Assembly (NCBI GenBank): GCA_963921825.1
Contig: OY997594.1
Coordinates: forward strand, 6,577,001-6,641,000
Reading direction: 5' to 3'
From: Erodium maritimum
Taxonomy: Eukaryota; Streptophyta; Magnoliopsida; Geraniales; Geraniaceae
DNA length: 64,000 nucleotides
The notes under the pieces: generated by a model
Told to the model about the DNA's origin: nothing
Database searches by the model: none
The model's input: only the letters and a program-made list of their open reading frames with translations
Translations under genes and position numbers: made by a program
Shown: positions 1 to 64,000 of the stretch, piece by piece
Layout: each line of letters begins with the position of its first letter
How positions within the stretch are numbered: position 1 is the stretch's first letter

Positions 1-1302
1 TTCTTGAGCCTCGCCCTCCAACTTGGGTGTCAGCGCCTTGATGTACTTCTTGATGAAGGCGACAAATTGCTTCTTGTCAAAAGGAGGTTGCTCCTGAAGT
101 CAAATTAAATAACATTTGGTCAAATATGAAGCAGGAAGCATCACCAGTGAGTGTGTACTTCTAAAAAATCTATAAGCCACCAACCTGAAGCCTGAAAGTG
201 TCAACAATATCAACCACCTTCACGGCTTGATCATCAACACCCTCATCATCATCAGCACCCTCAGCAGAAGGATTGGCACCAATGTTCACATCAAGTGCTC
301 CTTGAACAACCCACTGTCAAGAACATAAAACGACATATCTGTCACTAAATATTCACATGAATGGCAAGTTCCTTCCTCAGGTAAATTGTAAGAAAGTAGC
401 TTATAATAAGTTTAATAGATAAAAGCAAATAATATAAATGCTAAAAATTCTAGTCAAATAATTCTAGTTTTACAGATAGCACAAAAGAAACAAGTTTACA
501 TACTACATAAATGGTAAATTTTAGCCAAAATCACCAAAGATAAAACAAAACAGTGTACAATACATTACAGGTATAAATTTAACCACTCACAAAGCCAAAA
601 CAGACTAAATAAACCATGAAACTGTTTAAATTTAGTACTGACCTTTCCCTCAACTTCCCACAGAACACCATTGTGGAGCTCCTTGTATGGAAAGGAGTCC
701 GAGAGAAGCTCATCACCTTCAATTAGAATTCATACAATCAAAACCAAATAGAATGGGACAATCAAACAAGCAAAAGTGCATCTTAAATTAATTAATGAGA
801 TTTATCAGATAAGATGCATCTTGCATGACACAACCATAGAGCTTCAGTAATGCCCAAAATCAGCTACAGCCCAAAATCTGGATATTCTTCTTCAATTCTA
901 ATCCTAAAAACAAATAGATGAATCATAGCTACCAAAATCCGATTTTTCCTTCTCAAAATTCTAATCCTAAGAAACCAAATCCAACAAAAAATCTTTTGTC
1001 ATCAGAAATTATACTTATATTTAACATAATCGATTACACAAATACCAATATCAATCTACTTGCAGATAAGCACAGAACGAACATATAAGAGATCCAGATT
1101 AAAATACACGCTGATAACTGGACAAGCAGAGAGAAGATGAGATCGGGAGCACCAAAATCAAGGACATATACGATACAACAAAACCCAGATCCATGATGTT
1201 ACTATAAAAGCATTCTACAGAGAAACTGAGATTCATGAACAGTAGATACAAACAAGCGTAAAGGAATCGCTTACCGGTGAGCAAATCCTGATAGACCAAC
1301 AT
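1..1302 (-). CDS. TCTP: Translationally controlled tumour protein (TCTP), 3' end outside the window
   Basis: Conserved cytosolic protein linked in plants to growth, TOR-related signalling and stress. Four coding exons read on the minus strand: 1302-1275, 716-643, 313-185 and 93 to the left edge, each with GT-AG borders and joining in frame. They give about 108 residues starting [20 protein letters not shown] and reaching [17 protein letters not shown]. The family is about 168 residues, so roughly 60 C-terminal residues lie outside the window. The TCTP signature [11 protein letters not shown] is at residues 45-55. The start is chosen because MLVYxD is the invariant TCTP N-terminus and a TATA box lies about 105 bp upstream. 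The gene is divergent from the SF1-type gene that starts about 1.1 kb away. No sign of damage; identification is secure. Confidence 0.96.
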
Positions 1303-1375
1303 GATTTTAGATCAGATCTCTCTCGGAATCGATCCAAAGCTGCAGCAGGAGGAGGAGGCACGGAGTCGAGAGAGC

Positions 1376-1420
1376 GTGAGAGGGTTTGGAGAGTGAGCTC
1401 AGCGAGAATATATATAGGCG
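1376..1420 (-). promoter_or_regulatory. TCTP core promoter (TATA box)
   Basis: On the minus strand CTATATATAT lies at about 1417-1408, followed by pyrimidine/GA-rich leader before the ATG at 1302. A start site near 1375-1380 would give a leader of about 75-80 nt. No intron is visible in this leader. Seen in sequence; the exact start site is inferred. Confidence 0.6.
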
Positions 1421-1600
1421 GCGAAGGGGTTTTTTTGGGGAAAGGAAGAAGGAGACGCAACCTGGACGAGTCTGCATGTGAAATGACATTTATGCCCTTT
1501 CCACAAATGGGCCCTTCTTTATGGGCCGTTGTTTGGCCCATGTTCAAGAACTGTATATGGGTCAGTTACCCGCACTGTTGTAAAATTGTAGTCTGATCCG

Positions 1601-1863
1601 TTTTTTTTATCAGCAAGTTCTTTTATAAAAATCTAACGATTACAGATTGTAATCGAAGGACAAGGGTCAAGCCTTCAAGGAGACATACAAACAAGAGCAT
1701 CGTTAAAAACGATCTCAGAACAGGTCCAACAAGGGGACAACAATACAATGGTCTCAAAACCAGATTTACCAAACTCTAAGCAACAAGTTTTAACAGCCAA
1801 CAAGGGCAACTAAAGAAAACACAACCTAGCCCCAACAAGGGGAACTAAACCAAACAGTTCAGC
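1601..1863 (-). mobile_element. Short retroposon, 5'-truncated LINE 3' end (or SINE)
   Basis: A 263-bp insert flanked by a perfect 12-bp direct repeat TAGTCTGATCCG (1589-1600 and 1864-1875). The plus strand starts with eight Ts, i.e. a poly-A tail on the minus strand, preceded by a T/A-rich 3' end. A tail plus a target duplication of this length indicates target-primed reverse transcription. It contains no coding domain and no clear pol III A/B boxes, so a truncated LINE 3' UTR is favoured over a SINE. It lies upstream of the TCTP promoter. Confidence 0.65.
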
Positions 1864-1875
1864 TAGTCTGATCCG

Positions 1876-2400
1876 CTTAGGTCCCAAAATCTGTAAAAAC
1901 GTTAGATTTGTCGTCCTATTTATGCCCCAAAATCTAAAAATCGTCCGGTTCACCGTCCAGTCTAATTAGTCAAAAATTTGGGACTCCAATTTGTGAAATT
2001 AGACTTGTAAAACAAAAATGAAAAAAATAAGACATAATATGTTTGTAATGGTCTTGAATTTCTTGATAAAAAATGAAACGCTTCCTTTGATGGTTTATCG
2101 TTATAATTGAGATTTTTATTAAAATTTAGAGTAAAATCAAAATAAGAATATTACTTGACTTAGTTTTTTTATTTTTATATTTATATAAATATAATATATA
2201 TTTAAAAAAATATTATATTTTTATAATATATATTTAATAATAATTAAAATTATTTTAAAAAAAAAATATGCCTAAACCCTGATTAATTCCCGCCTAACTT
2301 TTAGAGGTCCAGTGCCTTACGCTTTTTACCACTATGGTTACACGACAGAGTCGAGTATTGCGCTTCTAGTTCTAGAATCATAGATTGCAAGACTGCCCTC
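1876..2400. other. Divergent intergenic region between TCTP and the SF1-type gene
   Basis: Mostly AT-rich DNA with a very AT-rich core at 2100-2275 (runs of A, T and TATA-like words). No ORF or RNA gene is supported. It must contain the upstream promoter parts of both divergent genes; no clear TATA box precedes the SF1-type leader. Confidence 0.4.
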
Positions 2401-2454
2401 TCGCCGTCGATTAATTTCCGATCCTCCGGTTCCTATTCCCGACGATCCAACCCG

Positions 2455-3747
2455 ATGGAGCCCTCTCATTCGGCCAGGTCCGTTTCTCATGATTTATGAA
2501 TTGAAATTTTGATAATAATTCACTTCTCTATCTATGATTCTAGAAATGTTCATAAGATTCGGATATCGTTATTTTCACTTCCATTTGTGGCAACTACATG
2601 ATTTTGCGGCCGTGTGTGTGATCGGAGAGATGTTCAAGAAGCATACAGAAATGGGGTTCTTCAATTTTTTCATTTTCACAATTCAAATTGGGTTGTTAGC
2701 GCAGCGATGGTGATCGGGATTTTGCTGATTTTAGGTTTTGATATGAATTACTGATAACGATGGGTTTGGGTATTTTGTGATTATTTCGATTAAGTTCTGT
2801 TTTTTTATACCCTTTGTGTGATCTTGGTTGTGGGTTTTGCTCAACTCTTATACATCTTTGTTTAATTGACAGGATCTTAAATTTAAGATCGGTAATGGTC
2901 TCTAACTGGCCAATTTTCACTTGTACTAATTGTTATGAGAACCTAGTTTACCGAAACTATTAGTTATGGTTTCCTAGGGTTTTGGGTTCTTGTGCAGTCA
3001 GATATAGAAGCTGATTATAATTTGTTATCGTATTAATTGGAAGAGAAGTCATAGTGGTTCATTGTGTCAACATTCCCAGAACTGTTAATAGCTCATGGAG
3101 CTAGTCATGTGATTGTTAAGGATAGTACATGTCAATTCACAACAACAACAAAATATCTTGTAATAAGCTTGATCAAAGTTTCTTGGTTGATTCCATGTGT
3201 TAGATAATACTGATACGAGTTATTTTTCCTTTGGTGGATGATGTATTCGTTGGATTGTGCTTGCAAATGTTACAGTTTGGGTATCCCGTCTTCTTTTGAT
3301 TATTTATTTTATTTTTATTGATGGGATGTTTTCTGAAGTATTTCCCTTATTTTTTTTATTGGTTTTCAATCAATGGTTGATTTTTATGCTATAATAGTAA
3401 TTATACAATTCTTTTTGTTTGGGGCACTGTTGTATGCTTATGAAGATCTTTTTCTTAAACATACATGCCCGCCTCCTGCCCGGCTGTGCACAAGTTTTCA
3501 GTAGTCTATTCTTCCTTAATCTTTTCTCTAAAATCTCACTAAAGAATGAGTTATCTGCCATATTCATGTTTTGTGATCATCATATAAGCTTTCTGCTCAA
3601 ATAATATCAACTAGTATGAGCTAAGTTACGATTATTTAACATTTATTTGCTGCAGAACACAATGCTGAAATATCTCTGAATGTGATTTTGATGGAAAAAC
3701 TAAATGCTGTTTCTGCTTCCACAAGTACCAAGAAGTATAGCTTTTAG
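2455..3747 (+). promoter_or_regulatory. Spliced 5' leader of the SF1-type gene with a cluster of upstream ORFs
   Basis: The leader exon ends CGGCCAG/GT at 2477 and the next exon begins after TTGCTGCAG at 3656, an intron of about 1.18 kb. In the spliced leader I read: uORF1 of 11 codons (MEPSHSARTQC) crossing the splice junction (2455-2477 plus 3656-3668); uORF2 of 5 codons at 3662-3679; a minimal ATG-TGA at 3680-3685; and uORF4 of 18 codons (MEKLNAVSASTSTKKYSF) at 3691-3747 whose TAG directly abuts the main ATG at 3748. Another acceptor for the 2477 donor is possible, so the leader structure is inferred from splice signals. Confidence 0.55.
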
Positions 3748-5799
3748 ATGGATAAATCATACGAGAAACAGAAGGAGGTAGAGCATTTTGAGGATGATGT
3801 GGATGAAATTCCTCAATTGTATGAGAGTGAAGATCTGGAAGAGGATCGAAAAGACGAATCAAATGAGGAACTAGAAGAGGATCCAGATGAGGATTCAAGT
3901 GAGGAACCAGTAGACTGTCCAAAAGAGAAACTGTGTATGCAACAATGTCAGACACCTTTGGACCGCAACAATAGCAGAACAAAAGATCCACTGAAAGTGT
4001 GTTTGTCAATTGAGAGGGACGCTTATAAATCTGAATATCTATCCTCACCCATTGCTAACAGTTCAAATGAGAAGAAGAGAACACTGCATTTGACGGCTGA
4101 TGAGTCAACTCCACTGCAAGATTGTCAGTTGTGGAAAAAGTACAGGCAAGACAAATCCCCAGAGCTCGAAGCAGAATGTAGTTCTGCTATTTCAGATCCC
4201 CATGGTAAGTCTGGGCTCGCTGTGGAACATAAATATGAATGTGCTTCTGAACAACAGGAAAAATCAGGAAGTTCTGGAAAACGTAGGCGTATTAGGTTGG
4301 ACATACAGCCTGAGAGAGATGGGAAAACTGGAGAAGATGATAGAACAAGTAAAAGAAGAAAAACCAGGTGGACTACTGATGTTTCACAATCAAAATTGCT
4401 TGGTCCACTTCAGTTGCCTGACTTCAGGAAAGAGTGTGTTCTTGATTATGAACTGGATTCGGAATTTCAGGAATTGAAAGCAAAAATTGCTGAGATAAAC
4501 CAAATTTTGCTGAATCCTGAGCTTCAGGATGACAGACTTGTTAATGAACGTCAATGCATCATTTCCAAGATGATTAAGAAGATATCTACTTTCAAACTTA
4601 CCAATGACATGCCCTCTACATTCTTCAAGAAGCTTTACATTCCAGTGAATGAATACCCTGGATATAACTTTATTGGTTTGATAATGGGTCCTCGGGGAAA
4701 TACACACAAGATGATGGAGAAGGAAACTGGGGCAAAGATTCTTCTAAGAGGCAAGGTTTGCACAGTTACTCCACAGAAACCATCCTCTGTTTGTGAAGAT
4801 TTGCATGTCCGTATAGAGGCAAACAACCAGAAGTCACTGGATGCAGCTGTTGCAATGGTTGGGAAACTGCTCATTCCCGCTGAGGAGGGAAAGAATCCAC
4901 ATAAACGAGCCCAACTGAAGGAGCTGGCTAGGTTGAACGGAACATTGAGAAAGGAGATGGCATGTAAAGTATGTGGCGAGCAAGGGCACCGTCCTTATGC
5001 ATGCCTTGATCAGAGGCCTACTTTTGAAGCAACTGTTCTAGCAGCTTCTTGCCCATTGACATCATCTTCTCCTCTCAGCAATTCTCTTCAAGGTAGTTCA
5101 AATACAAAGATCAACCCAAGTAAAGAAATTGATGAAGCTACTCTCTATGTGGCTTATCTGCCTTCTCTTGTCGATGATCTCCGGTTGAAAGAACTATTTT
5201 GTCCATTTGGTAAGGTAACCGAAGCAAGAGTGATAAAGGACCGGATAACAGGAATCAGTAAGGGCTATGGCTTTGTTAAGTTTGAAAATGCCAGCAATGC
5301 AGCTGTGGCCATTGCACATTTGAACGAGTACAAAATGGATGGAAAAATGCTGGCAGTAAGAGTAGCTGGACGCCAATCAGTTGCTGATTCCCAAGTGAAT
5401 AGCCCTCTTCCACAGTATCCTGGGCCACCTACAGTTTTGCCAAATGCGAAAAGCGAGGGAACTTGGCCTGGCCCATCTGGGTCATTGCTCCTAGAGCATG
5501 CTTCACGTCCTGGAACTGACTGTGGGACTATGCTCTCTTCTTCCATCTACTCAGGACACAAGGATTTACTGGGTCACTTTGATACCAGTGCTGGATGCAG
5601 CCAATACCATTTCTCAAATAATATGGTATTTTCTTCCCCTACTTCAGCTGCATTGTTCCCTAGTAATCCAGATTACCAGTCTTGTTTCACGACACCAACT
5701 ACCAGACCATCTGCACTCTATCTTTGTCAGACACCTTGGAGTGAGTTGGATTCTACTTCTTGGCAAGTACTTCCTGTTCATCAAGAAGGCTATCAATGA
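3748..5799 (+). CDS. SF1/BBP-type splicing factor with KH, CCHC knuckle and RRM
   Basis: Likely nuclear pre-mRNA splicing factor that binds the intron branch point during early spliceosome assembly with U2AF. The CDS is uninterrupted, 683 residues. In order: acidic N-terminus (about residues 12-55); a basic-tryptophan motif KRRKTRW at 202-208 matching the U2AF-ligand motif of SF1; an SF1 helix-hairpin-like segment before the KH domain; KH/QUA2 domain at about 290-400 with KKLYIPVNEYPGYNFIGLIM and the GPRG loop; one CX2CX4HX4C zinc knuckle (C406, C409, H414, C419); RRM at 464-540 with RNP2 LYVAYL and RNP1 KGYGFVKF (505-512); and a Pro/Ser-rich tail. KH-knuckle-RRM is the plant SF1 layout; the Arabidopsis protein is longer and, as I recall, has two knuckles, so this may be a diverged paralogue. 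The start is fixed by an in-frame TAG directly upstream. Confidence 0.9.
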   Translation: MDKSYEKQKEVEHFEDDVDEIPQLYESEDLEEDRKDESNEELEEDPDEDSSEEPVDCPKEKLCMQQCQTPLDRNNSRTKDPLKVCLSIERDAYKSEYLSSPIANSSNEKKRTLHLTADESTPLQDCQLWKKYRQDKSPELEAECSSAISDPHGKSGLAVEHKYECASEQQEKSGSSGKRRRIRLDIQPERDGKTGEDDRTSKRRKTRWTTDVSQSKLLGPLQLPDFRKECVLDYELDSEFQELKAKIAEINQILLNPELQDDRLVNERQCIISKMIKKISTFKLTNDMPSTFFKKLYIPVNEYPGYNFIGLIMGPRGNTHKMMEKETGAKILLRGKVCTVTPQKPSSVCEDLHVRIEANNQKSLDAAVAMVGKLLIPAEEGKNPHKRAQLKELARLNGTLRKEMACKVCGEQGHRPYACLDQRPTFEATVLAASCPLTSSSPLSNSLQGSSNTKINPSKEIDEATLYVAYLPSLVDDLRLKELFCPFGKVTEARVIKDRITGISKGYGFVKFENASNAAVAIAHLNEYKMDGKMLAVRVAGRQSVADSQVNSPLPQYPGPPTVLPNAKSEGTWPGPSGSLLLEHASRPGTDCGTMLSSSIYSGHKDLLGHFDTSAGCSQYHFSNNMVFSSPTSAALFPSNPDYQSCFTTPTTRPSALYLCQTPWSELDSTSWQVLPVHQEGYQ

Positions 5800-7115
5800 T
5801 GCTTCACAAAATCTACACTGTACAGGTCAAAAGCAATAGAAAAATGCTGCATGTTCCTTTTTTTTTGAGAAAATGGAATGTTAGGTCTCCTTAATCAGTT
5901 TCATTTCAGTGTTGGAGAGGGACATGAATGTACAAAGAAACATAGATGGATTATGGTTTGCTTCATTGTGAATGACATGGAATGTATTTTGTGCAGCTTT
6001 TGGCTCCATTCTGTGACTAGATCATGATACACTTGAAATGTGCATGAAAGTAACTACATGTTTCAAACTCATGGATTGTCTGGGTGTTCTAAGTTCAGTG
6101 GTATACTTAGGATTAATGTTTATAGGAAAAACTCCATGAATGGATTGTCATTTGACTATTGAACTCAAAAATTAATTGAAGACTTGTTAGTCGATCAATT
6201 TAGTATTGTACCATTACGGAAACTATTAAAAACCAACATTGTGTCACAATTGACAGGAAACGGGACTTAGCATGTGTTCTGTTCATGCTTGCTTAAACAC
6301 GTCTAAATGCCTAAAATACCCTCACATTTCTAAGTTTCAATTCGTATTACATAACTACTCAACTTCCCACTTAGGAATGGCAACGGGGCGGGTTTTGTGA
6401 AACCTGGACCCGGCCCAACCTCCAAGTCTTGAGAGAACAAAATTTACCAACTCAACTAACACTTTTTTTGTGTTATTATAATGCTAGTAATCTATAAATA
6501 TAAGGAACAGATGTACATGATAAGAGTTGAGTATATTTACGTATGAATTTAAATATTGATATAAATAGTGATTATGAAAGTAATAAAAAATTTAAATTTT
6601 ATTTCATGATAGACTAATTTAATTGTTTGCTTCAACCATAACAGGTTCATTTAATCAGCATAAGTTATTATTTTGCAATTTCCTTCAATTAAATGTTGTG
6701 AAGAAACCTTGTGTAGGAGTTGATGGAATGAAAGACTAGAGAATGGTTGGATGCGCAGGAAACGGAAATATAAGTCCATCTTAAAGGGAATTTATACTCT
6801 CCTAAACTGACAATGAATTCATTATACAAAGATTTCCAAACTACAACACTGATTTTAGCCAAGTTAGCCTTTCTAGTTGCCAGATGAGAACCAAGTGATT
6901 TACATATACCAAGACAACACAGTGCCTAAATTCAAGGTTTGAGCATCAAATAGATCGATCAGTCCTCAGTATCAATATGCAAGTCCTTAAGAGTTCACAA
7001 CTTTCTTCATGGTGGCAAGGAAGCACATGAGCTCTTCAGCTTTCCAGTTGTGTTCAGGAATACGAACTAATTATCCCAATTGCTTGCAGCCATTTGCAAG
7101 TTTCTCACTTACCAC
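5800..7115. other. Convergent intergenic region (3' UTRs of the SF1-type gene and APC7)
   Basis: The two genes converge here. The left 250 bp or so is likely the SF1-type 3' UTR and the right few hundred bp (about 6780-7115) the APC7 3' UTR. The AT-rich middle at 6120-6700 contains repeat-like text, but I found no inverted ends or target duplications. No gene supported. Confidence 0.4.
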
Positions 7116-10100
7116 TCACAACAGATCGGTCTCTTCCTGATCTCCATCACCATCCTCAACTTCATTTTCTTCGTCTTCTTCAGGTGCATCTGGATCCACT
7201 CCCTACATAAAAATATTAAATTAATAAGAAGCACAAGTGAGTGAGCACCTCTTCCCCTTGGCAAACAGGTTCTTATGCTTCTTGCTTGTACTCAAAAAGT
7301 GATAAGGAAGAGGATTTAGATTAATAAGCAAAATATCAATGTATGTTCTCGAGAGCAACTGCAAGAACTTGACAGAACATTTACAACATACCTTCATTTG
7401 TTTTTCCAAGCGCTCTAACCCTTTTTTCGCAGCTTCATTCTGTGTGTTTATCCTGCAATGCATATTAAGCAAGGAGTTGAGAGACTATCATGGCAATAAC
7501 TATATTTTCCTTTCCTGTGATATCTCATCCGTAAGATTCCAACCTCCTCAAATGAGTGGGTATTAATGATATGATTGAAACTCCAATATGTGCATTTTAT
7601 GTAAATAAAAATAGAAGTCATTCAGTAAACAATTAGCGGAGAGAAATGCGCATTATGGTTATGGGTTGACCTCAAAGCAGCCTGAAAATGAGACAATGCT
7701 TCTTGCAGCATATTTGTTGAAGCAAATACTTGAGCCAGTTTGACATGAAGAGAATCATCAGCCCAGTCCTTCAGATATCGCTCAAGAAGAGATACGGCAT
7801 CCCCATTTCGGCCCTCAATAGCATGCAGCTCAGCCAAAGCCAGTGCAGCTTCAAGGTAACCAGGTTCCAACCTGAGGGCCGACTCATAAAACTTTTTTGC
7901 CTGTCATCAGAATTGGACAAAAGTTAAAACTTCTTATACAGTAGATAGTCAGTCAACACCTCTGAAGGACACTACACTTTTCTCAGTTTCTGTATAGATT
8001 TACCTTCTCTCTTCCACCAGGGTTGCTAGAGTGCACATCCCCAACTAATTTCAGTGCCCTTGCAGATTGAGGCATGGCCTTCATAGCCTCCCTCGAAGCA
8101 TATAAAGCCTCCTTGATTTTAGAGACAGCCAAATAAGAACGAACTAGACCTGAAATAACCATTGTGCTAAAAAAATATTACAGATGTTAAGTGTAGAGAT
8201 GAACATGAACTTCAAAAGTATTTGTATTATGTATCCTCTGCAAACCACACCTTGATATGAACGTAGATCGGATCTCAATTCTTGTGCTCCTCTGAAGGCA
8301 ACTACTGCTGCTTCTGGCCGGTTCAAAGATAAGAGCAGGTTACCCTAACAGTGCAGGTAAAAAAGTGTCATGTTGCTAGCATATATCCCTCTATAGAATT
8401 TGAGTCCATTGCAGAAGGTAAAAGAATCATTTTAGTACCTTCATTATATAACCCGGTATGTGCTTCTCGTCAATTCTGATACTCTGGTTACAGAAGATTA
8501 GAGGATTCTTAAGCACATTTAACTAGAAGATGGAATGTTATGAATAATCCAGTCTAAGGAAAATCATCATGCTAACCTTCTCAGCGTAAGATAATGCTCC
8601 TCTTTCATCCTTCTTTTCCCACAGCACGGACAAGGCCACAAAAACTTCGGGCCTTGTAGGATCAATACTCAACAGATCATGCACTAATTTGTTTAGCTTT
8701 GTGTGATCGGATTTCAACTTCAGAAGCAATGCATATTCATCCATGTAAGTCATCACAAAAGGGTCAAGGGATCTGACCTGAACTCCCAGAAAGGAAAACC
8801 TTCAATTTCCATGCTTGCATGCGTGTACAAATAACTAATGATGCCATCAAAACAATAAGCTGATATTTACCTTATCAAAGTTAATTATAGCTTCATCGTT
8901 CTTCCCAACAATGGCTTCAACCTAACACCATACAGTGTTATGTATGAGTCAAACAGTCAGAGAATCAAAATTATATGGTTTTTATAAGCCAAAATTTAAA
9001 GAAGATGGTGTGTTTGCATATATTAAATGCATGCAAATTTTAGAAGCCAAAACAGAATGCAGCAAATAGTTTGGGCTGTTCAGGACTGGGTTATGTAATA
9101 GGGTCAGAACAGAGACTGAAACAAGTTTGAAACTATCACGAACTATGAAGAAGAAACTGAAATTAGGAAACAAGTCTGGAAAGAAAAGGTAACGAAAGCA
9201 TCTCCCTAATATAGTGGGTAAAAAACACAGCTAGGATAGGTCTTTCCAATTGCAAAAGGGACCTACATATGTAGAAAGTGAACTTGTACACAGAAATCAC
9301 ATAAAATAATTAGGTTAAATAACCTTTAATACCCCTTATGATTGGTAATGTACACAGAAATCACATAAAATAATTAGGTTTAATAACCTTTAGTACCCCT
9401 TATGATTGCTAATGCACCTTTAGTACCCTTATGTTCAAAATGTTCAATAAGAGTCCCTATGTTTTGGTCACAGCTCATTTACACGCATATATGAATTGCC
9501 CACGGATCATATACATGCCTTATGAATTGGTCACAGATCAAGTACATGCCTTATGAATTGGTCACAGATCATAAAAATGGCGTAAACTTGACCAAAAGTT
9601 TGTCCAGTGTGTGACCAATACATAAGGGGTACTAAAGGTGTGTTACCAATAAATGCATAAGATATATTGTGTGCATGTTCATGTATATCTGCAGCGAACT
9701 TAATTAAACAAAGTCCAGAGAGCAGCATAATCACTTCATAGCACAGTTAACAAGATTTCATTTTCTTAAACCTAAACATTCATTACCTTTGCAATTTCAA
9801 GTAATATGTGTATGTTATTAGGGAAACGTTGTAAGAGTTCTGAAAAGAGTTCCAAACCACCTGCAAACAGAGAGTGCTACATGAATATTAAAAAGACAGG
9901 TACCAGAAGCAAAAGTTCAAAATCAGAAAAATATTAGATATTTTTTTATTCGTACATACCTTTGTAATCATTTGAAGCGACACAACACTGGGCCTCAACA
10001 TAGCGCTGTAAAACAAAACAATTTATTAAAATAATGATGAATCAACAATACAACTCATGTAAACGCCAAATAATCTCTACCTAGTCACACACGCTTAAGT

Positions 10101-13100
10101 TCTATAAGCATGCTGATAAGAGAGCCATACAACAAATAAGTTTTCCATTATATCAATGTTCGATGACTAGTGAAGTCTAACCGGTCACACTAAGCAAAAT
10201 AACCTATACCATTAGCTTGCCATGCAAATTGCTAACAGACTCCTCAAGGCCCTTCAATACCCAAACAGACCTCAATGAATTTCACAAAAAATTATTTTAA
10301 AGCACGCATACTTACTTGCAACCAACGGCTTGAATCAATGTGATCAAATGGAGCCCTCACATTTCTACTTGAAGTCTGAAATTACGAAAATAAACAAATA
10401 AATAAAAGAAAACAGAAAATTTGATGTCAATAACCATGCTCTTTCAACCTCTACAAGAAGGTGTGAGTACGAAATAAGAACTTCAGTAGTTAGCAAATCT
10501 TCAAAGTAACTTTTATGGTAATTAGCAAGGTTTAACTCAGTAAACCTAAAAATTAATTTGGGGCACAGTTCAGGGTGACAATTACTCATGAGCAATATGA
10601 TAATAAATGTGTGGCAATATTTCTATGAACTAGGAGGTAAGAGTTAATCAAAATAGAATTAAGATATGAATATATCGATAACACTACTGTATCAACCTCG
10701 CATAATGCAGTGTTCAAAAACTTCATCTCATTAGATAACAAAATAGATGATATTTTATTTCAAAAAAATCCATGTGCTCCATGGCTTAGGCGTCATATTA
10801 ACATGTTTTTGTCAATTCTTAGCAAGCCGCATGGGAACTTTAACTGGTGGTATTTGAGGTATATGTTTGACTCAACAAATCTTCATGATAGCTAGCAGTG
10901 TTAAGGATGTGATGGAACCAACATACATGCCATATGAAAACCATTGTTCCAAACAATTAACCCTACATTAGCTATATTGCATACAAAAATCACAACATAC
11001 TCTGTGTATGTCTTAGATCCAACCGTGGTACACACAAAAATTACTCTATATCCCATCCTCATGAGCGAGATATGAACAGATGTGTCTATCAGCTAAGAGG
11101 TGATAATTTATTCCAGCTAAACAGAAGCATAGCAGTAGAAATCCGGCCAAGGAAGTCAATGTAATTTAAAACACATTTACATCTATCTGAGTTTTTTTTC
11201 TCTTGTCAAAATGATGCCAGTCAACAATGAGATTATGAGATCCATGCTTTCTAAAGAGTACATACAATTAAGAAACGAAATTCCACACTGTAATATATTT
11301 GTCAGGAAATATAACAATGGTTATAAAGCGTCACTGGCAAACCTGAGAAAATAATGATATAATGTCCTTGGCAGTAGCTCCCAGTTCAGCTAAAGCTGTT
11401 ATTGCCTCAAGGAGATAAGGGCAATGCCTGAAGAAGGGTATCAAGAAAGGAAATTCAATCTTTAAAAAAATTAAATATCAATATTAACAAAAATAATTTG
11501 TCACGCCACTATACATATGTAGATGAACAGGCATGCTAATAGAAAGGAAAATCTATATAACAGTGTGTAGGTGAGAAAAGACTTGCAGAACTGTAATAGT
11601 AGCAAATTATATGTTTGAGATATGATCATTGTATGTGTCATGTGCTGGGTAGAACGGATTTATTAAGAAGGAGCAACAAGTGAGACACATGATATACATA
11701 TTAGACACCACTCTGACTCAAAGATGTATATCCACTTAACCTCATATTTCATGACGTGAGAGTAAGACTCATATGTGAACTCCTAACAATTTACTCCTAA
11801 ACATAGAGTCTCTCATCACATCAAATTGCTTATTCTTTAGGTCCAAATCACCTTTGCATACTTACCAACTGATACTTCTGCCCCAATCCATCGATGACTC
11901 CGAGATCAGTTGGCTAGCAAGTGAAACTCATGGTATATACATACATATAAGACATTACTGACACAAAAGACTAGCCTATCAAGTCGTGGATCAAAGATCT
12001 ATACCAACACTCCTTTAGCCCCATATTTACGTAATGTGGACCCAAACTCACATTTGCACTCCTAATATCATACGCATACCACAATGTTATAATGACTTTA
12101 ATGACGCTTGAGGTAAGGAATACTATTATTAACAATATCTATATAGTGTAAAGAGATTGACCTAACAATTATAACTACGAAGGGATGAATTTGTACAGGA
12201 ATACGGCAATACAAGTTGGCAAACCTTAAGCAATCTTTATAACAAGCAACAGCACCACGATTATGTCTAGTACTTCGATAAAGTTTTGCCATTAATAGAC
12301 TCATCTGCAAATTTCTAGCTTTGCTAGGAATTCCCTCCATCTGCAAAAGTCATGTAAGTACAAGGCAAGTAGAAAGTTATGATCAAAATAGTTAAGAAAA
12401 TGGCAAAGGAAAAGACAAAGAATAGTGGAATAACCAAAGACACCTTGAACACAAAGTAAAAACTCTAATGCACATCTCTCATTTTTCACTTGCATCTCCA
12501 CCATTTGTATCTAATCAATGTTTATGCGATGGGTGCTCTTGTTTTAAAATGAAAAGGGGCAGTGAACTTTATGGCACTAGGAAAGTTCCCATGTTGCATT
12601 ATTGTGAATGGACAAAATGCTTCCCCACTAGTCATAAATTCCTCTTAAATAGTGATTCTCCAAGGTCTTTCTCCTTCCTAATAAACACTAAAGGCCATCC
12701 CTCTAAAACTAAAAAAATTCTACTTTAATGTAAGAAAAGGTTATAAATGTTGAATAGCCTTCGTCTTTATTTTCGATAGTATTAAGAAAATTAATCTCGT
12801 CTTATCTGTTATGATTTCTCCGACACTCATTTTTCTTTAAAACCAGCAGGTGTTTGTTCCTCCAGGCGTAAAACATTATTATTGAAGTATGCCACCTCAC
12901 ACATGAAATGGATAGAGGGGAAGTTAAAGTACATCACATAGGAAGTGTGCAGAGTTTAAGGCCACTTCATATACCTAATTCTCCACACTACCTATCATAT
13001 TAGGATTCTAGGTTTAAGTAATGTAACACAGTACCAGAGCCGATTTGTCTTGAGCATGTGCAATATTTGTCTTGCCTCCTCACCTACACTTGAGCACGCA

Positions 13101-14293
13101 AGGGTAGCGTTCAAGTATTTAGATATGAAAGCATGTTGAGTTTAAGACTATTTTGTAAACTTGTTGGGCACCAAAATCAACTTAAGCGTACATGTTGGAG
13201 TAATTCAAAAATTTTGAAGTATACATGTAAAGACCATAATCCTCAAATGATAAATACCTAGACGTTTTGCTAATCAGCGAAAGAACTCCCAAGCATATTT
13301 GATTCAGGTCATACTGATTCTTATTTTGGGCATTATGTCACCTTATTTCAAACACTCACTCTCTTCAACAGCTAACTGTACAGCCAAACTGGAAATATAC
13401 ACAAAATTAATAGTTACAGAGCATACCTCACCCAATGCTGCTCTATTCTCACTTAGAGCATGATGACAAGATGCAATCTTGAACTTCACCTATCACAAAG
13501 ACATAAGAGGGCAATACTCAATGTAATATAACCTTAAAACTTGCCAACACAAAATGAAGAAAAAAAAGGAACAGCAATTAAATAGTTTAGATACGTTAAG
13601 CAAATAGAAGATTGCTACCTCATTTTCATTAACTGCCGAAATGTTGAAAGAATTTGGAGAGGGTGATCGGTTAGATGCAGATAACGAACTTCTCGAAGAT
13701 GCTGAGCTTTGCTTTGGAATAATCTTGTAGTATTGCAAAGCTTGCTTGTATGTATGCTACGAATGAACAGGGTAAAAAAAACTAGAATTAAAACCCATTT
13801 CCTTTCATAACCTCAAATTGAACTAATCAACCAGAATGAATAGTAAATAAAACAAACAAACAAAAACACAGCTTTAACAGCTAAACCAGAACAGAAAATG
13901 ATGAAACAAATTAAGTAAATGAAAATGTAGAGATATGTGCTTACAATTGCTCTGCGGTACTCTCTTTCGCGGAACAATGCATCGCCAAGAAGAACCTGCA
14001 ACAACATGCCCAAAAAGATGTGAATGCTGATACACTCGAAGGAGGGCCCAAAAACCAAATAATCAATGGAATAAACACAGACCAAGCTTTCGGACTTGAG
14101 CTGGGGATTGGTCTCGGCGTTGATGGATGAAGAAGACACGAGAAAACAACCCTGAACAAATCAAAGCACCGATTACTGGAATGAAAGACTGTACAGAGAG
14201 AGATGGAGAGGAGAGAGGAATTACGAGCATTTGGGCGGAATTGTGGAGGCCTTGGTCGAGAAGGTTGCTGATTTGATCCTTGGGAACGTCCAT
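7116..14293 (-). CDS. APC7: Anaphase-promoting complex subunit 7 (TPR protein)
   Basis: Subunit of the APC/C ubiquitin ligase that drives mitotic exit. Eighteen coding exons with GT-AG borders and consistent phase: 14293-14225, 14151-14083, 13995-13945, 13756-13619, 13489-13427, 12340-12225, 11427-11343, 10375-10316, 10005-9960, 9860-9787, 8921-8871, 8777-8577, 8483-8439, 8344-8251, 8149-8004, 7900-7671, 7452-7392, 7202-7116. They sum to 561 codons plus stop, close to the roughly 558 residues of Arabidopsis APC7. Landmarks are MDVPKDQISNLLDQGLHNSA, RWLQRYVEAQCCVAS, FVALSVLWEKKDERGALSYA, PGYIMKGNLLLSLNRPEAA and LEPGYLEAALALAELHAIEG. Tandem TPR helices fill the protein and the tail is acidic (PEEDEENEVEDGDGDQEE). 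An in-frame ATG 18 codons upstream is rejected because homologues begin at MDVPK. No broken exon. Confidence 0.95.
9285..9652. mobile_element. MITE-like element with a short tandem duplication, in an APC7 intron
   Basis: Inside the intron between APC7 exons 10 and 11. The left end at about 9404 (ACCTTTAGTACCC..TTATG) is answered by its inverse CATAAGGGGTACTAAAGGT near 9630-9647, leaving a core of about 200 bp. Just to the left, a stretch of about 66 bp is duplicated in tandem (9286-9350 and 9352-9412). The core also holds a 25-bp tandem duplication around GAATTGGTCACAGATCA (9517-9570). A non-autonomous TIR element; the superfamily is not decided because no clean target duplication was found. 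Confidence 0.5.
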
Positions 14294-14640
14294 TTCGATT
14301 CTGATAATGTCTTCTTCGCTTTGCGATTTTGAGGTTTCAGTGAACAAGTTTGATTTTCAGCTATCTCCTAAACCCTTTATCAAAAACCCCCCTTTCCGCT
14401 TTCTTCACCAAAACAAAATAATTGTAAACTAATTTCCTCATATTATTCAAAAAAAAATCCTCATTTTCTATAGAAAAATTCACATTCATTAGGAATAGTA
14501 ATAGGACTGGTTAAAAATGAGTATTGTATTACATTTACATTTTTTTTATAAAAAGAACAGGTAATATTGTTACTGGAAAACGAAATAGGGTTATGAGCAC
14601 ATAACTGTACTCATCATACAAGATAGAATCCAAGTAAAGA
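14294..14640. other. APC7 upstream region
   Basis: AT-rich DNA upstream of the APC7 ATG. The first 70 bp or so is probably its 5' UTR (in-frame but non-conserved codons); no TATA box stands out. Nothing else is supported. Confidence 0.35.
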
Positions 14641-15835
14641 ACATAAAGCAAGAACATAAATTTAAAAGTTGCTCGATGCATAGGGGCGGTTGAAGGGGAT
14701 ATCTGCGGTAGCATCCAGGGATACCATGAATACCGATACATCATACTTCTACCAAATGGCACTGGGCGAGCAAGCCGAGTGAAAGGTGAATACTGGTGGA
14801 CCGCCTGGTGAGTCAGCGTGCGTCGTCCTCCCTTGACTGATAATTTTAGGGCTCCTGAACGCGGGATTGCTGACACCGGACTGGTAGGGGAGATGAATAT
14901 CGGTTGGAGAATCGGTTGGAGAATCGGTTGGAGATGGAACCGTCGCCATCCATCCACCAGGAAAAGGGGCCAAAACCGACTCACCCCTCCCTAGGACTCT
15001 TCGGACTCATTCCTGGAGGCAGGGGTGCTTGCCCCACCCCCCACCCCCCCCCACCCTGCCCCTGCTACGTGTGAACTGCCATCTGACGCCGCTGAACACT
15101 GTGTCAGAACAACCCGGCCCGCCCCATAACCTAGGCCCACGCCTGTAGGTCCACCTGGCCCATCACCATGGAAAACCCGAGAGGGTTTCTTCCCCGACCT
15201 CCACAACCCCGCAGCCGCCGCCGTCCTCTCAGCTGGCTTCCCCGATCGACCCTTGTTCTACACCCTCTTCTGCCAAGCCCCCACCCCGCAATATTTCCGA
15301 TCCTCCACCCATAGTCCGCAGTCACACAGCCCCCCTTCACCGAGAGGGTCAGTCACTCCCGACGCCTTGTCCCCGACATCCCGGCCCCGAGTAATACCAG
15401 GCGCTCCCGGAAACACTACCAACCACGACGTAGACAAGCTCGTCGGTCGTGGGTCAACAAGGGATAAAACTCCCAACACCAACGTGGATCCTTCCTCCGA
15501 TCCAACCAAAGCCAGATTAAGATGGAACAGAACATGGGTTACAAGTACGTACCTCGTCTCCTCATCAGTCGTAGCCAAAGTCTGCCCACACTCGCCGGCA
15601 CGCGCGATATTGGCCAGAAGAAATAAAGGCCAACCATGGAGCAGAATCGACCAAACTGTCGCCGCTGCCGAGAGAGAGAGAGGCCAAGGCATGGCGGCGT
15701 TATTCTTGGTAGTTTCTTGTCCATACCATGGTTTGGTATGGTGCACCATCCCCATGAAAGCCATGGCCACTCCCATGGACATCACAAAAACCGGCCGCCT
15801 TCCTAGGGTTTTGCGCGCAGAGAGAGAATTGTGAT
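14640..15835 (-). other. Unassigned ORF-bearing segment, possible small gene on the minus strand
   Basis: GC-richer than its surroundings. On the minus strand an AAACCCTAG leader-like motif (about 15815) is followed by an ORF of up to 175 codons (15785-15258) starting MMSMGVAMAFMGMVHHTKPW, with one hydrophobic stretch (LSLSAAATVWSILLHGWPLF). A plausible splice donor AG/GTACGT occurs at about 15550. Further down, 14984-14535 has another open frame that includes a 12-bp word (CGGTTGGAGAAT) repeated three times. I recognise no family in any frame, and the plus strand is also open over part of this stretch. It may be a lineage-specific gene or a degraded element; the strand choice rests on the leader motif only. 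Confidence 0.25.
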
Positions 15836-16264
15836 ATCAAACTGTGATTCCCCAATCTAATTCTGTAATTACATTTACATAATACGACTTGATTTTTGTA
15901 AGTTCATTATAATATTATAAATTTTCTCATGTTTATAAAATGAATATTATAATATTTCATTTGATTATCTAATTTTTATAATAAAGCAAAAATAACGTAA
16001 TTAGTTTAACAATTAATTTTAAATAATCAAGCATTACTTTAACAATATGGTTTTTTTCTCTAAAAAAAACAATATGGTTTTCGATTATAATCGGATATTA
16101 TAACGTGAAACAAAAAAATTGTAGTTTTAAGGGTTTCTTCTCCTCTTTCTATAGTCGTCATTTTTTTTCTTTTCTTCAACTCTTTCCTTGGCCATAGTAG
16201 CACCATGCACCCACCCCCCCCCCCTCACACTGACTCATTTTTCGAGTTCCTCGGAAACATGTCC

Positions 16265-19013
16265 TGTAATAACCACTCCCGGTCAACGCCAGTCAAATCT
16301 GCGAAAAACAGGAAAATTTAAAATTTTTAAGACAGACACTTAATTGAACCTAAAATTGACCCGAGGGTCATACCGGACTTAAGTTGACCCCGATATCGAC
16401 CAAAGTGAGTTCCGGGGGACTCAGGGCAACTTTCTGACTAATTTGGGAAATGTTGACTTTTCGTTGGAAAAGTCAACCGAGCGACGTTTTAGTCCATTCG
16501 AGGACTGTTTTGGATCCAAAAAGTTTAGCCGTCGTCGCAGCGATCTTAGTTGAGCCGTTTCCTTGTAGCCCGTGAAGTTTCGTAATTTCTTGGAAAAAGT
16601 GCCCGTTCGGGGCCCGAAACGTCCGAATTTCGCGAATCTGATTGGAAAATATCTAGAAGATATTTTCTAAAAGGCGCGGGACCCACTTGCCACATGTCAA
16701 TTATGTGGTGGTGTTAGGTTTTTTGAACAAAACAAAAGGATGAGACTTGAGGGGTAGTTTGTAAATAGTTAATGTTTTGATTTTTTAAACAAAAACAAAA
16801 GAGGAAAGGATGAGAAGTCTCGGCCATTAACAAAAAAAAGAGGAAATTAGAGAGGGAGAGTGGAGAGAGGAAAGAGAAGGAGAAAAGGGAGAAAAGAGAA
16901 GGAAAGGGTTGGAGTTTTGGGATTTCTCGACAATCCGACCGACGGATCGTCTCAACGGTTGAGGAATCGAGCTCTCGTCGTCATTCCCTACGGTGGGAAC
17001 CTAACCGATTTTCATTTTAGAACGTTTGAATTTTTGGGTTTGAGTTTAAATAGTTTGATTAAGGTTGGGTTGAGGTTTGGGGTTCGTTAGGAACATTTTG
17101 GGGCGAAAAGAAATGTTTTCCGTTGTGGCCGTGTGGGGCCCACGTTTTCGGGCCTCGGGTTTTTCGTTTTCGGGTGGTTTAGGACGATCCCCAAGTCGTT
17201 AATTCACACCCGGAACGAATTTTGGAATTAAATTGTAAAAGTTGTAAATTGACGGGTTTAGAAACTTTAAACGCGAATAAAATTGCTCGGAAGTCGGAAA
17301 TTGATGCCGTTAATTGCGTTGGAACCCTTGAGTTATTCTAAGACCATAGAAACGAAAACGGGAATTTTCGGAGCCCCGGAAGGGCGTTTCCAAAACCCGG
17401 GCAGATTCGCCATGTCGTGCGAATCGGGCTTTTCCGGGTCCATTATCGATAATGTCGAGTAATTGGGAAGTTTGGGAGTGATCGACATTGTCGGGGTTAC
17501 GTTTGGGCGTCAAGTTTATTAAAATTCAGTTTATTCCTGCAAACGTAAAAGTGTTTTAAATTGTGTTCTTTTTAGATCGTGCCGCAGACAAAGGAAAGGG
17601 AAAGCTAGGCGAGTGATCGGGATCACGCCGGAGCTTGTTTGTGGGCTTTTGGAGAAAGCATACGAGGTAGGGAAAAGTAGCCGTATCTCGGCCCTGACTA
17701 GGGAAAGTTAACAGTAGAAATGCATGTGACACTTGGGTGTCGTGGGTTAAGTACGTTTATCGAATATTAGAAAGGCAGGCGACACCGGGTGGTGTCGTAT
17801 GATACGGGAACGTATCGAACAATAGAAAGGCATGTGACACTTAGTAGTGTCGTAGGATAAGTGAGCTTATCGATATTATAATTACTGGAGGCATTTGGTT
17901 ATGCCCGGAGGTTGATTGTATTGTTGTATTTTATTGTTGGTGTCTTAGGTGGCCATGAGTGCCTGTGGGGTTGTTGAGCCCGTGTCTTTACTGTTGGTGT
18001 CTTGGGTGGCCATGAGTGCCCGTGAGGTTGTTGAGCCCGTGTCTTTACTGTTGGTGTGTCTTGGGTGGCCATGAGTGCCCGTGGGGTTGTTGAGCCCGTG
18101 TTTTACCGTTGGTGTCTTGGGTGGCTATGAGTGTCCGTGGGGTTGTTGAGCCCGTATTTTACCGTTGGTGTCTTGGGTGGCCATGAGTGCCTGTGGAGTA
18201 TTAAGCCGGTGTTGTTGCTGTTTGTTGAACTTTGTTTGTGATTGTGATTGTGGTTACCTGAGGTTGGGGGCCCGCTTCATAATAACGGGGGTCCTGTGAT
18301 CGCACGCGTCTGCATGTTCAGACGGGGTAGGGGGGCCGCCCGTGAGGAAAGGGGTCCTGGCCGCGCGTGGGTGGGTGGTGGTGACAGGTCGACAGCCTGA
18401 TCTGACTTTGTGTCGGGAAAAGTGTGACAGGTTGACCGCCTGGCCTGACAGGGATCGGTAAAGGGCGTGGGGGTTATTGAGCAGCTGGAGTGCGATCCTT
18501 TGTGATCTTGTTTGGTGTGCGATCCTTTGTGATCTTGGGTGTTGCGTGGTTATCTTTGAGTCTTTGGTGGAAGTCGTAATCGTTGTGTCAGGTCTACATT
18601 ACGGGTCCGAGTGTTGAGTCGGTTGAGGAAAGTAACAGTTTGTGTGGGTCAGTCGGGTTGTTGTTGGTGTTATCGGCATTGTCTGCTAAGTATGCCGTAG
18701 TCAGTCTGTTATCCGTGGTGGTGAGCGAACGCTCACCCCTATCTGCTTTTCCTACAGGTACTGGTCGCGGGATGGACTAGGTGAGCTCTCGAAGCTAGAA
18801 GAGCTAGGAGCGGAGTCCGAGTTTTCTTTTGAGTCTAGCGACGTACACTTTTGTATTTTGTCCGCTTGTTGGGACGTACTTTTGAGTTGCAAATAATTAT
18901 TTTGTTTAAGTAAATGGTGGTTTTAAAGTGATTTATTTAAAAGGTTTAAAAATGTTTTATTGTCTTAAACGTTCGCGTTCCGAGTTCAGTTTTACTGAAA
19001 TTGGGGCGTGACA
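16265..19013 (+). mobile_element. Solo LTR, Ty3-gypsy Tekay/Del-like (family A)
   Basis: A 2.75-kb LTR starting TGTAATAACCACTCCCGG and ending GGGGCGTGACA, flanked by a perfect 5-bp duplication TGTCC (16260-16264 and 19014-19018). There is no internal domain, primer-binding site or second LTR, so it is a solo LTR left by recombination. Related LTRs lie at 54924-57977 and 59108-62531. Treated as a fossil. Confidence 0.88.
17930..18210 (+). repeat. Minisatellite inside the family A LTR (about 57 bp x 5)
   Basis: Imperfect tandem copies of a unit built around GTCTTGGGTGGCCATGAGTG and GGTTGTTGAGCCCGTG. The same words recur in the two related LTRs near the right end, with different copy numbers. 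Confidence 0.8.
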
Positions 19014-19227
19014 TGTCCCCAACTCCATCGACGGACTTTGTTAAACCGTCGCGACCAAGGAAGAAAGCACCTCGGCCTTCTCCTCCTCCTCATGTACTGC
19101 CTCCGCATCCTGCGCCTCCTCCGCCTCCTACGTTGTCTCAGCCTCCGCCTCCTACATTGTCTCCGCTTTCGTCTCCAACGTTGTTTCCCCTAATACCACC
19201 GCCCTCCAAGTCGTCGCCCTGCCCGTC

Positions 19228-20728
19228 TGTAGGAACTATAGGGAGCAAAAGCAGCGCAAAATAAAAAAAATCCTTGGAGAAACCTCTGGATCCATGTAAT
19301 TCCGAGTAAACTGACAAACAAAAGGTACAAGGAGATTACCTCTCGGCTTTGAACCTGGTTCGAGACAAGGATTAAGAACGTTTCTACTGATTGAATATAT
19401 TGAGACGTCTCCAAAAGAATATGTCCTCTACCGATATCCACACCAACAAGTGTTCCCAAAATCAGTTGTGTGCTAGCACAAAAATGAAGAACACTTCTTC
19501 TTTTTCTCTCTCTTGTTTTTCTCCTTCTCAACCTTGAGAGAAAATCTGATTTCTCTCTCTAGTTTGCATGTCCTACTGACTCCCAAACATGACCGCACTC
19601 CCTTATTTCGAAAAATTCAATACATGTGCTTCCAATTATGAGAAGTGGAGTTATTTTAGGAGTGGTGGACATGCAAAATAACCTATTTGAATTTCCAAAA
19701 TTCAAGAATCATTTTGCATATATAAATTGTCTAATATAATCTCATTATATTAGCAATTGAAAAACGAGTTAATGAATAAATAAATATAATATTATTTTAT
19801 TCACTTAATGGACTTCCAAAGTCCAATTTGATTTTGGGCTTGTTGTTGTGTGTGACCCTATAGGCCCATACCACGTTTGGCAGTGGGCCCGAAATCCCCG
19901 TTTCGTCCACATGCCATAATTGACCTCTAGTAAGGCATTATGACTACCCAAACGTGTATGATGATTGTCAATCTTTTTTTTATAAGCGATGATGATTGTC
20001 AATCTAATTTAAACTTTTACCGCTAAAATCTTAATTCCTTTATCTCGATCGAATAGAAGACATAGGATCGTCATCCTTATTTTATTGTATCGTTGTTTCT
20101 TGATCTTAAGTAGATTGTCAGTTATAACTCATTATCTATTCGCATGACCATGTTTTCCGCAGTCTTACTTATCAAGGGGCCCAAACGATATCACTCATAT
20201 TTTCATAAGTGACAACTCCCTTATCAATCAACCACATCTCTCACATAGACAATTATGTGCCTAACAACAATCTTTATTGTTGCCTGGTTAAAGACATTGA
20301 ATTGTGTCAAGACACTCAACCACTTATGTAGAAACCATGGTGACTATAAGGTAAAAGGACTTAAGTAATATTACGGTTATGAGAAATACTCATGACAGCT
20401 CAAGTGTAGTATTCTCACAGTGGATCATCCAATACCATTTTCCTAAACGGCATTTATGATTTGACTTCATATCCAATATATATGATCAGTAAAATGTGAT
20501 CATCAATCAACATCATACTAGTCGTAGTATATCAGTAAGACCAGAGATCATTATAATAATACTTTTTTTCTTCTAAGAGTTTTACTATCAAGTCACGTAC
20601 TTGATGATCTTCAAAAGAGTCGATTATTCACGCTATTAACATTTCACAAATGATAATAGTAGTGCCAATGTATTAATAAGTGATAATTTCATACAAGATC
20701 AAGGTTGAACCAAGGCACAAAAGTAACA
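19228..20728 (-). mobile_element. Copia-like LTR, probably solo
   Basis: About 1.5 kb of AT-rich non-coding DNA. Read on the minus strand it starts TGTTACTTTTGTGCC and ends CTCCCTATAGTTCCTACA, with TG..CA ends and a purine-rich leader-like middle typical of plant Copia LTRs. No coding domain and no second copy in the window. I could not find a perfect 5-bp duplication, so the edges are approximate. Confidence 0.55.
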
Positions 20729-20898
20729 CTGTTACCACCACCACCGTAGAAAATCACCCAATTCCCTCGATTGCCTCCATCGCAGTTTATGGGTCTGTGA
20801 AGGGCCATGATTCTCTCCACAGCCGGCCCTAACTCCCCACGGCGAAATCGGTGTCCCCCTTACCGGTCCACATGCCACCACTAGTGTCGCCACTTTCT

Positions 20899-21193
20899 GT
20901 AACATCCCGCCGTGCCTCACACAGAGCCCCACGCGCGACGATGTTAGGTCTGCAGCCCAATACACCCCAATCCCTCTGGTGTATTGTCCACAGACAAATA
21001 CCAACCTGCAGCTCAATTGGTGATAGCATCACTCAAGGAAATGCTATAAAGGTGTGGTCTTGGGTTCAAGTCTCACCAACAACCTAGGTTGGTATTTGTC
21101 TGTGGACAATACACCAGAGGGGTTGGGGTGTATTGGGTTGCAGACCTAACATCGCCGCGCGTGGGGCCCTGTGTGGGACGGCGGGATGTTACA
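20899..21193. mobile_element. Fold-back element with a tRNA-like loop
   Basis: A near-perfect palindrome: arms 20899-21007 and 21085-21193 (about 109 bp each, starting TGTAACATCCCGCCGT) surround a 77-bp loop at 21008-21084. The loop contains CAGCTCAATTGGTGATAGC, close to a tRNA D-arm/A box, and GGTTCAAGTCT, close to a B box, at tRNA-like spacing (about 45 bp). The right end abuts the first repeat unit (TCAACCTT at 21194). No clear target duplication. It could be a MITE whose centre came from a tRNA or a SINE. Confidence 0.7.
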
Positions 21194-21417
21194 TCAACCT
21201 TAGTACGTTAACATGTTTTTATTTTATTTTGTAACAACACATGAACCAAGTAATTACAATACATAAAATAAAAATATGTCACTCGAGAAACTTTACAAAA
21301 AAATTAGGATACATAAATACAGTTGTTTTGATAATTGTGATAATATTTTATTATTTTTATTATTGAGTTTCATCTTATAAAAAATAATTTCTGAGTATGT
21401 TTTATTTAATAAATTAA

Positions 21418-21882
21418 GGGATAATTCCACCTCAGTACCCTAAATCTTTCATATTTCATTTAGAGTACCCTAAATCTTTTTTGTGTCACCTCAGTACCCT
21501 AAACTTTCATTAATTCATTTAGAGTACCCTAAATCTTTTTTGTGTCACCTCGGTACCCTAAACTTTCATTAATTCCATTTTAGTACCCACTGTTAACTTT
21601 ACATATGATTTTCCATCCAAAACAGGTAAAATGATCATACTACCCCTCACCAACAACCAAAATTATGGTAAAGTTAACGGTGGGTACTAAAATGAAATTT
21701 ATGAAAGTTTAGGGTACTAAAATGGAATTAACAAAAGTTTAGGGTACTGAGGAGACACAAAAAAGATTTAGGGTACTATAAATGAAATATGAAAGATTTA
21801 GGGTATTGAGATGACACAAAAAAGATTTAGGGTAATCTAAATGAAATATGAAAGATTTAGGGTATTGAGGTGGAATTAACCC
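21418..21882. mobile_element. Mutator-type MITE (465 bp) in unit 1
   Basis: Long inverted ends (GGGATAATTCCACCTCAGTA and its near inverse GAGGTGGAATTAACCC) built from repeats of 'AGTACCCTAAA(T)CTTT'. Flanked by the perfect 9-bp duplication ATAAATTAA (21409-21417 and 21883-21891). Units 2 and 3 carry the empty site with a single ATAAATTAA (near 39797 and 44899). No coding capacity. Confidence 0.88.
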
Positions 21883-22033
21883 ATAAATTAATAATTATTT
21901 CAATCCATTCAAAGTATGCAGGGTTAGTAAAATAAAGTTAAAAACGGTAAAGTATTTATTTAACAAATAATAACTCTTATTTGTTCAGTTATTGTTATAG
22001 AGAAACATCTATATATATTTTAAACCATAGGAG

Positions 22034-22046
22034 TATTATAAATAGG
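22034..22046 (+). promoter_or_regulatory. TATA box of peptide gene copy 1
   Basis: TATTATAAATAGG; the same motif precedes copy 2 (39948-39960) and copy 3 (about 45048-45061). A start site about 30 bp downstream gives a short first exon ending CAATCAAG/GTATGTTC at 22102, a 5'-UTR intron (22103-22322), and an exon that starts 24 nt before the ATG. Confidence 0.65.
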
Positions 22047-22346
22047 CAGGGATAATTAATCTTTACCATATAATCATTTACTTCAAAACAAATACAATCA
22101 AGGTATGTTCGGGTTGTTTATACACTAATGTGATTCTACAGTTTTTTATTATTATATTAATTTAAGAGTTTCTGAGTTTAAGTCTTATATTCTTTTTCAT
22201 AAAAACATCATTAATATTTTATGGGTTAAGACAATGATATTTTATTTTTACAAGTTTGATATTAATAAGAATAAAAACTCAAATACAAAAGATGTTTCAA
22301 CGTGATATGTAATCCATTTCAGGTTTTAGTCTCGGGCGGACAAATT

Positions 22347-22597
22347 ATGGCTTCAGTAAAGTTTCAACTTCTCAATGTATTCCTCCTCTGTCTTGTATTC
22401 TTTGCTCAAGCGCAATCTTCGGTTTATGAAGAAACATTTCAACCGCAGGCGACTCTAGTGGAGAAATTAGAAAACGGTAATATGACTTACTCTTAATGAT
22501 ATTTAATCGTATCGGTAACATCTAAAAAATGGGTTGTTTTACAGGGAAAAAATACTCTTGCAGAGGGTCAGAATTATGTACGCTTGGCCCCTGGTAA
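22347..22597 (+). CDS. Secreted two-cysteine peptide precursor, copy 1 (60 aa)
   Basis: Coding exons 22347-22476 and 22545-22597, with a 68-bp GT-AG intron (22477-22544). A hydrophobic signal peptide (residues about 8-20, LLNVFLLCLVFFA, likely cut after AQA or AQAQ) is followed by a short acidic prosegment (SSVYEETFQPQATLVEKLEN) and a C-terminus GKKYSCRGSELCTLGPW. KK at 45-46 could be a processing site; Cys49 and Cys55 could form a one-disulfide ring around RGSEL. TATA box, 5'-UTR intron and clean splice sites indicate a working gene, not a random ORF. Not recognised as RALF, PSK, CLE, CEP, PIP or defensin. Probable role is an apoplastic signal or antimicrobial peptide, which is inference. 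Confidence 0.75.
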
Positions 22598-23198
22598 TAA
22601 AACAAGTTGCGAAGCGAGATTTTGTTTACATGATCTTAATATAAAAAAAAATTGTTCTATACAATAAAATTATCAGTAAAAATATAATTATTACGATAAA
22701 TTTAACGATAAGATTTTGTCCTTTATGTTTCATTGTTTCCCAACCTATAAACATTATTATATGGTTAATAAAAGAAGTAATCTATTACAAGGCTAAACAA
22801 TTATTCTAATTATTAGATATGCTTAATTCTAACCTCTATGTTAATAGAATTAATTTTACCAAAATTTAGGTAGACTTCAAGTATTTCTATGGATGACTAC
22901 AAAATGAAATAATAATAAATATCAATCTAAATGTAAAGTTAATAACCCATGCACGCGATAAGTGGTGATCACACGTGACATACACATGTCATTTCAAAAT
23001 ATATATGAGATAATATAATATACAAAAAAAGTAATTTGCAATCATTTTAAAATTGTTACATGACCTTTACCTTAACCCTAGCCGTCGATGCGACTTGGGT
23101 TTGGCACAAATGAGGTTGACTTCCCATTGAAGAGCGACTCTTCAATGTCGTTGTGTGGCTCTTCGTGATGGTGGGGGATTGCCCCCCGAGAATTTGCG

Positions 23199-23387
23199 AT
23201 GAATCAGAATACAGAAGGAAGTATCGCGGGAGTACCAGTCCCTATTAGGGCTGAGACGTGGTTTAAGGGCCGGTTGTCCCTATCTGAGGCCGCGACGAAG
23301 GCGCTTTTTGGCGGCGGAGATCTCTCCATAATCAACACAAATAGCGTTTACGGATCCAACAGCTGGACAATAACACTTTTAACCTAA
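23199..23387 (+). CDS. Hypothetical 62-codon ORF of the repeat unit, copy 1
   Basis: Starts MNQNTEGSIAGVPVPIRAET and ends in a Gly/Asn/Ser-rich stretch (GGGDLSIINTNSVYGSNSWT). It lies about 600 bp downstream of the peptide gene on the same strand, after GGTGGGGGATTGCCCCCCGAG. It differs from the copy at 43729 at about eight residues, a high share for otherwise near-identical repeats, and the third copy is no longer open. No family recognised; it may be a gene fragment caught in the duplication and not an expressed gene. Confidence 0.25.
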   Translation: MNQNTEGSIAGVPVPIRAETWFKGRLSLSEAATKALFGGGDLSIINTNSVYGSNSWTITLLT

Positions 23388-23453
23388 TAGAAACTCAGAT
23401 CTTATTTGATGATCTCATCGCCTTATGTAGGGAACACGATACAGTAATCTTGG

Positions 23454-24507
23454 TGTTGGAATAGGTTTGTTGCCTTTTCTCATTGATGTTAGTTATTTAA
23501 ATACAACTCAATATTCTGATCTTGTTTTGAATACAAGATATACATCAGTAATTACAAATTACAAATTCATAACATATATTATCTAACACGCCCCCTCAGT
23601 CTGAACGGGAGGAGGCAAGACGTTCAGACTGGATCGGAAATCAGTGAAAAGAACTTGTGGGAGTCCTTTCGTAAAAATATCAGCAATCTGAGATCTGGAG
23701 GGAACATGCAGAACCCGAACATGACCTTTAGCAACTTTTTCTCGAACGAAATGTCTGTCAAGCTCGACGTGCTTCGTTCGTTGGTGTTGAACGGGGTTAC
23801 CTAACAGGTAAATAGCACTTACATTGTCGCAGTAGACCAATGTAGATCGAGCCAACGGACAATGTAACTCCAAAAGAAAATTTCAAAGCCAGCAAGATTC
23901 AGACACTACACTTGCGACACCTCTATATTCAGCCTTCGTGCTGGATCGAGATATGGTGGGTTGTCGCTTGGATGACCAAGAAATAAGATTATCGCCCAAA
24001 AATATGCAATAGCCGGATGTAGATCGGCGAATTTCGGGACATCCAGCCCAATCGGCATCAGTGTAAGCAACCAAGTCCGAGCCCGAGGAGGAGTACAGGT
24101 GAATGCCCAAATGAAGAGTTCCCTGAACATATCGGATGATGCATTTGAGCGCCGCCATATGACCATCCCGAGGATCATGCATGTGAATACAGATCTGCTG
24201 TACTGCATAGGAGATATCCGGCCGAGTGAATGTGAGATACTGCAATGCCCCTGCAAGACTGCGATAAAGCGTCGGGTTAGCGAAGGGAGCACCAGCAGAG
24301 CTACTCAGTTTCGCCTTGGTGTCAACGGGAGTAGCAGAAGATGAACAAGAACTCATGCCAGCTCTGATACCATGTTGGAATAGGTTTGTTGCCTTTTCTC
24401 ATTGATGTTAGTTGTTTAAATACAACTCAATATTCTGATCTTGTTTTGAATACAAGATATACATCAGTAATTACAAATTACAAATTCATAACATATCTTA
24501 TCTAACA
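23454..24507 (-). mobile_element. Internally deleted Ty1-copia element with short LTRs
   Basis: Two 135-bp LTRs (23454-23588 and 24373-24507; TGTTGGAATAGG...TATCTAACA), almost identical by eye, flanked by the perfect 5-bp duplication CTTGG (23449-23453 and 24508-24512). On the minus strand a primer-binding site TGGTATCAGAGC (initiator-Met type) lies next to the right LTR and a G-rich polypurine tract next to the left one. The internal 0.8 kb keeps only the end of the reverse-transcriptase region and RNase H, with the Copia words YADADWAG-like and DIFTKGLP. Gag, protease and integrase are absent. A broken, recent fossil; units 2 and 3 show the empty site. Confidence 0.9.
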
Positions 24508-24872
24508 CTTGGGTATGTTTTTAATTATAACAAGGTAGTAAAACGATTGTCAAGGCGTTGCAGCGCTAATATTTTATTTTGTTGGGCTCTTATTTACTTA
24601 TGGATTTCAAACCTTAGCGTACAAGGTAACTAATTTGGTGGATGAACTAGAATTCTTCACAGCCGACCACGTCTCAAACTTGATACCAGTTTAATGTTTA
24701 TGGTGTGTGACCGGTTTTTCCTGATACCTTTTTCTTATATATAAAAACCTTGCTTTTAAGAAAATCACAATATGAATATAGATTTTTCTTAAATAAAATA
24801 TAGTTTTTCATAATATCTTAGATTAATAGTTGTATAAATATATACATACATAACTAATACAATTTAATACAA

Positions 24873-26003
24873 GGGAAAATTTCATTTTACCACCCTGTCA
24901 AACATTTAACTTCAGTTTGATACCCTGGCATAAATTTTTATCAGTTTCATACCCTAACCAAACTTTTAATTTCACTTTCATACCCAGCCGGGTAAAATGT
25001 CCAAAATACCCCTAACTATTACTGAAATTTTCATCTCATGCCACTGACTCAGAATTTGAAAAGAAGTGAAATGACAATAATACACTTCATTGTTTAGGGT
25101 GTTAAACTGAAAATTTCAATAATTTTAAAACAAAATCAGTTTTTTTTACAAATTCATTTTTTAATTTCAAAAAATCAAATTTTAATTTTAAAAATACATA
25201 AAATCAAATTTTTTTATATAAAAATATTTTTTTTATTAAAAACAGTTTTATTTTTTAAAAAAATTAATTTTATTTATATTTTAAAAAAAACTGGAGCTGC
25301 TCGCGAACTCGTCTTCTCCGGCGTGGTCTCCGGCCACCCCTCCTCCGCCGGCGTCGTCCCCGGCCACCCCCACTTCGCCGGCGTCGTCCCCGGCCTCTTC
25401 CCTCCTCCCTCAAGCTTCTCCGGCGTCCTGAAACTTTCGATTTGGTTCAGATATGAACCAAATCAGATCTGAACCACGTTTCAGATCTGAACCAAAGTCA
25501 CGTTTCGAATAGTTTTAACCAAAGTCACCTTCCGGTGGTTCAAATTTCCAGATAACGAACACTTCATCTTCGCGTGGACTAGCTGAAGGTACTTGGCGCC
25601 TCGAGAAGGAGAAACTAGGGTCCGCCGGAGTTCGAAACCGATGACTTTGGTTCAAATTTATATAAAAAAATTGATTTTATGTATTTTTAAAATTAAAATC
25701 TGATTTTTGAAATTAAAAAATGAATTTGTAAAAAAACTGATTTTGTTTTAAAATTATTGAAATTCTCAGTTTAACACCCTAAACAATGAAGGGTATTATT
25801 GTCATTTCACTTCTTTTCAAATTCTGAGTCAGTGGCATGAGATGAAAATTTCAGTAATAGTTAGGGGTATTTTGGACATTTTACCCGGCTGGGTATGAAA
25901 GTGAAATTAAAAGTTTGGTTAGGGTATGAAACTGATAAAAATTTATGCCAGGGTATCAAACCGAAGTTAAATGTTTGACAGGGTGGTAAAATGAAATTTT
26001 CCC
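24873..26003. mobile_element. Mutator-like element with long TIRs and a GC-rich captured core (Pack-MULE)
   Basis: 1131 bp. TIRs of about 380 bp start GGGAAAATTTCATTTTACCA and run into AT-rich DNA from both sides. Flanked by the perfect 9-bp duplication TTAATACAA (24864-24872 and 26004-26012), diagnostic of Mutator. Unit 3 and the tail of unit 2 keep the uninterrupted site (near 44331). The core (about 25290-25640) is abruptly GC-rich, unlike the TIRs. No transposase. Confidence 0.88.
25290..25645 (+). pseudogene. Probable captured host-gene fragment inside the MULE
   Basis: GC-rich block with a tandem word CCGGCGTCGTCCCCGGCC repeated two to three times and a Ser/Pro/Gly-type reading in several frames. 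Such an island between AT-rich TIRs is what a Pack-MULE capture looks like. The donor gene is not recognised. Confidence 0.4.
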
Positions 26004-27654
26004 TTAATACAATACAAACATATTGTTATTTATTTCCCCTCTAGAAATTCAAGTCCAGTTCGAGTTTATTTCTAACGGTTGGCATTCTAAATAACATTAT
26101 TTATCGCTTCTCATTAGTATTTTGTACATTGAAACATGATTTACCCTGATTAAATTAATATGATATATGAAGTTGTGAACAAATTTGTTTCTAATAAACT
26201 ATAAAAAAAATTAATAAGCATCAGTGTACAATTCACGAGTCCATCCTTATTAGTATAAATAACAAAATAGGAAGAACTCGACGCTATTAGTTTTCAATAG
26301 TTTTATTTTACATACATCACAAAATAATTTGATATGATATATAATTTCCAAAACTCAACCTTAATGCGTTAACATGTTTTTATTTTATTTTGTAACAATA
26401 CATGAACCAAGTAATTACAATACATAAAATAAAAATATGTCACTCGATAAACTTTACAAAAAAAATTAGGATACACAATACAGTTGTTTTGATAATTGTG
26501 ATAATATTTTATTATTTGTATTATTGAGTTTCAGCTTATAAAAAAATAATTTATGAGTATGTTTTATTTAATAATGTCACGCCCCAAATCCGGTTTTGAC
26601 CGAATTCGAGACGCGACTTAAGATAAAATAATACTAAAATAATAAAGGTAAATAAATCAGGTTCAATGCAATATTAAATCTCCAAGAGTACAGTGAGTCA
26701 ACAGCTCAACAGGTAAAAATAACCGAGTCAAACAAATAAAGATGGAGTACGTCACTAGACTCTAGCTAAACCCTCGTCACCCCCAAGCTCCGAGAGTCCT
26801 GCTAGTACTGCTCCCGCTCAACACCTGAAACACCACAAAGTAAGGAGGGGTGAGCTTACGCTCAGTAGGAAAAGTAGTTAATGTTCGAAACCACAGTTTA
26901 TCACCACGGGTAACCGTTCAATTAGGGCATACTAGTACATCACGACTATTAGAAACAATTTAAATGATTACTCCAAGACAACACTTGGCCTTCACTCATG
27001 CACAACCCGTAAAACAAACTCACAACGAACCGAACTCATACCACTTTCCACAACTAGCTCTTGACACCCGTCACCTAACAATTCTCAATGAACAACGCCT
27101 ACGGTTATCTCACAACCGACCACACGTGCGAACTCGCAATGCAACACAGGAATCAGGTACAACATCACCTCGAGTCACCAGACACTCTCACAAGACCAAA
27201 GTCACACTTAACCCAATGCACAAAGCCAGACAGCCCGCAGCCCGCACGACTCACACAACAGACAACGCACAAAGCCCGACAACACGCACATCACACACAG
27301 CAGACCCACCCTAAACTTAGTATAACCATTTCCAACGTCTCCTGCTATCGCAACCCGTCCACTTATGTCACACCGGAACACGAAGCCTCGGTCCCGACAC
27401 CCGGTTACCGATCACTTTCACAAAGTTATAAACATACTTAGAATAAATGCACAAAGCCAAACAGCAAGAAAAGAGCACACAGCGAGATACACACAGATAT
27501 CGTACAACAATTCCAACGTCGTTGAATGCACTAAGCCATTTGCACTGAGCCTCTTATATCGTACTGGACAACACAACATCAGTCCCGATATATTCCCCTC
27601 ACTGAGACTGGGGGTAACATCTTCGACCGGAAATCCCTCAGTCCGATGTCTTCC

Positions 27655-27870
27655 ACGCACACAGACACGGGCCATACTCTTCCCGTCACACAGACTCGGG
27701 AAATACTCTTCCCGTCACACAGACTCGGGCAATACTCTCCCGTCACACAGACTCGGGCAATACTCTTCCCGTCACACAGACTCGGGCAATACTCTCCCGT
27801 CACGCAGACTCGGGCAATACTCTTCCCGTCACACAGACTCGGGAATACTCTTCCCGTCACATAGACTCGG
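27655..27870 (+). repeat. Minisatellite in the 3' LTR (28-29 bp x ~8), mirrored at 37805-38015
   Basis: Unit CACACAGACTCGGGCAATAC plus TCTTCCCGT, alternating 28 and 29 bp. The same array stands at the equivalent place of the 5' LTR, so it pre-dates the insertion. Confidence 0.85.
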
Positions 27871-30800
27871 GGCACTGATCACGCCATCGTTGGCCTCGAT
27901 ACACCACGCCGGAACCATCATTTGGTGTAAGTACCACTCCGGTTACGCCGTCTCTTGGGACACACAACAGAGTCTAACACACAACACACAACCATTACTG
28001 GTCCCGGTATACCAACTGGACCATCTCAACATAGCACACAGCCGGTCTATCACTCACCCGGTCATATCACAACCAAGGGTTTTTATCATCAAACACGGCA
28101 CACTTGCCCACACACAGTCACATCATGCAACACTGAGTATAATCTTATTTAGACTCTCACACATCGAGTATAGCACACAACACGCAAACCTAGGTCTCGA
28201 CATGACCCATCTACCAGCACATCAATTTCCCAAGTATTGAAAGCGGATAAAGCGAAAAAAACTAGTGAATCTCGTCCTACAAGTCACTAGACTCGTTCGT
28301 TTAATCAATTAAGTAAAGTAGTCGTTCCTATATGCTAACTAGGACCTTTCCGGTTATTATTAAACCCTAATCATGCACACTAGTAACTTTCCGTAATTAA
28401 GCAGCTGCGTCTCCTAGCTGCTGACGTCCTGGCCTAACTCCGGTCTTCTAGGGAGATATCCAAGAAGTCCAAGTCTGGGTTTTAACAGATAAAAAGTCCA
28501 ATCAGTTCTGGTATGCCCAAAGTCCTCAGAAAAGTCCAAAACGTCCAATTTTAAGTCTAATTAAGTAATTAATTATTTAATTAATTATGTCCGACTCGGA
28601 TCCGCGAACCAGACCGGATCCGACCCGGTCCATGAACCAGACCCGGTCAGACCCAGATCCGACCCGGACCCAGCTCTAGACCCAACCCAAACCCAGTTCC
28701 AGACTCGGCCCAAGCCCGAGTCCAGAACCCATCCAGACCTGGGCCTGGCCCAAGGTTCGTTTGAAACTGGTCCGAGTCTCTCGTCCTGGCCCAGGACCAT
28801 CCAGCCCAATGCTCGGCTTGGCCCAATGCCTGCTCAGGCTCGAGACCAAGTTGGCGATGACTCCGGTGAGCCATGGCTGCTCCGACCACCACCCACGGCA
28901 TCAGGCGAGGCTCGAAGAGGGGAAAAAGAGGCGGAGGGTGGCGTCAGGGGCTTTGGCGAGGGTGTAGCCACGGCGGCGCTGGCTCGTGCGTGAACCCACG
29001 CCACTCCCGTCACAGATCTGGAAATTGCGAGGTCGTCGGCCAGTGTTCCGACCAAATCAGCTCGCATCGAGCTCGGAAAGGTATGAAATCAAGCGAGGCG
29101 AGGCTGGGAAGAAGGAAAGAGGGCGAGGGAGGACGAACCCTCTTCGTTCCTCTGTTGATGTCGTTGAAACGAGCTCGGAAGCTTGGAACCAGAGCGCTCC
29201 CTGACTGCTCGCGTTGATTCCGGCGGCGATGGGTTCGAATCGAACTCGGGAAGAAGGTGAGGGCGAGGGAAGGTAGCAGGAGAAGGTGAAGGAGGTGGAG
29301 GAGATCGAAGAAGAACGGAGAGAGAGAGACGGCGGCGTGGTTTCGCTCGGGTTCGCGAGAGAGAAACGCTGCACGAGGTTGAAGATGCCTCGAGAATCGC
29401 GTCCAGAAATGGAACTCGAATGGTCGCGTTCCTAGGGTTAGCTCCGAAGGGCTGGGCTTCGCGTGCTGCTGGGCTCGGTCACGTGTGCGGGCCTGGCGCG
29501 TCTCAGATTGGGCCTAAGCTGGCCCAATCCCTACTCAGTCCAAATTTTTACCTCTTTTCCCCCTTTTTTTTATTTTTCTTTTCAAAAACACTTGTTGCAA
29601 AAACCTACCCCAACGTTCCAAATTGCAAAAAATACCCTTTTAAAACAAGGTGGTCTTTACAGTCTACCCCCCTTAAAAGAATTTCGTCCTCGAAATTTAA
29701 AACGTACGCGTTCCACTTGATCTGATCTCAAGGAATATCCGATTAACACTCCTAAACCATCACCCCTCATGCACACGGGAACACTTACCCCAGTTAGTCG
29801 ATACCGGATTCCTCCATCGGTAGAGACGTAGCGCCTACTTCCACCGCTTGGTCGAGACATCCTATACCGGAACCGTCCGTCGGTATAGGTGTCATACCAA
29901 AGCCCTTCTCACATCGCACTTAAAACGGATTCAGCACACAGACACTTGTCCTCGGCCACTCACTCGTTTAACCAAGTATCGCACACCCAACAACAAAAGA
30001 AGTCCACGTCCCGTGACTCGGACTATCATCATCGGACTCCAAAAGTGGTCATGCCCTGACCAACTACCCACGATAACCCAAGTAAATAACACGCAAACTC
30101 AACCAATTTACACGTCGATTCACCCACCGTACCACGAAACTGGAGACACTACAAGAACCAGTCCCTCAGGCTCCGAAAGGCTTTGATACCTCGCGCGTAT
30201 TTCATCCTCGCGCTTCCGCGTCAACTCTGTGCGGTTCTCAATCGTCCACGATCACGCGACCCCTCATTCGCTTCTCAAGTAACTCGGGACCACACTGTCC
30301 ACTATTAAACCTCAAGTGCGCCCTGCTTGGGCAATTGACCCGACCTACCATCCAACGCTTCGTACGGTGCCATAATGTTACTGGCCTGAAAGCGTTGTGC
30401 TAGTCGTACTCGGTGATTTTTTTCCGGATACCTTGTGAGGTACTCTCAGTTCTACCCCACACTGCACACACTCGTCAACCACAACGTACTCAGTCGGGGT
30501 GTCAAACGAGCCTTCAGCTCGGAAAATGAGTGCTCATACTCATCAGCTCGCACTAGTTCCGCTCCCTTACTTGTCAAAACAGTCATCGCAGTCAACACAG
30601 ATCAAATCACAGGGTCAAAACGACAATCAACGTCACTCCTGGTATCCCAGAACAAAGGGCCGGCTTCCTATGTCTCGGCTTGATCACACCATACCGAAAT
30701 ACCTCATCGGTCTAGGGGTCTTCCCGGAACACACATCGGGGCAAAACTCAAGCTCGCATCTCGGACCGGCATGCCTTCGGTCGGGTATCTTCCCGTCACT

Positions 30801-31211
30801 CGGGATATAAATCACACATGCAGTACTAAGCAAACCACACCACGGCGAACACATCACCCCAAAGATGCTCATCGATACAGCTTACCAAGAACATCTCGTA
30901 GGTCTAGATATCCTATACCGAGATCTCTCGTCGGCATAGGTCTCACACCGGAAGTCTAGGTCGAGGTATCTATAGCGCAACCGCCACCGATATCGATACC
31001 AAACTGAAACACTGGAACAACATCGGCTACGGCGTCGAACTGAAACACGCCCTCAAATAATTTTACCGAAAATAGACGTATCTCCGAACTCAAAGCTTCG
31101 GTCAGGATATCCCATACCAGAATACAACTTCTCTCGGAACATACATCAAGAAAGTCTCACGCATCACAATGCCATAGTTCGACCACGGTATACCCACCGG
31201 TCAACCTTCCA

Positions 31212-34200
31212 TGTAAGACCCGCCCCCGGTCGATCCCGGTAGAACCGGTGAATCCTAGCTAAGTTTGACTTTCGGCCGGAAAAGTCAACCGATGACTCGG
31301 AAAGTCAGTCGGGACCTTTCCGAGGCCCAAAAAGCTTAGCCGTTAGCACAGTTAGCTTAGTTGGGTCGTTTCCTTCAGTTTGACTGTAATATTGTTAAAG
31401 TCAACTGTCGGTCAAACTCGGGCTTACTATCGGTTATTTTTCGATAAATCTTGGAAAGCTGGAAAATTATTAAGTAGGAGTGACCACACATGACACTTGT
31501 CATGCTTGGCTTGGAGGATGAGAGTAGGGGATTCAAATGACCCTCATACCCTCCTAAGTTACCTTTAAAGGGATAAGACCTTAAGGGCTTTTGAGTAAAT
31601 TGACATTTTAGGTCATTTAAAGGAAAGGGAGCAACAATTCAGCCTATTTCCTCTTGTTTCAGCCGAAAATCACTAGTAGAGAGGAGAGGAGGAGCTCACT
31701 TTCTTGAGGAAGAAGATAGAGAAGAAAGCTTGGATTTTGGAGCTTGTTCTTGGTCCTTTTGCCTTCATTTTCACTTCATCTTCTCCATCTCAACTATCTA
31801 GAGGTAAAGATGCTCTCAACTCTCCATTTCTTCCACTTCCAATCTTTGGGTTTTGTGGGTATTGGCTTAAAAGTTGAAGAACTTTCTTATTTGATTGTTG
31901 CTTGGAGAAGAAGTAGTGAAGTAGGTTGTTGGATTGAGTTTTGGATGAAGTTTGATGAACCCATTGAGGGTGTAGCTGCTGGGTATCTTTGGTTGATTAT
32001 TTTGGAGCTAGGAGAGTTTAGAAATGGAGTTTGTGTTGAGATTTTCGTGAAATTCGAGTTGGGGAAGAAAGGGGAAGGAGCTGGTCAGGTCTGATACGGA
32101 ATCTGACCCGGACCGGGCCAGGTGCCGGCACGGCATGCCGCACGGAACGGGCCTGGTACCGGCACGGCACACGGCACGGCACACGGCACGGGACGGACGG
32201 GAGTCCGGCACGGAACTTGATACGGTCCGTGTCGCTCTCCGGGCCGGTTTGTGACGCGTTTCGCGCTGGATTCCGGGCCGGCCTGTGACAGGGTCCGTGC
32301 CATGTTCCGGCATGGCTAGCCACACGGTCCGTATGGCATTCCGGATCAGATCCCCAGAGCCCAAAACCCTTCCTTTTAGCTCAATTTGATTCCCACATTT
32401 CCTCTTCAAACCTTGATCCATTTCTGAACATTGTTGTGTGTTTTGAGGAGAAGAACACTTGGTTGAGGAAACTAATTTGTGGTCTTTTGGTGGTTCAAAA
32501 CCTTGGAACCAAGCTAGGAAAGAAGGAAGAACGTGGACACGAGTTAGAGGAGCATTTATCACGCCGGGACCCGAGTGAAGGACGGAGTGGTGACCACCGG
32601 GCTTATCATCAGAGTGTTGAGAGGAAGACCTCGAGGTAGGGAAAGCCTTAACCCCTCGTTTATGATGCTTAGTCTGCATATTAGGCTAATAAAATCGGAA
32701 AGGTCCTAGAAATGCATGTAGGATGCGAATAACTAGCTTAATCGTCTTTCAATTACTAATAAACGGAAGTGTCTAGTTGTGAATGATTAGGATGCCAATC
32801 ACTAGTGTAACTCGCTTTCAATACTTGGGAATTGTTTGTCTGGTAGAGGAGCCTTGGCAAAGCCCTCGGATTAGTTGCGTGTTAGGATCACATGCTTGGT
32901 TGTTGGTTGCTTAGTGGATAGGCTAAAGAGTCTAACGAAACTAGTTGAATTGCATGTGTGAATGCTCGTTTGAAGGTTTTTATGAGTGGTTGATTAAACT
33001 CGTACTTGATCGTTGATTGTATTCGAATGATTACTTGATTTACTTAAATGGTTGCTTGGAGCATCGAGTATGACTGGTTGTACCGAGCGGTGCAATCAGG
33101 TGATCGATGCCCCGTTGGTTCGAGACTGGTAAGTGAACGGTAAGTTGTGATTGTGTGATTGGTGTGCTGTGGTTATGTGATTCGTGTACTGTGTGTTGTG
33201 GTGAATTGGTGATGTGTGAATTATGTGTGATAATGAATTGGTGGTTGTTGGGATTGGATTATTTCGTGTTTCGGTTTGAGTGCGTTATTCAATTATGAAC
33301 TGTTTATTATCGAATTGCCCAAGTGTACGCTTCCTATGGGAGTAGTACCTTGGTTCCCGAGGACCTAAAACACTTTGGAGACGTTTCTGAGACTTCCGAC
33401 GATATGTGCCCTGAAGGGTGTTTCCGATAGTCTCAATGATATGCGTCTCCTCTGGATTGGAGGGAAAATCCGAGAGGACACATCATATGTGGATCGGAGG
33501 GTGGAGACTTCATGTGCCACGGCATTGGTTTGGTTACCTATTACTCGTGTTTGTTAAGATCTATCTCGTTGACTTGCTGCTGACTTCATTGAGTTTAAGG
33601 TCCACCTTGTTATATGTTTTCCCTACTGAGCGCAAGCTCACCCCTATGAGTTTATTGTTGTGTTTACAGTCTTGATTGAGGAGTAGAAGCTCGGGAGCTT
33701 CTCGGTGTGGGTGCTTTGTAGAGACTTCGTTCTTTTCACTTTTCTGTTTTGAACAAACCTTGTGGAGGATTATTATTACACCCCTGGAGGGTTATTTGTG
33801 TTTTAAACTGAATTTTGTGGTTTTGAGTTTCTTATTGGAGATTTTCAGGAACTAAATGTTGAATTATTGCTTTATTGTCATTTATTACTAGTCATGCCTC
33901 GAGTCCGGGCAAGAACCGGATCTGAGGGCGTGACAATTTGGTATCAGAGCTTGGTTTCATTTGAAACAGGTGTCTTATGAACTGATTTTCAAACCTCGGA
34001 CCTAAGTCAATTAGGTGGGTAGAGTTAGGGAGTCTGAGTCGTGAGTCGCTTTAATGGTTGTCCTAAATGGAACCTTACACTACGATGTTTGCATTACTTG
34101 ATTGGTATCCTCTCCCTAGTGATCGGTGAAGCCGAATGGTTGAGAGCGGAATTGGATTAACGGTCAATGACCGACCCGCTATACATGCATGGTAGGGTGA

Positions 34201-34957
34201 GCCAACGGTTGGTGGTGTTGCCCTTTTTGGCGTATTACTTCGAAAATTTTCAAGTTGTTGTTGGGTCCTGTTCAAGTTTTGACTTGTGTGGTTGACTGCT
34301 TGTCTGGAGCATGAGTACTCCATGTGTGCTGATATTTAGTGTTTTGGGTGGGGCACGAGAACCCCGTATCCCGTTGTATGAGAACTTGTTTGGGACACGA
34401 GAATCCCGTATGCCCTTGTGTGGTGAGATTGGGACACGAGAATCCCGTATGCCCTTGTGTGGTGAGATTGGGACACGAGAATCCCGTATGCCCGTGTGTG
34501 GTGAGATTGGGACACGAGAATCCCGTATGCCCGTGTGTGGCGAGTTTGGGGCACGAGTACCCCGTAGTATTTGGGAGCACGAGAACTCCGTTCATGGATT
34601 GCGTTGTGTACTATAGGAGCATGAGAACTCCGTTTATTGATTGTGTGATGTCTTTGGCAGAGCATGAGAACTCTGCGTACTTTTGTCTTGTGAATTTGTG
34701 TTGGTGCTTGTCCCGCTTAAGCGGAGGGTTAAGGGAAAATACGAATGGGTCATGCCGAATTTTCAGTAGAACTAAAATGTTTACACCATCACTGGTTGAC
34801 TCAGGGGCGTCACTGTAGTTGAGCATGATGGTTCGATGTCCAGTTGTTACAATGAGGTTCGGGGACGCCCGAATCAGGTTTTCATTTATTGCTTTATTGT
34901 CATTTATTACTAGTCATGCCTCGAGTCCGGGCAAGAACCGGATCGGAGGGCGTGACA
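31212..34957 (+). mobile_element. Nested Tekay-like element (family B), truncated, inside the 13.2-kb element
   Basis: 5' LTR 31212-33935 (TGTAAGACCCGCCCCCGG...GAGGGCGTGACA), then TTGGTATCAGAGC as primer-binding site (TGGTATCAGAGC at 33939-33950), about 0.9 kb of non-coding internal DNA, and only the last 80 bp or so of the 3' LTR (to 34957). Flanked by the perfect duplication TTCCA (31207-31211 and 34958-34962), so the loss of internal and LTR sequence came after, or together with, insertion. Plus orientation, opposite to its host element. Broken; no coding domain. Confidence 0.88.
34345..34580 (+). repeat. Tandem repeat in the nested element (39 bp x ~5)
   Basis: Unit built on GGGACACGAGAATCCCGTAT and GCCCTTGTGTGGTGAGATT, with degenerate copies on both sides. 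All frames stay open over short distances because of the periodicity, which explains the spurious ORFs on both strands here. Confidence 0.85.
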
Positions 34958-37900
34958 TTCCACAACATAACACGTCGGTCTCCACATAACACACGGTTGT
35001 AGTCCAACACAAGAAGGCCCCCAAGAACGGTCAATCCTCACTAATCTCATGCGCAAGGCACATACTTTGTCAAACCACTCACCCGTAACTGGGGTATCAG
35101 AACATAGGGTCGTCTCGAGCCTTACTCTTAAGTCTAACTTCTCAGCAAGGGTAAAAGAAAACGGAAGAGTGCGACGCCTGTGGGTTATGGCCCACCGCGC
35201 TTTCGCTGCGCCACTCTGATCTCATCTCTAATTGGTCACCTTCCCTGACCAGTCTGACTGCCTGCCGGTACTGCTGCGGCCCTCCACCGCTCGGTACTCG
35301 TCTCTGACGTACCGGCTGCCGACGGTGTGATCACACTGGGCCCCCGTACTAACATGACAGACCCTAACGATGCTCTTGGTCCTGGCTGCCTCATATCGTC
35401 AGACAGAGCCTGTGGCCGGAAGAACCCTACCGTTTTCCGCCCCCTCAGTTCCCGAATCTCGCACGGTTCCGCATCACAACTCGGTCGCTGCCGAGTCTTA
35501 CGGACTCTCGCGGTCTCTCTGTGACCCTGCTCCACTGTTGTTGTCGTAACCACTATCCCCAACTACATCCGAAACATCAAGATGAGGACTCGATCCAAAT
35601 TCTGGGCTCGGGGACCTCTCTCAAACTTCTTGCATCCAAACGCCTTGACGACCACCCAAACGGGTGCAAACGGTCCACACCGTAACTCTGGCCTCGTACC
35701 TCATCTCTTATACTCCGTCCTGTTGAAGCCTGGGACCTGCTAGTGTTGCTCCTCTTAACCTCCCCAATGGGAGTAACCCGGGCACTTGTGCCCCCAACGG
35801 CTTACCTCTCCTACCTCGAGGTGCCACGCCGCAAGTACCCTTCACATGGGTAACGCCCACGTTCAGTTTCTTACTCTTAAAAGAACAACGCGCTTAAAAT
35901 AACTAACGTCACACACAGTCCACCACACTAGTACTTAAAGTAATAATATACTTAGTAAAGTAAAGTCACACAATTGCACACATCAAAGAAAACAACACAC
36001 TAGTGCTTCACACATGTCATATATGCACACAGATCATATATACACACCACAGGGTTACACCCCGTTTCAAACAGCAATACTTTCACACTTAAGTCACACA
36101 GACTACCACTTAAACTCCAAAGCAATTTCACAAAGTCCAACCTCGATTCAGTTCAAGTTCCTAACACATTCTCGTTCCAACATAACATTCGTGTTTATCT
36201 CTCGTCGTTACAACCCCGTTCAAGCGTCCCCGAACTACGTTGTAACCACTTGACATCCCCCCATTCACGTCCGGCTACAATGGCCCTTATAGCCAAACCG
36301 TGATGGTACATACACTTTAGTTTCTGCAGAAAATCGGGCAGGACCCAATCATAAATTACAATAACCAACCGCTTATGCGGGACAACCCGTTACCAAAAGC
36401 ACACCGCACTCAATCACAATTAAAACACAACAGTTTATCTCCACTTTTACACCTCGGGTCTTGGTAATCTCACTCTTACCGCCCGGCCAAGTCCAATCTT
36501 GGACACAGTTAAGTCAAAACACGACAACAACCACACAGGTTCAACAAGTCCACGGCACTCAGGCCGGACGCTTCACCAATCCGAGACTCTTCCGTCCCGT
36601 TCCTATGCATAAAACATCTCCGACTTGCGTGACCGATACACAATAACCTAACGACCCACTATACCCACCTAGGTGACATACGGTCCAAGGTTTTGAAAAT
36701 CATTTCAAAATGAAACCAGGCTCTGATACCAAATTGCCATGCCCCAAATCCGGTTTTGACCGAATTCGAGATGCGACTTAAGATAAAATAATACTAAAAT
36801 AATAAAGGTAAATAAATCAGGTTCAATGCAATAAAAAGCTCCAAGAGTACAGTGAGTCAACAGCTCAACAGGTAAAAATAACCGAGTCAAACAAATAAAG
36901 ATGGAGTACGTCACTAGACTCTAGCTAAACCCTCGTCACCCCCAAGCTCCGAGAGTCCTGCTAGTATTGCTCCTGCTCAACACCTGAAACACCACAAAGT
37001 AAGGAGGGGTGAGCTTACGCTCAGTAGGAAAAGTAGTTAAGGTTCGAAACCACAGTTTATCACCACGGGTAACCGTTCAATTAGGGCATACTAGTACAAC
37101 ACGACTATTAGAAACAAGTTAAACGATTACTCCAAGACAACACTTGGCCTTCACTCATGCATAACCCGTAAAACAAACTCACAACGAACCGAACTCATAC
37201 CACTTTCCACAACTAGCTCTTGACACCCGTCACCTAACAATTCTCAATGAACAACGCCTACGGTTATCTCACAACCGACCACACGTGCGAACTCGCACTG
37301 CAACACAGGAATCAGGTACAACATCACCTCGAGTCACCAAACACTCTCACAAGACCAAAGTCACACTTAACCCAATGCACAAAGCCAGACAGCCCGCACG
37401 ACACACACAACAGACAACGCACAAAGCCCAACAACACGCACAACACACATAGCAGACCCACCCTAAACTTAGTATAACCATTTCCAACGTCTCCGGCTAT
37501 CGCAGCCCGTCCACTTATGTCACACCGGAACACGAAGCCTCGGTCCCGACACCCGGTTACCGATCATTTTCACAAAGTTATAAACATACTTAGAATAAAT
37601 GCACAAAGCCAAACAGCAAGAAAAGAGCACACAGCGAGATACACACAGATATCGTACAACAATTCCAACCGTCGTTGAATGCACTAAGCCATTTGCACTG
37701 AGCCTCTTATATCGTATTGGACCACACATCATCAGTCCTGATATCTTCCCCTCACTGAGACTGGGGGTAACATCCTCGACCGGAAATCCCTAAGTTGATG
37801 TCTTCCGCGCACACAGACACGGGCCGTACTCTTCCCGTCACACAGACTCGGGCAATACTCTTCCCGTCACACAGACTCGGGCAATACTCTCCCGTCACAC

Positions 37901-40255
37901 AGACTCAGGCAATACTCTTCCTGTCACACAGACTCGGGCAATACTCTCCCGTCACGCAGACTCGGGCAATACTCTTCCCGTCACACAGACTCGGGAATAC
38001 TCTTCCCGTCACATAGACTCGGGGCACTGATCACGCCATCGTTGGCCTCGATACACCACACCGGAACCATCATTCTGTGTAAGTACCACTCCGGTTACGC
38101 CGCCTCTTTGGACACACAACAGGGTCTAACACACAACACACAACCATTACTGGTCCCGGTATACCAACCAGACCATCTCAACATAGCACACAACCGGTCT
38201 ATCACTCACCCGATCATATCACAACCAAGGGTTCACATCATCAAACACGGCACACTTGCCCACACATAGTCACATCATACAACACCGAGTATAATCTTAT
38301 TTAGACTCTCACACAACGAGTATAGCACACAGCACGCAAACCTAGGGCTCAACATGGCCTATCTACCAGCACATCCATTTCCCAAGTATTGAAAGGAGAT
38401 AAAGCAAGTAAACTAGTGAATCTCGTCCTACAAGTCACTAGACTCGTTCGTTTAATCAATTAAGTAAAGCAGTCGTTCCTATATGCCAACTAGGACCTTT
38501 CCGGTTATTATTAAACCCTAATCATGCACACTAGTAACTTTCTGTAATTAAACAGCTGTGTCTCCTAGCTACTGACGTCCTGGCCTAACTCCAGTCTTCT
38601 AGGGAGAAATCCACGAAGTTCAAGTCTGGGTTTTAACAGATAAAAAGTCCAATTAGTTCCGGTATGCCCAAAGTCCTCGGAAAAGTCCAAAACGTCCAAT
38701 TTTAAGTCAAATTAATTAATTAATTATTTCCGACCCGGATCCGCGAACCAGACCCGGATCCGACCCGGTCCAGGAACAAGACCCAGTCAGACCCAGATTC
38801 GACACGGACCCGGCTCTAGACCCGGTCCAGACCCGGTTCCAGACCCAGCCCAAGCCCGAGTCCAGAACCCGTCCAGACCTGGGCCTGGTCCAAGGTCCGT
38901 CTGAAACTTGTCCGAGTCTCACGTCCTGGCCCAGGACCAGCCGACCCAATGCTCGGCCTGGCCCAATGCCTGCTCAGGCTCGAGACCGAGCTGACGATGA
39001 CTCCGGTGAGCCATGGCTGCTCCGACCACCACCCACGACGTCAGGCGAGGCTCGAAGAGGGAAAAAAGGCGGAGGGTGGCATTAGGGGCTTTGGCGAGGG
39101 TGTGGCCACGACGGCGCTGGCTCGTGCGTGAACCCACGCCACTCCCGTCACAGATCTGGAACTCGCGAGGTCGTCGGCGAGGGTTCCGACCAAATCAGCT
39201 CGCATCGAGCTCGGAAAGGTACGAAATCAAGCAAGGCGAGGCTGGGGATGGAGGAAAGAGGGCGAGGGAGGACGAACCCTCTTCGTTCCTCTGTTGATGT
39301 CACTGAACCGAGTTCGGAAGCTTGGAACCAGAGCGCTCTCCGGCAGCTCGCGTTGATTCCGGCGGCGATGGGTTCGAATCGAACTCGGGAAGAAGGTGAG
39401 GGCGGGGGAAGGTAGCAGGAGAAGGTAAAGGAGGTGGAGGAGATCGAAGAAGAACAGCGAGAGAGAGACGGCGGCGTGGTTTCGCGAGAGAGAAACGATG
39501 CGCGAGTTTAATGATGCATCGAGAATCGCGTTCAGAAATGGAACTCGAATTGTCGCGTTCCTAGGGTTAGCTCCGAAGGGCTTGGCTTCGCGCGCTGTTG
39601 GGCTCGGTCACGCGTGCGGGCCTGGCGTGTCTCAGATTTGTCCCAAGCTGGCCCAATCCCTACTCAGTCCAAATTTTTACCTCTTTTCCCCCTTTTTTTT
39701 TTTATTATTTTCTTTTTCAAAAACACTTGTTGCAAAAACCTACCCAACGTTCCAAATTGCAAAAAATACCCTTTTAAAACAAGGTGGTGTTTAGAAATAA
39801 ATTAATAATTATTTCAATCCATTCAAAGTATGCAGGGTTAGTAAAATAAAGTTAAAAACAGTAAAGTATTTATTTAACAAATAATAACTCTTGTTTGTTC
39901 AGTTATTGAGATAGAGAAACATCTATATATATTTTAAACCATAGGAGTATTATAAATAGGCAGGGATAATTAGTCTTTATCATATAATCATTTACTTCAA
40001 AACAAATACAATCAAGGTATGTTCGGATTGTTTATACACTAATATGATTCTACAGTTTTTTTATTATATTAATTTAAGAGTTTCTGAGTTTAACTCTTAT
40101 ATTCTTTTCAAAAAAACATCATTAATATTTTATGGGTTAAGACTGATATTTTGTTTTTACAAGTTTGATATTAATAAGAATGAAAACTCAAATACAAAAG
40201 ATGTTTCAACGTGATATGTAATCCATTTCAGGTTTTAGTCTCGGGCGGAAAAATT

Positions 40256-40506
40256 ATGGCTTCAGTAAAGTTTCAACTTCTCAATGTATTCCTCCTCTGT
40301 CTTGTTTTCTTTGCTCAAGCGCAATCTTCGGTTTATGAAGAAACATTTCAACCGCAGGCGGCTCCAGTGGAGAAATTAGAAAACGGTAATATGACTTACT
40401 CTTACTGATATTTAATCGTATCAGTAACATGTAAAAAATGGGTTGTTTTACAGGGAAAAAGTACTCTTGTAGAGGGTCAGAATTATGTACGCTTGGCCCC
40501 TGGTAA
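40256..40506 (+). CDS. Secreted two-cysteine peptide precursor, copy 2 (60 aa)
   Basis: Coding exons 40256-40385 and 40454-40506; 5'-UTR intron 40017-40231; TATA box at 39948-39960. The precursor is identical to copy 1 except for AA-P in place of AT-L at residues 35-37 (QAAPVEKLENG). Exon 2 has two substitutions against copy 1, both synonymous (Lys and Cys codons). Same signal peptide and C-terminal KKYSCRGSELCTLGPW. The gene starts only about 460 bp from the right edge of the 13.2-kb LTR element, so any distal upstream regulation has been displaced. Confidence 0.75.
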
Positions 40507-41087
40507 TAAAACAAGTTGCGAAGCGAGATTTTGTTTACATGATCTTAATATAAAAAAAATTGTTCTATACAATAAAATTATCAATAAAAATATAATTATT
40601 ATGATAAATATAACGATAAGATTTTTTCCTTTATGTTTCATTGTTTCCCAACCTATAAACATTATTATATGGTTAATAAAAGAAGTAATCTATTACAAGG
40701 ATAAACAATTATTCTAACTATTAGATATGCTTAATTCTAACCTCTATGTTAATAGAACTAATTTTACCAAAATTTAGGTAGACTTCAAGTATTTCTATGG
40801 ATGACTACAAAATGAAATAATAATAAATATCAATCTAAATGTAAAGTTAATAACCCATGCATGCGATAAGTGGTGACCGCACGTGACATACACATGTCAT
40901 TTCAAAATATATATGAGATAATATAATATACAAAAAGAGTAATTGGCAATCATTTTAAAATTGTGACACGACCTTTACCTTAATCCTAGCCGTCGACGCG
41001 ACTTGGGTTTGGCACAAATGAGGTTGACTTCTCATTGAAGAGCGACTCTTCAATGTCGTTGTGTGGCTCTTCGTGATGGTGGGGGAT

Positions 41088-43705
41088 TGTCACGCCCCAA
41101 ATCCGGTTCATGCCCGAACTCGAAGCGTGACTTGAGTAAAACGGTTTTCAACACTAATTAACCATCAACAAGTTCATAAATCCTTCAAATAAAACTTAAA
41201 TCAACATAACTCAGTTTAAAACATAAATAAAACCCTCCAGGGGTGTAATAATAATCCTTCAACATGGTTTGTTCAAAACTAAAATGAAATAAAAACGAAG
41301 TCTCTAATAAGACACCCACACCAAGAAGCTCCCGAGCCTCTACTCCTCAATCAAGCCTGTAATCACAACAATAAACTCAAAGGGGTGAGCTTGCGCTCAG
41401 TAGGGAAAATACATAACAAGAAGGACTTTAAACTCAACAATTTCACCAGTAAAGTCAACAAGATAACTCTTAACAATTGCGGGCAATAGGTGATCCAATC
41501 AATGTCGTGGCACATGTAGTCACCACCCTCCGATCCACATATGATGTGTCCTCTCGGATTTTCCCTCAAGTCCGGAGGAGACGCATATCATTGAGGCTAC
41601 CGGAAACAACCCCCTGAGGGCGCTTATCATCGGGATTCTCAGAAACGTCTCCAAGGGACTTTATGTCCTCGGGAACCAAGGTATTACTCCCGTAAGAAGC
41701 ATACACTTGGGCAATTCAATACCAATCAAATAATAATGAGTAACACACTCAAGCGAGACACGAAGTAATCCATTCCCAACGAACACCATTCCACTATCAC
41801 ACATAGCTCACGAATCGCCGTTTCATCACAACACACAACACACGAGTCACATATCCATAGCACACGAATCACATAACCACAACTTACCATTTACTTACCA
41901 GTCTTGACCCGTCGGTCCATCGATCACCTGATTGCACCGAGTGGTACAACCAGTCATACTCGATTCTCCAAACAACCATTTGAGGAATCAAGCAATCATA
42001 CAAATACATTCAACAGTCAAGCACAAGTTCAAGCAACCAATCATGTAAACCTTCAATCGAGCATTCAAGCATGCAATTCAACTAATTCCATTAGACTCTT
42101 TAGCCTATCCACTAAGCAACCAAACAACCAAGCATGTGATCCTAACACACAACTAATCCGAGGGCTTTGCCAAGGCCGCTCTACCAGTAAAACAATTCCC
42201 AAGTATTGAAAGTGAGTTACACTAGTGATTGACATCCTAAGCATGCATTACTAGACACTTCCGGTTATTAGTAATTGAAAGACAATTATTCTAGTTATTC
42301 GCATCCTATAGACAATTCTAGGACCTTTCCACTTTTATTATCCTAACATGCATACTATGCATATTAAACGAGGAGTTAAGACTTTCCCTACCTCGTGGTC
42401 TTCCTCTCAACACTCTGATGTCACAAACGATAGTCACCACACCGTTCTTCATACGGGTACCGGCAAGGTCTACGGTCTTCAAGATCTTCGTTCTTCAAGG
42501 TCTTGAGGTCTTGAACATAAAACAACTCCAATTAGACTCTCCTCAAACAGTAACAAAAGTCCCCAAAACCCTTCCAAACGTTCAGCTCAAAACCAAGATC
42601 AACCAAGGTGAAAAACCCCCAAAGCAACCCCCAAACTGCTCGGCCACAGATCTGGTCACAGACCCGTGACGCCAACCCTCACGGTTACCGTCACGGAGCC
42701 GTGACGAGCGCCGTCACGGACTACCTCACGGAGCCGTGACATCGCCCGTCATGGGATCCGTCACGGATCCGTGGCGCTTCAGGGCAGTTTCGCCCTTCTT
42801 CAACCTCCAGCTCCTTTTCTCCGAAAATCCACCTTCAAACTCCACATTTAACTAATTCCAACTCCCAAAACAGTCAAATACCTCCAAAACTCCTCTACTC
42901 ATGGTAGGAATCAACAAATAAACAAGTTTCTAATGATTCTCCAAATCATAAACAACTCAAAAGCTCCAACAAATCCATGGGTTTCTAACCAAAACCAACA
43001 AAACTTCTCATCAACATCATCTAACACCATTTCTACTCAAACCCAACAACTTCTAGCAATTCCAAGCCAAACCCATGAAAATAGATGAAGGGAAAAGAGA
43101 TTTAGAGAGTTCCATTACCTCTAGGAGAGTGAGATGAAGAAGATGGTGAGGATTTGGAGAAGGGATGACTAGAGAATGACTCCAAGTAGCCTCTTTTTCC
43201 TTGCTCCTTCTTCAAGACTCCATGGGAGCTTCTCTCTCTCTCTCTTCTCCTCCAAAACATTCTGCTACTCCACAAAATGAATTGGTTTTTGCTTTACCAA
43301 TCTCATATAATACCTAGATGTGTCAAATGACTAAAAGCCCTTTAGCTATTTCCCTTGTATAGGCTTTTAGGAGGGTATAATGGTTCAAGACCACTCCCAT
43401 TTCTCTCTTCCAACCAAAAAGGGACAAGTGTCCAAGTAGGTCCTTTAGTTTTCCAAACTAAATTCCAGCCCAATAAATAAAGTTGCTTTAGTCGACGAAA
43501 AGTCCAGTTTTGACCAAATTTGACTTCCTCCAACATTATACTCAAACGAAAGGAAATTTTCCAATTAAGCCAACCGTGATAACGGCTAAGCCTTTTGGGC
43601 CCCAGATAAGCCCCCGAGTGACTTCCTGAGTCATCGGTGGGCTTTTCTGGCAGAAAGTCAAACTTGCCTTAAAAGTTACCGGTTTGACCGGGAGCGGGTC
43701 TTACA
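41088..43705 (-). mobile_element. Solo LTR, Tekay-like (family B), in unit 2
   Basis: 2.62 kb, TGTCACGCCCCAAATCCGG at the left and GAGCGGGTCTTACA at the right (minus orientation), homologous to the 5' LTR at 31212-33935. Flanked by the perfect 5-bp duplication GGGAT (41083-41087 and 43706-43710). The uninterrupted site GTGGGGGATTGCCCCCCGAG is visible in units 1 and 3. A fossil remnant without internal domain. Confidence 0.9.
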
Positions 43706-43728
43706 GGGATGCCCCCCGAGACTTGGCG

Positions 43729-43917
43729 ATGGATCCGAATACAGAAGGAAGTATCGTGGGAGTACCAGTCCCTGTTAGGGCTGAGACGCGGTTTAAGGGC
43801 CGGTTGTCCCTATCTGAGGCCGCAACGAAGGCGTTTTTTGGCGGCGGGGATCTCTCCATAATCAACACAAATAGCGTTTACGGATCCAACACCTGGACAA
43901 TAACACTTTTCACCTAA
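43729..43917 (+). CDS. Hypothetical 62-codon ORF of the repeat unit, copy 2
   Basis: Homologue of the ORF at 23199, starting MDPNTEGSIVGVPVPVRAET. It sits 20 bp to the right of the solo LTR that split this block, so any original promoter is gone. The frame is also open about 15 codons further left into LTR sequence, which is fortuitous. No recognised family; expression is doubtful. Confidence 0.25.
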   Translation: MDPNTEGSIVGVPVPVRAETRFKGRLSLSEAATKAFFGGGDLSIINTNSVYGSNTWTITLFT

Positions 43918-45092
43918 TAGAAACTCAGATCTTATTTGATGATCTAATCGACTTATGTAGGGAACACGATAAAATAATCTTGGGTATGTTTTTAATTATA
44001 ACAAGGTAGTAAAACGATTGTTAAGGCGTTGCAACGCTAATATTTTATTTTGTTGGGCTCTTATTTACTTATGGATTTCAAACCTTATCGTACAAGGTAA
44101 CTAATTTGGTGGAAGAACTAGAATTCTCAGCCGACCACGTCTCAAACTGGATACCAGTTTAATGTTTATGGTGTGTGGCCGGTTTTTCTTGATACCGTTT
44201 TCTTATATATAAAAACCTTGCTTTTAAGAAAATCACAATATGAATATAGATTTTTCTTAAATAGAATATAGTTTTTCATAATATCTTAGATTAATAGTTG
44301 TATAAATATATACATACATAACTAATACAATTTAATACAATACAAACATATTGTTATTTATTTTCCCTCTAGAAATTCAAGTCCGGTTCAAGTTTATTTC
44401 TAACGGTTTGTATTCTAAATAAAATTATTTATTACTTGTCATTAGTATTTTGTACATTGAAACATGTTTTACCCTAATTAAATTAATATGATATATGAAG
44501 TTGTGAACAAATTTGTTTCTAATAAACTATATTTTTTTAATAAGTATCAGTGTACCATTCACGAGTCCATCATTATTAATATAAATAAAAAAATAGCAAG
44601 ACCTCGACGCTATTAGTTTTCAGTAGTTTTATTTTACATAAATCACAAAATAATTTGATATGATAAATAATTTCCACAAACTCAACCTTAGTGTGTTAAC
44701 ATGTTTTTATTTTATTTTGTAACAACACATGAATCAAGTAATTACAATACATAAAATAAAAACATGTCACTCGAGAAACTCTACAAAAAATGTAGGATAC
44801 ATAAATACATTTGTTTTGATAATTGTGATAATATTTTATTATTTATATTATAGAGTTTCAGCTTATAAAATAATAATTTCTAAGTATGTTTTATTTAATA
44901 AATTAATAATTATTTCAATCCATTTAAAGTATGCAAGGTTAGTAAAACAAAGTTAAAAACGGTAAAGTATTTATTTAACAAATAATAACTCTTATTTGTT
45001 CAGTTATTGTTACACAGAAACATCAATATATTTTTTAAACCATAGGATTATTATAAATAGGCAGGGATAATTAGTCTTTATCATATAATCAT

Positions 45093-45503
45093 GGGAAAAC
45101 TACCAATACCTACCCAAAACCATGTCCATTTAACTGATGTTTACCCTGAAGTTTAAAGTTAACTGATGCATACCTTGAAGTTACGACTTGTAACTAAAAA
45201 CCCCTTCTGTCAGCTAAAATGACGAAAATACCCTCAGTGATTTTTTAAAATAATTTTTTACAATATAAATGAAGTTATTTTTAAATAAAAATGAAGTCAT
45301 TTAATAAGTAAATATATATATAAAAAAATAATTTTTTAAACATAATTATTGAAGTGTAGTTGAGGTTATTTTCGTCATTTTAGCTAACGGAGGAGTTTTG
45401 AGTTACATTTCGAAACTTAAGGGTATGCATCAATTAACTTTAAACTTCAGGGTAAACATCAGTTAAATGGGCATGGTTTTGGGTAGGTATTGGTAGTTTT
45501 CCC
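45093..45503. mobile_element. Mutator-type MITE (411 bp) in the leader of peptide gene copy 3
   Basis: Inverted ends GGGAAAACTACCAATACCTA / TAGGTATTGGTAGTTTTCCC, flanked by the perfect 9-bp duplication TATAATCAT (45084-45092 and 45504-45512). Units 1 and 2 have the empty site (CATATAATCATTTACTTC). It lies between the TATA box and the first leader exon end at 45537, so it would lengthen the 5' UTR of copy 3 or move its start site. No coding capacity. Confidence 0.88.
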
Positions 45504-45778
45504 TATAATCATTTACTTCAAAACAAATACAATCAAGGTATGTTCTGGTTGTTTATACACTAATGTGATTCTACAGTTTTTTTATTATATTAATTTAAGA
45601 GTTTATGAGTTTAAGTCTTATATTCTTTTCATAAAAACATCATTAATATTTTATGGGTTAAGACTATGATATTTTATTTTTACAAGTTTGATATTAATAA
45701 GAATGAAAACTCAAATACAAAAGATGTTTCAACGTGATATGTAATCCATTTCAGGTTTTAGTATCGGGCGGAAAAATT

Positions 45779-46029
45779 ATGGCTTCAGTAAAGTTTCAAC
45801 TTCTCAATGTATTCCTCCTCTGTCTTGTTTTCTTTGCTCAAGCGCAATCTTCGGTTTATGAAGAAACATTTCAACCGCAGTCGACTCCAGTGGAGAAATT
45901 AGAAAACGGTAATATGACTTACTCTTAAAGATATTTTATCGTATCAGTAACATGTAAAAAATGGGTTGTTTTACAGGGAAAAAATACTCTTGCAGAGGGT
46001 CGGAGTTATGTACGCTTGGCCCCTGGTAA
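45779..46029 (+). CDS. Secreted two-cysteine peptide precursor, copy 3 (60 aa)
   Basis: Coding exons 45779-45908 and 45977-46029; leader intron 45538-45754. It differs from the other copies only at residues 35-37 (S-T-P: QSTPVEKLENG). Exon 2 carries two substitutions against copy 1, both synonymous (Ser and Glu codons). The C-terminal 16 residues are unchanged. The leader holds a 411-bp MITE, so expression may differ from copies 1 and 2 although the protein is intact. Confidence 0.73.
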
Positions 46030-46229
46030 TAAAACAAGTTGTGAAGCGAGATTTTGTTTACATGATCTTAATATAAAAAAAATGTTCTATACAACAAAAA
46101 TAAAATTATTACGATACTATTATTTTCTCCTTTTCGTTTCATAGTTTCTCAACCTAAAAGTATTATATGGTTAATAAAATAAGTAATCTATTACCAAACT
46201 ATACAATTGTTCTATTTATTATTTATTAA

Positions 46230-48614
46230 GAGGTTACTCCATGGTCTAACCCTCTACTACACTTAATTGTCAAATCCAAACCCTATACTATTGAAATTGT
46301 CAAATAGTAACGAATTTCAAAACTGAATTACTAAAAACCAAAAAATAGTGTTTATAGGCTAAAATTTTTTATTAAGCAAATGTTCTATAATTCTATAGAA
46401 CAAAGCAAGAAAAGATCCAGACAGATCATTTCCTCAGACCATTACCAGCTCCAAAGAGCGAAAAAGAAAATACAAGAGAAAAAACGCCTTGAATAATTCC
46501 TAACAGGATTTAAGCAAGTGAAACGGTTGGAAACCGGAACAAGGGATAAAGCAAGTTCTGACTTCTTGTTCTTCCTGCCCTCGGCATCCTTCACAAAGGC
46601 CAAAGCACAAAGATCGACGGGTTTATGGCCAATTTTCGAACTGTACCTCCACTTACCCGAGCTATCATTTTTGGCAACGTCTACAAAAAAGCGTCCCGTT
46701 TTATCCCCTCTATCAGCAGAGGTTCTGGCTCTTGTCTGATAAACCACGGTTGGTGGGACAGTCACCTTCGAATGACCCTTCTTTGGACGTCCACGTTTCT
46801 TTCGCTCGGCCGGTTTTTCCAAGGCTTACTTCCATGGACTTCCTTGTAACCCGATTTCCAGAAACGGTACAGCATTCCGAGAGAGATTGTCATTTTCCAC
46901 CGATCCCACAGCTAGCGGGCCTAAAATATGACTAAAAACGGTGGCCAAACTCGGGTTCTCACACGCCAGCAAATTAGTGGCTTGGCTTAACTCAAAACCA
47001 CCCAAAACCGGCCCAAAGCCTCCTTTGGATGGACCCAACCTGAACAGGTCATTGTTTGGATCAGGCCCACTCTGAATAACAACTCCTAGCCCATTTGTAG
47101 TCCCAGGCTTCTGAACCATTGACATGCTTGGAAACGAATCGGATGACACCGTGATCGTCGGCGATACCTCTCCCGAAACCATAGGAGATTGATTCAAAAA
47201 AGGAAACCCTGGCGAAAAGGACTCTTTCTGAATCGACATCCCTTGAATCAAGGGATCAGTGGGCACCAAAGTCGCATCTGTTGATAGTTCCGTGATCAAC
47301 GACGTAGTCAATCTCGGATCCACGCAGTTTGAATTCGAAACAGGATTCCCTTTCGAAGAAACCAACCCTGGAAACATGGAGTCACCGATGGAAACAGGGG
47401 CGTCTGAAACAAGGTGTTGCAGGGCATCGGCATCATGAGGACGCGGCGGAGGAGTGGTCGCCGACAAATGTAAAGGTGTCCGGGTGCTGGCAATCTCACG
47501 ATGGTGCTCCTGCCCCTCACCGGACTACCGAAACAGCTCACTGGGACAAGTCTCCGGTTCAGGACGCAAAACAGAGCAAGTGCTCTGTTTTGCCTCTCCG
47601 ACTAAACCAGTCGCCGGAGATTGAATAAAACGCCGCGAGAAAGCGACGAATAGGACGTGTCCATTCAGCTTGAAGCCGTTCAACGTTTCAATCGCCTGAG
47701 CAGCATCAAAATTCGATGAAAACCATATGAAACCGAAGAAGAAACCTTTCTTATTCGGTCTCTTCAGCAAAGTTAGGGAAATGATGTCTCCGAACTGGAG
47801 AAACATGGCTTTGAACGACTCTTCCGAGAAAGGGTACGGTAAGTTTCGCACATACACCTCCGTTGCAGTCTCCATGCACTGGGTTCGGGTTCGTCGCCGG
47901 CGGCCTGTAACTCCGTCCGTAACCATTCCCCAGTCCTCCTTTTGGACAGAGGCATCAGGAGGAGCATTCACAACCTCGTCTATAAGCTTCCCCTTCTCTG
48001 TGGCTGGAGCAGCTACGTTGCTCTGTTAGACTCGGACCACCGGGCTGGTAATGGTCGCAGCGTGAGAAGGTAGTGTTGCAGAGCCTCCACGATTCCCCTG
48101 TTTGGAGTCCTTGATTGATCTACCACTAGGACAGCATAAAGATCAATACTCATGGTACAGGGACAAGAGATTCGAGCAGAAGGAGAAAAAGGGTACAACA
48201 CCCACACCGTCGCCGGCAAAGGAGATCCGACTAGCCTTTAGAGAGCGTTTTTGCGTCATCCTAGTTCAACAGTGAATCACGTGCGTCTCACGTGACTCAT
48301 TTTATAATGGAGCTTGGGCGAGCTGAGGTCACGAAGAGATGAAATTCGAAGCTCGGACACAAAGAAATGAAGTTCGAAGAGCTGAGATGAAGAGATGAGG
48401 TCACGAAGAGATGAAGTTAGGACAAGTTAACGTCCGAAGGAAGAACATATTTGAGGGTAAACTCGACTTTTCACTTGGCCAAGTTAACGTCCGTTTAAAA
48501 TTAGAAATAGTTGGCTATTTCAGTTAATTGACTGTTACTACATGGCAATTTCAATAGTTATTGTTTGGGTTTAACAATTTCTGAAAGTTGGGCGTTAGGA
48601 CATGGAGTAACCCC
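46230..48614. mobile_element. Mutator-like TIR element (2.4 kb) carrying LINE ORF1 sequence, in unit 3
   Basis: Ends GAGGTTACTCCATGG... and ...CATGGAGTAACCCC are inverted repeats; weaker similarity continues for about 100 bp (AATTGTCAAATCCAAACC-type words). Flanked by the perfect 9-bp duplication ATTTATTAA (46221-46229 and 48615-48623). Units 1 and 2 lack it. No transposase; the interior is the ORF1-like sequence listed separately. Confidence 0.8.
46376..48270 (-). mobile_element. LINE ORF1-like sequence (RRM protein), without ORF2
   Basis: On the minus strand an RRM-type segment reads VYVRNLPYPFSEESFKAMFL, then FGDIISLTLL and NKKGFFFGFIWFSS (47880-47650), followed by a Pro/Ser-rich linker and a basic segment KKRGRPKKGHSK (about 46800), in three overlapping open frames (47971-47525, 47467-46826, 46822-46442). 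At least two frameshifts separate them, so it is not functional. After the last stop, the minus strand ends TTTGCTTAATAAAAAATTTT, a LINE-like 3' end, with no reverse-transcriptase region between. RRM-bearing ORF1 is known from plant L1 elements; this would be an ORF1-only (half-L1) copy, or a MULE capture of ORF1. Confidence 0.55.
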
Positions 48615-49020
48615 ATTTATTAATTATGCTTAACTTTAACTTCTACCGTTAATATAAGTAATTGTACCAAGTTTTAGGTAGACTTCAACTATTTCTATGG
48701 ATAGACTAAAAAATGAAATAATAATATATGAATCTAAATGTGAAGTTAATAACCCATGCATGCGATAAGTGGTGATCGTACGTGACATACACATGTCGTT
48801 TCAAAATATATGTGGTAATATATATTAAAACTATAATATAAAAAAAATTAGTTGACAATCATTTTAAAATTGTGAAATGACCTTTACCTTGATCCTATTT
48901 ATCGGCGCGATTTGGGTTTGGCACAAATTCGGTTGACTTCTCATTGAAGAGCGACTATTCAATGTCGTTGTATGGATCTTCATAGATGTGATGGTGGGGG
49001 ATTGCCCCCCGAGACTTGTC

Positions 49021-49290
49021 GATGGATCCGAATAAACAAGGAGGTAATGCGACAGTATCGATCCTTGTTAGGGCGGCGATGCGATTTTAGGGCCGATTAT
49101 CCCTATTTGAGGCCGCGACGAAGGCGTTTTTTTGGCCCCAGGGGTCTCTTCATAATCAATCGGTGGGGAACAACCTTTCTAGTCTCCTCAAAGTACATCC
49201 ATTTCTGACTCCCTTGTATAATCAACACATATAGATTTATGGGGCCCATGATCTGAACAATAACACTTTTCGTCTTATTTGAAGATCTCA
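49021..49290 (+). pseudogene. Decayed third copy of the 62-codon unit ORF
   Basis: Aligns by eye with the ORFs at 23199 and 43729 but is no longer open. It also carries a 58-bp insert (49160-49217) flanked by the 8-bp repeat ATAATCAA (49152-49159 and 49218-49225). This argues against selection on the ORF. Confidence 0.6.
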
Positions 49291-49330
49291 TCGGCTTGTG
49301 TACGGAACACTATATAGTAATATTGGGTAT

Positions 49331-50792
49331 TGACGCCTTACGATTTTTGCAAATAAAGTGGCACGATAAGCGTATCGGTCGTCAAGTAGTATTTTTGGAA
49401 TTTAAGTTCCGGATTTATCGTACCCAGGGGAGCACAAGATAAGAAATTCCTATTCGGAGTTGTTATTAAGATGTTTCGGTAAAAATGTGGTTTTGGTTTT
49501 AAAACATGTAATGTAAACAATAACGAAAATATGAACAAGTATTCAGGTAAATCAGAAGAGATTAGAATCAGTGAAAAAGCAATCCAGGGTATGGGTTCAT
49601 GTAGATCATTCCCACATATTGAATAACGATAACTATTGTGAAGTTTGACTATTATAGGGGCAACGAATTATCTCTATGCTAGTCCTAACTTCTCCCGAAT
49701 GTTTCAGACCCTAATGGAATCTAACCACCTAGTTCTCCCGAATCAAGGTGTAGGAAGACCCAAAGCATGGCGTTCTTTTATAATTTCTAACTTTTAATAC
49801 AAATCTATGGCTATTTCAATTGTGTTGACCTAGCTATCCCTAGTATAGATTTAAACCCAAATTATTATTGATTTTAGACTAATTACGATCCTCATCTCTC
49901 GAGTGTTGGACTCTAATTCAACTCATCTATCAAGATTACATGGAAGATAGAGCATTAGAGTAAATCAATAACAAACCCTAACTATATTCAACATTCACAA
50001 CATTATGCATTCAATACATGGAAATTCAAACCTCTAAATCCCCCATAACCCTAGATTATAGAGTTCAGCTACTCATGGAGAAAGAAGAAGAAGATGAAAA
50101 AGAGCACCCATAAACAATCATCATATTGAAAGAGTAGCGGAAATAAAATACCAATGTAGGATTACAATGGTTGAATTCAAGATCAAATCCTTCTCTCTCA
50201 CACTCTCTTCTCCAAAGAATCTTGCCAAAGTTGATCATCTTCCTTCAAGCTTCAAAGTTCTCAAATCTCCCATTTCTAGCTCCATAGGATTGTCCCAAAT
50301 ACAAGTTATTTCTCTCCAAATTCATGCTCCTTTATTTCTCTCCAAATTCATACTCCTTTATATATAGGGCTTCAAGATCCTTTTGCCTTCTCAATTTTGG
50401 ATTTGAAATAGGAAAATTTCCCCTTTTAAGCAGAAAATAAATCTGAAAGTCGGAAAGCCTCGCATGGGCCTGATAGAGGGTTGGAACGGACTTGTCTTCT
50501 TGATAAAAGTTGTAGTTTTCTAAATTTCCTTGGATTTGACATACAATATGAGGCAATCAGAGTTTGTATGAAGAAGTTATGCTCTTCGTAAAATCAGTCA
50601 GCCTCCAAAACTCCTTAAACCAATTTTTCCTCCATTTTAGCTATTTTTGGATCAAAGCACCTACAAAACACAATGAGAGACACAATACGAGTAACGAGAG
50701 CAAAATGGATCAAATTATCCAACCCCGGGAATAAAAAGCTCAAGAATGTGGGCTAAAAACATATAAAATCAGTGCAATTTATGTCCACATCA
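49331..50792 (-). mobile_element. Solo LTR, probably Ty3-gypsy, in unit 3
   Basis: 1.46 kb insert absent from units 1 and 2. Minus strand starts TGATGTGGACATAAATTGC and ends CGTAAGGCGTCA, so TG..CA ends; no coding region. Flanks GGTAT and TGTAT are a near-match 5-bp duplication sharing GTAT. A partial relative lies at 52937-53801. Family assignment rests on the general look of such LTRs. Confidence 0.65.
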
Positions 50793-51185
50793 TGTATGTT
50801 TTGAATTGTAATAAGGTAGTAGAACGATTGTTCAGGCACTACAGCGCTAATATTTTATTTAGTTGGGCTCTTATTTACTCATGGATTTGAAATCGTAACG
50901 TACAAGGTAACTAATTTGGTTGTCGAACCAGAATTCCCTAGGGCCGACCACGTCTCAAACTGGATACCAGTTTAATGTTTATGGTTTATGGCCGGTGTTC
51001 CCTTGTACCGCTTTATTATATATAATAGTCTTGCTTTAAAAAAATCACAATATGAATATAGTTTTTCATTATTATCTTAGATTAATAGTTGAATAAATGT
51101 ATACAAACATAACTGATACAATCTAATACAACACGAATATATTGTTATTTGTTTTCCCTCTTGAAATCAAGACTAGTTTTTTTTA

Positions 51186-52754
51186 GGGTAATTTTCACCT
51201 CAATACCCTAACTATTAATTTTTTTCACCTCAATACCCTAACTATTAATTTTTTTCACCTCAATACCCTAACTATTTTTAGTGGCACCTCAATAGCCTAG
51301 AATGACATTTTGTGTCACTTTAGTACCTACCGTTAGTTTCAGTCTATTTTCCATCCATTTTACCATCCAAACACCTAAAAAGTCCATAATACCCCCCACT
51401 AACAGCCAAATTTTCAAACTAATGCCATTGATTTTTTTAAAAAAATCATTTATTTATTTTATGAAAATCTATTTTTAATTTTAAAAAATTACATTTATTT
51501 TAAAAAATTCAAATATTATTTTTAAAAAGCAATATTTAATTTTAAAATAAGATTTTATTTTTTAAAAAACATTTTTTATTTTTTAAAAATCATATTTTAT
51601 TTTTGAAAAAGCAGTATTTATTTAAAAAAAATTAATTTTTACTTTTATTTTTAAATTTTAGTTTGTATTATAAAAAATCAGATTTTATTATAAAAAAAAT
51701 CAAATTTAAATTTAAAAATATCAGTTTTTACTTTTAAAAATATCAGATTTTATTTAAAACATTAGTTATTTTTTTAAATTCAGCTTTTATTTAAAAAATA
51801 AATTAGAAATAATATTTTGTTTTTAAAATATACTGAAAATATATTTTATTTAAAAATATATATCATATATTTTTATATTTTTTAATTACTGTTTTAACCT
51901 TTTTTTGTTTAATTCATATCTTATTAAATTCATTTTATTTATTTATTTTTTCAATTTGCTACCCTTCTTCAACCTCAGAACACTAGCTATTTTTTTTCAA
52001 TTCACTACCCTTCTTCAATTTACCATCTGATTTTTTAAAAACCCCAACAGACACCAAGCTCGTCTTCCCCTACTTCAAAATCATCAATTTCCCCAAATCA
52101 AAAACGAAAACCCCAAAATTACAAATCTTCTAAACCCAAAACGATCTTCCAAACCAAGTTCGAATCCTAAACTCACAAAATCAATCAAACTCAGTTCATA
52201 AAAAAAATAAAAGAAAGGAAAGAGACGAAGGGGTTCGACCCTTGCTAGATTCAGCAGCGCCGACACCGCTGTGGCGTCCTCCATGATCCCCACCCGCCCG
52301 TCCTTCACCACCAGCGAGAACATCGGCGGCACGGCGCCGAGCTTGATCACGGTGTCGCGCTTGGAGCCGATGATGGACCGGTAGGCCTCATCGGCGACGA
52401 GTAGGCTGTGGAGGTTGGCGGCGCAGGACTGGACGACGGATTCGGAGGAGGTAGAGCAGTGGTGGGAGAGAATGGGGTGTTTTGGGTATGAAAGGGAGAG
52501 AAGAACAGAGGCATGGGAGAGAAAATTAAATCAGTTTAGGGTTTGAAGAGATAAGGGGTGTTTTGGGTATTTTTTTAAAAATTGGGGTCATGTGCCAGGC
52601 ACATGACCAATTTCCACCCAAAATGGATGAAAAATTGACGGTAGGTATCAAAGTGAAAAAAAATGCATTCTAGGGTATTGAGTTGCCACTCAAAATAGTT
52701 AAGGTATTGAGGTGAAAAAAATTAATAGTTAGGGTACTGAGGTGAAAATCACCC
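51186..52754. mobile_element. Pack-MULE with a U-box/ARM gene fragment
   Basis: TIRs start GGGTAATTTTCACCTCAATA and end GAGGTGAAAATCACCC, with sub-repeats of the CACCTCAATACCCTAACTAT word on the left. Flanks are T-rich (about T8A versus T6A), so the target duplication is blurred. The element seems to sit in the poly-T (minus-strand poly-A) of the LINE to its right. The interior is extremely AT-rich up to 52080, then GC-rich host-like DNA. No transposase. Confidence 0.75.
52230..52462 (-). pseudogene. Captured fragment of a plant U-box/ARM-repeat E3 ligase gene (PUB family)
   Basis: The minus strand reads ESVVQSCAANLHSLLVADEA, then YRSIIGSKRD, IKLGAVPPMFSLVVKDGRVG, IMEDATAV and SALLNLARVEPL. 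These are recognisable blocks of the ARM region of PUB45/PUB6-type U-box proteins, but joined with intervening family sequence missing between SKRD and IKLGAVPP and between DATAV and SALLNL. The codon composition is GC-rich, unlike the rest of the element. A short ORF extends to 52084. It could give antisense or small RNA against the parent gene; it is not a functional ligase (no U-box). Confidence 0.7.
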
Positions 52755-52936
52755 TTTTTTAATAATTGTAAACGAGGTATTATTAGAAGTCGGCAATAGG
52801 AACACGATGAAATGGTTTGGGGATAAGGCCCCCTTGCCAATTCCAGATAGAGGGTGAACAGGCCACCCTGGCAAGCCAGTGAGCTGCTTTGTTCGTTGTC
52901 TGTTTAACGAAATCGAGTTGCACACGACCCATTTTC

Positions 52937-53801
52937 TAGTCTAGATTGAAACTCGAGCTATTTAATTATTTTTTCCTCTTCTTAACCTCATTTCTCAATT
53001 GTTGGTTAGCAAGATTAAATCATACATCACGTGATCAAGGTAATGAAGCATTACGAACGGAATTAAATAATCACTTTCCTAGATACTAGTTTGACAAGTG
53101 TACATACAAACATGTTAACTCAATTCATCACATCGTTCCCCTAGCTCTAGGTCAATATGAATTTAGTTCATAGTAAATAAATAATACCACAAGGAAATGA
53201 TAAAAACCATGATACTCATATCAATCCAATAAAGTAATACGATTGTCACAATGTAATCAAACCTACGAAGAAACCTTAGATGATAAATTACTATCTCTCC
53301 TTTGATCTTCAATCCTTCTCCAAAGCCCCAAGTCTGTGTTTTTCTCTCCAAAAACATGATACCATCAATTATGACCTAAAGTCCTTTTTATATCGAGAGC
53401 CAAATCTCATTAAAACGGGAAACACATCTGGAAAATACGTTTTGACGTTTGCACGATCGCTTGCACGCCGTGCATTTTCCAATGTATCTTTAGTTGCACG
53501 GCAACTTGCACGCCGTGCAAATTACCGGTGCATTCTTCTGGCGCTTCTGTTCTAAAATGCACGGTTAGATGCACGACAAGCAACTAACCAGTGTATTTTA
53601 CAGGCACTTCTTCCCAACTTCCAATTCCGCTCCGTTTCGCTCTCGAATTGTCCTTTTTACTCCAAATGCTTGGCAAACCCTGAAATAGGACCAATTACAC
53701 CAAATGAGAGTAAAATGCATCAACATATACTTACTCAGGACTAAAAAGAACATAAATGTGGCTAATGACATCTAAAATAGATGTATTTTATGTCCGCATC
53801 A
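52937..53801 (-). mobile_element. Partial LTR related to the one at 49331, inside the LINE
   Basis: The right end, TGATGCGGACATAAAATAC on the minus strand (53801 downwards), matches the start of the 49331-50792 LTR. The left part resembles only its middle, so it is truncated. Left and right LINE flanks share CACAC next to the borders. No coding domain. Confidence 0.55.
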
Positions 53802-54923
53802 CACGTCCTCGAGTTTTGAAAGAAGGGAATACAATCGTTAACGACTATCCCTAAGGGAGAGTTTGAGATTCTCCCCTTGATGATCATATACACTCTGATC
53901 TTGCAATCATTCATGATAGATACTTTCTGACGTGGTTCCTTCTTCATCCACTATAGGGCGTTTCTAATGGCATAAGCCTCTATCAATCCCGGGTTATGAG
54001 AACCAGGGAAAGAGGTAGAACGAGCTTGGAATACTTGACCTGTTTCGTCTCTACATACCCAACTGGTGCCTACTAGTCCGAAAGCCACAAATAGAGCGCC
54101 ACCTATATTCACTGTCATCGATCCCACATGAGGGTGAGCCCACCTGGTATTTACCTCCGTAGTAAGGTGGGTTGGTAACAAAAATCCCTTTTTGGTTCAA
54201 GATTTGGCCTCCAGCCATCTTGCATTCAGAATGTATACCGTGTGGTTAATGGTTGGGGTCGTTGTAGTTTCATTCTCCCAGACTTTCTTGTTTCTAGCCT
54301 TCCAAATCTCACACAATAGACATCCTACGTCCCCCTTCTGGCCGGGAGATAGAGTGTTAAAGTGTCTCTCAGCCTCTTAACAATGTCCTCAAGTTCAGTA
54401 GATAAACTCCATCCACTGAGTTTCCAGTATTCTGTCTCCATGGGGCAAGTGACGAGGAGGTGCATTTCCTATTCCACTCCAATTTGGCACATCGGGAAAG
54501 AATTTACCACATCCACCCTTCGAGTTCTCAGTCTAGTAGAAATTTGTAGGCGTCTTACGCATGTTCGCCAGAGGAAAGTACAAATCTTAGGAAGGACATC
54601 CATGCCCTAAATTGACGCCCAAACCTCTAAAGGTGTATTGGGTACTGAATTAGTATAGTAGAGAATGCCATATGCCGACCGAACCGTGTATTGGTCAAGC
54701 TGTTCTCCCGACCAATACCATAGGTCTCCAACGACCGAGTTGCTTGTCGGCGCCTCCAAAAGGGCCAATTTGTCTCTGTTATTGAAGGATCTGGCGATAA
54801 TCTCCGTATCCATTGTCTCGTTCTTGTCTTCATAAGGCTTGCCACATTCAGGTGGTCTAGTTTTGAGGCCTCCGAGGAGATCCACGGACCTGCTCCTATT
54901 GTTTGATCGAGGTAGATGTCCCA

Positions 54924-57900
54924 TGTGAAGACCGCTTCGGTAAAAAGGTTAATTTAATTAAATTTTAATCGTTCGGAACGTCGAGGTTGAAATCTAAATC
55001 GGTTTGGGTAAAGGCGAGGCTGAATTTCGTTTTAATTCTTTAAAAAAAAAGGAGAGTTTGGGCTGCACAGGGCAGACCCGGCCCAGAGTTGACCCAGGCC
55101 CGTGGTATATATACCCCATCTTAGGGTTTTGAGCATCAAAACCTGCTCTTCATCTCCTTCTAACGCAGCCCCTTCCCTCGTTCCGACCCCTTCTTCTTCG
55201 TTCGAACCCGACTCCCACCGACCACCTCTCCTCCCCGACCTTGAGCGTCGCCCTCGCCGCCGCTTCTCCCCGTCCAGTGAAACCCCTCCGTCGTCCTCAT
55301 AAACCCGAGCCTCCAACCTCCCTCTCCGACCACCTCTCCTCCGCTCCGTTCAGATCTAGCCACCACCACACACGGCCGAGTTCGCCAGCGCCGCCGGCTG
55401 TCCTCCTCCGTTTCTCTCTGACCTCCCTTGTTCTATCTCCTTGCGGGTTCGATTTCGGCGAGACCCTCGCCGTCCTGCGCTGTTCCGGAAGCAAGCGCGT
55501 CGGCAACGCCCCGTCGCCGGAGAGTTCGGCAGAGCCCGGGACGTCGTGATTCCGGCGGAACCCTGGCCGTACGGGCCAGATCTGAGGCGAGTTCCCGCCG
55601 TCCTCCGTCGCCTCCACTCTTTCCCACGGTGAGAAACCGAAAACGAGTTGTTTTGGGTCGTCGGCTGTAGCTTCGCCGGTGGCCGGCCGGACACAATCCG
55701 AGCCCTTTTTCTTCCCTCTTTTGATGTTCCTTGTCTCGAGCGTTCTCTTGGTTCTGGTCGGTGTGGAAAGAAATTTGCAAGAGGAAAATTGTATAAACGA
55801 GGAACAGTTCTAAATAAAAAAGGAAGAGGATTTTGAACTAAAATCTGTTTTAAAAAGGGAAGTAAGCTAAAACGAATTTGGATTCAAAGTTGTTGTGAAT
55901 CAGAACTTTTGAAAATCAGTCCCAAAAAGGAAAACAGAAAAGATTTCGGTTTTGTGATTAAAAGGGAAAATCAGTTTTAAAATAAAAGGGAATTAAAATC
56001 AATTTGGTTTAATAACGGTTTTGAATCGAGGAGTTTTGAGAAACAATTTGTTAGGAAAATGAACTAAAACGACTTTAGTTTTAAAAAGGAATTAAGAGGA
56101 ACAATCAGATTTGATTTAAAATGGATCTTGATCTGTTGAGCGTGGAACGAATAATCGGGCTGTTGAAACGGACTTAGGATGGGTTTAACAGTGGAACGCA
56201 GAATCGATGCCTTGGGAACCGTGTCTCGAAATCCATGCACCGGGTTTTGTGCTCGGGGCTCGAGTACTCGAACCCGATTCGCCGTGACCCCGCTTTTATC
56301 CCGCTCGAGTTTAAAGGACAACTGTCGGTTTTAAACTGGATTAATCGTGACCTTTAAATTAACCTGGGAACCGATTCTAATTATGGCTTTCGTGTTATCT
56401 TTAGCGTCCGGCTTCGATCGAGGTGAAGCCCGGAGGTAGCGAGCCAGAACGTCAGCAGCTAGGAAAACGTAGCGGGTGTTCTTCGGTTGAGGTAGGGAAA
56501 AGTAGCCGGATCTCGGCCCTGACTAGGGAAAGTTAACTGTAGAATTGCATGTGACACCGGGGTGTCGTGGGTTATCTAGGTTATTGAATATTAGAAAAGC
56601 ACGATACGGGAACGTAGCGAATACTGGAAATGCATGTGACACTTAGTAGTGTCGTAGGAGCAAAGAACTTAGCGTTAGTAGAATTACTGGAGGCATATGA
56701 CCATGCCCGGAGGTTGTTTGTGAAACTAGCGATCTTAGGACTGTTGGAGGCATCGATTATGCCGGAGGTTGTTGTGTGTTATTTATCGTCGAGTTTGGGT
56801 GGCCTTGAGAGCCGTGTTATTTATTGTTGAGTTTGGGTGGCCTTGAGAGCCCGTGTTATTTATCGTCGAGTTTGGGTGGCCTTGAGAGCTGTGTTATTTA
56901 TCGTCGAGCTTGGGTGGCCTTGAGAGCCGTGTTACTTATCGTCGAGTTTGGGTGGCCTTGAGAGCCCGTGTTATTTATTGTTGAGTTTGGGTGGCCATGA
57001 GAGCCCTTGTGTTTGCTGTTGAGTTTGGGTGGCCATGAGAGCCCGTGTGTTATTATTGGTGTCTTGGGGTTGTTGAGCCCGTGAGTTAAGTGGTTGTGTT
57101 GGGAGGCCATGATGGCCCGTGGGGTTGTTGAACCCGAGTCTTGACTGTTGAGGTGTCTTGAGTGGTCGTGAGTGCCTGTTTGTTGAACTTGCTTGTGTTT
57201 GTGGTTGTGTTTGCCCGACCCGACTGTGTGTCGGGGAGTGGTGTGGATTTTGGCAGGTTACGAGCATTCTTTGGCTGGCCTGACCAAACTCGAGCCTCGA
57301 TAGGTTCTGAACATTCTTTGGCTAGCCTGTTCCGTGTCCGGATCCCGAAAGGTTATGAGCATTCTTTGGCTAGCCTGATCCGTGACCGGGTATCGGCAGG
57401 TTACGAGCATTCTTCGGCTGGCCTGATCCGTGTACGAGGCTCGGCAGGTTCTAAGCATTCTTCGGCTAGCCTGATCCGTGTTCGTGTCTTTGGGGAAGGT
57501 CATTGTTGGTTGCGTCGGTTTTACTTTACGAGTTTGAAGTTGAGTCTGTTGTGGAAGGTAACGGGTTGTGGTTCAGTTGAGTACTTGAGTTGGGGATTGT
57601 AGTCCTGGTGTTGGTGTTTGTTTTTAGTTTTGGTGTTACCGGCTTTATCTACTAATTATGCCTTAGTCAGTCTGTTATCCGTGGAGGTGAGCAAACGCTC
57701 ACCCCTAGCTGCTTTTCCTACAGGTATTGTTCACCGGACGGATTAGGTTAGCTCTTGAAGTTCATGGAGCTTGGAACGGAGTCTGGTCTTTGCTTTTGTT
57801 GAGTCTAGTGACGGATGTTGTACCATGTCCACTTGTTGGGACGTTTTGTATTGTAAATATTATTATTATTGAGAACTAAATGGAAATGTCAAAGCTTTTA

Positions 57901-57977
57901 TTCAAAACAGGTTCAAGTGTTTTTACGTTTCAAATGTTCGCGTCCCGAGTTCGGTTCGTTGAAATTGGGGCGTGACA
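54924..57977 (+). mobile_element. Solo LTR, Tekay-like, related to family A
   Basis: 3.05 kb, starting TGTGAAGACCGCTTCGG and ending GGGGCGTGACA, flanked by the perfect duplication TCCCA (54919-54923 and 57978-57982) inside LINE ORF2. The right half (from the word AGGTAGGGAAAAGTAGCCGG near 56490) aligns with the family A LTRs. The left half is different and GC-rich, with a TATA-like GTATATATACCCC near 55105, probably the LTR promoter. A solo LTR fossil. Confidence 0.85.
56775..57500 (+). repeat. Two minisatellites in the LTR (about 38 bp x 8, then about 47 bp x 5)
   Basis: First array around GAGTTTGGGTGGCCTTGAGA (56775-57060), second around GCATTCTTTGGCTAGCCTGA (57240-57490). The same two repeat types recur at 60970-61330 and 61610-61920 in the next LTR. 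Confidence 0.8.
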
Positions 57978-59107
57978 TCCCAGAAGCTATGGATCTTCAT
58001 GCTCCTTGTTTTATTAGATCTTGAGCTGAAAGAAGACTATGTCATACAAAACTGTATTTTTTCCGGTTCGGAGCATCCATTGTCGTAGAGTCTTGATAGT
58101 ATTTAGCTTTTAGAACTCTAGCGACTAGACGTCTCATTTGCTGCAATCTTCCATAAGTGTTTACCTAGTAAACTAGTATTGAAGTGTTGGAGATTCCTAA
58201 AACCCATGCCTCCCACTTCCTTCGGACAAGATAACCTTTCCCATGACTGCCAAATTATCGGATTGTTGCTACCCCCCGACGACTTCCACCAAAAATATGC
58301 CAATGCCACATTGATCTTATCTATTGTTCCTTTTGGGGCCGCGTGACACTCATTACGTATGTAGGGATGAATTGAAGAACTGATTTCACTAGAATCTCCT
58401 TGCCTGCCCCTTTTAGCATATTTCCGTCCCACCATTTTATCCTCCTTAAAATGCGGTCCAAAACGTATTAGAGACGTTGTTTCCTATTCCGGCCCATTAG
58501 GTTAGGGACACTTAGATAGGGGGATAACGTAAGTAATTCCGGGATACCTAGAAGTCAAACTCCCTCCGCTCGAGCATCCAGATGAGTATCCGTACTGAAG
58601 AACAGAGAAGACTTTTGCAGGTTCACCACATGTCCCGGTACATGTTCAAACATTTTGAGATAATTCCTTATTCTTCCTATATCTATGTGGGAGGCCTTTC
58701 AATACACATAAAAGTCGTCTGCAAGGAAGAGATGAGTGAGGGTCGGGGTCGAATGAGTGACTCTAACCCCATGAATGTAGCCTTGGCTCTTCGCTGATTG
58801 TAGGGACGGGCTAGTCCCTCCATACAAAAGAGAAACAGGTGGGGAGGGGGATAAAGGGTCCACTTGACGAATTCCTCTCTCTGGTTGGACGAACCCCGCC
58901 TGACGCCCGCCCCCAGGTACATCGCCTTAATAGCGAAATCCATTCTTCCCTGTAATCAAAGCCCCACAACATATCTCATAGAAAGTCCTATTCCACTCTG
59001 TCGTACGCCTTACTCATACCTACCTTGAGGACTACCCAATCTTCTCTTCTAAGTCTCTTACCCTTCATAAAGTGGAGGGTCTCGAAAGAAAGAATAATGT
59101 TATCCTG

Positions 59108-62100
59108 TGTAATAACCACTCCCGGTCAACGCCAGTCAAACCTGCGAAAAACAGGAAAATTTAAAAATTTTAAGACTGACAGTTAAGTGAACCTAAAATG
59201 ACCCCGAGTGTCATACCAGACTTAAGTTGACCCCGTTATTGACCAAAGTGAGTTCCGGGGGACTCAGGGGGACTTTCTGATCAATTTGGGAAATGTTGAC
59301 TTTTCGCTGGAAAAGTCAACCGAGCGACGTTTTGGATCCGAAAAGCTTAGCCGTCGTCGCAGCGGTCTTAGTTGAGCCGTTTCCTTGTAGCCCGTCAAGT
59401 TTCGTAATTTCTTGGGAAAAGTGCCCGTTCGGGGCCCGAAACGTCCGTTTTTCGCAAAACTGATTGAAAAATATCAACTAGATATTTTCCAAAAGGTGTG
59501 GGACCCACCTTGACACTTGTCAAGTATATGGTGGTGTTAGTTTTGGGGGGAAAGTGTGTGGTTGTAAGGTGTGGCCGAGTATAAGGTTTTAAAGGAGGAA
59601 AAGTTAGTTTTGTTGTTAGTTTATTAAATTAGAAAGAAGAAGAGAGGTTTTAGAGAGAGAAGGAGAAGGAGAAGAAGAGAGAAGAAGGGAGGTTGAGCTA
59701 GGGTTTGTGATCGAGCCCTTGGATCGAGTCAAAGCAAAGAGCAATCCCGTTCCCCTCGTTCTCCTCTACGGTAATACCCGAACCGATTCTCGTTTTGGTT
59801 ATTTTCTTGGAAGCTAGGGTTGAGTATAAACTAAGGCTTAGGGTTGTGTAGAGTGTGGGGAGGTGTTGGAGACGTTTTAGAGGTGTTTGGGGGTTTAATT
59901 TCACGTTTTCCGGTGACCGGAGGCTCGGGAGGAGCTCCGGCCACCGTGGGTGGTGGCCGGCCGGCCATGAGGTGGCTGGCCGGAGCTGGCAGCAGCCACC
60001 ACATGGTGGCCGAGCCTCCCCTTAAACCCTAGGGTCTCGGCCAAGTAGTGTGGGTGGGGCCCACATGCTCGGGTGCTCGGTTTTCATCGTTCGGGTGGTT
60101 TAAAACGTTCCCCGGACCATTTATCCTTAATCGAATCGAAATTTGGAATTAAATTGGAGAAGTTGTAATTAACGGGTTTTGGAAACTTTAAACGTTAATT
60201 AATTGACTTAGAAGTCGGAATTCAATTCCGTCAAGTGCGTTGGGTTCCTTGAAATATTCTAAGACCATAGAAACGAAAACGGGAACTTTTGGAGCCCCGG
60301 AAGGCAATTAACCAAAACCCGGGCAGATTCGCCATGTCGGGCGAATCTGGCCTTTACGGGTCCTTTATCGACAATATCGAGTAATTGGGAAGTTTGGGAG
60401 TGATCGGCATTGTCGGGGTTACGTTTGGGCGTTAAGTATGTTAATTTTCGGTTTATTCGTACTAGTTTAAAAGTACTTTGAATTTGTGTTCTTTTAGATC
60501 GTGCTACGGACCGAGGCAAAGGGAAGCTCGGCGAGTGACTGGGTGTACTTCGGGTGTTGTTGGAGCGCTTTTGGGATTATATACGAGGTAGGGAAAAGTA
60601 GCCGGATCTCGGCCCTGACTAGGGAAAGTTAACAGTAGATTTGCATGTGACACCGGGGTGTCGTGGGTTGAGTAGGTTTATTTAAATACTAGAAAATCAT
60701 GATACGGGGTTGTAGCGTTTATCAGAAAAGCATGTTACGGGAACTTAGTAATTATTGAGAAAAGCATGTGACACTTAGTAGTGTCGTAGGAGCAGAGAAC
60801 TTAGCGTTAATTGTTTTACTGGAGGCATATGACCATGCCCGGAGGTTGTTTGTGAACTTATTGATATTAGGAGTACTGGAGGCATATGACCATGCCCGGA
60901 GGTTGATTGTGAAACTGTTGATGTTAGGACTGTTGGAGGCTTGGTTAAGCCGGAGGTTGATTGCTTATTTGGTGTCTTGGGTGGCCTTGAGAGCCCGTAT
61001 TATTTATTGATTGAGTTTGGGGGGCCTTGAGAGCCCGTATTTTATTATCGAGTCTGAGTGGCCTTGAGAGCCCGTATTATTTATTGATTGAGTTTGGGTG
61101 GCCTTGAGAGCCCGTATTTTATTATCGAGTTCTGAGTGGCCTTGAGAGCCCGTATTATTTATTGATTGAGTTTGGGTGGCCTTGAGAGCCCGTATTTTAT
61201 TATTGAGTTTTGAGTGGCCTTGAGAGCCCGTATCATTTATTGATTGAGTTTGGGTGGCCTTGAGAGCCCGTGTATTTAAATTGGTGTCTTGGGTGGCCAT
61301 GAGAGCCCGTAGTCAATTGTTGGTGCTTTGGGTGGCCTTGAGGGCCCGTGTACTAAGTTTGGTGTCTTTGGCTGGCCTGACCGAGTTAGAGTCTCGGGGG
61401 GGTTGCAAGCTTCCTTTAGCTGGCTTACGAGTTAGAGTCTCGGTAAGTTGCAAGCGTGTCTTATGGTTGGTGTCTTGGGAGGTCGTGAGTGCCTGTGGGG
61501 CTGTTGAGTTCGAGTTTTACTGTTGGTGTCTTGGTGGCCATGAGTGCCTGTGAGTGTTGAACTTGTGTTGTTACTAGTTGATGAATTTGCGTGTGATTGT
61601 GATTGCGGATCCCGGTAGGTTGCAAGCATTCTTTGGCTGGCCTGACCAAGTTTGAGTATCAACGGGTTGCAAGCATTCTTTGGCTGGCCTGACACGAGTT
61701 TGAGTAACACAGGTTGCAAGCATTCTTTGGCTGGCCTGGTCCGAGTTTGAGTAACACAGGTTGCAAGCATTCTTTGGCTGGCCTGGTCCGAGTTTGAGTA
61801 ACACAGGTTGCAAGCATTCTTTGGCTGGCCTGGTCCGAGTTTGAGTAACACAGGTTGCAAGCATTCTTTGGCTGGCCTGGTCCGAGTTTGAGTATCACAG
61901 GTTGTAAGCATTCTTTGGCTAGCATGATCCGTGTTCGTGTGAGTGGGAGAGGTTACTGAGCAGCTGGTATGCGATCCTTTGTGATCTTGTTTGGTGTGCG
62001 ATCCTTTGTGATCTTGTTTGGCGTTGTGTAGTCTTTCTGTCGTGTCCTTGGAGGAGGTCGTCGATAGTTGTGTCGGGTCTACATTGTGTTATCGAGTGTT

Positions 62101-62531
62101 GAGTCTGTTGAGGAAGGTAACGGGTTGTGGGTTAGTTGGGTACTTGAGTTGGGGACTATAGTCCCACTGTTGGGTTTGGTTTTAGTGTTACTGGCTTTGT
62201 CTGCTAATTATGCCGTAGTCAGTCTGTTATCCGTGGTGGTGAGCGAACGCTCACCCCTAGCTGCTTTTCCTACAGGTACTGTTCGTGGGACGGACTAGGT
62301 GAGCTCTTGAAGTTCATGGAGCTTGGAGCGGAGTCTGGTCTTTACTTTTGTTGAGTCTAGTGACGGATGTGTACCTTGTCCACTTGTTGGGACGTTTTTG
62401 TATTGTAAATACTACTATTATTTTGGTAAATAAATGGAAATGTCAAAGCTTTTATTCAAAACAGGTTTTTAAGTATTCATGTTTTAAAAGTTCGCGTCCC
62501 GAGTTCGATTCGCTGAAATTGGGGCGTGACA
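59108..62531 (+). mobile_element. Solo LTR, Tekay-like (family A)
   Basis: 3.42 kb, starting TGTAATAACCACTCCCGG and ending GGGGCGTGACA, flanked by the perfect duplication TCCTG (59103-59107 and 62532-62536) inside the RT region of the LINE. Closely related to the 16265-19013 LTR. It is about 0.7 kb longer, much of it from tandem-repeat expansion. No internal domain. Confidence 0.9.
60970..61920 (+). repeat. Expanded minisatellites of the family A LTR
   Basis: 60970-61330: alternating 37- and 41-bp versions of a GGCCTTGAGAGCCCGTATT unit, forming a higher-order repeat of about 78 bp. 61610-61920: a 47-bp unit GGTTGCAAGCATTCTTTGGC + TGGCCTGGTCCGAGTTTGAG + TAACACA in six to seven copies, some identical, so recently homogenised. 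Confidence 0.85.
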
Positions 62532-62879
62532 TCCTGAATTTGTCTCCCAGGTACGAAAGCTCCATGTAACGGGAAGATGATCCCGTGCCACTAGGGGTTT
62601 GAGACGGTTTGCCACAACCTTAGAGACAATTTTAAAAAGTACAGGTTTTGGACTTAATTTTTTTTCCTTCAACAATTTGTTTGAATTCTGCTTGTTGTTA
62701 TAGATTATTTTGTAGGTAACACATGTTTGGGTGCACGACTTGCAATTTTTTGGGGTCAAATCTAGGTACTATTTGGTCGGCGGAGTAACAAGTCGTTGGT
62801 AATGAAAAGCTTCCTAATGTTCATGACTGACAACCATATATCGTCGAAATTTAATATCAATAAAGACGACAGTAAATCA

Positions 62880-63010
62880 ACGCTGATAAAAGTAATTGTT
62901 TTCAACAACGACGACTAAACATCGTCGGTGTTGAATATTCAACACCGACGACTTCGAATCATCGGTGTTGAATATTCATCACCGATGTTTAGGAATACTG
63001 TTGGCAATGA
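62880..63010. mobile_element. CACTA-like subterminal palindromic repeats
   Basis: Inverted and direct copies of ATCGTCGGTGTTGAATATTC and its complement (62922-62990) next to further CGACGA/TCGTCG words (62840-62920). Clusters of short palindromic CGACGAC/GTCGTCGG units are a hallmark of the subterminal regions of plant CACTA (En/Spm) transposons. I did not find the CACTA ends or a 3-bp duplication, so it is probably a fragment. Confidence 0.45.
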
Positions 63011-64000
63011 AAAAATTCACGTTCGACATCCAAAATATCTTTGGTTTAAACTTTTTTTTAACAATTTATGGTTGACGAACCGTCGTGTTTCCCTCGCTTA
63101 CAGCGGTGTTTGCAGAGGCTCGGTTCGGTGCCTCCAGCGCAAGAGAATCTTGTGCAGTTGGTTCTCGTCTTCGACATCGTCGCCACCCTCGTCGTTTTAA
63201 CGTCCAACTCCTGCTTCTGATTCTCGTGTGTAAAAATCAACCACGTCCAAATACAACGTTATATTTTCTCTAAGCTCTTTCTCGTGTAACATATTGCATG
63301 GTCAAACCCAAATTTTATTACTTCAAAAGAAGATCTTTATGTTCCCTAGTTTTTTCCGGAGAAAAGATCGTTTTCCACTTGTTTTCTTGTGCACATGAGA
63401 GCATGATATGCACTTGCTTATGAATTTCTTTGATTGCTTGAAATGGTGAGTGGTTGAGTCAAACAGTCCTAGATTCTAAAAGGTTTCCTTTTAATTATTT
63501 TATTATTTAACATTAACTTGTTATTTTTGAACTTGCCACATTAATAATTTAACAATGTCAAGCAATTTATTTAATTGTATGTAGTGTTGACCATACAATG
63601 ATGATTAGAGGTTGTTATTCCCAATGCCATTTATCATTTATAACATTATTTAAAGAACCAAAAGGATACAGAAAGGAATCGGCAAACAAGTGAGTTAGTG
63701 CTCCACTCATAGCTTTTTTTAGAGGAAGGGGCAAAATTTTATTCATCAAATTGTATAAAAACAAAAAAGTGTATTAGACATTTTTTGACCACGAAGAATA
63801 GGAAAATAACATTTAAGAATAGTCGCTATTTTTTTCATAGTAGAACTGTCTACGACGGTGTTAAGTTAGTACCCTATGGGTAAGGACAGAATATGGGTGG
63901 GAGGAACGAGATACTGGAGATCCGGAGGGACCTCGACGGTAATGGTGATGGTGGGAGGCAAAAAATCGTCTGGGGACCCCTCCAAGGGCCAGTCCCCGAT
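63010..64000. other. Right-end region without an identifiable gene
   Basis: AT-rich from 63240 to 63850 with a short T-run-led segment at about 63715-63780 that resembles a LINE 3' end in minus orientation; GC-richer in the last 150 bp. Short ORFs near 63085-63273 look fortuitous. No gene, RNA or complete element supported. Confidence 0.3.

Follow-up and report, generated by a model that had tools for sequence, protein, structure and literature searches.

What is encoded by three small tandem genes in a 64-kb stretch of Erodium DNA (the window, to which all positions refer)? These paralogues lie on the same (+) strand, at 22347-22597 (copy A), 40256-40506 (copy B) and 45779-46029 (copy C). 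A first-pass annotation had given each of them two coding exons and a 60-residue precursor, and we verified the coordinates, the exon layout, the GT-AG introns and the 60-aa products in 3/3 copies. The TATA box and the 5'-UTR intron that it had described as common to the copies were also both located in A, B and C (Table 1). The 5'-UTR intron has the same borders in all three (AAG/GTATGT ... TTTCAG/G), the splice sites of both introns are retained in 3/3 copies, and the GC content of the introns is 22-28% versus 40-49% for the coding exons. Once spliced as predicted, the leaders of both A and B are free of upstream ATGs.

Table 1. Positions of gene parts and inserted elements in the window
Feature	Position	Strand	Detail
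TATA box, copy A	22037..22044	+	TATAAATA
5'-UTR intron, copy A	22103..22322	+	AAG/GTATGT ... TTTCAG/GT; GC 22%
Coding exon 1, copy A	22347..22476	+	residues 1-22 signal-like; linker begins at residue 23
Coding exon 2, copy A	22545..22597	+	KKYSCRGSELCTLGPW and stop
LTR retrotransposon, 13.2-kb, between unit A and the B promoter	26575..39795	-	LTRs, target duplication, primer-binding-site-like sequence
TATA box, copy B	39951..39958	+	TATAAATA
5'-UTR intron, copy B	40017..40231	+	
Coding exon 1, copy B	40256..40385	+	
Coding exon 2, copy B	40454..40506	+	tail and stop
TATA box, copy C	45052..45059	+	TATAAATA
Target-site duplication, 9-bp	45084..45092 (left), 45504-45512 (right)	+	TATAATCAT
Fold-back element, 411-bp, in predicted 5' UTR of copy C	45093..45503	.	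termini GGGAAAACTACC
5'-UTR intron, copy C	45538..45754	+	
Coding exon 1, copy C	45779..45908	+	
Coding exon 2, copy C	45977..46029	+	tail and stop

When the window was searched by tblastn with the precursor, the tail and exon 1 (E<=1000, 696 rows), no fourth copy appeared among the best 12 rows per query. The best row after the three genes (49652-49584, minus strand; E 0.15, 39% over 23 residues) was read as a chance match, as it has a single cysteine and its frame continues beyond the W. No receptor gene was recognised nearby among the 10 of 115 listed ORFs scanned with Pfam. Upstream of the TATA boxes (437, 155 and 452 bases scanned) no W-box, G-box, as-1, GCC or P1BS element was found on either strand; the same scan returned a few MYB-type and E-box matches and one auxin-type match.

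The precursors share one order of parts in 3/3 copies: the N-terminus is hydrophobic and signal-like, an acidic linker follows, and KK then leads into the tail YSCRGSELCTLGPW, which is invariant. On the majority sequence of the copies, from which all hydropathy and charge figures were computed, the highest 12-residue hydropathy is 2.9 (starting at residue 8), A-Q-A precedes residue 23, the best 15-residue stretch after the N-terminus reaches -0.41, and linker residues 23-44 have a net charge of -3, in agreement with the signal peptide and acidic prosegment proposed earlier. Net charge is 0 for the 14-residue tail and -1 for the predicted 38-residue mature form. The C-terminal end encoded by exon 2, KKYSCRGSELCTLGPW, is indeed identical in 3/3 copies, and so are the final 23 residues, a comparison among paralogues only. 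Cysteines are present solely at positions 15 (in the signal part), 49 and 55, leaving one possible pair outside the signal part; C49 and C55 (C-x5-C) are kept in 3/3 copies and are followed by the five-residue end TLGPW, with Trp directly before the stop codon. Two marks of plant small secreted peptides can thus be seen here, a short precursor (60 aa) with a predicted N-terminal signal, and a conserved C-terminus next to a more variable linker (among paralogues only).

Two elements have inserted among the genes. The LTRs of the retrotransposon between A and B (about 26575-29661 and 36735-39795) are 93.9% alike; their alignment stops 2 bases short of the ends, and the final bases were set by eye. 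The element is flanked by the 5-bp duplication AATAA (26570-26574 and 39796-39800), and ends 156 bp upstream of the copy B TATA box. The sequence GCTCTGATACCA, similar to a primer-binding site, adjoins the second LTR, which places the element on the minus strand. The fold-back element, which has 81% similarity to its reverse complement, sits between the TATA box and the 5'-UTR intron of copy C; because of its 9-bp target duplication, we presume it to be a Mutator-type MITE. Its presence brings a strong hairpin and ten additional upstream ATGs into the predicted leader, and may silence copy C. The earlier description of three intact genes is thus right for all three coding parts but not for the whole of copy C, whose predicted 5' UTR carries this transposon-like insert: the coding part is intact and the leader disrupted. 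The locus provides a natural comparison between nearly identical copies that have or lack a hairpin element in their leader. As to whether the genes themselves belong to a transposon, their coding parts lie outside both elements, each of which has its own target duplications. It is possible that the genes are carried by an unrecognised element.

Judged by their sequences, the three copies are homologous by segmental duplication. A and B are 96.6% identical over 1.3 kb, and C is 91.6% identical to A (754 columns) and 91.5% to B (743 columns). Since the copies are related by descent, their mutual likeness is in itself weak proof, and they do not count as three independent lines of evidence. Indeed, this could be a non-functional or unexpressed duplicated stretch, in which the reading frame survives through the youth of the duplications: A and B differ by just 3.4%, copy C has an insert in its leader, an LTR element lies near B, and the 5'-UTR intron is about as little variable (3.7%) as the CDS (4.4%, 8/180 columns). 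The substitution pattern, however, argues against such a stretch. Among the 8 variable codons of the CDS, 5 changes are synonymous and 3 nonsynonymous (P 0.017-0.045), and all of the latter fall in codons 35-37, in the linker, leaving the signal part and the tail invariant as protein. In the tail exon all four changes are synonymous (P 0.002-0.006 with transition weights 1 to 4), although this test was picked post hoc, with the data already seen, and only 8 codons vary in all. With 8.0% of its nucleotide columns variable (4/50), the DNA of the tail exon is itself not frozen. The retention of both introns' splice sites in every copy speaks against decay as well, and we consider a non-functional stretch unlikely. 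In the unit that starts at the TATA box and reaches some 60 nt beyond the stop codon, 26/611 columns are variable versus 33/290 in the flanks (Fisher P 0.00013; 8 and 24 gap columns removed, respectively). Gene conversion among the copies could mimic constraint. The precursor anatomy and the exclusively synonymous changes in the tail exon together support the proposal of a family of secreted small-peptide precursors.

The same substitutions bear on whether the tail is read in the reported frame. Within exon 2, 19 bases from its start, 3/3 copies have an AG that might serve as an alternative acceptor; the resulting frameshift would lengthen the tail and replace its reported sequence by one containing NKTSCEARFCLHDLNI. 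NKTSCEARFCLHDLNI is retained in 3/3 copies (products of 77, 124 and 92 aa), and from the stop codon onward a single site varies in 58 compared columns. Nevertheless, the ends of the alternative products are not conserved, and past +19 the alternative frame has two nonsynonymous changes, both in copy C (Q to R; N to S), and, on our reading of the alignment, one synonymous change, whereas the reported frame has solely synonymous changes in the tail exon. We regard alternative splicing of this kind as very improbable.

Database searches did not place the precursors in a known family. Pfam gave no curated match above cut-off, PDB no match up to E 10, and Rfam no match in the window at gathering thresholds. 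None of 88 pattern matches in viral contigs and none of 334 in prokaryote contigs was confirmed by tblastn, and eight tail words gave no relevant match, judged by title, in 5.39 million open-access papers. Within these collections, the lack of Pfam and text matches agrees with the undescribed look noted in the first-pass annotation. AtDEF-like gave a subthreshold match in Pfam (E 0.11-0.15; 12.8-13.2 bits versus a cut-off of 25), which extends no further than residues 1-31 and falls mostly in the signal region. This match could hint at a degenerate remnant of a larger RALF-like or defensin-like cysteine-rich gene that retained its signal exon and one ring. RALFs, too, are secreted signals, and in their pattern, C1-x9-C2-x12-C3-x5-C4 in an excerpt of PMC11253845, the second pair is likewise C-x5-C. 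That pattern has four cysteines, however, against two in the Erodium precursor once the signal part is left aside; the tail is set apart from RALF, as from CTNIP below, by comparison of described features. RALF was also absent among the Pfam matches listed to E 10, most of those above about 0.1 being dropped by filters, and the tail, in which all changes are synonymous, also counts against a remnant; this origin appears improbable. This agrees with the first-pass annotation, which could match the peptide to neither family: the RALF pattern is lacking, and a defensin would have a multi-disulfide domain, not one pair outside the signal.

The most likely function suggested by these features is that of a processed ligand. 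We see roughly an even chance that the genes form a family of plant small secreted peptides, yielding an extracellular ligand with a disulfide-ringed tail, with A and B as its likely sources. The signal peptide would be cleaved after residue 22 (A-Q-A/Q) and the linker removed by a protease acting close to K45-K46. The remaining YSCRGSELCTLGPW, ringed by a disulfide between C49 and C55, would serve as an extracellular ligand of a receptor at the cell surface, which would probably be an LRR receptor kinase or a receptor-like protein. The product would probably come from A and B, whereas weak translation or silencing is probable for copy C, whose leader contains the hairpin element. To our knowledge, plant prohormones are not classically cleaved at KK, which counts against the proposed processing. 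As far as we know, few of the described plant signalling peptides seem to have only two cysteines. More tentatively, the genes might represent a new peptide hormone family, with an active 14-residue tail, a seven-residue disulfide ring, a C-terminal Trp and its own receptor, multiplied locally in tandem and with one copy being switched off by the hairpin transposon in its leader.

Small size, secretion, cysteines and tandem duplication, as observed or predicted here, are common to many plant defence peptides; the 38-residue or 14-residue product might instead inhibit microbes directly. A precedent is poplar RISP: an excerpt of PMC4756128 reports that this small secreted protein with cysteines is antifungal and also acts as an elicitor. 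RISP is cationic, though (pI 9.5; same excerpt), whereas the predicted mature Erodium form has a charge of -1, and a single disulfide is possible in it. Because the tail has no net charge, the antimicrobial option raised earlier is the less likely one, and we consider direct inhibition of microbes improbable.

The processed-ligand reading can be set against several known systems. SCOOP/STMP precursors likewise form a family, are short and secreted, and are conserved at the C-terminus, but SCOOPs have a characteristic SxS motif; S-x-S is absent in 3/3 Erodium precursors, and this identity was dropped. PawS-derived peptides such as SFTI-1 are small with a single disulfide; they are cut from albumin precursors, and are head-to-tail cyclic through Gly-Asp, whereas in Erodium the last residue of the tail, directly before the stop codon, is Trp. 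RISP is likewise a small secreted protein, described in the excerpted 2014 report as having no homologue in other plants; in that excerpt, however, it has 82 residues and adjoins an LRR-RLP gene, of which there was none among the 10 ORFs scanned with Pfam in the window. RISP identity was dropped on its four cysteines. Compared as a literal string, C-T-N-I-P is absent in 3/3 precursors. The excerpt of PMC9191895 places the CTNIP4 cysteines at C58 and C68 (C-x9-C) in a precursor ending at residue 70, as opposed to C-x5-C and TLGPW here; on this spacing, membership in CTNIP/SCREW is unsupported, and the first-pass annotation could not match the peptide to that family either. The family, whose receptor is HSL3, nonetheless resembles the Erodium genes in its short secreted precursor, its C-terminal active part and the two conserved cysteines there (C49 and C55 in 3/3 copies). 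In CTNIP4, the C-terminal 23 residues are enough for activity and both cysteines are required for receptor binding (PMC9191895, same excerpt). Our best reading, by analogy, is that the Erodium peptide would work like CTNIP/SCREW, membership aside. The CTNIP precedent indicates that a two-cysteine peptide can have a dedicated receptor, and the differently spaced two-cysteine tail of Erodium is short enough for synthesis, making its activity and receptor directly testable.

The genes proposed in the first-pass annotation were found on the plus strand at the positions it had given, and joining coding exon 1 to coding exon 2 yields the expected 60-residue product in all three copies. The coding intron is 68 bases long with GT-AG borders in each; exon 1 has 130 bases and the intron is in phase 1, so that exon 1 encodes the signal part and the linker, and exon 2 the cysteine tail. 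Translation of the unspliced copies runs into a stop at 49 or 50 residues, giving a product without the ring. The proteins differ at residues 35-37 only (A-T-L in copy A, A-A-P in B and S-T-P in C), and the last 23 residues are the same, as had been claimed of the C-terminus. No fourth copy was seen among the 12 best matches per query (of 696) when the window was searched with the precursor, the tail and exon 1. Splicing to an AG at +19 of exon 2 would open a second frame (22564-22642 in copy A, with matching stretches in B and C) encoding NKTSCEARFCLHDLNI in all three copies; splicing to one at +21 would leave the reading frame as reported but skip the first ring cysteine (53 residues, all three copies).

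Positions of the coding exons, spacer repeats and inserted elements in the window
Feature	Position	Strand	Remarks
Copy A, coding exons	22347-22476, 22545-22597	+	by splicing
Copy B, coding exons	40256-40385, 40454-40506	+	by splicing
Copy C, coding exons	45779-45908, 45977-46029	+	by splicing
Spacer repeat 1	23180-23453 / 43710-43983		
Spacer repeat 2	24508-24872 / 43979-44340		
Spacer repeat 3	26004-26574 / 44332-44901		
LTR retrotransposon	26575-39795	minus	13.2 kb; LTRs 93.9% alike; duplication AATAA
Fold-back element	45093-45503		411-bp near-palindrome; 9-bp target duplication TATAATCAT

Being products of one duplication, three copies are not three witnesses, and chance alone can produce a short spliced reading frame that begins with a hydrophobic stretch. 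We therefore took the substitution pattern between the copies as a useful test. Eight codons vary, five synonymously (17, 46, 49, 52 and 53) and three nonsynonymously (35, 36 and 37). Random changes would be nonsynonymous in 72-78% of cases; the observed numbers were 3 of 8 in the whole coding sequence (P 0.017-0.045 for three or fewer) and 0 of 4 in the tail exon (P 0.002-0.006, in a test picked after inspection of the data). The tail exon is not simply frozen DNA, as its variability (8.0%, 4 of 50 columns) is similar to that of intron 2 (7.4%, 5 of 68). An argument from identity only is weakened by the 5'-UTR intron, which is about as conserved (8 of 214 columns variable, 3.7%) as the coding sequence (8 of 180, 4.4%). 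Between the TATA box and a point some 60 nt beyond the stop codon, 26 of 611 columns vary, versus 33 of 290 in the flanks (Fisher P 0.00013; gap columns, 8 and 24, respectively, dropped); gene conversion could also have caused this lower variability.

Residues 1-22 resemble a signal peptide and end in A-Q-A, the linker (residues 23-44) is acidic with a net charge of -3, and the 14-residue tail after K45-K46 has a net charge of 0 and cysteines at 49 and 55. An invariant tail beside a variable linker would fit a ligand precursor, and the neutrality of the tail speaks against a membrane-active antimicrobial role. The original observation is sound and its reading plausible, with a correction for copy C.

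All three genes do have the TATA box they were said to share; in copy C, however, the fold-back element lies between it (45052) and the 5'-UTR intron (45538-45754). If transcription is assumed to start 31 bases downstream of the first base of the TATA box (a start in or after the element would alter the result), the predicted spliced leader is 59 nt without any ATG in copies A and B; in copy C it grows to 479 nt, contains ten ATGs and has a folding energy of -225.8 kcal/mol. Copy C is probably impaired, and offers a natural test of the effect of a hairpin leader on expression. Another near-palindromic stretch, upstream of copy A (20898-21193), is 84% identical to its own reverse complement over 304 aligned columns.

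Copies A and B are 96.6% identical over 1.3 kb (21883-23181 / 39797-41089), and C is 91.6% identical to A and 91.5% to B (754 and 743 columns). Self-comparison of the window showed that the spacers downstream of A and of B recur in the same order; the locus is therefore a tandem array whose unit is a gene with its spacer, enlarged by later insertions. The LTR retrotransposon separates unit A from gene B, ending 156 bp upstream of B's TATA box, and the site without it is visible upstream of copy C. It carries a plant-like primer-binding site. Its LTRs are 3.1 kb long, with 29-bp tandem repeats (27649-27871 and 37801-38023), and a 39-bp array lies internally (34390-34566). Close to the corresponding point, roughly 470 bp of different sequence (21413-21882) stand at copy A. 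On its 3' side, copy C has a flank interrupted by about 2.4 kb (46222-48616), perhaps a LINE; this insert holds a minus-strand ORF with an RRM (47528-48025). Elsewhere, ORF 3748-5796 encodes a KH domain of BBP type followed by an RRM, an arrangement known from plant splicing factor 1; this ORF and the primer-binding site of the LTR element give the window the look of plant nuclear DNA. Related repeat blocks (56589-57121 and 60720-61380; about 80-90% identity) lie where GC skew is strong.

No Pfam-A family scored above cut-off for any of the three proteins, the sole rows being LEAP-2 and AtDEF-like (E 0.11-0.24, inside residues 1-31). There was no match in the PDB or in viral and prokaryote contig collections, and no relevant paper in the open full-text literature for eight tail words. 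As those contig collections are not of plants, it is quite possible that the proteins belong to a plant family already annotated without a name.

According to a broad review (PMC11756074), the number of cysteines in cysteine-rich hormones ranges from 2 to 16; the first 300,000 of its 467,095 characters contain no two-cysteine or two-conserved-cysteine wording. RALF has a C-x5-C pair in common with the Erodium tail, but four cysteines (PMC11253845). The SxS motif that characterises SCOOPs (PMC8448819) is missing from the Erodium precursors. A relation to RISP was rejected, as RISP has four cysteines (PMC4756128; PMC3975113). In CTNIP4, the C-terminal 23 residues are enough for activity and both cysteines are required for HSL3 binding (PMC9191895). 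These cysteines occupy positions 58 and 68, in contrast to 49 and 55 here, and given this different spacing we do not claim CTNIP membership; with its active C-terminal part and two cysteines, CTNIP4 is nevertheless the closest described plan among those found.
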